NCBI GenBank assembly: GCA_030549495.1
Contig: JAUIRK010000927.1
Coordinates: 608,882-672,881 of the forward strand
Reading direction: 5' to 3'
DNA length: 64,000 nucleotides
Origin: Nectonema munidae
Taxonomy: Eukaryota; Nematomorpha; Nectonematoida; Nectonematidae
The translations under genes were made by a program, and so were the position numbers. The notes beneath the pieces were generated by a model. The model was not told the origin of the DNA and ran no database searches. It worked only from the letters and a program-made list of their open reading frames with translations. The first letter of the stretch is position 1, and every line of letters starts with the position of its first letter. Below are positions 1-64,000 of this stretch, piece after piece.

Positions 1-68
1 AAACTTTATCTCCGATCCAAACAGAGGCGTACTCCATGATCACCAAAGCATCGTTACTCTATAACATC

Positions 69-320
69 CTAATTTCCGTTTACAGATGGAAAATGCGTTG
101 TTTTTTCAATAATATCATGTATAGCAATCTTTTTTGTTACGCATGTTTCGTTTTTTTGTACCCCTCTACCACCATATGCTGGAGAAAATGTCTTATTTTT
201 TAAATACTTTTGTTTCCTAGCAGTATTTATATTATAAAATTTTGAAATACCTTCAAATATGTTTTCACCCTTACTTAAAAACGCCTTCTTGTTTTTTTTC
301 GTGACTTTGGAAATTTTCAA
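69..320 (-). CDS. Uncharacterised 83-codon open frame, doubtful
   Basis: An uninterrupted minus-strand frame with basic, lysine-rich composition that ends in a stop at 69-71. The first ATG is at 320 and the open frame extends slightly upstream without an obvious splice site. I do not recognise the product. It lies on the opposite strand to the coiled-coil gene whose exon begins at 1053. It could be the last exon of a neighbouring gene, a transposon remnant or chance. Confidence 0.15.
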   Translation of the reverse strand: MKISKVTKKNKKAFLSKGENIFEGISKFYNINTARKQKYLKNKTFSPAYGGRGVQKNETCVTKKIAIHDIIEKTTHFPSVNGN

Positions 321-388
321 AAATTGAAAATAATTATAAAACTATATATTAGTATAAAAACCAATGCAATCTATTTTGCTTGTATAGA

Positions 389-525
389 TTAACCCATTAA
401 GTACGATAGAAATCAGACGATATCTAAAAAACGCAGAGGGTTTATATTCAAAGTCATTGAAAAAAGCAGACGAAGATGAAATTACTTATGCTCCCAAATG
501 GGAGCATTGGGACTTAATGGGTTAA
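389..525 (+). repeat. TTAA-bounded MITE, type I
   Basis: Bounded by TTAA on both sides, starting TTAACCCATTAAG and ending TTAATGGGTTAA, so the ends are inverted repeats. The interior has the CAGACGATATC box, a decayed second box, and a third GCAGACGA box before a short inverted pair (ctcccaaatgggag). It matches copies at 1614, 8131 and 55871. No coding capacity. Confidence 0.8.
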
Positions 526-821
526 AATTTCCAAATATATAAATTGAAATTGATACAGATTGCTTTCAAATTTCTTACTTAATAATAACCACTTATAATT
601 TTCTGAATACGCCACTCTCTGCATATATACAAATCTTAATTCTAATGAAATCTACGCTCGACACTGATTTTGCATTCGAGAAAACATCCTCCTTTTTCAT
701 GAAATAAATAAGAAAGTTGACGCAAAGCTCATTCTTCTATAACTAGTTGACATTGTCATTAATGCTTTAAATTGTTTATAGACGGGCGTTTATTTCAACT
801 CTATTTGGGTACAAGCTTCCA

Positions 822-950
822 ATTACGACCAATATTCCTATTTTGGAACATAAGTAATTTCATCTTCGTCTGTTTTTTTTCAATGACTGAATATAAATCG
901 TCTGCGTTTTTTTAGATATCGTCTGCTTTGCTTGGCCTTAAATGGGTTAA
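822..950 (-). repeat. TTAA MITE type I, one end truncated
   Basis: Reverse-oriented copy of the same family. It retains TTACGACCAATATTCC at one end and TTAAATGGGTTAA at the other (TTAA at 947-950), with three TCGTCTG-type boxes between. The outermost TTAACCC at the left end is missing. Confidence 0.7.
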
Positions 951-1052
951 GCATGTTTGTTAGTAAGATTCTATCATACTTACAAAAACAAAACAATTTA
1001 AATTTTTCTACAAATAATTAAATTGAATAAAAATGATAATGTTTTTTTTTAG

Positions 1053-1157
1053 AATTTTCAAGAAATCAATGAAAAACTTGTCTGTGAAAATAAAAATTTT
1101 ACAACGAATTTTGTCCCTCTTAAAAATAAAGTTAAAGAATTGGATGATAATAAAAAA
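1053..1157 (+). CDS. Coiled-coil protein, internal exon (gene spans <1053-5532)
   Basis: A 105-base exon coding 35 residues, rich in Glu, Lys and Asn with leucine spacing typical of a coiled coil (it begins NFQEINEKLVCENKNF). A polypyrimidine run and AG at 1051-1052 precede it and GTAAGC follows at 1158. It is in phase 0 at both ends. The next three recognised exons are also in phase 0, which is the main reason for treating them as one gene. Upstream exons are not in the window. The family is not identified; a long structural, tethering or cytoskeletal coiled-coil protein is plausible from composition only. Confidence 0.5.
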
Positions 1158-1599
1158 GTAAGCATATCCATTTTTACCTTGAAATAACTTTTATTTAGAT
1201 ACTTCTGTGATATAAGTGCAGTTATTAATATCTACAACTCTATTTATTTTTTAATTTCACTTTTTTAGAACTCTAATTAACGTTTATTTTAAAAAATCTC
1301 AGGTGTGTATACTTTTAAAACGTTTATTAGAATGATAAATTAGTCCATAATAATAATAAATTATATAATAGTTTCGAGTTTACAACTTTGGTATCACCTA
1401 CTTACTATTCTATACTCACCTTGTTTGTTCAACCATTTTTATTCATTTCCTTCTCCTATACTCTTTTCTCACTGATTTTCGGTTTATTACATTTAGTATG
1501 TTCCTCAAAAACGATACTTGTAAACTCTTCACTTTCTTTTTATGTTGCCAAATCCATGTCTTGTTTATAAAATATTTTGTCTTTGAATTTGAAAAGTAA

Positions 1600-1808
1600 T
1601 CCTCTGCTTTCTTTTAACCCATTTAAGACCAAGCAAAGCAGACGATATCTAAAAAAACGCAGACAATTTATATTCAAAGTCATTGAAAAAAGCAGATGAA
1701 GATGAAATTACTTATGTTCCAAAATAGGAACATTGGTCTTAAATGGGTTAAAACGAAATTTTATATATTTAAAAGCAGATGATTAGAGCAGAGACCTCAA
1801 AAGGTTAA
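1600..1808 (+). repeat. TTAA MITE type II, split by a type I insertion
   Basis: The left remnant (cctctgcttt, 1600-1611) and right remnant (1752-1808, with aaaagcagatgattag and ending ..CTCAAAAGGTTAA) correspond to the two halves of a type II element. A complete type I copy sits between them at an internal TTAA. The far left end of the host element is degraded. Confidence 0.55.
1614..1751 (+). repeat. TTAA-bounded MITE, type I, complete
   Basis: A 138-base element with TTAA at both edges (1614-1617, 1748-1751) and terminal inverted repeats TTAACCCATTTAAGACCAA / TTGGTCTTAAATGGGTTAA. Three CAGA(C/T)GA boxes lie in the interior and TTCCAAAATAGGAA forms a subterminal palindrome. This is the best-preserved type I copy in the window. 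Confidence 0.85.
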
Positions 1809-2140
1809 AGAAATTAAATTCAATAAATTACAGTCAAAAGGTCAAAGAGCCCAGGGCATGAATATCCTGTTATAATACATTGTATGCACACCTGAGATAT
1901 TTTATATCAAATAACTTAATGGCATCTGCTTTTTCTCGGATAGAATCAGTTATTATGGATAAAATTTAATTTTTCATTACTAATTTTAGATTTTAGGTTT
2001 AACTTACACTTAAATAATGAATGAATAAATATCATAGACTTCATTTAGAGAACTTATGAAATTTACTTTATTTCAACTAATAGATTTCGATAGATTGATC
2101 CTCCTCAAATGAATATTTGAAGAAAAGAAATACAGAATTA

Positions 2141-2395
2141 CGTTGTTGTTGTTGTTGTTGTTGTTATTGACCAACAGATTACGCTGTCTCATTATAAGCG
2201 TAATTTGTCGGTCAACATTTTTTTTAAACTAAGTGAACACTTTTTCCCTTCAAAAATGGTCACAGGATTAATGTGTGCAGGTTTTGTTACTCTTTCACAG
2301 CAGCAGCGATTAGTAAGTCTAGTACCAGCCAACTTAGATGACAGCCATCGTATGGTACTGTTCACTCCATGAGTAGGCGCTTCCACTTATGGCTA
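2141..2395 (-). mobile_element. Retroposon 3' fragment with (AAC)n tail
   Basis: On the minus strand this segment reads through a frame containing the residues RCCCERVTK and ends in an (AAC)n tract at 2141-2165. The copy at 18815-19137 shares the cgctgctgctg..gaaag.gtaacaaaa core, the ..agcgtaatct..gg block and an AAC-rich tail. Dispersed copies sharing a 3' microsatellite tail suggest a non-LTR retrotransposon or SINE. The family is not identified. Confidence 0.5.
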
Positions 2396-2445
2396 TACAG
2401 AATTAGACCTTTTTCATCACTATAATTCTTTAAATATTTATTTAG

Positions 2446-2586
2446 CTTATTTTGGAAAAAAATAAGCTGTTGGAAGAAACTTGCAACTTATTGAAAAAGG
2501 AGTTATCTGATTTGATGGCAAAAGCAGAAGTTCAGAATGATAAGCTGCGATGCATTTGCTCCCAATGCATTCCTGGATTGCCGGAG
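2446..2586 (+). CDS. Coiled-coil protein, internal exon
   Basis: A 141-base exon (47 residues, phase 0 at both ends). The AG is at 2444-2445 and GTACAT follows at 2587. The product has heptad-like leucines (LILEKNKLLEETCNLLKKEL) followed by a short cysteine-containing stretch, CICSQCIPGLPE. It fits in frame between the exons at 1053 and 4664; a further small exon in the 2.1 kb intron to 4664 cannot be excluded. No catalytic motif is visible. Confidence 0.55.
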
Positions 2587-3610
2587 GTACATTTTGTTTT
2601 CTCTGAAACAGTGATCTCCAAAATAAGCCATCATATGGAGCTCTCTTTTGTTTTGTTTTGTTACTCTATCAAATGAGTAATCAAATCAATCAGTGCAAAT
2701 GACGTCCTATACTGCTTGCTTATTTCAGACCTTTCACTCAAAAAAAAAACTATTTTTAGCTTGAAACTAAATTTTCTATCGCGTTTACAAAAATTTGAAG
2801 CATAAGTCTGTCTTGAATATTTCCCATTTTAATTCTTCAATAGATATCTCCTTTTTGGAGTAGGTAAAAACCTCCCATGTGTTTGAAGAATACGCAAATT
2901 TCGATAAGTTTCCAATTTTAATAATCTTTCAAAGGCTTATTTTCTTTCAATATTACTATTCACGTCAAATTTAATAAAGCATATTTCTTCGAAAAACAGC
3001 CTGCTGCAAAAGCGCACTAAGAATAGGGATGTTCTAAAAAGAGCTGATGGTCTCAAAAGAACGCGGGGTAGAGATGTATCTTAAATAAAAAAAAACTGAA
3101 AAACAATGTTTGATCGTACTTTTTTGATTGATTCTCATCTATATTGATTTTTCTTTTAAATAATGTTTCCTGAATAGAAGATAGCTGAGCGATTCGATGC
3201 ATTAATTTTCAAAAATTTAAACAATTAATGAAGATTTTCTGGTAAGCAACCTTTAGCCTGCAAGATCTCAGTGTGCACTACAATATACGCTGCATTTTTG
3301 ATAGTAATTATTTGTCTAAAACCTTGGCAAAAAATTCAAAGTGTAAATAAACAACTATTTTTCATATTAAGAAACTGTCACCCATTAATATAGCAACTAA
3401 GAAGGGTAGATAAAAACACCAGATCCAAATCTGACTAATCTTTTTCCACTTAGTTTGTGAGATTCGGATATTTGTGCCCTTGTTGTGACATAACTAACTA
3501 TGATATTGCTAACATTGACTTCTCAGATAAATTCTTAACAAGTTGTCATGTTTTTGCAATGTTAACTTGATATTGTGGTAGCCCTTATTTATCACTTATC
3601 CTTTCCGTTG

Positions 3611-3736
3611 TTAACCGGTTATCGACCACAGTCAACATATTTCGACTTTACAAAAATATGAATTGTCTGCTTTTTAATACAAATCTTCTGCTTTACATTA
3701 GATACCGTTTTATTATTCTGGTCGATAACGGGTTAA
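3611..3736 (-). repeat. TTAA-bounded MITE, type III
   Basis: A 126-base element bounded by TTAA, with terminal inverted repeats TTAACCGGTTATCGACCA / TGGTCGATAACGGGTTAA (imperfect). The interior carries tctgcttttt and tctgctttac boxes in the orientation opposite to the copy at 39259. Confidence 0.8.
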
Positions 3737-4254
3737 TGAAGTTTGATGTCCGGAAACTTTTCAAAAACAAAAAAGGTTCTGTATTTATTTAAGAATATCC
3801 ACTCTATGACAACATGAATACACTTATCTATAATCTCTGCTAAAATGGAAATGAACAAATATGTTAATATAAAAAAGATTCGAAGACTGTATTCATTTAA
3901 AATTTAGATATATTTTTTCCGGCTTAAAAGCAACATTTTTACATAAAACCAGATTCTGGCATCTTGAAGTTATAGAAGTACGTATATAAGGAGTGTGATG
4001 CCGTCTGACAATATAAATAGCTTCTACTTTTTTGCATATATGAATCGTTTAATCTATTTTGTATTGTGAAATGTTAACTATCTCACTAACTAATTCTTTT
4101 GCGTTCAGTCATTGTGTGGGAAAATACTGCAGTTGAAAACGTTTGGAGAGCACTGCTTCACGATTAACCTTTCTTATTTTTATCAACATAAAAGAATTAA
4201 TATTTATTTTTAGCTTCCAAAAGAGGTAAAATAATATGATAATACAACTTTTAT

Positions 4255-4342
4255 ACTTTTCCTTTTCAAATTCTCTTTCTTGATCTGCATGCCATGCCAA
4301 CTGATCCTCTTTACTCATTTTTACTACTTTCATATCTTTTAC
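4255..4342 (-). other. Exon-like segment, unassigned
   Basis: On the minus strand, after a possible acceptor (..aaaatag), the frame reads VKD then MKVVKMSKEDQLAWHADQ and continues with EREFEKEKYK before turning into intron-like sequence. The charged, well-mixed composition is unlike the surrounding AT-rich noise. A clean GT donor is not evident (only AAAGTTGTA). It could be an exon of a nested gene, a retrocopy scrap or coincidence. I do not recognise the protein. Confidence 0.25.
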
Positions 4343-4398
4343 CTATTTTGTCGCTTGAAATCCTTTCTAAAAATCAAATCTATTTTCCTTGATTTAAA

Positions 4399-4532
4399 TA
4401 ACCCTTTGAGGTCCAAATAATGACACGCCAGTGTCCGACAAAACAAATATCGTGAGCTTTATATTATATAAAACGGATTGGAAAATATAAGCAGACGATT
4501 AGTTTTCAAAAACGTGGGCCTTGAAGGGTTAA
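4399..4532 (+). repeat. TTAA MITE type II
   Basis: Starts ATAACCCTTTGAGGTCCAA (first T of TTAA mutated) and ends GGGCCTTGAAGGGTTAA. The right half has the hallmark AAGCAGACGATTAG. It is related to copies at 5221 and 39134. Confidence 0.7.
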
Positions 4533-4663
4533 ATATGCTTCAACTAATTTTTTTAATGTCGGCGAAACTTCGTTTGTGATTTAATAGAAAGGCATTTACA
4601 AATCTTTAAAATTGCCTTTAAAGCTAAGTTCTAAATATTGTAGTTTCTTTTTTACTTGGATAG

Positions 4664-5110
4664 ACGGAAAACATTCAGTACATTAAAATCATTGAAGAAA
4701 ATATTAAAGTGATGATTGAGACAAAATGCGAAAATGGCTCCAAGCAGAATGAGGCTGAAGATGTTGCTGCTGAAAAAGACAAAGAAATCCACGATTTGCA
4801 AGGCAAGCTTGCCTTCTACGGTCAACTTTTGCAGGAAAGCGAGGTAAGCATGAAGCGCTTGCAAGAAAAAGTGGAAAACAGCCAAAGGTTGTTATTTGAA
4901 AAGTTGGAAGAAAAGGAAAAACTCATTAATTCATTGAGAAGTGAGATCATAAACAGCAATGGAGCAACTGTAGAGGACTCCAACTATACCACCAATGGCT
5001 CAGCACGCGAAGGAGAGGAAGGGGAAGAAAAAAGAGAAAGTGTGGAGACGATAAGCAAGCTTGAGTCACTCGTTGATGATCTTCACTACATTAAGCAAAA
5101 GTTGAAAGTT
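4664..5110 (+). CDS. Coiled-coil protein, main visible exon
   Basis: A 447-base exon coding 149 residues in phase 0, with AG at 4662-4663 and donor GTGAGT at 5111. The product is strongly charged. Residues roughly 1-95 are predicted coiled coil with many Lys/Glu and heptad leucines (EKDKEIHDLQGKLAFYGQLL, MKRLQEKVENSQRLLFEKL). A Ser/Thr/Asn/Gly linker and an acidic run (EGEEGEEKRESVE) follow, then a second helix (ISKLESLVDDLHYIKQKLKV). No membrane segment, signal or catalytic motif is seen. Together with the flanking exons it forms the C-terminal half of a long coiled-coil protein of unknown family. Confidence 0.7.
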
Positions 5111-5220
5111 GTGAGTTCTTTTGTTTCAATTTTTCATTTATCTGAAAATTTTACACTCTGATTTCAACTAATCATATGAGTAATTTAATAGCTAACTAAA
5201 TGAATACCTAAACTACCAGT

Positions 5221-5352
5221 TTAACCCTTTGAGGACCAGTGTGACGACACTGGTCTACCAAGAAATGAAAACTGTCTGCTTTAAATATAAAAATGTCCAT
5301 TAAAAAGAAAGCAGACGATACGTCCTGATAATTATGCTCCCCAAAGGGCTAA
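5221..5352 (+). repeat. TTAA MITE type II
   Basis: Starts TTAACCCTTTGAGGACCAG and ends CCCCAAAGGGCTAA (terminal TTAA mutated to CTAA). An internal inverted pair, actgtctgcttt and aaagcagacgat, sits about 30 bases apart. It lies in the last intron of the coiled-coil gene. Confidence 0.75.
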
Positions 5353-5478
5353 TAAGAATTAAATAAATAAAGTAGCAGCTCTTAAATATATATATTGTTA
5401 CTATAACAAAAAACTATTATAATTTTCAACTTCTTTTTATTCCTAAAAAATCTGGAAAAATGTTTTTTTGCACTTTAG

Positions 5479-5532
5479 AAGTCATCTGTGAATCCTGAAG
5501 TTAGCGAAAACTCTTCTACAAAAAATGCATGA
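5479..5532 (+). CDS. Coiled-coil protein, terminal exon
   Basis: The acceptor tttgcactttag at 5467-5478 is followed in phase 0 by 17 codons, KSSVNPEVSENSSTKNA, and a TGA stop at 5530-5532. It joins in frame to the exon ending at 5110. The Ser/Asn-rich tail fits a disordered C-terminus. A poly(A) signal follows about 115 bases downstream. Confidence 0.5.
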   Translation, partial: KSSVNPEVSENSSTKNA

Positions 5533-5646
5533 AACTTCACCCTTTTATAGAGAAAACATTTTTTTAAATATTTTTACAAAATTTCTATCCATCACTTTGT
5601 TAACCTTCAAAGTCACTTAGAAACATATTTAATGTCTTGATTTATA

Positions 5647-5652
5647 AATAAA
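5647..5652 (+). promoter_or_regulatory. Poly(A) signal AATAAA
   Basis: Canonical AATAAA about 115 bases after the stop of the coiled-coil gene, followed by T/G-rich sequence (ttttgttgacatcatgtac). Canonical hexamers are common by chance in DNA this AT-rich. Confidence 0.4.
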
Positions 5653-5768
5653 TTTTGTTGACATCATGTACTTAATTTTGTATTCATATCATAGCGGATG
5701 CCACTAATATATCCCATGTCTTGCAGTTTGAAGAGATATGTTATTGTTAAATAGTGTCAAAAACTATT

Positions 5769-6152
5769 TTAACTCAGACGATATTTATTAAAAAGCAGAA
5801 GATACATATACAAAACTATTTGAAAAAGCAGACGAAGGTAAAATTGTTTATGTATTATTTACAGTGGCGGATCCAGAAATTTCTTATAGGGGAGCCGAAA
5901 TCTATTTAAATTTTTTGCAATTTTGCTAAAAGTCTTCAGAGAATACGACAGCTGTATTGTCTTTTAGAATTCGACTTGTCATATCGTTGATATAAACGTA
6001 ATCAACTACCAACAAGTATTGTTTTAGGAAAAAGCAAAATTAGTAAGGGTAATTTTCGAAGCCATTTTTCATAGTGGAGGCCTAGACCCATGAGGCCTCC
6101 CCCTTGGATCCGCCACTGATTATATATGATACACTGGTCACAAAAGCGTTAA
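5769..6152 (+). repeat. TTAA MITE (type III relative) with nested element
   Basis: TTAACTCAGACGATATT at the left and ..GGTCACAAAAGCGTTAA at the right. The interior has cagacgatatt, aaaagcagaagat and aaaagcagacga boxes. The same interior recurs at 8285-8410 without the insertion, so the 247-base CAGTGGCGG element at 5872 entered this copy later. Confidence 0.6.
5872..6118 (+). mobile_element. Non-autonomous element with CAGTGGCGGATCC ends
   Basis: Inverted termini CAGTGGCGGATCCA / TTGGATCCGCCACTG, flanked by attattta and attatata, an 8-base target duplication with one mismatch. Size 247 bases with no ORF. Ends starting CAG and an 8-base duplication fit hAT-type mobilisation. Related ends occur near 49329 and at 50079-50265. 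Confidence 0.7.
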
Positions 6153-6570
6153 AATAGAAAAAATAAGAGTGAAACTTTAAAAATTTTAACTGAAAAAATT
6201 TGAGAAATGTTGCATCTAAAGACAATTTAATTGCTTGTACTTTACCTTTCGATTAAAATCAGTATCCTTTAAAAATAATAAAGTCAAAACCATGTCAAAA
6301 TTTTTTTAGTTGAAAATAAAAATTTTCTTTCAAAAATTTCTTCCTTATAATGAAATTTATTAGATGGAAAATGTATTCGTAATTTTTCTTAAAGACTTTG
6401 ATTTTGTTCGAAAATATTGATGACAATCGATACTTGATGATGTTCTTTCGTTTAAGTAAGATTTTTAAGTGGAAAATGAGCACTCACAACTTGATATACT
6501 ATCAATCATCTTTGTTACTTAACGTGTATGTATATAGAAAGATAGGTGTAGAATTGGTGAAGTTTGCGAC
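6153..6570. other. Intergenic sequence, nothing recognised
   Basis: Very AT-rich sequence between the convergent coiled-coil gene (plus) and small heat-shock gene (minus). The only open frames are short and low in complexity. Confidence 0.4.
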
Positions 6571-6571
6571 C

Positions 6572-6577
6572 TTTATT
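6572..6577 (-). promoter_or_regulatory. Poly(A) signal of the small heat-shock gene
   Basis: AATAAA on the minus strand about 140 bases past the stop codon at 6716-6718. Position and strand suit the 3' end of the small heat-shock protein transcript; chance occurrence is possible. Confidence 0.35.
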
Positions 6578-6715
6578 CACAATTTAATTAAATCACTGGA
6601 CGGATGATAATTAGTCTTATTTTAAAAAAGGAAAATAGATATTTTTAATCAGCAGCAAAGATATATTTTTTGAAGAGGAAGTTGTGTTGTTGTTTTAGTA
6701 GTATTGGCGCGCAAA

Positions 6716-6953
6716 CTAAATGTTCTTTCCATTCACAACGTTTGCGGTGATGTTGAGGTAGCCGTTTTGAAAGGTGACGCAATCCAGGACATCGATGTCT
6801 ATGCATAGAGGCAGTGAAACTTCTCGGTGAAGCTGGACCAGTTCGGACACGTTGCGTTCGCTACTCTCTTCGTGTTTGGCATCGATGATGAGTTGTTGGT
6901 TGTCCACGAGCTTAACATTTATTTCTTCGGGCTTGTAGTCGCTTATGAAAAAT
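6716..6953 (-). CDS. Small heat-shock protein, exon 2 (alpha-crystallin domain)
   Basis: Second coding exon of a small heat-shock protein, an ATP-independent holdase chaperone that binds unfolding proteins. On the minus strand the acceptor ttaacag precedes 6953. The first base completes the Arg codon left by exon 1, giving R-FFISDYKPEEINVKLVDN, the classic start of an alpha-crystallin domain. AKHEE, the HREVSLP strand (usually REF.R...LP), a VLDCVTFQNG loop and the GYLNITA beta strand follow, and TAG is at 6716-6718. Exon 2 gives residues 108-186. The tail after the domain is only about 8 residues and has no Ile-X-Ile/Val motif, which usually mediates oligomer contacts. Confidence 0.88.
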
Positions 6954-8130
6954 CTGTTAAATGAATGTGAATAAATATATTATCCGCACATACCTCAGAA
7001 TTTGCAACTTCACTACTTCTAAATGTTTTAACATCCAAAAGGCTAACGCCATTAATATGATGGCAAGCGTTATTGATTTTTTATAATATTCAGAAGGATT
7101 GCAAAAAAATGTGGCATCTCTATAACTACAAGTTTTCCTGCAAGCAGAAGCAACAGCTAGTGGGGTGACACATAAGATTTTCTACTTTCTATATTTCCCA
7201 TGTTATACCCAAATGTACTCGTCTGAAGCGCTGCTTGAATTAGAATCAGTAGGCCCATAATAATTTGAAATGTGGATTCCTTGACTTGGAATAACAGTTA
7301 TATTCACGTTTTCGATTGTGTTGAAGATCCAAAGAAGAAATGTACATTGTTCTAGATATTACCTTTGATCCAATAAAAAGGCTATTTCAATTTGTGAAAC
7401 TCGATTTTTGTAGGAACATAAACAGGAGGGCCCTTGAAAAAATATAATTTCTCTTTGACGAATGATGATCATGGCAGATAAATAATTAATTAATTCTAGA
7501 GTACAAAATCCGATGCATTTATTTCATTTACAATGAAAAGTTGTCCTTATTTAAAAATTTAAATTCGCTTTGGAACAAGGAATCTATTTCGTTGTAAACT
7601 GATTACAAACACAAATAAGATTAACACGAGTGATGTACTTTGTTTTCAGCCGTGAATTTCAGTAAAAACTAAATAAAATAAAAGTTTCCTGCTTCTTGAT
7701 ACACGATCAATCGAAATAGAGCACTTACAGGGGCATACGTCAAAAAGATTATCTATATTTGCAAAAAACTGTGTTCTTTTATCCATCCATCAGGCTGCGA
7801 GAAGTAGAAGGTAAGGTAAATTTTTTCAAGCTTTGATAGAGTTGTATTTTTCTACTTAAAATATTGTATACACTTCTTTACTTATATGCGGTAAGGATGA
7901 TTTTTCCCATAAAGAACAGACAGAATTAACAGTAGAAGTAAGATGATTTTTAATTCCTTTGGTATTTTGAATATTTTTAGGTAAAATAAATGTCTGTAAC
8001 AGTCTCGATAAGTTGGAAGCTTCAATTAAACAAAATTACATTTCATAAAAAAGTAATAAAATAAGATGTTTGTTTATTTCCATCAAATAAAGGGAGTGGC
8101 AAAGGGAAAGGAGGGGGCAAAAATAAACCT

Positions 8131-8267
8131 TTACCCATTTAAGGCCAAGCAAAGCAGACGATATCTAAAAAAACGCAGACGATTTATATTCAAAGTCATT
8201 GAAAAAAGCAGACGAAGTTGAAATTACTTATGTTCCAAAATAGGAACATTGGCCGTAAATGGGTTAA
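8131..8267 (+). repeat. TTAA MITE type I
   Basis: Nearly identical to the copy at 1614: starts TTACCCATTTAAGGCCAAG (one A lost from TTAA) and ends GGCCGTAAATGGGTTAA. It has three GCAGACGA boxes and the TTCCAAAATAGGAA palindrome. Confidence 0.8.
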
Positions 8268-8420
8268 ATCCTTTCGTTCATTACCAGAAAAATAAGACGA
8301 TATTATTAAAAAGCAGAAGATTCATATACAAATCTATTTGAAAAAGCAGACGAGGTAAAATTGTTTATGTATCATATAGTTTCAGCCCACAACAGACACA
8401 GGTCACAAAAGACGCGCCTG
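8264..8420 (+). repeat. TTAA-type repeat, type III relative, right end lost
   Basis: Begins on the TTAA shared with the preceding element. It contains aagacgatatt, aaaagcagaagatt and aaaagcagacga, then ggtcacaaaagacg, matching the copy at 5769-6152. The closing GTTAA is not present. Confidence 0.5.
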
Positions 8421-10271
8421 AAATATAAAGTTTGAAAGAACGGACTGCCAACAGCACTTCTAAGAAGCATTTTTTCGAAGGAAATACGATAAAACTCGTG
8501 ACGTGTGGAGTCGAAGGATAAAATTGAAGAATTTGAAACTAATTATCTTCAAAATAATATTGCTTGAAATCTTTAACAGTCTTCTTACTTTACTAATTAA
8601 AAATAAATGCTTAGTAATTTTATTCTGGAATTTTCAATTTATAAAATTTTTAATAGTTTTTCAAAAATTATAAATAATAATCATAAAAATATCTTTATAA
8701 CTGTAATCATTTTCAAACAATATCATATATATATATGATATATAAGAATACATTATTTCTTCATTACTCTTCTTCGTTTTATACAGATTTATATATAAGA
8801 ATACATTTCAAAAAATCAATCCAAACAAACTTTTGATATGTTTGATTGATTGTGTATCTGTTTTGATAAGAAAAAAAACTTTTCAATATATTTTTAAACC
8901 TAATTTTAATGATATGTGAAATAGTTAAATTGCGTTATATCCAATGATTTAAGTAACATATAAATGTTTACATTTTTGATTGACATATGTCATTTTTGAT
9001 TGAAAAGTTGTTTTTTTTTTAATTTTACAAGTCATCATTTTTTTAGCATCTTCGATAAGCTATAAAACTGATCAGAAATTATAAATATTTTTATTTTCGA
9101 AAAAAAATTCTGTTCCTATCTTTTAACCATTGGCACAAAAATAATTAAAATACACTGTACATCCCCCGTAATGAATATTTTTGTGACATTTTTTCATAAA
9201 GTCTCTTTTTGAAGTATTTTCGCATATAATTTGATGTAGGTAAAAAATTGTATAAAAATACCTTAAAAAAAGAAAAGATATTTTATTTTGGGTTTTGAAA
9301 TTTCAATTAAAAAAAAAGATAACTTTTAGGTTGTGATGTTGTGACATCTTTACTTCGAACTTCTACTTATTTATCATAAAAATTAATAGAATGCTTTGCT
9401 CATAAAACTCTTTTTAAAAATATTCCTTGAAAGGAAGATATCAGTAATTGAAAATGATCTTTGTGATTGAGTTTTTTGGTGTAGTTGTTGATTTTAACAA
9501 TGCAAACAATCAGGAATATATAACGGATTTTAATTAGTTTTATGAGCTTCAAATAGTTTATATACGTGAATATATCATCAAATCTATTTTAGAGAGATTT
9601 TTCGGTTTGGGACACTTGAATCTTTTATGAAAAGAGGGTTTTAACGCATCTTATTCATCAAGACTACGTTACGCTCAATGACAAAGTTTTCAGCGATCTC
9701 TCTCCTTACATTTTGTGGCTGCTTTGTTCATAACCTTCGCTCAATGGATTTTATTTATTATTGAATATTCTTACAAGTTTCACATTTAACAATTACGCCC
9801 ACATTTTAGTGTTTTACTATAAGGAAAGTCAAACAACGTAAAAATTGGTCTTCATCAAATTTCGATGACAGCTTCTAAGAGTTTATTCTCATTTTACCAC
9901 GGCATATATTTGTATATGTAAATATTTTTATAAGGCACCCCTTTCAAGAAATGAAGACAGGCGGATCTGTCATTTTTTGGGGGTCTTCTTAATCAAGATA
10001 TGTATAAATAGTTCAATCTCTATTGATGATATGACAGACGTACAGATTAAGAAGTATGTATACACGCTTGCATTTTGCCACACTAAAATTAAAAATGTGT
10101 ATTTTATCAATAAGCTAGAATCTGTGCTTTGATTTTATTTATTTACCTGATATTTTTAACTTCTTTCTGGTGGACACTTTTTTTCTTTGATTTGATTGGC
10201 TGGGTGAGGGCACTGTTTCCACCCTAGTTCAAAGGGAATGACTCAATATATCATAGAAGAGTAGTTAGTAC

Positions 10272-10594
10272 CTGATCTCAACTTTTTCATCTCCCAAGTA
10301 GTCCGCCTCTCGGTCTGGCAAGCGGAATTGCAGGAAATCATTTCGCAACTTCTCCTGATTCTGATGCAGAGTTTCAGAAGTGTTCACTTCGTCCTCTGTT
10401 CTCCCCCATTCCCTCTTCTTGACCTTGGATTGAAGGGCGTGCTTGTGGCTGAAATCGATCAGTTCTTGCTTTATCAACTCCATCTCCTTGTGAAACAACC
10501 TGTTCTCTTCTTCTAGAACGGCACTGCCACAATTCCTGCTTCTTTCGCGAATGATGGGAATGTGAAATTTCTTTTGGTAAATATTTTCGTTCAT
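10272..10594 (-). CDS. Small heat-shock protein, exon 1 (N-terminal region)
   Basis: Codes residues 1-107 plus two bases of codon 108, with donor CAG|GTACTA at 10272/10271. The start is the first ATG (10592-10594), in context ggaaaaATGAAC. The N-terminal arm has an IPI motif (residues 12-14) followed by an amphipathic, probably helical stretch (EEENRLFHKEMELIKQELID, about 28-47) and a hydrophilic linker. It leads into GDEKVEIR, the first strand of the alpha-crystallin domain. Helical N-terminus, linker and domain order resemble arthropod CG14207/HSPB-type proteins, and the total of 186 residues is normal. The sequence is diverged, so a lineage-specific paralogue is likely. An upstream non-coding exon is possible (tttatttag 13 bases before the ATG). 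No clear heat-shock element array was seen. Confidence 0.85.
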
Positions 10595-10599
10595 TTTTC

Positions 10600-11298
10600 C
10601 CTTGCTTCTAAATAAATTTTAAAAAGTATCTAAATTAGTCCAAATACCTTTATTTCAACTTTTACGAAAATAAACTGAAATTTTGAAACTCCAAGAAATC
10701 TTTTTTTGAACAAATCAAAAAGAATACGATGTATTTTGACTTTTTTTTTTAATTATTTAGAATAAAAAATTACTTTTATTCATTCCTTTTATGTCAATCT
10801 TTACACATCTCGATATCGAATCGAATCTTTGTTTTAACAAAATTCAAAAAAGAGAAATTGATTTTTACATTATTTTTAAATCAGGATTTTGACTAAAATT
10901 TTTATCCCGCAATCCGGTTGAAGTCTCAAATCGGCATAATCCCGCTAAAATGTTAGATTTTAAAAATTCGTTACTTCTATGCTTGCAGCGAAGATTATAT
11001 CGCCCTTGACTCCTTAATCTAATTAGGCGAGAAGATTAATTTTATCAAAAGGAAGCTTTTTATCAATAAACCGTGAAATAAAAGAGTCTTTAAAGAATTT
11101 CTAAAGTTCAACAACAATTTGATTCATTCTAATAAAGGATAAAATACTTTCGTGCTGTCTTTCAAGTGAATAAAGACAAGGCTGATTATTAATTAACTTT
11201 TTTTAATCAAATTAATTAATGTCGTCTACTTTCCTTGGGATGAAACAGGTAATGTCAAATTTCCAAAAGTAAATACAGTATAAGGAATATTTGTGCCA
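10600..11298. other. Upstream flank of the small heat-shock gene
   Basis: Presumed promoter side of the minus-strand gene. AT-rich, with no clear TATA box plus heat-shock-element cluster by eye and no convincing coding segment. Confidence 0.3.
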
Positions 11299-11575
11299 TT
11301 AACGACCAGGATAATCAGAGGATATCTAATAATGTAAAGCATAAAAAGCACTAATAAACACAGACGATATAATTTTTGTAATTAAAGATCAGGATAATCA
11401 GACGATATCAAATGTAAAGCAGAAGATTTGTATTAAAAAGCACTAATAAACACAGACGATATATTTTTTTAATCCAGGATCAGGATAATCAGACGATATC
11501 AAATGTAAATCAGAAGATTTGTAGCATAAAGATAAACAGAAGATATTATTTTTGTAAAGTCGACAATAGTCAAAT
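11299..11575 (+). repeat. Tandemly expanded type III TTAA repeat
   Basis: Three successive copies (about 84-92 bases each) of the type III interior, starting near 11299, 11380 and 11471. Each has (g/t)a(c)caggataatcaga(c/g)gatatc, then aaatgtaaa(g/t)cagaagattt, then cactaataaacacagacgata. The left edge retains TTAACGACCAGG, as in other type III ends. The right edge decays at a sequence like the usual terminus (aaagtcgacaatagtcaa). Confidence 0.75.
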
Positions 11576-11762
11576 CTGCTTGTCAACCTCAATCAAGGTT
11601 CCACCTCGTTTATGAAATTGCCCATTTCACGAAGTTGGCATGACATTTACCCACTTCATGAAAAGTGCAAAAGATTTGCTCACTTGATGAAATGGTAAAA
11701 CTTCATACACGAATAAAAATATTTTTATCAAATTTAAACGAAATTATTAAATTGAACATTTT

Positions 11763-11846
11763 GGTAATGTTGCACTATGATGCATCGATAAAAAGCCAAT
11801 TGCATAGGAAAGACGTTTATCGATGCACGGACAGTGCAACATTACC
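11763..11846. mobile_element. 84-base MITE with 9-base target duplication
   Basis: Inverted termini GGTAATGTTGCACT / AGTGCAACATTACC are perfect over 14 bases. With mismatches the stem continues through GCATCGATAAA. The copy is flanked by identical GAACATTTT at 11754-11762 and 11847-11855. A 9-base duplication and G-starting ends suit a Mutator-like element; an 8-base hAT duplication with a chance match is the alternative. Confidence 0.75.
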
Positions 11847-12610
11847 GAACATTTTTTAAAGAATTTTATTTTGACTTATTGGTCATCTTCCCGCCACCAC
11901 CGCTTAACTTTACCAAAAAATTTACTCTAAATTTTTAAAAATTATTACAAGCAATAAAATTAAAAAATTTTGCAATGTCTATTTTTTTATTAAAAATACT
12001 ATATCTTTTAAAACTAACTGATTGGCAAATTAATTAACTAACTGACAAATCAACCAACTAATTAACTATCTGCTTAACTAACAACTGGTTAATTGAAACT
12101 CACTAATTAGTTAATTAGGTAGTGTGTTAGTGTTTTAAAAGAAAAACATGGTATATTTAAATAGATTGATATAGTGAAATGGGGAATGGATTTTTTCTAC
12201 ACACTTATCAACGCAATAGGAAGTTTCAGGAAATAAGGAGCAGCAGCATCATCATAAAAAATTTTAAAATACCCAAATTTGGAGTAAGTGATAGATGGGG
12301 AATCTTAGTGATTTCACTCAAAATTTGTTAGGAAAAAAATTGAACATGAACAAAATTGGGGTGTATTGGTTTTGATGTTAAAATTGCGTGCCACTCATGT
12401 TCTTGTTTCGATACATGAGTGTACGAATTCCACAACATTCTGATAAAGATAAATGAACGACATTTTAAAAACAATGAATTTTAGGGCAGAAAGTAAAGAT
12501 TATACCAAAAAGTTCGCGTGAATGAATTAAATAAATGAATTTTGCCAGAAACTCGGTGAGATAGATGATGTTCATGGAATAAAATTGATTTAACTTGACC
12601 TTGGCATAGC

Positions 12611-12832
12611 TTGAAATGAAATTTCGTTGTAGCGAACTGGGTTCATGATCATACTGTGGTTGACGATAAGTTACGAGGATATGGGAGTATGAATTCATGT
12701 GATGATGATATTGAATGGGATGAGGTAAAGCTTATGATGAAGGTTGATAACGAAGATGAGTACTTGGATGACGATGATAATCTTCATCATAATTATTTCG
12801 ATGATGATGATGAAGTTGACGAATATGATTAG
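12611..12832 (+). other. GAT-rich stretch with acidic open frame
   Basis: A plus-strand frame without an early stop reads ..MNSCDDDIEWDEVKLMMK.. and ends DDDDEVDEYD followed by TAG near 12830. The Asp runs come from (GAT)n repeats. It may be an acidic transposase N-terminus or just a microsatellite; I do not call a gene. Confidence 0.2.
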
Positions 12833-13054
12833 ATTGATGATTATAATCATGAGATAAAATTATTAAAACTAAAATTATTTTTACCTTTATAAATATAATT
12901 TTGAGTTCATCTTATAAAGTTTTATTTTACGCTCCAAAATATGTTGGTAAAGTCGATTTTACTCAATCAAAATTTTGAAAAGCAATCTTGATCAGAGGTG
13001 AATCCTATGGAGTACCTGGAATAATTCCCGCTCGTATGAATGCTAGTCAGCCAG

Positions 13055-13068
13055 CCCCCCCCCCCCCC
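13055..13068 (+). repeat. Poly(C) tract
   Basis: Fourteen consecutive C in otherwise AT-rich DNA. Its length may be an assembly or sequencing approximation. Confidence 0.8.
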
Positions 13069-13099
13069 TCACTCATGAAAAGTTGGAGTAGTAAATGTT

Positions 13100-14355
13100 T
13101 GAAGAAAATAAAAATGTCAGTACTGAAAGTTTCTTGTGGCTTTTTAAATTTTTCCAGGCTTGTATTATCTTATGAAAAAATTTTACCCAACGCTAACTCG
13201 TGAAGAAGTCATATCTTCAGAAATATTGATATTAGTCACATATGTACATATAAGCAGGAAGAGATTGAAAAGCTGCAGTAAAATGTTTTCAAATTTTAAA
13301 TAGATTAACTTTTTGTTTTTACAAATCAAAAGTCTTTCTTTATTCATCATAAAAGAGTTATGCGTTAAGATCGAAATTTTATTTAATAAAAAAGTTAATC
13401 AAATCATAACAAAATTAGTTCTATTCAACCAATTTCTTCAAACTCAATGTACTCAACAAATATCACATTTTTCGGTTTTATCATTAAAATATTTAATTCC
13501 TCCAACAAACCAGTAGTCATATAGCCATAAAAACTTTTTACTTTTTTTCAACGATGGTGGTGCTCGTATAAATTTGTTTATTTTCCTTTTTTTTCAATTT
13601 GTTCATCGTCATTTTCATTTTCTTCGCATTATTGTGTGTATCCTCGACTCGATCTTGTATTATAAGCGATGGATTGGCTTTCCTACTCCAAATGATCTTT
13701 TGTCGAATCAAGAATTTTTTATCTTTCAAAGCATATTTAAAGTGAAAGCTACAAAATCTTGCTGGTAATAATTTTGGCAAGAAAAATTCTTTGAAAAAAA
13801 AATAGATAAGATACTTGAACTAAAGCAAATTAAAGCAAACAATTTAGGAGGGAAAGAGAAAGAAGTTTGAAATAACATAATGTCTTTTTTTGAAATAATT
13901 GAAATGAAGAACAGCTAATACGTTATACTTATGAGTACAGGACAGTTAAAAGTCAGCCGACATTTGTTTTCTAATAGCACTCATTCTAGAACACACTGAT
14001 AGTTTCATTTTATAATATTTGTGTAAAAGAAGTTCAAGTTATCAGCGCAACAAAAGTTAACATTTTATTAATAAGTAATCTAGATTTTGTAAAATTTTGA
14101 GAAGTTAACAAATGAAGAGGAAGTTGTTAATGATTTTGGAATTACTTCAATATATTGACGAGTTCACGAACCGACTAAAAATGGATTACCGTAAACCCTC
14201 GTGTCTAATCCGCTAACGTAGATAATCCCAGCCCAATTATAAGCGCTTCTTTTCAGGAACATACCTGCATGTGTGAATAATAATAATCAATCCGACTCGT
14301 AAATTTGGAGACATTGAACTTCAAAAATAGAATATTTATTAAATAATAATACAAG
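13100..14355. other. Gene-poor stretch
   Basis: AT-rich sequence. A minus-strand basic frame at 13538-13780 is not recognised. Near 14190-14235 the words cgtaaaccctcgtgtctaat and ccgctaacgtagataatccc resemble termini of pogo-type elements, without a partner found nearby. Nothing firm. Confidence 0.3.
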
Positions 14356-14357
14356 TA

Positions 14358-14494
14358 TAGAAATTGTCTTTTTTCAGTTCCAATTTGCCTTTTTTCAATT
14401 CTAAACACTCTTTCTAAAATACAAAATAAAATTAAAAAAAGACAATTTTGGACTTAAAAAAGACAAATAAAATTGAAAAAAGACAATTTAGAAG
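14358..14494. repeat. Palindromic repeat with GAAAAAAGACAATTT arms
   Basis: Left arm GAAATTGTCTTTTTTCAGTT and right arm AATTGAAAAAAGACAATTTA are inverted repeats, with further internal copies of aaaaagacaa. The same palindromic family is inserted at 33116-33330. Non-coding MITE-like foldback. Confidence 0.6.
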
Positions 14495-14520
14495 TAATAG
14501 TTTTCAAAGGATGTTGGTGA

Positions 14521-14689
14521 TATAGTAAAGTCCGATGATTTGCTCATGTTTTAAGGAAGAAGGAAGATAACGCTGTGCATCAAGTGTTGGATAACAAAGT
14601 GGTAGGACTGGGAAGTAGGGGAAGACAGTTCCAAAGGTGGAAAGATTGTCTAAAAGAGCGACTCGGACTCACTGAAGAGGAAGCATAAA
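14521..14689 (+). pseudogene. Non-LTR reverse transcriptase C-terminal remnant
   Basis: The plus-strand frame reads FAHVLRKKEDNAVHQVLDNK and, after a short gap, RGRQFQRWKDCLKERLGLTE then EEA and stop. This matches the familiar C-terminal tail of endonuclease-bearing non-LTR reverse transcriptases (GHVLRR.ED..v..vl...v.G.RgRGRP..RW.Dcl). An in-frame stop precedes the segment and the catalytic RT core is absent, so it is a dead fragment. Confidence 0.65.
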
Positions 14690-15486
14690 ATCAAGAAAAG
14701 TGAAGACAGAGTTACCCATAAATTAATTTAAAACGTTTTAAAATGGTAATAGACAAAATGTCTCTTAGGAAACGTTATCGGATGTCGCTTTGAAAGCTCG
14801 CTCTCATACAACAAAAGAGCTTTTTGCTTCGTAAACGAATGAGAAGTCAGAATGAAACGACCGAAAATCATGAATTCCAAATGCTAGATCTTGGGTTATG
14901 ATGTTTAAAATCTTTACATTTTGTCGCCGAAATCTCGAGTATCCTAAAATCGTGAAAAGATTTCGTATAACTTCAATGAGCCAAGGTTTTAAGAGCGTCT
15001 AATCTATAATAAGAACAATAATGATAAGCTATAAAAATGGAGGTTTGGATCTCGGAATTAAGGAAGGGAATAGTTTTAGCCCAAAAAATCTTTTAAAAAG
15101 ATTAATCATGAATATATTTACGATATGTTCCGATTTGACTGGAATAAACCCATTTTCCCGTCTCAAATATGGAATGTGACGCCTTGAACTTTTAAACTCT
15201 TTTTTCTTGAATTAAATTCTGGTTACGTAGGTATAAGATGCACCTCCATTTTTAGTCCATTAATGTTGGTAACAAAATCCTGATTAAAAGCGCGTGTCTA
15301 CGTATTTCATTTTCATAATTTTTTGATAAAAAATTTTTTAATTGTATTGATAAAAAGAATTTTGACGCCTCAATCGGGGAACACAAATAAAATAATTGAA
15401 GAATAGAACCTTCTCATCTAAACTATGAAAGACGCGTTTGATTTATGTAGAAATATCGAATTTGGAGACGATGTAAGTGTTAGAAG

Positions 15487-15921
15487 GGTGCCTGGTCAAA
15501 ACGGCGGAAATCAAAATGGCCAAAAACGAAAACCGATAGAGAATAGATTTTGACCATTTTGATTTTGGTTGTTTTGATTTTTCACTGTTTTGGTTTTGGC
15601 CGTTTTAGTTTTGGCCATTTTTATTTTAGCTGTTTTGGTTTTTGGCCATTTTGGTTTTGGTCGTTTTAGTTTTGGCCGTTTCGATTTTTAGCCGTTTTGG
15701 TTTTGCCCATTTTTATTTTAGTTGTTTTAGTTTCGGTTTTTAGCCGTTTTGGTTTTGGCAATTTTTATTTTAGCTGTTTTAGTTTTAGCCGTTTCGGTTT
15801 TTAGCCGTTTTGGTTTTGGTCATTTTTATTTTAGTTTTTGGCCGTTTTAGTTTTGGCCGTTTTGGTTTTTGGCCGTTTTGGTTTTGGCCGTTTTGGTGTT
15901 TGGCCTTTTTGACCAGGAACC
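15487..15921. mobile_element. 435-base foldback element with minisatellite core
   Basis: Inverted ends GGTGCCTGGTCAAAACGGC / ..TTTTTGACCAGGAACC (outer GG(T)(G/T)CCTGGTCAAAA) are flanked by perfect 8-base duplications GTTAGAAG at 15479-15486 and 15922-15929. The interior (about 15550-15905) is a tandem array of short units of the type GGCCGTTTTGGTTTT. Transposon ends plus target duplication show it moved as a unit. The frame over its right end is a by-product of the repeat. Confidence 0.85.
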
Positions 15922-16581
15922 GTTAGAAGTAACCAAATGTTTAATATATATGAAAGGTAGAATTGTATCTCAACATACAAGGTATATAGTAATATGTTCG
16001 CATCTTCTCCAAGATTCACAAGCAACAAAAGTGACAGGGGAGGGATAAATTTCATTGGATTATAAAGCTTTTGTTTGAAGATCGCGAGTAAAAAATTATT
16101 CTTGCAATCAGGAATACCATTCCTAGGTTTTTAAAATCAAGATCTTGGTTTCTTTATACAATGCTTATGGTTTCTAGGTTTTCTGTGAATCTTGGGTTTT
16201 TTCAAATATTTACTAATATAATTTTTAACCTTTTCTTTTCTTCGTGGGTGAAATATGGTTCATATTAGATTTCGTATTCCCCTAAATCTAAATCAATTTG
16301 TACGAAACTTTAAAGTTTGAACAATAAAGGATTCAAGAGGCTTGAACTGAAGAGCTTCTAATCTAGGATCTAACATTCACTTAGCAAACTAAATCCTTTG
16401 TTAATGTTTAAATTTTCTCTTATTTTTTGAGGGAAATTTAAAAATACCAGAATAATGATGATGTAGATTACGTTAAATTACAGATGGTTTAATAAATTGT
16501 TCGAAGTATTTAAATTAATCTAAATTCATGAAAATACTAACTCATTCGTTGGACGATATTTTTCTCAAATCAACATTACAG

Positions 16582-16683
16582 GTTCTGGCAAAACAAAACA
16601 TAGTGATAAATAATAATACTTCATGTGTTACTTGGCAACCAAAAAGGACTACTGCCACATTCACAAGACTGAACAAAACATAA
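16582..16683 (+). other. Short exon-like frame
   Basis: After caacattacag an open phase-0 frame reads VLAKQNIVINNNTSCVTWQP and continues KRTTATFTRLNKT before a TAA at 16681. Composition is more coding-like than its surroundings, but there is no partner exon and no recognised family. Probably a retroelement scrap. Confidence 0.15.
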
Positions 16684-16989
16684 ATAGGTTGAAAAAGATC
16701 ATTAATCAGCCAATATCCTTAGTAAATGAAATACCCTAATTTCCTTATTTCTGAAGATATTTCATTAATCGTGGGTTTTATTTACGAAGTCTAGGTTAAT
16801 TTTTAATCTAATCTTGAGTTTTTCTAAAATTCAAAGTGGCTATACACTGCTTCCAATAAAAATAATTAATTTTGGAAGAGTGATTATAAAAGAATTTTTT
16901 ATGTCAATTTTTGAGGGATTTATAGGCCAACCTACTTTTGACACTTGATATCACATAAACCATGATGATATTCACTGACAAATTTTGTA

Positions 16990-17192
16990 AACTGGAATTC
17001 AAGTTCGCGTTTACATCAAGACACGGATGAATTACTTCGAGTTAAGCGCAATTTCAACTTACCCGACTTTGAGTTAAACGAAGAATTTAACATGTGGAAG
17101 ATACGGCTGTCACTGTGACCGCGAGTCGACTTCGAGATAAGTGCAATTTGGACTTATTTCACTTTTAGTTATTGGGAGTTTACTGTACTTAC
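16990..17192 (-). mobile_element. Possible pogo-type element end
   Basis: Read on the minus strand the right edge is TACAGTAAACTCCCAATAAC, followed by repeated blocks of the ttcgag(t/a)taag(c/t)gcaatt type near 17030 and 17130. Sequential ..aactcgaagt.. blocks behind a TACAGTAAAC terminus are common in pogo/Tigger-type ends. No opposite end found. Confidence 0.3.
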
Positions 17193-18190
17193 TATTATTA
17201 TTGAAAAATAGAAAAAAATTTGCAAAATCTTTCTTAAGCTCGTGTCTTTGATTTGTTACAGTTTCTTAGCTGTAAATGAGTATATATATATATATAAACT
17301 AAATAAAACTTTATATTACACATCCGATTGGCTGCTTTTTTATCACGGAAAAGAATTTATGCTTCATAAGTATGCTAGATTTTATTTTTGCTTCCTTTTT
17401 TTAACGATACTAGTCATAATGTTTTTTTTAAAATTCTCTATATATAAAAACTCCGATACATAGTAAATTGATTTTATTGGCTTTATTTGCGAAGCTATTT
17501 CTTCTTTTAAATAAGATATCAGAAAGTCTAAAAATTGCAATCACCATGATATTTGGGAGGAGAATTCACTTTTCCATCATATCTTGTTTTTTTTATATCG
17601 AATTGAAGTTCACATTGACCATGGAAAAAGGCCATGATAATAATTTAAGTTTGTTAAAATCAAATATTCACGCTTACTTTTAGTTTTTGCTTATAAAAAA
17701 TTGTAATCCCAGTTTTGCTAACCTTTTTAATAGTTCTTTCGATTTCTTACAGAAGTTAAGCGGTGTATTCCTCTCCAAATACAGCATAGTAGATTTACTA
17801 AATGTGAAATATTTTGTCAAATAATTTAAAAAGTTATCATGGTGCGTCAAATCAATTGCGTCTCAAGAGAATATTCCAAAAAATGCATTCTTTGCCGTTA
17901 AGATGCATATTTGTGCTTGTTTTAATCAATAAAGATTTTTCAAAATGATAAAATGATGTCATTTCCAATATATAATATATATATATATATTGTGTGAAGT
18001 ATATCAAAGAGCTTAGGGGATCGATAGAATAACTAAAGAAGACGCATCATGTTTGCATTTATAGCATTGAGTTAGTAGTTCACAGTTTCACACAAATAAC
18101 TTTTGTAAATATGGATTTGCCTGGTCCATTCATCTAATTTTGTATCAATAGGAATATGCAGTAATGATAGTCTGATTGAAAATCAGGGCA
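17193..18190. other. Gene-poor AT-rich stretch
   Basis: Contains (AT)n tracts near 17281 and 17975-17990 and hydrophobic AT-driven frames at 17242-17683 that I regard as noise. No feature supported. Confidence 0.4.
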
Positions 18191-18197
18191 AAATGTA

Positions 18198-18386
18198 GCT
18201 AGATCCTTGAACCATCATTTTGTGCCGCTCAATGAGAACTTGTGATTGACAGGAGACAGCCCTTAACATTTTCGACAGCGCGTTTGAAAGTCGCATCAAA
18301 AATAGGTAGAACCTTGGACTCATCATTTTGTATAATAGACGAATGAAAACTTGTCATTGACATGCGACAGTCACTAACCTTTTCAT
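18198..18386. repeat. Diverged tandem duplication, about 110-base period
   Basis: Two copies of a segment starting taga(t/a)ccttgga.catcattttgt and ending ..acttgt.attgaca.g.gacag.c..taac(a/c)ttttc, at about 18198-18271 and 18308-18386. Divergence is roughly a quarter by eye. Function unknown. Confidence 0.55.
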
Positions 18387-18814
18387 AATAAACATTAAAA
18401 GTTTCCTCACTTTTCGTTAATTTTTTCAAAAAAAAATGTATAACTATTTTTTAGAACATAAGAAAAAAGGTATTGAAATTGAAATACCTAATTGTGTTTA
18501 AAGTTTTGAAGTTTTAAAACATCACATAATTGCTGAAATGGGTTCAATTGCTCCAAAATATCTTATTTTATTTAATATCAAAATTAAACAAAACTTTAAC
18601 AGAAAGTCAAGATATAAATAGGAACAAATTTGTCAAATTTTGAAACAAACACCATTGACTATCTCTAATCAGAAATCATAATCCCCAAAAAACACTAATT
18701 CAGAAAGGCCGAATCCCACTCATTCCGAATTAGTGATGATCGACTGCATTGAAAAACTTTATAAAAGAAGTTTTTGGTTGATAAAATTTTTTAAATTGTC
18801 TGAGTTAGGTTTAG

Positions 18815-19137
18815 TTGTTTGAAAATGTTGGACTGTGCTCTGGTATTTTTGAAAATTCTATTTTTGGGAAAATTTTTTATCTAGGGCTTCTGCCGATGAA
18901 GATCTTAGATTGGCCGTTTATGCAGTACCTTATGGTAGATTTTTGCGGGATGGCTGAAATTACACTGGTATATCGCTGCTGCTGCGAAAGTGTAACAAAA
19001 TTCTACACTTTTCCCTGAGAGTACTTGCTTTTATGGAAATACTCTCTCAGTTTAAACAAAGTTTTGTTTTGAACTGATAGATTATACTCATATAGAGATA
19101 GTGTAATCTAGGGGCTAACAACTACAACAACAACAAG
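18815..19137 (+). mobile_element. Retroposon 3' fragment with AAC-rich tail
   Basis: Second copy of the family at 2141-2395, here on the plus strand. It has the residues YRCCCESVTK within an open frame, the ..agtgtaatctaggggctaac block and a tail aactacaacaacaacaag. Both copies end at the same kind of tail, as expected for target-primed retroposition. Confidence 0.5.
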
Positions 19138-20440
19138 ATCTTATATTTTTGTCACCTTGGCTTCGAAATTATCAATACTTGAGTCGAATTATACATTAAA
19201 ATTGGAATTAAAAAACAAGAGAAAAGTTGATATTTATTATTTGCAGAAGTATAATCGCCATGAGTAAACACATATATATCTATCCTGAATTATAACACTG
19301 GATTTGAAAAAAATAAAAACAATTACTAACGTTAAAATTTATTGTCGTTATCGTTATTAACGAAAGAGACAACGATAACAAAAATTCAACGAAAATGTCG
19401 TCATTTCCCAAACTCTATTTTGAATGGACCAAAAAATTATAACTTCATTTTTTAGAATATAAGTTTCTTCTTTTGTTTTTTTCAACTTTGCTAACTACGC
19501 GTAATATTACTTAAAACTTCAAAAGGATTTAATGAGCCTCTCAGGCCCAAATAAAATATAAGGGCTAACATTTTGTTTATATGATTTGGGAAAGTGTACG
19601 TTTGCGTTTTTTTATTTGATTCTCGGTGAATTTAAATTTACACATAATTCCAAAATCCATTTTTCAAAATGGAAGTGAGGGCTTGTATAAAAAATTTATC
19701 GACAAAAAACTAAAAGAAGAAGCCTTATAAAGGCGGCGAGAATACTGACTAGGTAAAAAAAAGTTGAAAAATAGTAATAAAAGTGCAAATAATGAAATTG
19801 TTGCGCTATTCTTATTTTCGTGAAATTGACGAAAAGCTGATGTTTCGTGAAAATACAAAAACTCGCAAAAATATGTTAATCTGAAATTCCTGCAGAGAAA
19901 AATGAGTATAACATATGAAGATAATTTTGAAAATATGTGATTGCTTATGAGAAAATAACACGAAATACGCGAACTTTTTTTAAATCGCGAAAGCTTTTCT
20001 TCCGCTAAAAATTCTTGATTTAACGGGTCAGACTAAACACCCCAAAACAATATGTTTTATTTTAAAGCAGAAATCTTTACTTTTAAACACATTTTAAGCG
20101 AATGTTCCAATTTTTTAACATAAAAATACCATATGTTTTTGGAAAGAAAATATCATATTGATTTTTTTTAGTAGATATTTGTAATATTAGCAGAAAAAAT
20201 GTTCCTATTTTCGAACATTCGCTGTTTGAGCACAAAAACTTGTTGTCAATCATAAGTTTTTTTTGTTCATAAAACTCGAAACAACCGGAAGCTTATGGGA
20301 TGATGAAGTTGCACAAGTAAAAAAAAGCACATGCTTAGCTTACAAACAAACATTGCATGTCAAAGCTTTATTCTTTTTATGCGCCTGGTGAATTTCCGTT
20401 TTTTGTAATGTTGTAGTTTTGTTTGCACACATTTTATCTC
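19138..20440. other. Flank of a piggyBac copy
   Basis: AT-rich. A small inverted repeat sits at about 19341-19372 (gttatcgtt .. aacgataac), and aagcgaatgttcc (20097) is mirrored by gaacattcgct (20213). The latter pair may be subterminal sequence of the piggyBac copy that follows. Termini of that element were not identified. Confidence 0.3.
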
Positions 20441-20471
20441 ATTTTTGTTTCTTCTCTTTTTGTCACGCCTT

Positions 20472-22255
20472 TTTATGAAACTGAAAACTCTCTCTCAAGC
20501 TTTGGATTTTGTTGATGATTTTGAAAGTAATCAAGAAATTAATATGTGTATTCTTTCACCAGATGAAAGCGTGATTTCAGACGAAGAGTTTTTTGATGAA
20601 AAAAATTTTTTATCTTCTGAACTTCCTAAAGATATTTGTGGCGAGCTTGAGGTTACCACTGGTGAAGAAAATGATTTTTCAGATGGAGAAGATAAAAAAA
20701 AATTTTAATGGAAAAAATCAAAACAGTTCGATGTAAGTTTGAGAGATGAAACTCCATCAAATTTACTTTCACTTTTTCTTGATTTGGACTTCTCCTCAAG
20801 AACTTTTCCATTTATTTTTACCATTTGAATATTTTTCTCAACTCGCACATATGACAAACACATATGCCTCCCAAAAAAATGAAATTGTAAACTACTAAGT
20901 TGAAGATCTCATGCAGTTTATTGGAATAATTTTATCGAGTGGTTACAATATTTTGCCTAAAGAAGGCGATTACTGGTGTCAGGATGTTCATTTGGTTAAC
21001 TTCCTATTTCCTAAAGTCATGTCAAGAAGTTTTTTTCGTTCTATAAAACGCTACTTTCATATAAGTGATAGCATGACATTGATCAAAGTGTGAAGTTTGC
21101 CAAAGTCCAAGATATTTATAACATACTAAATGAAAAAATGCTGCAATTTCGGTTTTTTCACAAATGTTTATCAATTGACAAGAGTATGGTTCCTTACTTT
21201 GGGAAACACTCATGCAAACAATTCAACAAGGAAAAACCTATTAGGTTTGGTTATAAAATTTTCTTCATTTGTTCATCTGATGGATACCCCTACCAAGCGA
21301 AGTTGTATGCTGGAAAAACCGATAACCATACTCCTTTGAGTTTCAGAATTGTAAAAGAATTTACAGATTTGATCACAAACAAATACTCTCACGAAGTTTA
21401 CTTTGAAAATTTTTTTTTCTTCTCATAAACTCTTTGAAACACCGTCTTATGGAGGTATAAAGTGCTCAGGAACCATATGTGAGAATCGCACAAATAAATG
21501 CCCTCTCAAGTCTGTTAAAGAAACTAAAAAAAGAAAAAAGAGGTCATTTTGATTACAGGTGTGATGGTAAAGTTTACATAGCGCGATGGAATGATAACGC
21601 TTCTGTTACTATAGCTTCTAACTTTTGTAATCATGAACCTCTGACACAATTAAAAAGGTATTGCAAAAAAACAAAAATTATATCAATGTTGAGTGTCCAA
21701 ACATAAAAAAGTACATATTACTTTTTAAACATTGGTATGGGTGGGATAGATGTCTTAGATCGCTTATTATCCTCATATCGTCCTCAAATAAAAGGAAAAA
21801 AATGGTGGTGGCAATTAGCAATAAATGCTTTCAATTTAGCAATTGTTGCAGCTTGGAAGCTGCATTCTCATATAAACGATACGTCAACACATTTAGAGTT
21901 CAGAAGGAAAATCGTTCTACATCTTTTGGAATCTAAGCAAAAGAAAATTTGTAAACCTGGGCCGGTTACCCACTTGATGTCCAAATGGAGAAAAGTAAAT
22001 GGACATATTATTATTTCTTGCTCACAAGGTCGATGTATACTCTGCAAAAAAATACAACAAAGAAGTGTAAAAGTTGCGATAAAAGACTCCATCAAAAGTG
22101 TTTTGGATTATATCACAAAGAATAACAAACTTTTAACTTTTCTATCTTTCATACGCTATATGTATATTGTAGAAATGGAAAACTTGAAAAAAGAAAAATT
22201 AGTGCACAACCCGGCGATGTTCCAAAAATGCAACATTTTGAAAAAAGACCTGTGA
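20472..22255 (+). pseudogene. piggyBac-type transposase, degraded (PGBD2/3-like)
   Basis: Recognisable piggyBac (DDE_Tnp_1_7) transposase in several frames. The acidic N-terminus holds SPDESVISDEEFFDE and ELPKDICGELEV. Then come MQFIGIILSSGYNILPKEGD (20911) and SIDKSMVPYFGKHSCKQFNK with the first catalytic Asp (near 21175). YSHEVYFENFFFF is at the second Asp position, which is replaced by Glu. GGIDVLDRLLSSYRP with the third Asp (near 21740) precedes a tryptophan-rich segment. Frameshifts and stops occur near 20708, 20890, 21090, 21428 and 21706. The residual acidic and WWWQ segments and the C-terminal cysteines (CSQGRCILCK) fit the family, but the copy cannot encode an active enzyme. Flanking TIRs were not found. 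Confidence 0.85.
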
Positions 22256-23589
22256 AACAAATAAGTATGCAGTAAAACATATTTTTAGCTTTTACTTGAG
22301 TACTTTAGCTATATATTTTTTTACCGATAACGGAAAAAAAATTTTTTTTAATTACGGAGAATGGGACTCCCATCCACCCACATACTTTGCTTCCATCCAA
22401 TGCACTATTAATTTGCTTCACCCTTTATATTTGAAAAAGTGGACCATGAAATAAAAAGGTTAGTACTATTTATTTGAACTTCTTAGATTCAGGCATAAAA
22501 GTATTTCTCCTTCCTTGTCTAATAAAAATACACTATTGAATGGAAAAAATCCTTTGCTGGAGAGAGAGAGAGAGACTATGATTGACCAGAAGTGTTAGAT
22601 CAAATGTTGCAGATATGTGAAATAGTAAAACTACATGTCTATATACTGATTTTTGTTTTTGAAGGATATTTCTCTTATTTTTTACACACACTTTCATTCT
22701 CTTTGGAAACTTTTTTTTTTGAATTTAACAATTTGTAATGTATTTTTTTTTGTTTATCTCTCTTTACATGTGTTAACGCAACGATTGCTTACCTCAACAT
22801 CCTGATTCCTTTTATATCTCATTTTCAATCTATTTATATATATTTGCTTCACTCCAAAACCTCACTAATAAAATGTCTAGTTTTTTTCAATTTTTTATAT
22901 TTGTTATAATTTTTTTCAAAATTTTTATCAATGATAAATATATCTAATGAAATATTCATTCTAATTTTACATAAAATGTACGCTTTCTAACTAAATCAGT
23001 CATGAAGCTTTCGTTTCTGGACTTTGAAAATATCGAAAAGTGTGAACTAAATTTTCCGGTTTACGTTTAAAAATTATGTCCGGGTATAGTTTTATTTCTA
23101 GACTCAGTTTTTGCAAGTAGAGTTTGAAAATGTCTGAAAAGCCCAATCGAATTAATATTAATACACCTTTAAAAAAGATATCTATTCTTCTACGCTAAAT
23201 TGACAAAGCTGATTTCTTTTTATTCAAATTTGTCATTCCAAAAAATCAAAGTTGGCATCTTTTTTATTTAAAAAATCCTTATAGATGATTGAGTTTATGA
23301 TCAAATGAAAATTTTTTGATTTTAGCTTTTGTACTGATTTTTTTTACTAAGCAATCACTGAAACAGGCATTAATCAAAACGGAAACAGAGCGGGTGCTTA
23401 GAATTGCGAGGCCCAATTAGAAATCTGATGGCGCGACCACGACTCTACATAGAAAAATTTATCAGCCCTTATATTTCATATAAAAAAATAGACATTTAAT
23501 GCTTGGTATAAAAAAATGTTAAAGGCAGTGTGGATACTTTTATTGTTTTACTTTTAACATTAAGGGAGGCAAATTAAGCAATTATATAC
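22256..23589. other. Gene-poor stretch
   Basis: Contains a short (GA)n microsatellite at 22559-22576 and AT-rich sequence. Some words around 23080-23150 recur in diverged form near 24230-24310 (ttctagactc..gaaaatgtctg), hinting at an old repeat. No coding call. Confidence 0.35.
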
Positions 23590-23880
23590 TCTTTTAGAAA
23601 AAGACTCTTCTAGCTTTTTTATTAGTTGCAGAATCTTTCAAAGTATTTTCAAAGTCAATAAATAACTTTAGCAATCTCGCTTTCTGTAGAAAGCATTGCC
23701 AAACTCTAAAGTCTTTCTTGTGAAGCCGTAGACGTCAAGTGTGTTTTAATTCGTTTCGGCCTTGAAAAGCTTCTTTCCCTTGATGCAACAGGTTATTGGC
23801 ATCGAATCCTCAATGCAATGAAAACATTTGGAAATCTTGCAAATCTATTGTTTTTTTTTATCAAATGTTCAAACAGACCA
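23590..23880 (-). pseudogene. hAT transposase C-terminal remnant
   Basis: The minus-strand frame shows FPNVFIALRIRCQ, stop, PVASRERSFSRPKRIKTHLT, then STASQERL, stop, SLAMLSTESEIAKVIDFENT and finally LKDSATNKKAR. This is the hAT dimerisation-domain pattern (PVTVASAERSFSKLKLIKTYLRSTMSQERL..LALLSIE..) of ZMYM/TTF-type hAT proteins. At least two stops; the upstream catalytic part is not evident. Confidence 0.75.
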
Positions 23881-26083
23881 TACGGCTTAATTCTGGGTTG
23901 AAGAAAAGTTTCCCGAGCTTCAAGTTCTTCAGTATTTTGTACCTCATATAAAGAAAAATTTGATAACATCGGTCAAATCGGCTTGTAACAAGCCCTGAAC
24001 GGAAATACTGTCTATTTTTAAAATTTTGAATTTATCCCTAGATATAACACACACTCTTAAAAATTTATATTTCTATACAGTTTCAAGCGCATAACGCCTC
24101 TATATCTATCATTTAATTATTGATAAAAATCACTGCTTGATTGAAAATCGTTAATGAAAATTTGATCAGGGATCAATTTCTCTCTGAAGATATCTTTCAA
24201 ATTAAAAATAATTTTTATACTAAATCGACTATGCCTATTTCATTTCTGTACTCCATTTTTGTCTAATACGGTTAAAAAATGTCTGGAAGTGGCAATTGAA
24301 TTAGTGATGTATGCCAAAAAATCAGTTCTCTAAAAATTATTTTTTTTGTATATTTTGCCTTATAATACTTTTTTTCAATCATCTTGAGTGTATGAAATAT
24401 TTTCTTAAAAAAAACAAAATTATAAAATCTTTTGAAGATTAGTGTGAGAGAAGGAAGCAACCGTAAAAATGAAATGGGAAAGTGTCATCAAAAGAAATCC
24501 TTTTAAAAAAGAAGTATATATCCTGACTAAATGGAAGATCTACCATGTTTCAATGAACTAGGAATTGGTGTAATGATCTAATATTGGATGCTTCAAAGAA
24601 AGATTTTGACCGTGAACAAGAAGTTCCTCCGTTGCGAATGAAAAATCGCCTTTAGCTTTTCAACTAAGGTTACAGCTACAATTTCAATAAGAAGGATAGG
24701 AAATGTTAAAATTTTCACGGTCAGATGTATCAAAACTGTCACAGATGTCAGTATGTGAGGATTTAGTCATGATCAAAATAATTTTATAATTTGAATTGAA
24801 ATTGACCATCTTTTTTTGAGTGAAAGAGCTAGAGTTCTTTTAGATGAAGAAGGTGGAAAATTTTTTGTAATTGAACAATTGTCATCACTAATGATTTCAT
24901 GAGGAAATCAACTTTTGAGCGAGATTGGTTTTAACAAATATTCAGACTCAATATCTGTTCATATCCGCTGATAATAAAACACATGTTACTGAAAAAAGCC
25001 TAAGATCATCAATAAGATTCTCTAATACGAAAGTTATGAAATCGGCTAAAGTCTGTTTTAAATAAAACTTTGAAAAAGCTTTTTCAGACACAGGTTGCGA
25101 AAATTAATTTCTGATAAAAGAAAAGCTACCAAGGAAGGATAATCATAGAATGAATAGCAACATTACATACTGTATAAAGTATAGAAGAAATGAAGTAGAG
25201 ATTATCAGCCGATAACGAATTTGTAGCCAAAAAGATGGAGGTCCTATCGAGATATTTCATTTACTGACAAATGAAATATTTTGAGTGAATTAAACACCAA
25301 AAGTTGGTTTATTAAATTAATTAAGAAAATAATAATTAGAAAAGAAATACTGCAAGTAAAATTTATTTTCACGTTTATATATTTGCAAATGATTGAGAGG
25401 TATGATTGCTTTTTACAGGCTTGATGGATTCCATAAAAAATGAACACCACCACTAGATTCAGCAAATATGAAATTATATTTCACACTAAAAACATGTAAA
25501 AAATCTTTAAAATACAAGAAATCTCTTGAGCGGACAAATTTTGTCCACCACTAATAAGGTTAAAGGTGTACATTTTTAAATGTGGTCCTTTCAATCAAAA
25601 GAGTTCCTTCCCACTTCAGATCTATGAGATATTCAATGATTTGAATGTTGTTACAAGTAATTTTAGGAACATGAACGAATTACATGGAGTAATCACGTTT
25701 TCTTTCTTCCGCTGGAAGTCGAAAAATGTTGTCAAATTTGCTAAGTAAGTCGGAGTATGATGGATTTCATGTTTCAAATAAATGTTGTATCACTTACTAT
25801 TAGCTTTCTGCATTTAAATCATTTTCACCTACTCAGTGAAAACTTCCACCCTTCTTTTACTTCCTTAGTTCAAGAAGTTTTTCTATTTATATTTCAAAAA
25901 TCTTTGATTCTGTAACTTTCAAATTTTTTCAACGATGGAAAGTGAACTAAGTTTACATATTTTCTGATGAAAACTAAAAAGTAACATTTTAGCAGGGTTT
26001 ATTTAATGAAAAAAATTTATCCACAAAATTTCAAACAAGATAAAGAAAATTGAGAAACTTTCAGAACTCAAAATTTGATTTTT
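23881..26083. other. Gene-poor stretch before the piggyBac element
   Basis: AT-rich, with only short, low-complexity frames. No RNA gene, terminal repeat or splice-flanked exon was recognised. Confidence 0.4.
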
Positions 26084-28278
26084 TTAACCCTAGGAAGCCC
26101 AAAAATTTTGCCTACCTAGAAAGCCCATACCGGTCAATTGACCGGTTTAAATTTGTTTACAGTTTTTTTTAAATCTAGAAACTATACAGCATTTAAAAAT
26201 ACTGATTTATTTTTTTTGAACACGCTGTAAAATATATTACATAAAATATAAAAATTAAAATATTATTTTAATTTTTTTTACTAAAATATATAATTTTTAA
26301 ACTAAAAATATTTTTAAACTTTAAAATAAAATGGCGTGGCAAATGATTAATATTTCAAAAAATAAAAGTTTGCTTTTAAATGATTCCGATTCAATAAGTG
26401 ACAGTTTTCAATCCGAAAATTCTTTTTTTTCTTCAAACAATATTTCAAGTTATAGTGAAACAAGTTCTCAAAGTGAAACATCTTTAGAAACAGAACATAT
26501 TCGCTTATTTGAAACATACTTTGAAAGTAAAGATGGAACGAAATGGAGTGAAAATCCTTGTAGAACAACAAAAAGTTCAAGTAAAAATATTGTTCATCAA
26601 AGAGGTGGTCCAACAAAATTTATTTCTTCTAGAACTCAAAGCATCAAAGATGTTTTTGAAGAACTATTTGGAATACATAATATAAATATAATTGTGCAAA
26701 AAACAATAGAAAAAGCACAATGACATAAATTTTAGTACTGATGAAGTGGAATTGAAGGCTTTTTTTGGCTTGTGTATTTTGAGAGGCGTTTTGAAGGGGA
26801 AAAACGAACCTTTATATACATTTTGGGAGGAAAAATATGGGAAGAAAATCTTTAGAGAGACTCTTTCAAAAAATAAGTTCAAAAGTATTCTTAGGTATAT
26901 AAGATTTGATGATAGCAGTACGAGGATATCTAGAAAGCAATCCGACAAATTTGCTCCCATGCGTGATTTAGGGAAATCAGTTATGAAAAACTGCGAAAAA
27001 AGCTACAAACCATATTTTAACGTTACGATTGACGAGCAATCATTTCCTTGTAAGAGTAAATCTTCATTTATGCAATATATGCCATCTAAGCCGGGCAAAT
27101 TTGGTATCAAGTTTTGGATGATTTGCGATACAGAATCTTATTACATTCTAAACTCCTATCCATATGTGGGAAAAGAGGAAAGAATCGGTTTGCTATCAGA
27201 AAGTATCGTCATGAATCTGATTGAACCGTATAAAAATCAAGGATTAAATATTACCGTTGATAATTTCTTTACAAATCTGAATTTAGCACAAAAACTTCTA
27301 CGACAATAAACTACTTTAGTAGGTACTATGCGGTCCAATAAAAAAGAAATTCCTACTGAAATTAAATTGAACAAAAGTAATCACCTTTATGATAAAAAAT
27401 ATGCTTTTACCCTTGATGATAACATATCTCTATTATGTTATAAAGCTAAAAAAAAATAAAGTGGTGTACATCCTATCATCCATGCATGATAAAATCGAAA
27501 TTTCATCATCTAAAAGAAAGAAACCAAACACAATTTTATTTTATAATTCCACAAAAGGAGGAGTTGACACAGCAGACGAAATGTTGAAAACATATTCAAC
27601 TAAATGTGCCACAAAAAGGTGGCGTTTATCAGTATTTTTTAACTTGATTGACATTATCTGCCTAAATTCTTTTATAATATGCACAAAGCTTGAAATATTT
27701 AGGCAAGCAGAAGAAAGTTTCTTATTGAAATAGGAGAAACTCTATGTGAAGATAATATAAATCGAAGGAAAACTAATTCTCCTAATTTACTTATCGCCAG
27801 ATCTTCAACAAATAATATTGAAAAAGAAACACGAAGAACAACATGTAGAGTATGTATGAAAAATAAAACAAAAGTAAGTTGCTATGGATGTTCGAAATAC
27901 ATTTGTGGTACTTGTTCAGTAAAAGTTTGTGAAAAGTGCATTTTGAAAAAATAAATTCAAATTGAAAATTTTATTTTTTAGTTTTATAAATTTGTTTTTT
28001 AATAAATAAAAATGATAATAATAATTTAATTAACAAATAGAGATTTTTAAGTTTACATAATTCTATATTATGCAGACCGGTCTGGGCTTTCTAGATATAT
28101 TTTGAATCAGTGGTAAGACTTTTGCCAACCATGACAAAATTTTTACTGTATACCGTAGGGAACAATGTTAAATTTAGACTTGTGAATTATCCACTGAAAA
28201 TAACGGGAATTTTTTTTGCAATGAAGTTTTTAAATGAATCTAGCGGTCAATTAACCGGTATGGGCTTCCTAGGGTTAA
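26084..28278 (+). mobile_element. piggyBac element with both termini, 2.2 kb
   Basis: TTAA at 26084-26087 and 28275-28278 flank inverted ends CCCTAGGAAGCCCA. Subterminal motifs containing ctagaaagccca, taccggtcaattgaccgg and the mirrored rightward gaccggtctgggctttctag occur at both ends. Length, TTAA target and CCC termini are standard for piggyBac. The internal transposase is broken (separate entry). Confidence 0.92.
26331..27953 (+). pseudogene. piggyBac transposase, broken
   Basis: Starts MAWQMINISKNKSLLL with a Ser/acidic N-terminus. DGTKWSENPC and a frameshift near 26718 follow, then VELKAFFGLCILRGVLKGKN. VTIDEQSFPCKSKSSFMQYM (first Asp, near 27030) and NITVDNFFTNLNLAQKLL (second Asp, near 27257) lie in one frame. 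A stop at 27307 follows, where the family usually has Lys before TTLVGTMRSNKKEIP. Another shift near 27457 leads to KVVYILSSMHDK and GGVDTADEMLKTYS (third Asp, near 27560). The C-terminus (from about 27840) is cysteine-rich: TCRVCMKNKTKVSCYGCSKY then ICGTCSVKVCEKC, the family's usual zinc-binding tail. All three catalytic Asp positions survive although the frame does not. Confidence 0.9.
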
Positions 28279-28401
28279 GAAACTCTTACTACTCGATTTC
28301 CTGTTGAATTTTCTTCTTGATACCTCACTGACTTTGTATGTACCGTTTTTAGTTCTATTTTTACTTACTTTGGAATTCCAAAATAAAGGATGGCCATAGC
28401 C

Positions 28402-28670
28402 TAGGCCCTAGTAGATGAATCTTAGTATCTTGATCCGGTCATCCTGACTTCGATTCCTGATCGTGACATTTCTGTCCAGTCATGGAAGAATATTTTTTCC
28501 TTGGATGTGATACCGACTTCTAAAAAAGATTCAAAAGAGAAAATAGGACTAAAAATCGTATACACCTTGATTTTTGTTGTCTCCCATGGTATTGCCATAT
28601 CACTAATACAATTTCCATAAGAAAATGAGCAGTACATGACATAACGTACTATAGACATTCCTTACCTATT
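28402..28670 (+). mobile_element. tRNA-derived SINE-like segment
   Basis: ggccctagtagatgaatcttagtatcttg followed by acttcgattcc has the spacing of a tRNA-like A-box and B-box promoter, with roughly 200 further bases that could be a SINE body. The B box is imperfect. No target duplication or tail was identified. Confidence 0.35.
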
Positions 28671-29249
28671 TTTTTCTAATTTTTGTGTAATAAATGTCTT
28701 AAACCTGGGAAATAGGATTAGCATTAGGAAATGTAATAGTGTTTTGTGCTAATGAGATTAATCGATTTTAAACAAGAGATGTATCGGATGTTAAATTTTT
28801 CGTATCCACGGATGCGTATATCAAATTTGACATCCTAGCGGATGTCAGAAAAACCTAAATGATCCGTAGCTAAATAAGTAGCGAATTTTGAAACTACTCG
28901 AGTTTGGAGGAGTAATTTTCTTTGTCAAGCTTAATAAAATATTATTAACAGGCAATATAAAGTATAAAGTGAATTATATCAAAATTAAAACATGTTATGC
29001 CTATAGTTTATGACGTCAAAGGAGAAGGTTGTAATGAGACAAAGTCTCATCAAAAACATATTGCTTTTGAAAAATCAATGGTAGTAGTAGGACAGAGTGA
29101 GTAGTCTCAGTTGACAACAATGCATCCTTCTTCACTTGAAAGAATTAATTTGAGAGGTAATCAATAATATTCATAGCAACTTTCGATGAATGAAGAAGTA
29201 GAAAGTGTTGTTCAAGATGATGATAAGGGAGCATAGTTGCTAATAAGGT

Positions 29250-30655
29250 CGAAGAAGAAAACATGCATTTCGTGAAAATGGAAACGGCGCGCGCAAATTG
29301 CTCGCTCCAACGACAACAACAATATTACATCACAATTTCATCATCTGCGCCATATCTTCTCTTAGCGTGTCATCGTCTTTGTGATGCCTTTTTCTTGAGG
29401 CATTGGATTTCGAGCGCGTCACATGTCACTCCCATAACTACTACAGCACTCGACTTAAGAAGACACTTTTACTCGGAGGGTGAAAAGGGAAGGCTATGAT
29501 GACGACGACGACGACGACAACAACATTGCTGTCAGACGAGCACGCGCGTCTTGAATGAAATGAATGTACTTTCGTCTGCGTCTTGTTTGCGCGCGCGCGC
29601 TTTCTTGGTCGTCTGCCAGATTGCTTGATGATGATGATATGATGATGCATAACACTCATATACACAGGCAAGGAGAAAATTGACTATACTTACTCTCTTG
29701 TCGTGTCTGCACATATAAAAAACACATCATCCTTTTTAAGACTGCTTTGCGAGTGAAAACAACTTTATACTTGTCACACGTTCTGCGAATATATTTTAAC
29801 TTCATCATCATGCAAAAGTCTTATGCTCCTAAACCTCTCTCTCTCTGTATGCGATGGATGGAATCTATGAAATGATGATGAGTAGCAAGTACTCTTTTGA
29901 CTCAGTCACTTTCTATTTTTTAAAGTTTTGAAAGTAAATAAACAATCCAATTTTTTATAATAATAATATAAATGGTGATGATGATCACTTTTACCAACGC
30001 AACGAGAAAGCGAGCATCACACATCCCACGATGATATATCATCGCAACGCCAAAAACAAAGTAAATTTGAAAACGACTTTCTGAAAAAAAGACACACACA
30101 CACACTCAAGCTTATACAAACATGGATGTGTGATTCGCTAACGTATCTCCTGTCTCTCTCTCTCCCAGTGTATACAACAACACACACACACACACACCAC
30201 CGATACGGCACTCGAATCTTCAATTACTTCATCCCATTCCCATCCCCTGCTTGCTATGTAAAGAATGAAAGTGCACCACTCCGATTGCTCCCCTCTCCTC
30301 ATCATCATGTTCAGTTTATTTATTTATTAGAGTGCGTCGTCATTTTCATTAGCATATTGCAACAACACAGACACGTCCAATTTTGCTGCATCATCGTCAT
30401 CCCCGCGCTCGAGCAACATCCAGCCAATATCTAGGAAAGTTAATCCAAAAAAAAGAGTAAAAGAACATTCTTCATAGAGAAGTAAAAGTTGTGGAGTTAG
30501 AAGTCTCTTTTTTCCTCTAGTACAAAGTTCCTTTTCTAATACCTTCATTTTTTCATCTAGTAATTGTGACAAAGTTTGCACATTCCATTTCGTCCTTTCC
30601 ACGGTGCCATGTGTGTTTTTTTAAGTGTATCTTCATCTGTCTTTCCTCATTACTT
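29250..30655 (+). promoter_or_regulatory. GC-richer, CpG/microsatellite block upstream of the Ski/Sno gene
   Basis: Composition shifts sharply here: CpG-containing runs (ggcgcgcgc near 29286; alternating gcgcgcgcgc near 29589), a (GAC)n tract at 29499-29519, GATGAT, (CA)n near 30096 and 30181, and CT runs near 30150. A tataaaaa word lies at 29715. Frames here are non-coding by-products of repeats. Position just before the first Ski/Sno exon suggests promoter and 5'UTR; this is inferred from composition and location only. Confidence 0.4.
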
Positions 30656-30661
30656 TGATGA

Positions 30662-31510
30662 ATGCGGAAAGAAGTAGAAGAAGCTAAAGACAGGAAGAAG
30701 GATGAGATCAAGACCATTCTGAACTTTTATGACAAGACCGCAGACGCGTCGCTCAAAGGTCCATATGCTGCCGCCCATTACTCCTCCCTCTACCACCAGT
30801 ACTTCCTTCCGCAAGTCAAGGGCTTTGTGGAGGCGGAGCGCAAATTCTTCCCAATCTGCATCCCCAAAGATGACTTTGATTCCTGTCTAGAGCACACGTT
30901 CTTGGAAGGCATCAAGATCGCCTGCTTCAATGTGGGTGGCGAATTTCGTCTGTGCCTCTCTCAAATCTTAAACACGATCCTTAATGACTTTTCCCTCTCT
31001 CAAATTTACAAGAAGTGCGATGAATTGTACATCTACTTCTCACGCTCCAACAACTACCAGTTGTTGCAGCTGAAAAAGTTTGGCATTCTCCCACACAGTG
31101 TTCCAACATGTGTTCTGATCACGAAAACGGATTCAGAGCGCTTGTGCAACGCCCTCCTCCGACCCTCCTCTCCTCCTGCCCCCTCTGCCAACGCTTTTTC
31201 CGGGAAAAGGGCGGACTTCAAAGTTTTCCATACGTGCTTCGACAGATGCTACGGCGGCGTTTTCTTGCACGCCTACACTAGTCCGAAAGCAAAATGCGTG
31301 CAGTGTTTGGCGTGTAGGAACACCTTTTGTCCGTGTGATTTCGTTGCTCACTTCCACAAAAGCTCAAAAAAGTACCTGAAGCATTGGGGCTTTGATCGCA
31401 AGCATTGGCGCAAGTACCTCTTTCTGGATAAAGGCGTAGAATCGGGGGAAATGCTGGAACTCTTTGAACAATTCAAAAATAAATACAAAGCTTTCAAAGA
31501 TGAAGAAACA
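30662..31510 (+). CDS. Snoo: Ski/Sno family transcriptional corepressor, exon with both signature domains (gene spans 30662-59934)
   Basis: Ski/Sno proteins bind SMADs in the nucleus and repress TGF-beta/activin target genes. The exon codes 283 residues. Residues about 62-166 form the Ski/Sno/Dac domain: FPICIPKDDFDSCLEHTFLE, ACFNVGGEFRLCLSQILN, CDELYIYFSR, FGILPHSVPTCVLITKTDSE, RLCNALL. Residues about 185-256 form the SMAD4-binding SAND-like domain with its zinc ligands: VFHTCFDRC, KCVQCLACRNTFCPCDFVAH, FHKSSKKYLKHWGFDRKHWR. LITKTDSERLCNALL favours Ski/Sno over the related SKOR/Fussel group. The first ATG is preceded immediately by an in-frame TGA, which fixes the start if no upstream exon is spliced in. 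I end the exon at ACA|GTAACT (phase 0); read through, the frame would stop at 31573. Confidence 0.9.
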
Positions 31511-31630
31511 GTAACTCTTTACCTCATTATTTTTAATACTAATCTCAGAAAATGTATCTTTTTTATTAATTGATTTATTTTAGAGGGAAAAATTATTTTT
31601 TAATATTTATTTTTGTTAGATGAAAAAATA

Positions 31631-31878
31631 GGTACTTTCCTGTTATCGCCCCACCACCCATCGCTCTTCTACCACGATAAATATTCTTGTATTGTTTTAA
31701 CCTAACCTACATTAAACTTACTATATATCATTAATCAAAACCTATCTTTTTGATATGGTTGAATTTTATCCACCTACAGATTAAAAAATTTTTCACTTGT
31801 TTTTTTTTAATACATTTGTGTACTTTAATACATGTTTTATAACATTTTGGGGTGGTGGGGCGATAACAAGAAAGTACC
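31631..31878. mobile_element. 248-base MITE with 29-base inverted ends and 8-base target duplication
   Basis: Left end GGTACTTTCCTGTTATCGCC continues CCACCACCC. The right end is its reverse complement with one mismatch (..GGGGCGATAACAAGAAAGTACC). Perfect AAAAAATA duplications lie at 31623-31630 and 31879-31886. No coding capacity. The 8-base duplication suggests a hAT-type transposase, although the ends do not begin with CAG. Confidence 0.85.
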
Positions 31879-32559
31879 AAAAAATATTAAAGGATAGCTT
31901 TTAAAACTAACTGTCTAATCAATCTACTGCTTCCAAAGGTTATGCGAATGGGAAAATGAACAAGTGGCAAAATAGTTTCCAAAAGGCCTCATTTTTATCG
32001 TGTTTAAGCGCTAAAATGATAATATAAACAATGGAGGGTTAAAACTCGTCAGCAAGTGTCGGGTTGGAGCTTTAAACATTTTCAAGTGTAGTCCGGTTTT
32101 TATAAGTAATTAGGTCACTGTCATTTGTCTTGTAATTGTGGTTAATAATTAATTAATTACAAATATGATGTAATTGTTTTTGTGTTTTTAATCCAAAGTT
32201 TGGTGCATTTGTATTGATATTGATTGTGTAAAATGTAATGATTACAATACTGTGACGTATCCTATCATGAATGTCAGGATATCAATAAAAGCATCTCAAA
32301 ATCACCTCGGATAATTTCCGTTTATCAGTGAATCTATATAGCTATAAATATTGATCCATTGATCGAATTGAAATGATGAATATATTTATATCCAAATTAA
32401 TACGCTGAGCTATAACATGTGTGCAATGTACAAGCATCCTAACGTTTGCGAAAAAAAGTATTTGTAATTGTATTTTCAAATTAAGGGGTCATTCACAATT
32501 GATGTCAATCAAAGACTGGGGGCGTCGATAAGTTGACAAATGAAGAAATAAGTTGGCGT

Positions 32560-32588
32560 TAATTGATGGGGGGAGGGGGGGGGGGTGT
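32560..32588 (+). repeat. Poly(G) rich tract
   Basis: gatggggggaggggggggggtg: a G-run in AT-rich DNA, with a potential G-quadruplex on the plus strand. No gene context beyond the intron. Confidence 0.6.
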
Positions 32589-32940
32589 AACTATTACAGG
32601 GCCTATCAGTTTACGTCATTGCATACTGTAACTAACTGCTTTGCTTGTTCATTTTCTACCAAATTAGAGGAATTTTAAATACGAAAGAGTAAAATAATAA
32701 TCCCACAAAATCGGTGACAGTTCAGATTCCGCAATGATATCAACAATTTTGTATTTTCCTATGAAACGAGTTTTTTGACACACACAAAATTAATCTCCAT
32801 CAGATGCTATGCCAATTTTCAACAATGTTTTCCCTATCATTCTGTGTGTATATAGTTTTTTTATTTATATTTGATACCAATTTTCAACAATGTTTTCCCT
32901 AGCATTCTGTGTGTATATAGTTTTTTTATTTATATTTGCC

Positions 32941-33055
32941 GCCCCCAAAAAGTATCGGCTTGACCATGATCTGCTTGCGTTTTCAATGAAATTTTATATG
33001 TGCAAAGCAGACTATTTTCATTTATTGGGTGTCCCACTAGTCCTAAAAAGGGCGT
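32941..33055 (-). repeat. TTAA-type MITE, type II, reversed and decayed
   Basis: On the minus strand it reads cctttttaggactagtggga.., then tagtctgctttgcacatata and cattgaaaacgcaagcagat, the type II interior, ending catggtcaagcc. Termini have lost TTAA. It lies back to back with the copy beginning at 33064. Confidence 0.5.
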
Positions 33056-33063
33056 GCTCAAAG

Positions 33064-33399
33064 GGTTACGGTCTGTGTCCCAAGAAATGAAAATTATCTG
33101 CCTTATATATATATATTCCATTTTTAGTTCTAAATTGTCTTTTTTTAGTTTGAAATTATCTTTTTTTCAATTAAAAATTGTCTTTTTTCAATTTTATTTG
33201 GAAATTTAAGAAAGAGCATTTAGAATTTAAAAAAGACATTTTAGAACTTAAAAAAGACAATTTTTAATAAATTACAATTGAAAAAAGATAATTTAGAACT
33301 AAAAAAGATCATTTAAGGTAAAAATGGTATATATAAAAGTGCATTGAAAAAGAAGGCAGCGGTGATTAATCATAAAAATTGTGGTCCTCAAAGCGTTAA
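33064..33399 (+). repeat. TTAA MITE type II split by a palindromic insertion
   Basis: Left part ggttacggtctgtgtcccaa..ttatctgcctta and right part aaagtgcattgaaaaagaag..gtggtcctcaaagcgttaa (TTAA 33396-33399) are the halves of a type II copy. They are separated by about 215 bases. Confidence 0.6.
33116..33330. mobile_element. Palindromic foldback inserted in a type II MITE
   Basis: Long inverted repeat beginning ccatttttagttctaaattg and ending caatttaga-type sequence through gtaaaaatgg, with many aaaaaagacaattt repeats on both arms. Same family as 14358-14494. The junctions fall in a TATATATA stretch of the host, so TA-rich target choice is likely. Confidence 0.65.
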
Positions 33400-34269
33400 C
33401 GAAGGAAAGCCTCATTCGTGTTGTGTCAAATCCCTTGGCGACTCTTGGAATCGCATGGGGAGACACCACCCTTTTTAAATCAAGATAGGATTAGTCCTCG
33501 GAAAAATAAAGCAATTGCCTGAACTACACTCTCCGTTTTTAAGCCATGTTCGGTTATTCTTCCAGTAGAGCATGTGACGTAGTTAACTTTTTACATGGGG
33601 AAGCTATCTGGACCTCTTTTCTCTTGTTTTTTTGGGGTGGACCCCCTCATAGCTTTTCGACAAAAGAAAAGCTTATTCTCAGTAGTAATAATAATAACAT
33701 ATTAACACCTCTCTGTAACGGTCAAACACGAGACCCATTGAAAATAACCGTTTCATAAATGCTTATATTCTCTTTCCCAATTGTACCCAATCGGGATGCC
33801 ATACAGGGATCGATATAAATAGGTGGTTCTTTCTTCTTTCAAGATGGACGCTAGGACAAGTTTTACTGTAAGAATAATAATGTTACTATAATAATAGTAG
33901 AAACTTGACAAAATTTTTAGCGTTTTTGAAATATTCTTAAAATTTTGCTTTATTCGATGGCATGTCTGTGTAACTTTCTAATAAATATAGTAAAGAATAT
34001 TTCCAATTTATTCTGAGATTCTGTATTTATTTAATAATTTTATATTAAAAATAGCGAGTCTATGACAATTCTTTTTTAAAAATTAAAGTTGATCTTTTTC
34101 CTTGTTGATAAAAACCTTCGTTTGCTTTCGCCACTGACCGAGCTGTGAGTACTTACGTTTACCAAAAAATAAAGCTTAGGAAGGAATACTCATTCGTATG
34201 TATTCTTTGTATTTTAAAACGGTGCAAATTGCAGTAGAACTTGTATTTTCAGTAATAACAACCTTTCAG

Positions 34270-34375
34270 AAATGGAATTACCCATGAAACACCAAACAGT
34301 GTGGGGACCTCCATGAATATTTTTTGCTTGTGGACCCCTATGAATATTTCATGTTGATATTGGCTGAGAACCACT
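34270..34375 (+). mobile_element. hAT-type element end
   Basis: gtggggacctccatgaatat and gtggacccctatgaatattt are repeated blocks followed by ggctgagaaccactg, i.e. CAGTGGTTCTCAGCC on the other strand, a very common hAT terminus. The opposite end was not located. Confidence 0.45.
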
Positions 34376-36737
34376 GCTGTAAGCATTCATTCGAAATCCT
34401 TTTTTTTGTACATAGAAAATTTTCTTCTCGTTTCCATATGGTAAGAGTGACACGCCATCTTCCTCTTTTCTCGTTATGAGGCAATTCGTCCTTGAAGTCC
34501 ATTTTGAGCCATCTGTAGCAATTGAATGTAGGCGTCTTTAAATGATATCAGCAATTTGATAGCATTTTTTCTTGTGAAATGCCATATCTGTAACACTCCG
34601 AGATATCTTGAAATTTAGTAATTTTCCACAAAAAAAAATTCAAATAGATTTATATTTTTTCATCTTTCTTTCTTGACGAAAGTCTTTAAATTGAAATACT
34701 ACAATTTTGTCCACGGTTAATTTTTCTTGATGCCATTTTTGGTATCAAAAGACAATATTCCATTTAACTCAACATTAGACAGATTCATGAAAATTTTAAG
34801 CATATTTCAAAACCAATTTTTTACTTGAAGTATACCATTTTTAACGGAGCTTAAACTTTAATGATAAAAAAACCAAGATTAAATACTCTAAAAAAAAGCT
34901 AAAATATTTCATATAATAAAAGTAGGAATACATTTATAAGTTTTGCTTACCTATCAATGTTAAAAGTTAAATCTAAATGAAAAATACAAAATTTACAAAG
35001 TTAGAAAAGACAAAATTTTGAGTAAATGTTTGTGTTCAAACTAATTATAATTTATCATAGCATTTTAAGTGCTGTCCACTTCTAATCCTAGCCCACTATG
35101 TAACTTCATTTACAGGGTAAACGCTTCCCTGATAAATATCAGATTTGCTTGATCTAAAAAAATTGGCCTTACTTGAGAAAAATTGGTCCTAACATCAATC
35201 AAAGTGTTATCGCAAGAGTGCAAATTATTATTTTTGATTTCTTCAAACCTTCTTCTCAATATAATCTGAATCTTGGTAAAAAAAAATAAGAATGCCTATA
35301 AATATATAAATCTCCTCTTTTTAAGCATTTAAGAGTAAATTCTTTTTAAGAATATGTCATCCATCATCATCAGAAATAATTGAACTGGGCTTTGCAAGTT
35401 TTCCGCTTCTTCAATCGCCAAAAAAAACTTCAGATTAGAACCAGATGTCCAGATTTCGTATTGACCGCCTTATTGCTCTTGCTCTTCTGATAGAACTACT
35501 TCCTCTTGTGCACATAATTGATTTGACGATGGATGTTGAATTTGATTTTTAGGAAATAAAAATTTTATGAGCTACTGAAGAATCTTCTTCCAAAACTTCA
35601 ATAATTTCAGCCAAAGACTTTTCCTAGTTTTCAAAGTTAAATGTTAATTACAGAAAAAAAGTATCCATCAAATGAGTTTTCAGAGTGATATTTCTTGCTT
35701 TTGGAACTTCATTTAACAGCGAATAACATTTTTAATGGGATGTAAATCAGTGAACATCTGTAAAAATTCACCTCCTTCCTACATCAACACATACATAAAA
35801 CATAACCACTGGCACACACACACACACACACACAAAGAGAGCAATAGTATTTAGAGACGACGAAGTGGCGTGCTCTTCATACAGACGCCACAAAGAAATT
35901 TACATGTCAGAATGGCCCAGTTTGGCGCAATACTAATTAGTTGATTGGTCAGCGACAAAATGTCTCGAGTCAAATCTTCGTAAGGTTGAAGTTTGAAAAA
36001 ATAATTGTAAGGAAGTTGCATCTATCCACAATTTCTCACTTTATTATTATAAGCAATATGTGCAATATATTAAAATAATCAATCGGATTTTACCGTCAAT
36101 GTTATATATGGGGAATGGGGATAAATGATCCACACAAAATCTATTCGATGAAATCAACTGGAAAAAATATGTAGGACTTTCAATATATTTTGAATAATTT
36201 TCGAAATATCCGCCAATGAAAGCTCATTCAAAATTAATTTAAAGTTGTAGATTTACCATTTCTTGGTGAATTTTTCTGAAGGCTAAAAAAGTACCCAAGC
36301 AAGTAGACAAAATGGTGCCTGGAATGCAGTAAAAGTCAGCAAAAGAAAGCAGTTCTATCTTTGCGTTGTCCAGATATAAAAATGTTTACATGAGACAGTG
36401 TTTAGTACAACTCATTCACACTCTCATAGCGCAATTGTAAAGATCGTTATTGGAAAATAAGGGAGAAATTTTACAAGACATTAAAGGTCATTTATTTATG
36501 CATGATTGTGATTGATTGATCAATCCATTTCCAACTAAAACCTTCTTACTTTCTCTCTCGTGTGTGATTTATCTTTGATTTGTGAACCATTTTTATTCAT
36601 TCAAAGATATCAATATCTGACAATATATATTTTTATTTCTACGTAATCCACCATTAGCAAAACTGTTTTTCATTATAATAAAAATTAAGCAATCATTTTT
36701 TTTGAAGACGATCCTGTATTAATATACTTGTCTTTAT

Positions 36738-37255
36738 TTAACCCGTTATCGACCATAATAATCAGACGATATCTAATGTCCATATATGTCAAAGACAATT
36801 AAATATGTACCCCAAAACACCCCATAACATACTAAAAGATCACCCTTAATTCTAAAACACGAATCGAACTAGCAACAACTATGAAAACAATGTCTAAATA
36901 TGTTATAAAACAATAAAATATGTAGCAAATACATTACGCAACCCCAAAATAAGGATATGTTTTGAAATCTTTTGCGTGTTTTGAGGTGCGTAATTTATTT
37001 GCTATATATATATATATATAGTTAATTTCATAGTAATTAGTAATTTATTTTCTTAGTTTTAAAACATTTAACGACATATTTTAGTATTTCAAAAGGTTTT
37101 GCAATGTTTTGACCCATTTTTCTTTGTTTGGGGGTACGCTTGCTATATTTATTTGTTTTTGACATATGTGGACATTGTTTTCATAGTTTTTAAGTTTTAT
37201 GAGTGTTTTGGAATGATAGATCACATTTTGGTATGTTTTGGAGTGTTTAGTATTC
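36738..37255. repeat. Foldback sequence replacing most of a type III MITE
   Basis: TTAACCCGTTATCGACCATA..cagacgatatctaatg (36738-36779) is the left third of a type III MITE. It switches at 36780 to a long imperfect inverted repeat. The arms include gtccatatatgtcaaagaca / tttttgacatatgtggac and atgaaaacaatgtc / gacattgttttcat, with an inner pair attacgca / tgcgtaat. The missing right part of the MITE was not found. Confidence 0.5.
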
Positions 37256-38573
37256 CCCTAGCAAGAATGTAAATAGCACATTCTAAAAATCAAAGCAACG
37301 TAGCTGGTGTGGCTTATTTGGGTAGTTTTATTATCTTCCTTCTACCTTAAATCATTTTTACAGACAGAAATATTTTTTAATTTTAATCAGGTGTCTTCTA
37401 CGCTTACCTGTGTAAACGTAAATAGTACATTTTGTGAATATTTTTTTCCTCATCATCATTATCAGCCGCGTGTCATCATTAATCTCCACGTCGTCAACAC
37501 CTTCTAGACGTGATACGATCAATATCACACAGCCATGACTTTTAAAAGAAATAAATTTTATTTTTGGGTGGGAAGAAGATGCTATAGTATATACAATTAC
37601 ATACATACGTGTATGATTATATGGAAATTTCAGCATCATTATCAATGATACAATGGAGATAAAATGTGACAGGCGTTAAGCTGAATGAATGCACAATGTG
37701 TTTTGCTAAAATTGCCTAGCAGTCATGTTCTATTTTTTTTTTTGAAAATTCGAGCATGTAATAATAATAACACTAATATAGAAAACACTGCACTCTTACT
37801 TCCAACCCCTAAGAGTATGTGATGCTATATAATATGAACACGAAAAATTGTATGATACTCTTTGCTTAGTGTGATAGATGATATAATGTACATTGCTGGA
37901 ATTGGATATATGCATGCGTTTGTGCTGTATTTTGAGTAAACTTTGCCACCCATTCCAAGATAGCATCTCAGAATGTATATAAAAGTTATACCTTTCTCAA
38001 TTCCATGTGAAGAGAGGGATTGCAGAGTCTGGGGGAATAGCGGACTTCATATTCTGGGGAATGCCTCCAAAACGACTTCAAAATTTAGAATATTTAACTT
38101 ATTAAATCCCAAATAAAAGCAGACGCCAAATAATTTGATATGAAAGTACGTTAATCCTTTCCTCTATCGTTGGATTTAAATCACTTCAAACTCTTTAAAA
38201 AAGATAAGAGATGAGCAGAGGATCTGAAAGCCATTTGGCCAGTAAATATATTGATAATTAATATTGCCTCAATGCCGAATTGTCCCAGAATCTTAAAGCG
38301 TACTCTTATTTCCTGCTTTGACTAAAGAAGATCCATTCCATATTAGATTCCTACTCTGTCTCCTATTCCTAAGATCTCCGACTCTGCAATCCTGAGGATG
38401 ACTGATATAGTATGAATATTTAGTCATAAACTGCGAATCCAACATTCAGTCTGACAAAAAATGAGATTTTATAGGGAATCAAGTTAATATCTTTTAAAAT
38501 TTGAGCTTTTTTTTTACAAAAAAAATTATTCTTTAAAATATCATTTTGTAAATTTTTCTTTCACTTTTTTAAG
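37256..38573. other. Intronic stretch before Ski/Sno exon 2
   Basis: AT-rich. An isolated aaagcagacgcc at 38113 echoes the MITE box. A polypyrimidine-rich run leads into the acceptor at 38572-38573. Nothing else recognised. Confidence 0.35.
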
Positions 38574-38990
38574 GTTAGCGTGAAGCAGTCAACAACGTCC
38601 ATACAAAGTTACTTCAAAAAGCAGAAACTTTCTCAAAGCCACAGCCCTCTAATTTCGCGCTTTCCCGAAATATTCAAACAAACGAATGAGAGGCATTCGC
38701 CAAGCCACAAATCCCCTTTCCTTCCTCCCCCATCCCTCTTTGACGCTTCTTCTAAGATTATTAGCGAAGATTACCGAACGCTTTCCAATACTTCCTGCTT
38801 AAGTTGGTCCTCTATTCCCTTGGATGTGGGGATGTTGGGTCGGAAGGTCGGGACAGGCGAGCTATCCTTTGAGGATTACTGCCGCTACTTCTACTATCAA
38901 TACTATCCCTACTTTTCTCTATACCCTGATCTTCCTCAAATTGGCGATGAACAACAAGAAGATGCTTCTTTTTTGAAGTCCACTGAAAAA
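38574..38990 (+). CDS. Snoo: Ski/Sno corepressor, second coding exon (inferred)
   Basis: After ctttcacttttttaag an open phase-0 frame of 139 codons begins VSVKQSTTSIQSYFKKQK and is Ser/Pro-rich (SHKSPFLPPPSLFD), then aromatic-rich (SFEDYCRYFYYQYYPYFSLY) and acidic (IGDEQQED). I place the donor at GAAAAA|GTGACG, phase 0. The frame continues to a stop at 39137, but that stop is formed by the TTAA MITE boundary, so the extension is probably intronic. A low-complexity, Pro/Ser-rich region after the SAND-like domain is usual for Ski/Sno proteins. Assignment to this gene rests on strand, phase and order; no specific motif proves it. Confidence 0.55.
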
Positions 38991-39133
38991 GTGACGTCAC
39001 CCATACCTCAAAACTTCAATACCTCTTCATTTCTTAGAAATTCCAAGTATTGTCATTCTTTTTTACTTGAAAAATCATTTCCATTTACATTTCGCTATAC
39101 ACCACTTTTTACTCAAAGTTTTTCTTTTTTGCC

Positions 39134-39262
39134 ATAACCCTTTCAGGACCGGCGGGATACTGGTGTCCCAAAAATTGAAATCGTCTGCTTTAGATATATA
39201 AAATTGCATTGAAAAATAAAGCAGACGATTAGTCTTAAAAATTCTGGTCCTCAAAGGGTTAA
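39134..39262 (+). repeat. TTAA MITE type II
   Basis: Starts ATAACCCTTTCAGGACCGG and ends TGGTCCTCAAAGGGTTAA. The inner inverted pair atcgtctgcttta / aaagcagacgatta is well preserved. Its right TTAA (39259-39262) is also the left edge of the next element. Confidence 0.85.
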
Positions 39263-39385
39263 CCCGTTAACGACAAAAATAATCAGACGATATCTAGTGT
39301 AAAGCAGACGATTTGTATTAAAAAACATTTATAAAAGCAGACGATCGTATTTTCATAAAGTCGACTCCGGTCGTTAATCGGTTAA
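39259..39385 (+). repeat. TTAA MITE type III, complete
   Basis: Starts TTAACCCGTTAACGAC and ends CGGTCGTTAATCGGTTAA (TTAA 39382-39385). It has three direct boxes (cagacgatatc, cagacgatttg, cagacgatcg) spaced about 20 and 33 bases apart. Confidence 0.85.
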
Positions 39386-40755
39386 ATTCCTTCTTAATTT
39401 TCACTTTGATTTTGTCCTTTTTTGTTTAAATTCTTTTTTTAGTTTATTAAAGTTCCTTACAGTAATTAACTAACTAACTTAACTGATTTGAAAACATGGG
39501 AATGAATTTTATCACTCTTCAAATCAGTCCTTACTATACTTTTCAATTATTAACTAGCAAAATGACTGCCTCCCATTTATATCATACATGATTTTAGTGG
39601 GTCTTATCCCTAAAATATTTTTTTAATCCTATTTTTTGCTAAAAAATAACTCAGATCACCTATTGATAATCTTGTGTTTTTAAAACTAAATTGATGTTCT
39701 TTTTAATCTACCTTTTTTCCAAGCATCTTGCATGCAAAGAAGGATCAACAAAGGATTCCAAAAATTTCTACAAACTCCTCAAAATGCCAAAATATCTACT
39801 CCAGATGCTTTTTAGGTACCCTCATCTTGATTATTCTCAAGCAATACCCTTTTTTGTTTCACTTCTACTTTCTCGTCTATTTTAAAGTTTTTTATTTTGA
39901 ATTCAGAGTTGCGCATTTTTGCGAAAAAGTCTCTGAATTTGGCGCCTTTTCTATAACGTTGACATCTTTTTAGCTTTAAGTGTCACGGATTTCTTAGTGT
40001 TTTTTATTTTTACCTGGATAGTTAAGAGAATAATTCTATTTTCAGTGAGAATTAATGTTTTTTAAGAACAAAAAATATAAAGTTTAACATTTAATATTTT
40101 AATTGATGAAAAGAATTAAGTTTTCTGATGATTACTATATTTGTAAATATAAAAGTATATTTTTTAATATAAATTTAAAGTGGACATTTTTGAGTAGTGA
40201 TTTGAAATTCGAAAATGTCATGAAGAAGGCGTTGAATTTGAAGATTATGGATAGTAAAGAAGATGGCTAATCTCTTTAGTCATATTTTCTTTATTATTTT
40301 TTTGAATTCATGAATCTCCAAACTATAGTAATTATTTTGACTATTCAAATTAATTCTTCGATTTGCATAATAGTTGATTGACAAGAGCTCAACCAATCTC
40401 CAAATGGGCCTTAATTTGTAAAATATCGGAAACCTCTTGTCGACGTTACGATTAGTGTAGAATTTGCATTAGTGTGTGTTGCGCAATCTCCTACATGCAT
40501 ACATTTACATATACATTTTTTCCGACATTCTTGACCCAAACTTTCCTATTTACTTGTATTAATACACGCTTTGACACAAAAAACATTTAGACATGCATAG
40601 TTACATACATCTTACGAATAAAAAATGCTACGCGGTGTTTTATGGCCTCCAGGACACCTTCTTTTCATTTTCGTCAACAGATAGATATCTTCGAAAACCG
40701 AGCAAAATTGTTCTTGTCAAAGAATGCAATTTTCCCAGCTTCGTTTTGAAAGCCG

Positions 40756-41880
40756 TCAATTTATTATAAATAAACAAGAGTGTATGTAAACGCAAGGCTG
40801 AGGCAAGTTTGCAGCATCTATCGTTTCTTCAATCTGAGCAAAAAAGTTGAAAATCAAATTCCGAATCAATAAGACCACGTCTGACAAGTCATCAGACATC
40901 TCTCCTATTAGCTTTCTAATAGTATCGTTTAACAGGAAGATATGTTTCAACTTTACAAATTCAGAACTTGTCAAACATGCGGCCCTTACAAACAGATTTG
41001 CGGCCCACACAGATTACAGTATTATTAATTATAATTTTATGTGTAAGTGTAGGTTTAGACTTCTCAGAGAACTAGGTTGACTGATTTTCACTTATCATCT
41101 CTTATAAAAGTTCGCACTGCACAGAAATTTCAGCCAGACATAGCAAAGATTGTCAATAACAAGAGGTGTCAAGCCTCGGGACAAAAACATGTAAAGTATT
41201 TGAATAATTAATAATAAATGTTTATTTTGAACTATTGCAATTTATGTGCATTTCATTTGTAGTTCATTCAAATACATGTGGGCCATGTATGTTGCCTTAT
41301 AAACTTTGTACTTGCATTTTTGAATATAATCAAACCATTACATGTTTCTAAGTTAAAAGTAAAATATTCTGCAATAATTTTTATTGAACAACTTTAAATA
41401 TAATTGTAGGAGTGCGGCCCTCATGAGAACACAAACTCACTCTTTTGGCCCTCATGGGACTCCGAGTTTGACATGCCTGTCTTAGCACATTCAATATATC
41501 TTTGCAGCAAGGTAATGTCAACTGTTCTGCTATGTTGTGGGACTTTTTGACAACCCGATATTTTTGAAACTTTTCAAAGCATACTTAATATTTTGCAAAA
41601 ACATTCAAATGTTATTTATCAAACGCGAATCTGTGCAATCGTTCAACCAATCATTTTGTTTACCGAACTTGAGTGCTTCATTTCCAGTGCAAGCTTCACT
41701 TACTGCGTTTTTGAAAATTGGATGCTAACACTTCTGAACACAAATAACACGTAGGTTCCATGCAGTAAAACCAATTTTCAAGTATGAGTCGTCATTCTTC
41801 ATTTTTTAAGCCATTAAGAAAAATGGAAATTTACATCTTTAAAAGCAGGCCTGAAAAGCAATAAAAGGGTAAAATCAAAA
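40756..41880 (-). pseudogene. hAT transposase remnant (ZBED5/GTF2IRD-like), interrupted
   Basis: Minus-strand pieces in order: ENWFYCMEPTCYLCSEVLAS (degenerate BED-like start, about 41790), VVKKSHNIAEQLTLPCCKDI (about 41550), and after an interrupting MITE KLKHIFLLNDTIRKLIGEMS with DDLSDV and NFFAQIEETIDAANLPQ. The last is a decayed FxLQLDESTD-type motif with the catalytic DE region altered (EETIDAAN). Several stops. The two halves of the protein pattern continue across the insertion at 40965-41485. Confidence 0.7.
40965..41485 (-). mobile_element. hAT-type MITE inside the hAT pseudogene
   Basis: Right edge on the minus strand CAGGCATGTCAAACTCGGAG, with gagggcc repeats. Left edge cagaacttgtcaaacatgcggccc with further gcggccc motifs. 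CAG.. plus TGTCAAACTCG/GCGGCCC is the well-known Charlie-type hAT terminus. The flanking 8-mers are only partly alike, so the exact target duplication is uncertain. Confidence 0.6.
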
Positions 41881-41899
41881 AAAAAATTTCGTGCTATAT

Positions 41900-42528
41900 T
41901 TTCCTGACTTGTTTGGAATGAAAGTTCTGCCCGCATATGTCCTCTATATCCCTAAAGCTGTTCATCAAGTGTGAGAGTAGTTTCTGGGATCAAACATCTC
42001 AACAAGCTTCTTGAAGATAGTCCAAACCTCTCTGACTGCGGCTAACTCTCCAATTTTCTTCTCGAGCTCATCAAGCAAAAATAATTTCATAAACAATCGT
42101 TAGTTTTTTTATATTTTTGATGAACGTAGTTTGTTATGACATTGTTTACTTTTCGAATTGTGAATCCTTGAATTTGCAAGAACATATCATCATCATCATC
42201 ATCATCATCATAAAATTAACAAAAATGCGCTTAGTTCATCCTTAGGATTATAAATGGGATGATGTATTTCTTTTGAAATGTTTCTTGCAGAAGACTGAAC
42301 TAAAGGTGGATCCTTAGAACACATTATGTTACCGCCACACTTTATCTTCTCTTCATGCGACAATGAGTTCTCTTGATCTCCATAATTCTCAGCAGTTTCT
42401 TCTACTTCTCCTCCATCACCATCATAATTTTCAAGATAATCCTTATAATAACAATCCTCATTATTCTTTCTACGAATATAGAAATTATGAAATTTCTCCA
42501 TCATCAGTACTCTCAATCTCAACATCAT
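41900..42528 (-). pseudogene. piggyBac transposase remnant with internal deletion
   Basis: The N-terminal part on the minus strand is acidic (ENYDGDGGEVEETAENYG). It includes MCSKDPPLVQSSARNISKEI, similar to the W.s.PP..r.RarNIv block of piggyBac proteins. After a (GAT)n stretch at 42187-42210 and a deletion, the frame shows KIGELAAVREVWTIFKKLVE and MFDPRNYSHT, then in another frame TLTLDEQL, stop, GYRGHMRAEL with the first catalytic Asp. The remainder is missing. Confidence 0.6.
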
Positions 42529-43035
42529 TTAATCGCCCTGAACTTATTATGATTCATCCAATTCTTTTTTCCATTTTACGGAACAAAAAAGTTTGTATTG
42601 TAAAAGTAAGTGTGTGTGTGAGTGATAATGACGAATAGAAAAGAGATGTGTAAAAATGCGACAAATGTGTGCCTGCTTACAACAGACACAAAACTACATG
42701 ACTTTTATACTATGAATAAAATTCTAATACTGCGAAAAGGAATGGCTTGTACAATTGATGCAAAAGACATACTTGTGACAAAGCTAAGACACCACTTGTT
42801 AAAAAAGCTCTGGCATATCTTTTGTGGCTATGAGTATGAGCATGCTCCAGAAATAGCATAATATATCACTTTAAAGTATGAACGATTTATACGAGTTTAA
42901 ACTATGCCTTTCTCCATTTTGGAGTAGCGTGCGTGTAATAAGACTAAATTATTTATTCTTTAAATGTGACTTATTGGCAAAAGATCCCATTTGGTGCAAT
43001 ATGTTGCGCAAAACGATGCCCCCAGTGACCCCTTC

Positions 43036-43099
43036 TCTGTCCCCATTAAACTGCTTTGCGATCCCCTAGCCTAGGCCACCACGAACTTAAGTTTGCAAA
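43036..43099 (-). mobile_element. hAT-type terminus, solitary
   Basis: Minus-strand CAGGGGTTTGCAAACTTAAG followed by ggcctaggctagggg; a CAGGGGTTTGCAAACT terminus is typical of hAT elements. No partner end identified. Confidence 0.35.
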
Positions 43100-45566
43100 C
43101 CCCTGAGCTAGAAGGTAGTTATGAAATCAGAATTACAAACACGGTAATTTGACTTGATATCCGCAGTTATGGTAGGATTGAGTAAGAGCTTACAGTACAA
43201 ATAATAATTAGACCAAAAAGTTTGAAGATGAACATACACATTTGACATTAGACAGTCATACACTGAAATACTTTGACTCTGATTTTTATAGAAGATATTT
43301 CCAAGTCTTCCTTCTTTACCTTCAATTTTCGCGTGGTATTCCACTGAATCGCTCATGTTGTATTTGCAGTATAAATTTTGATTTCTACATCGAAAAGTGT
43401 TCTGATTGAAAGAAACGTGTAAACTCCTCTCTATTTTGACATCACCTCACAATATAAACATTGTATTCAACGTTTTGCGACACGTTAGAGACATGCAAAC
43501 AGTGTGTTTGTTGTATTCAACGAATGAAATGAACTCAAATATAGCAGCACGTCTACTATATAGCATAAAATTCAATGAAAATCAATAATCTCCCTGCTAT
43601 GCTAACCCTTTATATGCATACAGTATATGTGTATTTATCCTTGTGCAAATATGGGCGTATAAATATTATATCTATAGCCACGTTTCCCAACATGGACTAC
43701 GCCTACGCGTGAAGAAGTTTAGGCGCACTCACTGACTAGGCTTAACTGGATTATGAAGAAAATGGACCTAAATTGTTTCCGTATTTTTTAACATATATAC
43801 TTCGTTTTGTTTTTGATTTGGAAAGTGTGTGCCTAAAATAAACTTTAATCAATCAATATAAATCATAAAAAAAATCAATAATTTGATATTTTAACAAATT
43901 TATGGCATTTTCTGTCAACATTTTTTTAAACACGTTTCCAGTCTCTAGTAATTTAGGGATTTTTCAAGAAAAATTTGTTTTTTACAGTACATTTTACTAT
44001 TTTTCAATATACATTATGCAAGAGCACCAAAAAGCAATGTTCGCATACCTGCATATTGACAGCGTTGAAACATCAGCTGGACGCATCCATTAAAATGCTG
44101 TCTCATGTTTTCAGCAATCGATACTACGATATCAGGGTAGTTTCAAAAAGGCAGTAAAAAACCAGGAAAAAGGAAAGATTTGTATGCAGGATGTAACAGG
44201 CTTTATATGCCTGCCATTTATTTTTTAAAGAAAACAGAAAAGTCACTTTGGGTTATGTTTCAAGTTTCCAGGGAAGAAGAAGTTTGTTATTATTAATATT
44301 AAATTTCAAAACATATAGAGAAAAGAATGAAAAATGTCACAAAATAAAATAATGGCAAGAGAGAATTGAGGAGATCGAATAATGAAATTAGTGTAATTAG
44401 TGGAAAAACGTTTGTCACAGCGTTCAATTTGTTCGTGAGTATATTGTAGATCGGAAGAAACATGTGAGGGAATAGTGTTATGGAGAACTATAAAGACCTC
44501 TTTGCTGGTAGTTCTTTTTTTTGACTTACGTTAACGATAAGAATGTAATCCGAGGATTTCTTTGTATTAAAAAAACGAAGACGACTTTATATTTTGTTAA
44601 TAAATACATATTTTTTATAACTGTAAGACGCTTTTTTTATATACTCTTTTTTATAGATTTTTTTTATACGCTCCACTTTGCTGACGTAATAGAAATTTAT
44701 TTTTGGATGTTTGTCTATCGATAAGGAATCAAATTGGGGGCGGAGTGATAATTATGAAGCTCAAATTAAAAGTGTTATATCGTTCTATTTTGAACTTTTT
44801 TCTAAAAATTGAAATAAATCTTAATCAGTCTATTTAATTTTTTTTTATTTTTTTATTTTTAGGAAACAAACACAGTTTAAAAGCTAAACTAACACTCTAA
44901 CAAAATATGTTTTATTGATAATAAATAATATAAGCATACATATCACTGCCCTATTCTTTTGGATACATATGGCCCTTAACTAAAAAAATATATTACGAAC
45001 TCGTTATCTAAACGTTTCCTGGTCGAAATTCCCGAAAACGAAGGTAGCTGTGACTTGAATTTTCGGCGATTTTGGTAGTTACATTCAGTTGAAATTTGAT
45101 TACTAATTATTATCATATAATGTAACTAAGCTTTGCTTGATGATTCTTAAGACAATAGCTTATATTTTTTACTCCTGAATAAGAGTTAGATCAACGCTGT
45201 AATTTTTCTCCCCCGGAATAGGAGTAAGAATAAATTTTAAAATTTCCAGCACTTTCCCAGCCCTGGTTATGATCCCAATTTTCAATTTTAAAAAAGCTGG
45301 AAAATCGCCCATGGACAAGTATCTTGTCCAAGTTATCTTGACAAGTATGCTTATGTAGTGTACACAGTAAATGTGCATCTCCGCTAACTAGTCCATGTGT
45401 CTTATCATGTGGTATACACAGAGGCTGGGTTTGGAGCGACCCCTTCACACCACTCAAAGAAAGAAGAAAAAACAAAGCAAAAATAAAATCAAGCTTTTTT
45501 CTATGAAACCTTTTTTCTAGCTCGCATTATGCTTGAGATGGCATAGTTTTTGTGATTTTGTTTTTA

Positions 45567-45612
45567 AGAGTCGGGAGCCTTGGGGAATCGAACCCCTGAC
45601 CGTCAACTGTTA
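45567..45612 (-). repeat. tRNA-like fragment (SINE head, 3' half)
   Basis: Minus-strand GGTCAGGGGTTCGATTCCCC then AAGGCTCC: a T-arm with GTTCGATTCC B box and acceptor 3' strand. It shares GGTTCGATTCCC(C)AAGGCTCC with the copy at 56191. The 5' half is missing, so it is a pseudogene or SINE piece. Confidence 0.5.
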
Positions 45613-46068
45613 TCGATTGTCTTTTATTAGCGTGTGAATATTTTATCGAATATTTATATTTCAGCACTTCTTTGAATAGAAGGCTTTTTTAACACATTAT
45701 TATTATTTAGAAACAGCCAATCAGAGGCCTATTTTTTAGTTAGATTCTGCATCAGCCAGTAAGAAACCCATATTATACTGCTATATATCACGAATAAAGA
45801 TTGCTCTATTTCCATATATTTGAGTTAAGAGTTAGCCCGTATCAAAATTTTGTAAATTGAAAATGTGGTGTATATAAACCCTATTCCTGTGTTTTTTCGT
45901 TGATTTTGGCCAAAAATACGATATCTATAAAACTATCAACCCTCGTTAATCCATACATCATTAAATTTGAAACCTTCACCTTACAAATAATTTCCTTTTC
46001 TTAAATTTTTCCTTCCTTTTTCTTGGTGGAAACTAAAAAAATGATAAAAATTTTTTGTTTGTTTTTAG

Positions 46069-46164
46069 TTATTGTTGGAAAATAACATTCTTTTTCATCG
46101 CCTCATTTTAAATTTGGAAGACAGACAGAATTTAAGCTCTGCATATCCTACCCTCAAAGAAATA
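46069..46164 (+). other. Possible coding exon lacking a donor
   Basis: After gtttgtttttag a phase-0 frame reads LLLENNILFHRLILNLEDRQ then NLSSAYPTLKEI, leucine-rich and coding-like. There is no GT between here and the acceptor at 46203-46204, so it cannot be an ordinary internal exon. It could be a dead exon, a non-canonical donor or an assembly error. Confidence 0.3.
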
Positions 46165-46204
46165 ATTTTTTTAATTTTTTTTAAATATTCTAGAAATCTT
46201 TCAG

Positions 46205-46309
46205 AAGATTTATCAATTAGAAAAAACGATCAAAAGTGAAGTTGAATTGTCGCTTCAGAATAAACTTCTCTCTCACCTCAATGATGTCAAGTCGAATCTC
46301 ACATTTCTG
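46205..46309 (+). CDS. Snoo: Ski/Sno corepressor, coiled-coil exon (inferred)
   Basis: The acceptor ctagaaatctttcag is followed by exactly 35 codons in phase 0 beginning KIYQLEKTIKSEVELSLQNK and ending LLSHLNDVKSNLTFL, with donor CTG|GTATTT. Leucine/isoleucine heptads predict a coiled coil, and Ski/Sno proteins carry a C-terminal coiled coil for homo- and heterodimerisation. By eye SLQNKLLSHLNDVKSNLTFL aligns with the LQ.KR.L..ELEFL stretch of that region; this is inference. Confidence 0.5.
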
Positions 46310-46999
46310 GTATTTTTCATTTCTCTTATTCTTAGTGCGCCATTAAATCATTTGGAGTTTTAAACATCTTTCTCTTTGCTCAGATTTTCTACTTTTTCAA
46401 GTGGAATTTTAGTGTATATCTTAAAATAAGATAGATTATGGAGCTAGGAACTTGGAAAAGGATGCATAAAAATAAGGATGCAATATAATTTGAAGTTTAA
46501 AAAAATGATACAAATTTTAAAAAGTCTGCCTCCATTCTAGGAAATACTAGGAAAGTGGAAAAAACACTTTCAGTAGATAAAATCCAAATAGAGGTTTCTT
46601 ATTTTATGCACACCAATCTTCAAATTTGTTTTATCAAATAATTTATAAATCTAAAGGTGCCTCCTTTAGCGTAGCAAGGACAGTGCTTGTGGTGCAATTC
46701 CCCGCCATTTTTATTCTCTTGAAAATTTAAAGCTACTATAAATCTATCTGCATTGATAAAGTTTTTAAATTTTTTTCCTAAAAATTCCAGAAGCTCCAAC
46801 TTTTTTAATAAAAATTTTTCGACTTTTAGAGATTTTTTTATTTATTTTTTTAACGTGTCCTTTGGAAACCGGCGAATTCACCGACAACAAAAGGTAAAGA
46901 TAGTTTTATGTTTTTTAATAACACAAATGAACAGCCTAAAAAGTGTAAAAAAAATTTATTGATTAAAATTAAAAACGGAAGGATATCGGCTATTTATTT

Positions 47000-47330
47000 C
47001 CAATAATCAATATTCCTCGTATAAGAATGATAGAATTATCAAAAATCTTTTTAGCCGTTGAGCAGAACAGCGATATTTCTTTTTCCGTGGTCGAAATGAA
47101 TTATCCGCCAAGTATTGACCAATTTTTACATCGTCACGGCTTTCTTCAGGATGTCCAAAATGTTGCATATATTAGGAGGCTGTCCAACTCCATGAGTTTC
47201 AAATGGTCTAAGCCATCCATTTGTCTCTCGTTCCGGGTTCAACCATATCATGAGCTCGCATCTTGCCGGTCTACGCCGATTTCTTCTGTCACGGCGGCCT
47301 ATCCATGTATCTTCTAAATAATCGAAAACA
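47000..47330. other. GC-richer block, probable retroelement tail
   Basis: Clearly richer in CG dinucleotides than its flanks, e.g. catcgtcacggctttcttca and cacggcggcctatcc. The plus frame is open for 96 codons. On the minus strand pieces such as HDMVEPGTRDKWMA faintly resemble the W..A.DR.kWr tail of non-LTR polymerases. Not assigned. Confidence 0.3.
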
Positions 47331-48449
47331 TTTTGTAATTTAAAATGATTCTATTATGTGTATTCGATAAATTGTGTATGCCGCTAAATTCGTCTAAACT
47401 CGCGCCCCTCTGTGCCATCCCATTTTTCGTCATTCTCCGATCATTTTATATCCCTCCTCTTTATATTACATAACATTATTCATAAACCCAGTCAGTTTAA
47501 ACATTATCTAAAATATAAAAATGTCCACATTCATTCCATTTCACCTATTCAAATTACATAACACTATATCTAGTTTGTGGCCGGACATTTAGGCGAAAAA
47601 ACATTTTAACACATCTGGCCGAACAATAATTTTACCAAACAAACATTTGGCCGAAATAGATCAATTTATAATTATGTATTATTATCTAACACCACATCCA
47701 ATTGAATTATCCCGCATGCTATGTATTCCTCTAATTCAGGGTTTAAAGGGTTCCAGCGATGCGAAATTGAAAAGCCATTTTTTTCACACTCAGCACTAAT
47801 TTAGAACACGAATTTAAATATTTACATTTTTTACTTTTGTTTGAACCTTCCAAATCGCAGTAAAATGTCTGCGCTACTTTAAAATTTCATTTTTTTTTAA
47901 ATTCGTTCTTTTAAGTTCTTATCGCACAAAAATAAATTTATTAACTAAGAGAAAATATTATTTAATGAACGAAGTATGGAGTCTTTCTCCCAGCACTTTT
48001 TAAATTAAATTTACATAGATATTTTATATACGATGAATATGAATGCAATTTTTTATAAATACGAAAAAAGGTATAATACGACTTGAATTAAATCAATACC
48101 AGCAAAAAATTTTATAAATAACTAAATTAAAAAAATATAGAAAATTTTTTATATAATATAAAGTATATTATAAAACAATACTACATAAAAATACATTATA
48201 TTTTAAAACTATATTTTATAGAAATATATATTAGTTTTTATATAAATTTTTTATATATTCTAACAATGAATATATCAAAAACATATTTTTTTCAGACATA
48301 TTCAAATTATAACCTGTTCGATTTTTAATGGATAAATTGTTGAAAAAACTAATAAAGCAAAAACCTCTCTTGGAGAAACAGAATCGATTGAAACTGCAAA
48401 AGAACAAGCGTCTAATATTTCTGAAATTTAGAAAAACGCGTCCTTTCGT

Positions 48450-49850
<1,401 letters not shown>

Positions 49851-50078
49851 CTCACTGAGGCGTTATTTGTTGAAAAAAATTTGTTTCAAATGTATTTGTG
49901 TTTTTTTCCTCTTATATGTGTTCTTCATTTTTCGCATGTTTAAATAACTTTTTTTTGTTAAAAAAAAAAAGGTAATAAAGGGTTCCGTTATTTTGTGTGG
50001 TAATCAAATAGGGTTCCGTGAGAAAAAAAAGTTTGGGAAACACTGCTCTAATTACATACTTTAATTTGACTAAACCGC

Positions 50079-50265
50079 CACTGACGGATCCAGTAGGGGG
50101 GCACCTGGGTCTACCCCCCCCCCCCCCCCCCCGAAGAATAGCTTTAGATATTCCCCTTACTGATTTTGCTCTTTCCCAAAGCATCAAAACTTGTATGGTA
50201 GTATTTTTTAAAGTTGCCGCCTCCCCCTCACCTTCCCATATGGTCAATTTCTGGATCCACCACTG
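50079..50265. mobile_element. CAGTGGCGGATCC-type MITE with long poly(C)
   Basis: cactgacggatccag at the left and ctggatccaccactg at the right are inverted. The interior has a G-run and, from about 50116, more than 15 C. A roughly 20-base word (catactttaatttgac / catactttaattttgtc) flanks it on both sides. Confidence 0.5.
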
Positions 50266-51038
50266 ATCATAGCCATACTTTAATTTTGTCAAAGCAATTG
50301 CTCACAATATTTTAAGATATAAGTTCCACTTTTTTAATTTATTGATGTATCAATTTTTTTTACAAAAAGTTTATTTCCTTCATTAAAAATGTGAATATTT
50401 GTGTGCGCATCTTTCTTACTCCATTTTTTTAGTGACATCAATATTCTAAGCTGTATTTACATTTTTGTAGAATTATTCCTTCACCAAATGTTTATTTGGT
50501 CAAATGTCTGTTCGATAAAATTTTTGTCCAAATGTCTGTTTACTAAAAGTGTTATTCGTCCAAATGTCCTTTCAATCAAATGCATTTCGGCCAAATGTCA
50601 GAATACCAAGTAGTCAAGATTCATATCAATTTAGCCGTATCAAATAATATGCCTCCTCCAATTCACTTGTGATATCTTTCAAAAAGATGACACTATTACA
50701 AGTTTTCAAAGGCACACTATTATAGCTTATTTGTCGTTGTATGAAGTTAAATTTAAGATTCATGCTTTAATTATATCTCATCTCTTTAAAATACATATTA
50801 TGAATTATTTAAATTTATTTGAAGTCACTAGCTTTCTCCAAATGTATCTCCTCTTGCTTTATGCCTCCATTATTCAAACGTTTTCAAGGTTATATATATA
50901 TATATATCATATAATGTGAAATAATATATCACGAAAATGAAAAAATGCATTTTATACTTTGATTTTTATTTATTTTTTTGTAATGTCCATTTGAATTTCA
51001 TGGTGGAGTAAATTGCCATATCTCCGTAATCCGAAGGT

Positions 51039-51174
51039 CAATACTTTGAGGATCCTTGTGACAGGTGTACCAAGCATAAATTCCATTAAATTCTGCATAA
51101 ATTACATTATATTCCGTAGAAAAAGAAATGAAACTATCAGTCTTCTTATTTCCGATGCGCAAAGGGTTTAAAGC
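51039..51174 (+). repeat. TTAA MITE type II, strongly decayed
   Basis: tactttgaggatccttgtga..caggtgtacca at the left and gatgcgcaaagggttta at the right match type II termini. The internal boxes are mutated (ctatcagtcttctta). Terminal TTAA is lost. Confidence 0.4.
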
Positions 51175-53880
51175 TAAAACCTTGGTCTAGGCGCAGATTA
51201 TTATGGGTTTATGTACATATGAACATCATGTTCAATGAAGAAAAGGATACAAAATGGAAAATAGATAGAAGTAGTCGAGCATCGTAGTGTGCACCTTTGG
51301 TAGTTAGATAGCTTCTAAGTTTGTTGGTTAAGATGTTTCTAAGTGCTATATTTACATTTTTGGAAAATTTAAATCATCCAAATTTACTATTTTCAGTAAT
51401 TCTCTTTTAAAATTTATTTGTAGATTGATATATAATAATTAATTAGTAATATTGTAGTACGGATCAATTTTTTCATCTTTTTACTGATAACTTTCAACAA
51501 TTCTATTTCGTCAGTTTAAGTAAATTTTATTATGCTGGTATAATGCACACACACATATATATTATTATATAGAAGACTAGCTGGTCCCGTGGTCGTTTCT
51601 CGCTGGTATAAAATTGACCAATTCAATGAGAGATCATCATACAGCGCAAAAATCCACTGAAAAGATACAACTATGCTAAAAACTAATAAAGAATATACAT
51701 ATATAGCATACATACATACATGTATGTACTACACACATTTTGAAGTTTTTTGACAATTGAAATAATTTTTTGTGTATAATCAATACAAAAAATTTTTTTA
51801 GCTTGAAACCAACAAAACACAAGACAAGAATTTTGGAGAGTGAAGAAGATGAGTAATTCCACATATACTTTTTCTTTATCTGCTCTCGTATACGACGTAT
51901 ATATGTTTATTTATATTTCTGGACGATGATATACTATGATATGGATAAAATAATGATTGATACACAAGTGAATTCATGGCATAACTTTAAAGGGAATTGA
52001 GCTTATACAATTGCACAAATCTTACGCATATTGATTACATTTGCTTCTGCTCTCTTTTTAGTCTTGAAAAGAGTGCACTTCTCATTAGCTAGATTTATAC
52101 TCTGAAATGATCAAAGAGAAAGGGTCGTACGCGCTTTTTGCAAAGTCAGAAATTCTTGTCCAGATGCTTCTTGGTGTTACGCCCTTGAAACTTTTAAAAT
52201 GAAAATGTGTGCTTTTGAACCTGCTAAAATATATTTTTATTTTTTAGCTGTCGTTATCGCATCCAAGGTAAGAATACTTTTCCATAGGTGCAGACCATCT
52301 GGATCGCGGACAAGGTAAAAAAATTAAACGCGGATGAATATTAACTCAGTTTTATATAACGTATAATTCTTATTTATTTATTATGCATAGAGCATTTTTA
52401 GTAATCAAAGTTAATTTTCTCTGCAAGGACAATATCTCTATCTTTGCTTTCCACTGTAAACCAGTTTAAACATACACGATATTTATTTGTAGAAATTCTT
52501 TATTTCATTCTAAATAATTTGGACTTCTTCGAGCTGTTGTTCAGCATATGCCAATTTGGCATAACAAATTTTTAATATATTAATTTGTTTTTTTAAATAT
52601 GTAAATTCATGAAATACAAAAATTTTTCATTTTCCAATTTTTTTTCTAAAAATTCTCTACCTTTTGAATGTTCTATTTTATCATTGAAGTTAAATGACAA
52701 TGATTATATCACTCATGCCAATATTGATTAAGTCATTTCACATAAGAATTTAATTATAAATAGATCCCAAACAGCGCAGCTTAAACACCAAAATAGTCAA
52801 CTTTTTACCAAGTTCTGCTAGCACAAAAGTCTGTAGATCCTGAAATAATTTCGTTAAGAAAGATCCTATTGAATACTTTGTTAACCGTGTTGTGGAATTA
52901 TTCAAAAAATGATCTCTGTGTAGTAGTTTTAGGGCATCATGGTATCGGAATGAATTGTAGCGAATGAGAAAGATTGGTCAAGATATTTGAACCTCACCTT
53001 TTGCACTTTTTGGAAAATTGATCTTTTGACCTGACTTCAAGAGACCGGTTAAAATTATTATTGATGGGTTTGGAGTTCCGCCTCTTCTTCATAAATTCTA
53101 TAAATATCATATTTATCATATGGTATCGATTGACATAACAGCTAGAGTGATCTAATGCAGAAAAGCAATATCAAGAATCAATAAATATCAAGCTTTGAAA
53201 CTACTTAAAATTTTTTCTTTTTATAACTGCATGTATATAATTTTTTTGTGTAGCAAAATGAAATAGAACTTTTAGAAATAAATTCACAAATTCCAAGAAA
53301 ACAAAATTTAATTTTTAAGGAGCCAAATTTATAGAGCAAAATGAGAATTTTTTCTTCAACTAAACTTAAGTCATAATAGTGGCATCCTCTTTCAACATAT
53401 TGTTTTCTGAAGTATTTGAATGATTTATGTTTTTTTTGTCTTTTTTTAATTAATATTTGTGAAATATTTTAACTGAACTTGATGTAATTGAAAAAGATCT
53501 CATGTCAAAATGTCTTATCAGAACTTGATAAGATGTCTTATTAGAACTTGATAAAATGAAAAAGATCTTATGTCAAAATGTCTTATCAGAATTTTTTTCT
53601 CCTTTTTTTTTAAATGTCTTTTTTAAACTCTTCATTTTAAAGCTTTTGTTAGCATGTTATATTATTCTTTATCGCGGTGCGACAATAACCTATTATGTTT
53701 GCTCCGCCATGTTATATCTTAAACTGGTTTTTTATTAAATAAATTAATAAATGCGCGTAGTGAAGTGTCACGGCTCCAACTACCATCATGCCGATTGGCA
53801 AAAAAAATTCAAAATCTGTTTTCATCGAGAAGGCACAATTGCGCCGCTTGTATCGAACTATGAGAAAGTAGGCTTACTGC

Positions 53881-53945
53881 GGGATCGAACCCAACACCTT
53901 GAGTTATTGAAACCCAGTACCTAACCAAACTTACTCTAGCACTCT
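53881..53945 (-). repeat. tRNA-like sequence (SINE head or tRNA pseudogene)
   Basis: The minus strand carries ggttaggtactgggtttcaa and, after a short gap, gttgggttcgatccc: a recognisable T-arm B box (GGTTCGATCCC) with an A-box-like TTAGGTACTGG upstream. Stems are incomplete. Higher GC than the flanks. Confidence 0.4.
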
Positions 53946-55425
53946 TAAAATTGGGTTGTTATGATTTTTAAAGAAAAGCTCATAATTCTCTTTAATTTTA
54001 TGTGCGTGATTACACCTTCTTCGAAAAGCGCCTTGTGTATACTACTTAAAATTTGATGAAATACACACTTAAATTTTGACATTTGTCCATTGCATGCTTT
54101 TCAATTTGAAAGATTATCAATTTTTTATATTTAGATTCTCGCTTTCCTTGATTTGTGGAGAAGGAAAAATCAAAAGATGATAGATATATGGGAGTGATGA
54201 TGAAGTCCAAACTAGTCTTTAAAGTTAAAATGGTCTTTTTTGTTATGAGTGCTTTTATTTCCAAGTGTTTTGTACATCGTGTACAAAAACACGCACACAC
54301 ACATAAGTTTATATATGTATGTATTCATATTATACGTATTTTTTTTTACAAAAAATATTTAAGTTTTATGACAACATATCAAATTTGTTTTTTTATGCTA
54401 TAAGCAAAACGCTACAACTTTCAAAGGAATCGCGGTATTCCTTAAAATCCCATGGATAGATTAAAATAAAATTCTTCATGATTTATTGCCAAAAAAGTTC
54501 TCCCTTCCTAAAAGCAAATCTTCCATTCACTTCTGATTCCATATTTAAAAGTTTGCATAAAAACGCGTTCATCTTTTTTTCAAACATTTTGAAGAATAGA
54601 AGTAAGTCCAAAAATTTGGAGATGTTTATGCGTTGAACAAAATATTCGAACATAACTCATCCGCCTTGTTATAATTATTATTATCCTTTATTGCAAGATT
54701 TCTGTTAGTTAATTTTTACTCCTGTGCAAATCAGAACGAGTATATCAACCTTATCAGTCCTTCGGCCATAAAAAATATTATACATGATTTTTACTTTAAG
54801 CTCGTCCATTTTTATTTGTTTATTAAAGTTAAAGATATATAATTCCTTATGATTCATTTCTTCTCGCTAGATGATACTAGCATCCACAATCCTCAGTTAA
54901 CTTTTTTTTATAAAAAAAATATTGCGTAGTGACTCTTTTGCTCTATTGAATAATTAAATTCAATAGAAAAAAAAGTTGAAACTTAAGGGTGCAGCCTCAA
55001 AACTTTTAATAACTTTACTTTGCTTTTTATAAACTTTTATTTTAATTTTGTATTAAAAAAATGTCAACAACTTTATTCATCATAGCATCAAAAGCAATAA
55101 AAGTCATTATTTGCTTCTTTTTTTGGTAACAAGTGTCATTCAATCTCATAAATATGGCAAATCAGTGAACAAATAAATTATTTTTTGAAATCAAAATTTT
55201 TAACCAAATAAAATTAAAATGATATACCTTATAAAAAAATGACATTAAAGAAAAAGAAGTACTAACTTAAAGTAAAAATGGTTTGTATGTTATACAGATA
55301 TAACAGAATTATAGAATCAAAATAAATGGAAAAGTTCATTAAAAGGCACATTTTTTCAAACACTTTTCTTCTTTACAAAGGCGAATCTAAAGAAAACTAA
55401 AAATTTTGACAGAAGCATAATATAG

Positions 55426-55536
55426 AAGAAGTATGTCAACAAAAAGTCTATTGAAAAGGAAGCTGAGGATTTGTTTTCAGCCTTGTTCTCAGAAGATCGA
55501 GTTAATACTTGGAATAACGTTCGCAAAGTTTATAAG
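55426..55536 (+). CDS. Snoo: Ski/Sno corepressor, coiled-coil exon (inferred)
   Basis: Phase-0 exon of 37 codons after ataatatag, beginning KKYVNKKSIEKEAEDLFSAL and ending NNVRKVYK, with donor AAG|GTAATT. An in-frame TAG lies just upstream, so the acceptor sets the start. The charged composition continues the heptad pattern of the exon ending at 46309 (..LTFL|KKYVNKKSIEKEAED). This resembles the LEFLR.AKKEKLREA.E stretch of the Ski/Sno coiled coil. Linkage across a 9 kb intron is inferred from phase and pattern. Confidence 0.5.
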
Positions 55537-55870
55537 GTAATTTTGGTTTTTAGTGAATCACTCAAAATGTCCTTTTTCTAATATATATAATATGTCTAGC
55601 GTTAAAATGTTAGTAGCAAAGGAGCATTTAGAAGGCTATTCCCCTCTTTTTGAGATTTAAGTATTTGGGTGTATGAGTGTCTAATGTCAATGTGTATTTG
55701 TATGTATGTCTAGATGTTTTTTGTGTCAGACTTGTACTAATACCAATGGGTAGGGAAGTTTGTGTTAAGAATGTCATGTACGATTGCGCTAAAACTAAAT
55801 TGGTTGAGCACTTGTCAATCAATTATTATGCAAATTGGAAAAAATTTAAATAGTCTAAATCAGCGCTAGA

Positions 55871-56032
55871 TTAACCCATTTACGACCAATGTTTCTATTT
55901 TGGAACATAAGTAATTTCATCTTCGTCTTCTTTTTTCAATGACTTTGAATATAAATCGTCTGCGTTTTTTTAGATATCGTCTGCGTTTTTTTTTTAGATT
56001 TCGTCTGCTTTGCTTGGTCTTAAATGGGTTAA
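55871..56032 (-). repeat. TTAA MITE type I with internal duplication
   Basis: TTAACCCATTTACGACCAAT .. TTGGTCTTAAATGGGTTAA with TTAA at both edges. Reverse orientation to 1614. The cgtctgcgttttttt..agat unit is duplicated in tandem, making it 162 bases instead of about 138. Confidence 0.85.
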
Positions 56033-56190
56033 TTTAGATGTTGGCCAAGCTTTTGGTGAATAGCCGCATATGTTTTTTAATTATTTTAAAAAAAATTCAT
56101 TTAAAATTTATTGATTCAAAATCTTTATAACATAAGGCAATTTGTTTTTATTCATCAATATCTTATTTTTAAGGTAAATTTATTTAAACG

Positions 56191-56262
56191 GAGCCTTGGG
56201 AATCGAACCTCTCACCTTCAAACGTTAAGCTGAGAGGTACACCCTAACAACCATTGAGGCTC
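56191..56262 (-). repeat. tRNA-like sequence, 72 bases
   Basis: The minus strand starts GAGCCTCAATGGTTGTTAGG and ends GAGAGGTTCGATTCCC then AAGGCTC. The acceptor stem GAGCCTC/AAGGCTC pairs at 6 of 7, and A- and B-box words are present. I could not fold a convincing anticodon arm, and related fragments recur at 45567. A tRNA-derived SINE or pseudogene is more likely than a working tRNA. Confidence 0.5.
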
Positions 56263-56529
56263 ATTTAAACACGTGTAAAAAATGTGATCATGAAAAAATG
56301 TTAATTATAAAACTTCTTTAAAAATTCATCAGATTCGCGTTTATTATACACGTGGAGCAATAAATATAAATCAAAAATGACTTCATTCTTTAAATTTTAA
56401 AAAGTAGACCATTTTCGTTAAAAAAAATTGAACGGTATTATGTTAGTGTACCTCGAATAGCTAAATTTTTTGCATTAATGATAGTAAATTAATGCGCCAT
56501 GGGGTTAAATAATTTTATCCCAGCCTACT

Positions 56530-56571
56530 GCGCTGTATGTGGCCCGCGGGCCGAAGTTTGCCCATTGCATC
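56530..56571 (-). mobile_element. hAT-type terminus, solitary
   Basis: Minus-strand CAATGGGCAAACTTCGGCCC then GCGGGCCACATAC: the TGGGCAAACT..GGCCCGCGGGCC hallmark of hAT termini. No partner or transposase found here. Confidence 0.4.
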
Positions 56572-57575
56572 AAATTGCCAACCTCCGAAATTAAATCATA
56601 TATAAAATTGGCAAAATCTTAGTGTAACTTGTAACAGCTTTATGCCACATGATATTGATTAAGGAAATAATATTTTTTGTAATTATAAAGTTAAAAATTA
56701 TAAATAAAAAAAATTCCTAACTTTATTGATTAAATTTTGAAACACGATTTTATTGATTCTGCAGCTTTACCAAGCTTTTATTTCTTATGAAATAGAAGGA
56801 ATAAAAGTTTATAATAATGTAATAGTTCATAATCGTAAAGGATAAAAAGAAAAATTAAATATAAAGAGGAGAGGAAAATGAGTAACGTAAAGCGAGAAAT
56901 GCGAAAAGATTAAACGCCAACCTTTTTTTTTAGATATACCGCAATAAATGTTTTTTTCTCAACACAAAGTATTTATAAATTCATCTAAGACTTTTTATGG
57001 AATTTAGGAGAATTCAAATATATAAATTTAAAACTGTTCTGAATCGGTAGTTATTGAAGAATTTTGTCATACAGTCATTTTATTTCAGAAATTCACTGGA
57101 AAACCTATGATTGTCGTCTTATGTCATTAACTGGTTATGTACACGATGAGTTAAGTGCTTCCGCATACTAATACTAGATATGTTTCTTTGGGCGTGAAGT
57201 TTCGTTTTAATACGTGTATATGTGGAATAATATGAGAATTTTTATAGTTTTTTTCCTTTCAAGTACGGTATATGATAATTTAATAAAATAAGTTGTCTAA
57301 TTTTTTTAGTGGCTAGATACCTTCTGCAAAGTTTTAACGTTTCCAAGTGGCACAAAAAGATAGGAGAGGATTTTTAAAAATTCGCTTGACGGACTTTTTT
57401 ACGCAGCAAGTAATCAAACGACGATCACGTGAAAATTTGTATAGAAAAGTTTACCGAAACTCTTATGTAAACGTCAATGATTGATTACCTCAAAAAATGG
57501 ATAAATATATTGAGAAAAAAATTTATTGCCTAAAAAAATCCAAAAATTCACTTAACAATAAAGTTATAGATGGCG

Positions 57576-59231
57576 TTAAAATTGCAACAATTGAAACACA
57601 ACTTTTGAATGCAGTTTGCAGACGATTTGTTTACATATATCACACTTTCTAGAAGTTCTGCTTCTTTTAGAAACACATACGGAACAAGATGCTCTTTTGG
57701 GGGTCGTTGGTTCTGATTCGTTGTGGTTTTCAAAGCTATAGTATGAAAGAATATACTTTATGTCTAAAGGCAATTCGGAAAGCATTGCTCTTATCTTCAT
57801 TGACTCTTCAGCTAAACAGAACGCTAGTTTCTTTATGAAACATTTTGTTCCACTGCTTTTTGTGCTAGGGAAGTCATCGGGTGAGTTGAATTTTGCAATA
57901 ATCCAAGAATTCAAAACACTCATCATGTCAAGGTAGTTAAAAGGCAGTGAATAGCCACTGCCTATTAGGCTTATAAGATCTGTAAGCTTTCAAAATCTTA
58001 TTAGCTACGTCAACCCCTCCTTTATTTTCATTGTAGCAGAGTAAGCTTCCAGGCTTGGATAAAACAACGCTAGTTTTAATATTTTTGGGCTGCGAAGATA
58101 AAATGTAAACCACTTTAAAATTTCGCTTTGCACGTCTTTTGGGGATGTATGCAGATAATGAAACAAAGTTGGAATAAATTGTACGGCTTTCACATTCAGC
58201 TAACTTGATTTGCCTGAGATAAGGAACGAACCTTTTGTTTGACATAACTGTTCCACATAGCGACAGATTTCTCTCACTACACCAAACTGCAAGAGCCTGG
58301 CTTGTAAAAAACCTGTTAGTATAGTCTCCACATCCTGCTGGGATATCACTATTTTCAATTAGACGCTTTGAAAAGTTCATCCCAGAAAAGTATGTTGAAT
58401 CTTCAAGTCCGCTGACATATATTTCAGGTTTCAAGGAATAGTAAAACTCGGAATCATTGAGATGGTAGAGTTTTATCCCGTAATGCCCAGGTTTTTTGGA
58501 GTCATACGCTTTCACAGGGCATCTTCCCCTGTAAGATACTAACTGCTCATCTATTGTAATAGCAGAGTGTGGAGTCTAAAAAAGAGAAAAATATTATAAA
58601 AATAAATTTTTCTTATAGGGCTTATTTTGTCATTTGTGTTCCTCTCTTCTTTTTTATCAAAACGTAAAAAAATATGTATGAGATTGAACTTGCCACGTCC
58701 CAGGCATGCACATAAAAAAGGTGTACCAGAAGAAGAAAATAGATCGCAAGCTTTCACGTTTTGGTTTCCATCTTGCCCTATGATAAGTAGAGAGCCAAAC
58801 TACGCAAGAAGATGGGCAGCCATAAATTTATTGTAGCAATGGTCCTAAAAAAATAAACTAAGAATAAATGTAAAACAAAAAAAAACTCCTACCCATAATT
58901 CGAATCCATTTTATTGTTCGTCATTGAGTAGATATGGCTAATCAACTCCACATCAAAAAACAATTTGAAAATAGAAAAAATATCTGTCATGTTTTTCGCA
59001 ACACCTTTACGTCCAGGAGGCCTGTTATAAACATTTCTAATATTGAGTCTTTCTCTCCTGCCCGTATCACTGAGCCTAGGTTCCCATGAAAATTCTGTCA
59101 GGTCAGAGCAGTCAAGTTCTCATCAATTTCACAGGAAAAACTTGAAGAAGATGAAAAAGTAGAAGATTCTTGTCTTAAAGAACTTTCTTCAGAAGTTTCA
59201 GAAAAATCGGATGAAGACATAGTTGAGGAAA
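57576..59231 (-). pseudogene. piggyBac transposase, degraded, minus strand
   Basis: Minus-strand order: MSLSSTMSSSDFSETSEESS (Ser/Glu-rich start at 59231), a region broken by stops, and IFSIFKLFFDVELISHIYSM. Next come GRGKFNLIHIFLRFDKKEER and ITIDEQLVSYRGRCPVKAYD with the first Asp near 58545. KKPGHYGIKLYHLNDS, GCGDYTNRFFTSQALAVW (second Asp near 58336) and GGVDVANKILKAYRSYKPNR (third Asp near 58011) follow in one long open frame (58515-57937). A frameshift leads to a C-terminal cysteine motif, SCSVCVSKRSRTSRKCDICK. The central catalytic segment is intact, but the N-terminal third has stops. TIRs were not identified. Confidence 0.88.
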
Positions 59232-59450
59232 GACTCATAACTTATGGAAGATGATATTCAACACGTTTACAAATAAAAAGAATTATGTTTGTGATAAATC
59301 AGTATTTGTGACGTATCAAGGAAAATAAACGTTGATGTGTTTCGTATCTTCACAAATCTCACACACAACGTGTGCTCCAATCAAATATACAATCAACAAA
59401 TTGTCGTAATGGATGAAACACAACTAATGTTCACGCTTACAAGCGTTGAC

Positions 59451-59600
59451 AATAATAAATCTATATAGCTGATGTTACAGTGTTGTACCGTCTATGATTT
59501 AAATGACACGTTGGTGTAACTGGCTTAGAGTAAATTGTGGATCAAACACATTCACAATAAATCTATATATCTGCTGTTGCAGTGATGTCCCGAATATGAT
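59451..59600 (+). repeat. Direct duplication, about 100-base period
   Basis: aataaatctatatagctgatgttacagtg (59453) recurs as aataaatctatatatctgctgttgcagtg (59556), followed in both by a (g/t)t.cc....atgat word. It could be the edge of a decayed element or a simple tandem duplication. Confidence 0.5.
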
Positions 59601-59792
59601 CGCAACGAGGCATATGAAGTATATGTCATTTCTCTTAGAAATGAATATTTTTTACCTTCTTTGCTTGTTACAATTCAAGAAACTTCGGAAACAGCATCTT
59701 TACCTTTTGTTATACTATTTTAAAAAAAGTGGTTTGAGAGTTGATTTTGAAATTACTTGAGCTTGATTTACTATAAAATCTTAAAAAAATAT

Positions 59793-60150
59793 TTAATATG
59801 AACTTATAATAAAGAATTAAGAAAAAAAGTTAAATTTCTTACAGATAAAGGAGAGATCAGCCTTGAAAAAAGTTTACAGAAAAGCAAAGATTGCCCTTCA
59901 AAAAAAGTTGAATGAACTTATAAAAAAAAATTAATAAAAAATTTAAGTTCCTTACACAGAAAGCAAAGGTCAAACTTAAAAATTTTTAACGTAATTTAAA
60001 GGAAAAAATCAGTAAAAAGTAAAGTGTGTTACAGCGAGAAAAAAGATCAACCTTTAAAAATGTTTAATATGAACTTATAATAAAAAATTAAGGAAACAAG
60101 TTAAGTTTCTTACAGATAAAACAAAGTTCAAACTATAAAAAAAATTTGAA
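59793..60150 (+). repeat. Diverged tandem repeat spanning the proposed last Ski/Sno exon
   Basis: Four copies of a cttacag..aaa.(g)a..tcaacctt.aaaa core at about 59840, 59952, 60029 and 60110. The preceding aatatgaacttataataaa.aattaag is shared by the first and last. The first copy contains the acceptor and start of the exon at 59845. Confidence 0.55.
59845..59934 (+). CDS. Snoo: Ski/Sno corepressor, terminal exon (inferred)
   Basis: The acceptor gttaaatttcttacag is followed in phase 0 by 29 codons, IKERSALKKVYRKAKIALQK then KLNELIKKN and TAA at 59932-59934. The basic amphipathic helix continues the coiled coil of the exon ending at 55536, giving a total predicted length of 523 residues. Caution: the acceptor and first codons lie in a tandem repeat whose other copies do not continue as open frames, so chance is possible. 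AATAAA overlaps the stop region (59933-59938). Confidence 0.4.
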   Translation: MKERSALKKVYRKAKIALQKKLNELIKKN

Positions 60151-60178
60151 ATAGAAAACGATAAAGAAAATGGTTGTA

Positions 60179-62761
60179 CTAAACTCTGTCTAAACCGGAC
60201 TCTGAATATACCGGATTTTTGTCTAAACCGAATTACTTCCAAGGTCCCAAAACACTTCTATGCTTTCCAATGTATTTTAATTCTGTGTAAACCGGACATC
60301 CTCTGTCTATACCGGACACAAAAAATGATATAAGGCTAAGGAAAAGAACAAAAAAACAATTAATTACAGCATAAAAAAAAAGATTTTTCAACACTTTGAA
60401 TTTATGTAGTAAAAAATGATGATTGAAATTAAACAATGATGTGTATATCATAGACGTGTAAGTTCAAATTTGAACAACAATTTTATAGCTTTTTTCCTGA
60501 AATTGGATCATATCTTTTTTGCCTCCTTCTAGATCTAAATTATTGAAGCCTTGTACTATATCATTTTGATTTATACATTGTGATTCTGATGAGTTGGTGC
60601 CGCCTTTTTTTTTTATATATTTAAACGTGAAAAAATATTTTGCAAACGACGAATTTTTTCCTTATCATTTTTCTGCATGTGCAAAATTGAAAAAAAATTA
60701 TTTTGATTAATAATATGTCCCTATTATTTTGGTGTTGTCATTTTAAGTGTGTGATATTTACACTATTTCAACATTACAATTGAAATATAATTTTTATAGT
60801 AAACTTTTATTCATGAATTCTTAGACACAAATTTCTTTCTGCAGTTTATTTAAATAAATTTTTTGTTATTGTTATTGTTGAAATATGATATGAATAATTT
60901 AAATGTTAATTTTTTTGTTTTTTCATTTGTTTTTGTTCAATTCTGTTTCCTTTTTCAATCTTTGAACTCAAGTTTAATTTTATTTTAAGATCATTTGATC
61001 CTTGAATCAAATTTTTTTTCTAAATGAACCAAACAAAAAAGGCATTTGCCGTGAACTTAAACCATTTAATCATTTATTCAAATAATCAATGAATATCAAA
61101 TAAAACCACAGCCTTCACAGAAGATGCTCAGCCAAAAATATGGTGTTGCAACCAGTACAATTTCTGATATTTTAAAAAAAGCTCAATTTTATTTGCAGCA
61201 ATACAATAATAATAAATAACAAAATAAATATAATAACAAAGAAAAGATTTGAAAACAATTGTAAATTTGAAAAAGTCAACACCTTGATTTGGGAATGGTT
61301 TCAGCATGCTAGAGCCAAAAATTTTCCTCTTTTTGGTTCGATTGTCCAATCAAAAGCTGCAGAATTTGCTAAAAATCTGGGTTTTGAGGATTTCAAAGCA
61401 TCTTCAGGGTGGTTGACTTCTTGGAAATCAAGGTTTTCGGTAGTCTTATGCTCTATGCGGTGAAAAAAGTAATGTTGACTGTTCAATAGTTGAAGATTGG
61501 TTTTTTCTTTTACAGGTCGATAACCTGTGTAACATTTTTAATTGCAATGAGACGGCCCTATATTTTCGGGCCATACCTGAAAAAACTTTGGCTGCTAAGC
61601 ATCAATCAAAAAGCGGTGTGAAAGTATCCAAAGAACAAGTGACTGTTATGCTCGCAACCAGTGCTACCAAAAAAATCCTTAATTTTTTGCAAATCTAAAA
61701 ATCCGCGATGTTTCAAAGGAGTCAAACCGATAGTTTACCTGTAACGTATGCAGCCAATAGTAATGCTTGGATGACATCAAAAAAATTTTCTTTTTGGATT
61801 CAATAAGTAGACAGAAAAATGATAAGGGAAAAAAGAAAAATTCTCATGTTCTTGGATAATGCTACATTTCATCAACCAGATATTGTTCTAAAGAACATTT
61901 CACTGAAGTTTTTCCCTTCAAACACTACACGCTGTGTTCAGCCACTCGATTTGGATGTGATTAGATCATTCAAAATGGGTTATAGAAAAACACTGATGGT
62001 TCATTTGTTGGCACAAATTAATGAACAACCAAGTTTGGTTCAATTAAATAAGTCAATCAATATTTTAGATTGTATAAAATGGATTGCTTCAGCGTGGGAA
62101 AAAGTCGCAACTTTAACAATCATAAAATGCTTCAAGAACAGTGGCTTCATGATGGAAGATGACTGTACAATGCCGAAAATGAAACAGGTGAATTAAATGT
62201 TTCCATTGACGAGTTTGTTACCTGTTTTAGTGAATCAAGGAGGACAACCAACGAGTTTATAGACATTGACAATATTTCGGCGACAGAAGATCCTTCTGAT
62301 ATCGAAGCAGCCTTATTGAATCAGGAAGTCCATGAATCTGAATCCATCGATGGACAAAGCGATGATGGCGAACAAGTGATTTAAATCAACACGAAACTTT
62401 CTTGGTTTGAAGTAGCCCAAATGCTCAAAAAACTGAGTGACTTTGCATATCAACAAGATCCAACAATGCAAAGAGAAGTCGAAAGCCTCATCCTCAAAAA
62501 CAATTTGGCTATTACAAAAAATGTTATGAAATTCAAACAAACTTGTATTAAAAATTATATTAATGTGACTAAAAAAAATAAATTTTCGAAAATATTTTTA
62601 TGATTCTATTTAAACATCAAAGTTACAATATATGATTAGAATGAGTCATGGTATTAAAAAATGGGTGAAAAATTGTAAAAAACATAACTCTCAATAAACT
62701 GGATTGTCTAAACCGGATTTTTTCGGGTCCCGAGTGCATCCGGTGTATAGAGAGTTGACTG
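60179..62761 (+). mobile_element. pogo/Tigger element with both ends, 2.6 kb
   Basis: The right end on the minus strand is CAGTCAACTCTCTATACACC, the classic Tigger-type terminus. The left end is the diverged CTAAACTCTGTCTAAACCGG. TA dinucleotides at 60177-60178 and 62762-62763 fit the TA target. The first 140 bases carry repeated tctaaaccgga/tataccgga words, as subterminal binding sites often do. The enclosed transposase is of the same family. Confidence 0.85.
61120..62540 (+). pseudogene. pogo/Tigger-type transposase (CENP-B-like), broken
   Basis: Order of motifs: KYGVATSTISDILKKAQFYL (helix-turn-helix, about 61138); TLIWEWFQHARAKNFPLFGS, QSKAAEFAKNLGFEDFKASS and GWLTSWKSRFS (CENP-B-type DNA-binding domain); FNCNETALYFRAIPEKTLAA (about 61540), where the first catalytic Asp of the usual DET is Asn; GVKVSKEQVTVMLATSATKK; SLPVTYAANSNAWMTSKKF; KILMFLDNATFHQPDIVLKN (second Asp) and CVQPLDLDVIRSFKMGYRK (third Asp). 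Stops and shifts occur at about 61450, 61698 and 61805, so it is inactive. Confidence 0.88.
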
Positions 62762-62763
62762 TA

Positions 62764-63330
62764 TTATATTTTAGAAGCAGAAAATAAAAGAATTCGCCAT
62801 TTTTAAAAATAAAAAAAAATGGCCGTCGAATTTGCATCTTATTTTACCCTTAAAATGGTTCCCAAAAATTTTGGAGAAGTTTGAGAGTTCTATCAGACAA
62901 ATTCTAGGGAACAGATTTAATTATAACTTTGAATATATATATATATATATATTGTATATTATATTTAGTTTATATGCAAAATTTAAATTAAATTCTCAAA
63001 TTATTTAAAAAGTTATTTCTTTATAACTTTATATTTGAAGCTATTTTTGCAGCTTATTTTACACAGACCGTAATCTGAAATATAAAAAGAAGGTGGAGCA
63101 AACCAATTAGGTTCTTGTCACACCAAAAAAAAAATTTAACAACATATGTAAAAATAGATTGTTCAAAAACAAAACATTGTAAAAAAAAGGAAAAATAGTG
63201 AGTTTTGTCGCGAGACGATAGCAAATTATGAGTAAAAAAGTAAGTTTTTGTGTGAAAATTTTCAAAAAGAGTGTTCTTCCATATCTGATTCGATTTCTAG
63301 GCATGAAATTTTTTTTTTCAAAAAACAAAT
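62764..63330. other. AT-rich spacer
   Basis: Contains an (AT)n tract near 62934-62952 and decaying sequence downstream of the endonuclease fragment. No further call. Confidence 0.35.
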
Positions 63331-63339
63331 TACCCCTCC

Positions 63340-63560
63340 TCCTTTGCCTCGTGTTCTGTCTTTAGGATATGTGTTGTGGTTGTTAGGATATGTTAGAGAA
63401 TCAGTTTTAGAAAGCCAGGATTCTGATAAGGTGAAAATTGCAGCATTAGTGTCGGAAATAAGTTTGTTGATTTCATCAATTTTATTGGTAAGGCTACGTA
63501 CATTCAGGTGAAAAATTGAAAATTTATTGCGATTATATTCAAGGTTGAGGATTTACTTGT
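63340..63560 (-). pseudogene. Non-LTR retrotransposon endonuclease fragment
   Basis: Minus-strand YNRNKFSIFHLNVRSLTNKI then DEINKLISDTNAAIFTLSES, WLSKTDSLTYPNNHNTYPKD and RTRGKGGGVICF. This matches the N-terminal APE-type endonuclease of LINEs (HLNVRSL.NKIDEI.., LSETWL, DR..GGGV). It decays into stops past 63300. No reverse transcriptase is visible in the window. Confidence 0.75.
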
Positions 63561-64000
63561 TATTCTTTTCTTTTTTTTCACTTTTTTCTTTATATAGAAT
63601 TTATATAGGTAGATGAAAAGTTTTTTGAAATTTTTTTTGATTTTTGTTGTGTTAGGAGTGCTTTTGAATTGTAGTTGAAGGATAAAATACATTGAATAGA
63701 AAAAATTATATTTATAGATTATTTATAATATTATATTATAGACTATGGTAGGAGGTACTATTAAAGATCATAAGTCTTAAATAAAAGAAGTAGTGTAGCT
63801 TTTTGTGTAGATTTTCTATTTATTTGTTAAAGATTATTCGTTGAAGGTTTGAAAGCATTATTAATAGCTTTCTAGATTTCTATATTATTTAAGTCCTCAG
63901 TAAAAAATTTGGAAATAATAAGGGAAAGAAGATTTGGATCAATGGGTTCATATGCTTTATTTACTTTACTTTTGGGAGAAATTTGTGTAACTAATAACGT
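63561..64000. other. Window edge, nothing recognised
   Basis: AT-rich sequence upstream (on the minus strand) of the endonuclease fragment. It may include the 5' part of the same retroelement, but no motif is seen. Confidence 0.3.

Follow-up and report, generated by a model that had tools for sequence, protein, structure and literature searches.

Elements that keep a common interior while their ends change have a close precedent in the CMITEs of Acropora corals, in which several TIR families surround one interior that is better conserved between families than the TIRs (PMC2872659). CMITEs resemble the elements analysed here in their TTAA targets, CC[C/T]T ends, length of ~100 bp and tandem arrays of whole elements, and in having one family tied to an autonomous piggyBac; what the interior common to several TIR families does was left open there. 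Compared with CMITEs as that study describes them, the present elements differ in carrying a fixed-spacing box array beside one TIR and a family-specific palindrome at the other end, and in having one family (II) with inverted boxes. The T. ni piggyBac shares the TTAA, the CCC ends, the unlike ends and a palindromic repeat inside the TIR, where bp 17–33 form a palindrome bound by a CRD dimer; the same 19-bp repeat lies on both ends at differing distances (PMC7351741), whereas here the second end holds boxes unlike the palindrome. An array of repeated sites on one end, with few recognisable motifs on the other, is likewise described for piggyBat of Myotis lucifugus, whose array sites are transposase sites, the inner ones affecting activity. 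There the repeat consists of a core motif and its palindrome and serves one transposase (PMC11707139), whereas our array motif is common to families with different palindromes. Finally, MER6 with the V-SINE conserved domain offers a conserved internal domain in otherwise different non-autonomous elements; the carriers there are Tc1/Mariner and SINE elements (PMC6887750), whereas every carrier here is piggyBac-type.

In the window, by which we mean the whole 64,000-nucleotide stretch of Nectonema munidae DNA analysed, the box AAAGCAGACGAT matches 55 times at ≤2 mismatches against 5.6 expected, and 0 of 100 shuffles reach 55; genome-wide, 3661 exact matches stand against 31 for the reversed box. 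Its carriers are TTAA-bounded, non-coding piggyBac-superfamily MITEs with CCC ends that form at least five families, with genome-wide copy numbers of at least 2603 (I), 1361 (III), 870 (V), 522 (IV) and 112 (II), and 0 for the controls. Near-full copies span 121–141 bp, are non-coding and leave no room for a transposase. The initial annotation had proposed about 15 copies of 125–160 bp in at least three terminal types; the termini of I, II and III stood as given, the number of types grew to five with the addition of IV and V, and the window proved to hold about 17–18 copies or pieces. These are listed here together with a piggyBac of another family:

389..525, + strand: family V MITE, 137 bp, 97% to the V consensus, TTAA at both edges.
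819..950, − strand: family I MITE, right part eroded, 95% to consensus 1–133, TTAA only at 947–950.
1590..1808, + strand: family II MITE split by a family I copy, left limit uncertain, right end AAAAGGTTAA.
1614..1751, + strand: family I MITE, full length, 138 bp, 98% to consensus, TTAA at both edges, perfect 18-bp TIRs.
3611..3736, − strand: family III MITE, 86% to the long-form consensus, TTAA at both edges.
4398..4532, + strand: family II MITE, left edge AATAACCC, 79% to consensus 30–130.
5221..5352, + strand: family II MITE, right edge CTAA, 78% to consensus 1–130.
5771..6152, + strand: family IV MITE, left TIR missing, 96% to consensus 22–112 and 91% to 105–138, foreign DNA inserted at about 5862–6118.
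8130..8267, + strand: family I MITE, left edge TTTA, 97% to consensus 1–138.
8277..8378, + strand: family IV MITE, ends eroded, 94% to consensus 9–112.
11287..11565, + strand: tandem array of ~91-bp units of the III box region, TRF period 91, 76–90% to III.
26084..28278, + strand: piggyBac of another family without a box array, ends TTAACCCTAGGAAGCCCA, palindrome CCGGTCAATTGACCGG, stops in the coding region.
32970..33029 (− strand), 33075..33122 (+ strand) and 33329..33399 (+ strand): three family II pieces, 80–83%.
36738..36779, + strand: family III MITE, left 42 bp, 98% to consensus 1–42.
39135..39262, + strand: family II MITE, 97% to consensus 2–130, its right TTAA being that of the next element.
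39259..39385, + strand: family III MITE, 86.7% to III consensus 1–128.
55871..56032, − strand: family I MITE, 162 bp, box-1 segment duplicated, 97% to consensus 22–138 and 100% to 1–32, TTAA at both edges.

The full-length family I copy at 1614–1751 is a nested insertion at a TTAA inside the family II copy; brought together at a single TTAA, the flanks of that split copy match other family II copies, at best to 84% over 63 bp. All five family consensus sequences (made for I, II and III from 24 of 30, 13 of 20 and 14 of 20 fetched copies, respectively) have CCC ends, the right end of III being CCG. The TIRs are 18 bp long, with imperfect repeats in III and V, and follow a common pattern of TTAACCC, six variable bases and GACCA (TACCA/TCCCA in V); that of family IV is TTAACCCTTTCGTGACCA, and the family V consensus has TTAACCCATTAAGTACCA and TTAACCCATTAAGTCCCA, with TACGA in place of the consensus in the left TIR of the window copy. 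The initial annotation had named copies without TTAA on both sides as refuting evidence; among 85 near-full copies, 65 carry it on each side, overlapping loci (L016/L017, L029/L030) having been removed from the count. At edges not preset, the search pattern having preset one edge in I, II, III and V, TTAA stands in 32 of 34 copies of I, 15 of 17 of III, 13 of 16 of II, 7 of 8 of V and 9 of 20 of IV. Target duplication of TTAA is demonstrated by an empty site for type I only: with one insertion (L052) taken out, its flanks agree at 99.2% over 124 bp with three relatives that lack it.

At ~19–38 from the end, inside the TIR opposite the boxes, each of the five consensus sequences holds a family-specific palindrome. 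Its score is reached by 6 of 500 shuffles in I, 0 in the long form of III and 2 in IV, and, more weakly set off from chance, by 28 in V and 59 in II; at ≤3 mismatches it is present in 30/30 fetched copies of I, 10/10 of IV, 7/20 of III and 13/20 of II. The palindrome is clear in I and IV, incomplete in most of the fetched III copies and weak in V and II, and its position is, by analogy with T. ni piggyBac, where a CRD dimer would bind. Co-change of the palindrome arms between I and V was considered and dropped, 8 of 10 fetched V copies keeping one arm–arm mismatch. Kolobok elements also target TTAA, and an origin in another TTAA-targeting superfamily such as Kolobok/T2 would suit the insertion sites; Kolobok termini, however, start otherwise than the CCC of our consensus sequences, the palindrome sits where the CRD site of piggyBac does, and piggyBac transposons share the type I end, so that we can hardly credit such an origin. 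The assignment to piggyBac, made at first from TTAA and CCC ends, is upheld by the empty site, the palindrome and the match of the right end of type I to autonomous piggyBac ends.

How closely the box keeps to these elements is seen in 223,827 bases sampled without regard to the box (the window and L039–L078), where 33 of 34 boxes (≤1 mismatch) lie inside matches to the five families and the 34th, at window 1772, inside the type II copy that a type I element interrupts. Box-bearing tandem arrays (L003 and window 11287–11565), and family IV copies sitting within a long tandem repeat, might be explained if the elements carried the box for a host purpose, as a CENP-B-box-like motif of regulation or chromatin, but no box falls outside the elements in this unselected sample and there is no other sign of host use, and we consider the reading extremely improbable. 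Types I and III had initially been described with three direct boxes each and type II with an inverted pair, and the consensus sequences agree. Near the left end of I, III, IV and V stand three direct boxes at fixed spacing, starting at 22/43/76 in I, III and IV, with boxes 2 and 3 one base earlier in most V copies; the box core, CAGACGA, recurs with starts ~21 and 33 bp apart in all four. Family II has an inverted pair at consensus 48(−)/86(+), with the exact box 12-mer occurring twice and flanks not demonstrably related to the other families. A derivation of the II pair from rearranged boxes 2 and 3 was set aside, since only 1 of 36 flank tests came at ≤25/1000 shuffles, which is chance level. 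Among the viral contigs searched there were 0 matches, and a literature search on the motif letters returned, by title, nothing on transposons. A Ski-domain gene marks the DNA as that of an animal; the 88 relatives are at best 50–53% identical.

Conserved boxes had initially been placed in otherwise unrelated elements, a description that the alignment corrects: over 22–87, a gapless alignment of I, III and IV has the same base in every family at 45 of 66 columns. Families I, III, IV and V have homologous interiors and trace back to a single ancestor with boxes, its TIRs and palindromes having changed since. Between I, III and IV, identity amounts to 2/6 at TIR positions 8–13, 12/12 at TIR positions 1–7 and 14–18, and 45/66 in the interior, which is better conserved than the variable TIR positions, as in the CMITEs. 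In the comparison of these three related consensus sequences, for which the box core was picked after viewing them, 20 of 21 core columns are identical, compared with 25 of the 45 remaining ones (p=0.0008), and 30 of 36 12-mer columns against 15 of 30 (p=0.004). With the core mask shifted one base along, 19 of 21 columns remain identical, so the conserved blocks are wider than the box; with GCAGACGA, I and III alone give 22/24 against 29/42 (p=0.03; 12-mer p=0.16). The box core appears to be the best-kept part between families, outlasting its surroundings.

Within families, taking in only copies that span the tested columns, the picture is mixed. Decay of the core against the columns between boxes is 2.3% vs 1.8% in I, where the box fares no better, and 4.9% vs 2.3% in V, where the bootstrap interval excludes zero in the wrong direction; in III it is 4.3% vs 8.9% (p=0.037), weakly better, and in IV 0 vs 0.6%, which is not judgeable because pattern selection largely fixed the columns. 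The contrast is much weaker than by a first statistic, which left out matches under 60 columns (III p=0.0024, non-CpG p=0.00016; I p=0.19, non-CpG p=0.019; II not significant) and was superseded because it set the boxes against the variable right end. The test proposed at the outset, whether the box is conserved no better than its flanks, thus has a split answer: better between families, mixed within them.

These data bear on whether the boxes do anything at all. An ancestral MITE could have had the array by chance, with new TIRs and palindromes gained by recombination or mutation and the interior simply inherited. The homology of the entire 22–87 region in I, III and IV would follow, as would the lack of better box conservation within I and V; box regions moreover expand in tandem as 25-, 59- and 91-bp units, so causes other than transposition can multiply this sequence. 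The excess of identical core columns between families speaks against it, however, as do the 12-mer occurring twice in II amid flanks not demonstrably related and the retention of three repeats with unlike spacers in one element; we regard an array without a role as a serious possibility, if not the expected one. The initial annotation had offered a shared binding site or descent from one ancestor with reshuffled ends, and each fits part of the data, the first through the core outlasting its surroundings, the second through the common descent of I, III, IV and V.

The autonomous piggyBacs bear on who might read the array. The element at 26084–28278 reads TTAACCCTAGG at both ends, as initially annotated; as a partner it was rejected, since inward of the TIR its one tested end shows no resemblance to any of eight MITE ends, and its single box-like site (≤2 mismatches, window 27569) falls within the coding region. 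Inward of its TIR, the right end of type I matches three other piggyBacs (L064, L051 and L068; 0/500 shuffles each), whereas the box ends and the II, III and IV ends match no piggyBac end tested. Among at least 117 piggyBac matches listed (116 scored of 6799 first-look candidates), 40 were examined, with both ends recognised in few, and 0 were autonomous elements with boxes; a search based on L051 gave at least 86 matches (79 scored of 5213 candidates). L052 was dropped as a box-bearing autonomous element, its boxes belonging to the inserted type I MITE.

The array could be the ordinary end of one unseen autonomous piggyBac lineage whose transposase cross-mobilises all families with no separate factor. 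The piggyBat precedent of subterminal arrays at one end makes this conceivable by analogy, the other end of type I does match one piggyBac group, and with 40 examined of at least 117 listed matches a box-bearing parent could have been missed. Yet the autonomous elements nearest type I (L064/L051 and L068) lack boxes at the ends that were read, and palindromes differ among families where the box does not, which makes this origin improbable.

We instead picture piggyBac MITE families that each have their own TIR and palindrome and share a box array read by a common reader, an account whose chances we put as evenly balanced. The MITEs would move by cut-and-paste into TTAA sites through transposases provided in trans, each reading its family's TIR through the core domain and, as in T. 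ni piggyBac, the palindrome through a C-terminal CRD dimer. The box array, if read at all, would most likely be a subterminal binding array that helps the transposition complex assemble. Because the box stayed while TIR and palindrome changed, the families probably have its reader in common; this could be an accessory protein of the host or a domain that related transposases share, acting as an inner dimer. That the array docks a non-cognate protein, a host factor or cross-lineage transposase domain, so that families with different piggyBac transposases share an accessory protein, strikes us as rather unlikely.

How MITEs rise to thousands of copies is an old question. If the array docks such an accessory protein, the box-bearing end would be a portable amplification module combined with several TIR/palindrome sets; and if one reader serves several families, a single factor could control them together. 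The shared interior here comes down to a short motif, repeated at fixed spacing and separate from the parts that plausibly match a given transposase, and this separation makes its role directly testable.

Full-size type I elements also form tandem arrays, with 23 head-to-tail junctions among 26 rows; one contig (C559) has six such junctions in steps of 134–135 bp. The tandem repeat in which family IV copies are located is 8–9 kb long. Its identification as rDNA was unsupported, with five 5.8S matches on two contigs, C659 and C227 (39 of 6950 candidates scored); those on C659 lie ~10.7 kb apart.

The box AAAGCAGACGAT, with its core CAGACGA, is a motif belonging to short, TTAA-bounded piggyBac-type MITEs. 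The window, G000:C623:608882-672881, contains 55 matches when up to two mismatches are allowed; 100 shuffles averaged 5.6 and none reached 55. Across the 211.6-Mb genome there are 3661 exact matches versus 31 for the reversed pattern. We assign the motif to the elements on the basis of 223,827 bases chosen without regard to the box, made up of the window, 30 piggyBac loci and ten stretches taken at round positions. Of the 34 boxes there with no more than one mismatch, 33 fall within copies of five families, and the 34th (window 1772) sits in a type II copy split by a type I copy at 1614-1751; the reversed-pattern control gave one of seven in the same sample. The three terminal types of the initial annotation (I, II and III) all stand, and families IV (terminal inverted repeat, TIR, TTAACCCTTTCGTGACCA) and V (TTAACCCATTAAGTACCA at one end, TTAACCCATTAAGTCCCA at the other) raise their number to five. 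Fixed-pattern searches allowing three mismatches at most, whose reversed controls gave no match for any family, place genome-wide copy numbers at no fewer than 2603 (I), 112 (II), 1361 (III), 522 (IV; at least 534 by an interior pattern) and 870 (V). Outside boxes and TIRs, matched copies diverge from their consensus by ~3% in I and ~10% in II and III, so that type I probably spread at a different time from the other two; the nesting of the type I copy at 1614-1751 is in keeping with a greater age for II than for I there.

The box-bearing end has a fixed layout. Majority consensi measure 138 bp (I), 130 bp (II) and 128 bp (III), the long form of III and family IV 138 bp, and V 137-138 bp. Counted from the left TTAA, the starts of the three boxes fall at 22, 43 and 76 in the I, III and IV consensi, while in most fetched V copies the A run preceding box 2 is one base shorter. 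Interiors of I, III and IV align without gaps over positions 22-87, where 20 of 21 core columns are identical in all three compared with 25 of 45 elsewhere (Fisher p=0.0008, a value resting on a core chosen after the alignment was seen); the full 12-mer gives 30/36 against 15/30 (p=0.004). Between I and III only, an earlier core, GCAGACGA, gave 22/24 versus 29/42 columns (p=0.03) and the 12-mer 30/36 versus 21/30 (p=0.16). Sliding the core mask leaves 19 identical columns at one base off, 13 at +4 to +6 and 12 at -6, and the conservation peak is therefore at the box, yet broad. Within the TIRs, positions 1-7 and 14-18 are identical in 12 of 12 columns and positions 8-13 in two of six. The I, III and IV interiors are thus a single homologous module, with the box core as its best-kept part. 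Family II carries the box as an inverted pair, and its box flanks have no demonstrable kinship to those of I, III and IV (one of 36 tests at ≤25/1000 shuffles).

Within families, the initial expectation that the box outlasts its neighbours fails in I and V and is weakly borne out in III. Mismatch rates in the core versus the inter-box columns are 2.3% and 1.8% in I (38 copies), 4.3% and 8.9% in III (27 copies; column permutation p=0.037, bootstrap difference 2.8 to 6.3%), 0 and 0.6% in IV (12 copies, columns mostly set by the search pattern), and 4.9% and 2.3% in V (13 copies; bootstrap difference -4.5 to -0.7%). An earlier test with smaller p-values was dropped, its yardstick having been the variable right end. 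Since dead copies decay irrespective of function, such rates would be compatible with a role in the source elements, which they support weakly, in III. The evidence for a putative constraint on the box is the between-family comparison together with family II.

The opposite end carries family-specific palindromes. Directly inside the right TIR, the consensi read ATGTTCC-N6-GGAACAT in I, GTCGACATATGTCGAC in the long form of III, GTATCATATATGATAC in IV and ATGTTCCCAAATGGGAGCAT, close to that of I, in V; in II, GGGATACTGGTGTCCC lies inside the left TIR. Shuffles reached the palindrome score 6 (I), 0 (III), 2 (IV), 28 (V) and 59 (II) times in 500. At three mismatches or fewer, 30/30 fetched copies of I keep the palindrome, as do 10/10 of IV, 13/20 of II and only 7/20 of III, whose remaining copies are mostly missing about half of it. 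The palindromes start 18 or 19 bases in from the end of the element, TTAA included; in T. ni piggyBac, a palindromic repeat occupying bp 17-33 of the end is reported to be bound by a dimer of the transposase C-terminal domain (CRD) (PMC7351741). A palindrome just within one TIR can also be seen by eye in two autonomous piggyBacs (L055 and L057) and in the window's piggyBac of another family at 26084. Inside the TIR only, the type I right end matches three piggyBac loci, L064, L051 and L068 (0/500 shuffles each), but does not match any of five further piggyBac ends; the seven remaining MITE ends (I-IV) gave no clear match to the eight piggyBac ends (lowest 19/500). Transposase identity is 97.5% between L051 and L064 and 44% between L068 and L051.

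We found at least 117 piggyBac transposase matches genome-wide (from 6799 first-look candidates, of which 116 were scored); with the L051 transposase as query there were at least 86, partly at the same loci. Among 40 of the 117 listed (30 with ~1.5-kb flanks, 10 with partial flanks; both ends recognised in ~6 loci), none carries a box with fewer than two mismatches in the ends that belong to it, and some loci have lone two-mismatch sites, including AAAGCAGACATT in six members of one family. Transposases of the piggyBac type abound in this genome, with at least seven groups in 30 loci and several domain-identical copies with open frames.

The elements are piggyBac-type MITEs with unlike ends: one looks like that of a standard piggyBac and is family-specific, the other is the direct box array that families I, III, IV and V share. 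The most economical account of these sequences would derive the four families from a single box-bearing ancestor, TIR and palindrome having been swapped or having evolved to suit different transposases, with the array presumably retained because it is read during transposition. Because the array is common to the families while the palindrome is not, a box reader common to them seems favoured; in piggyBat, one end is known to bear an array of sites for the transposase that affects activity (PMC11707139). Whether the box has a role at all we rate near even, as the palindrome count in III and the within-family result in V weigh against it. The CMITEs of Acropora corals are elements of the same kind: the study of them (PMC2872659) describes several TIR families of TTAA MITEs with interiors more conserved than their TIRs, tandem arrays and an autonomous piggyBac linked to one of the families, and treats the interior's role as not known; the present families add fixed-spacing boxes, a palindrome placed where the CRD would bind and one family with inverted boxes.

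Type I inserts with TTAA duplication, since the flanks of a copy in locus L052, joined at one TTAA, match the empty sites of three uninterrupted relatives of the host sequence (L050, L054 and L138; 99.2% over 124 bp); this insertion is probably recent. TTAA stands at both edges of 65 of 85 near-full copies and, at edges free of the search pattern, in 32/34 (I), 15/17 (III), 13/16 (II), 7/8 (V) and 9/20 (IV, including three copies from a tandem repeat). Type I copies also lie head-to-tail with a common TTAA in 23 of 26 rows of the junction pattern (each of the other three rows is a junction of two left ends, with one place counted on both strands), with six junctions at 134-135-bp steps in C559:1721983-1722691. 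Box-bearing tandem units occur at:
G000:C1:122629-123015 (L003), 25-bp units, ~15-20 times inside a family III element
G000:C32:99711-99871 (L104), 59-bp step, left part of III, units starting TTAACCCG
window 11287-11565, 91-bp units

Among 100 of 534 places listed, family IV copies recur at ~8-9-kb steps near contig ends:
G000:C121:4897-49119
C80:3825-21707
C5:364196-388421
C27:5883-35226
C452:4432-12861
C457:13306-29098
Flanks are identical in C5, C121 and C80, and these recurrences are a MITE held within an 8-9-kb tandem repeat. Ribosomal DNA is not supported as that repeat; five 5.8S matches (39 of 6950 candidates scored) sit on other contigs, C659 and C227.

Other features of the window are:
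5862-6118, foreign DNA starting CAGTGGCGGATCCAG that interrupts a copy of family IV and is probably a further transposon insertion
15546-15912, minisatellite, 23 copies of GATTTTGGCCGTTTT units
21090-22255 and 57576-58515, additional remnants of piggyBac transposases, both broken
61819-62193, piece of a DDE_1 transposase
30662-31570, open frame encoding Ski/Sno Dachshund and c-SKI SMAD4-binding domains, which marks the genome as that of an animal; 88 relatives are listed, the best ~53% identical
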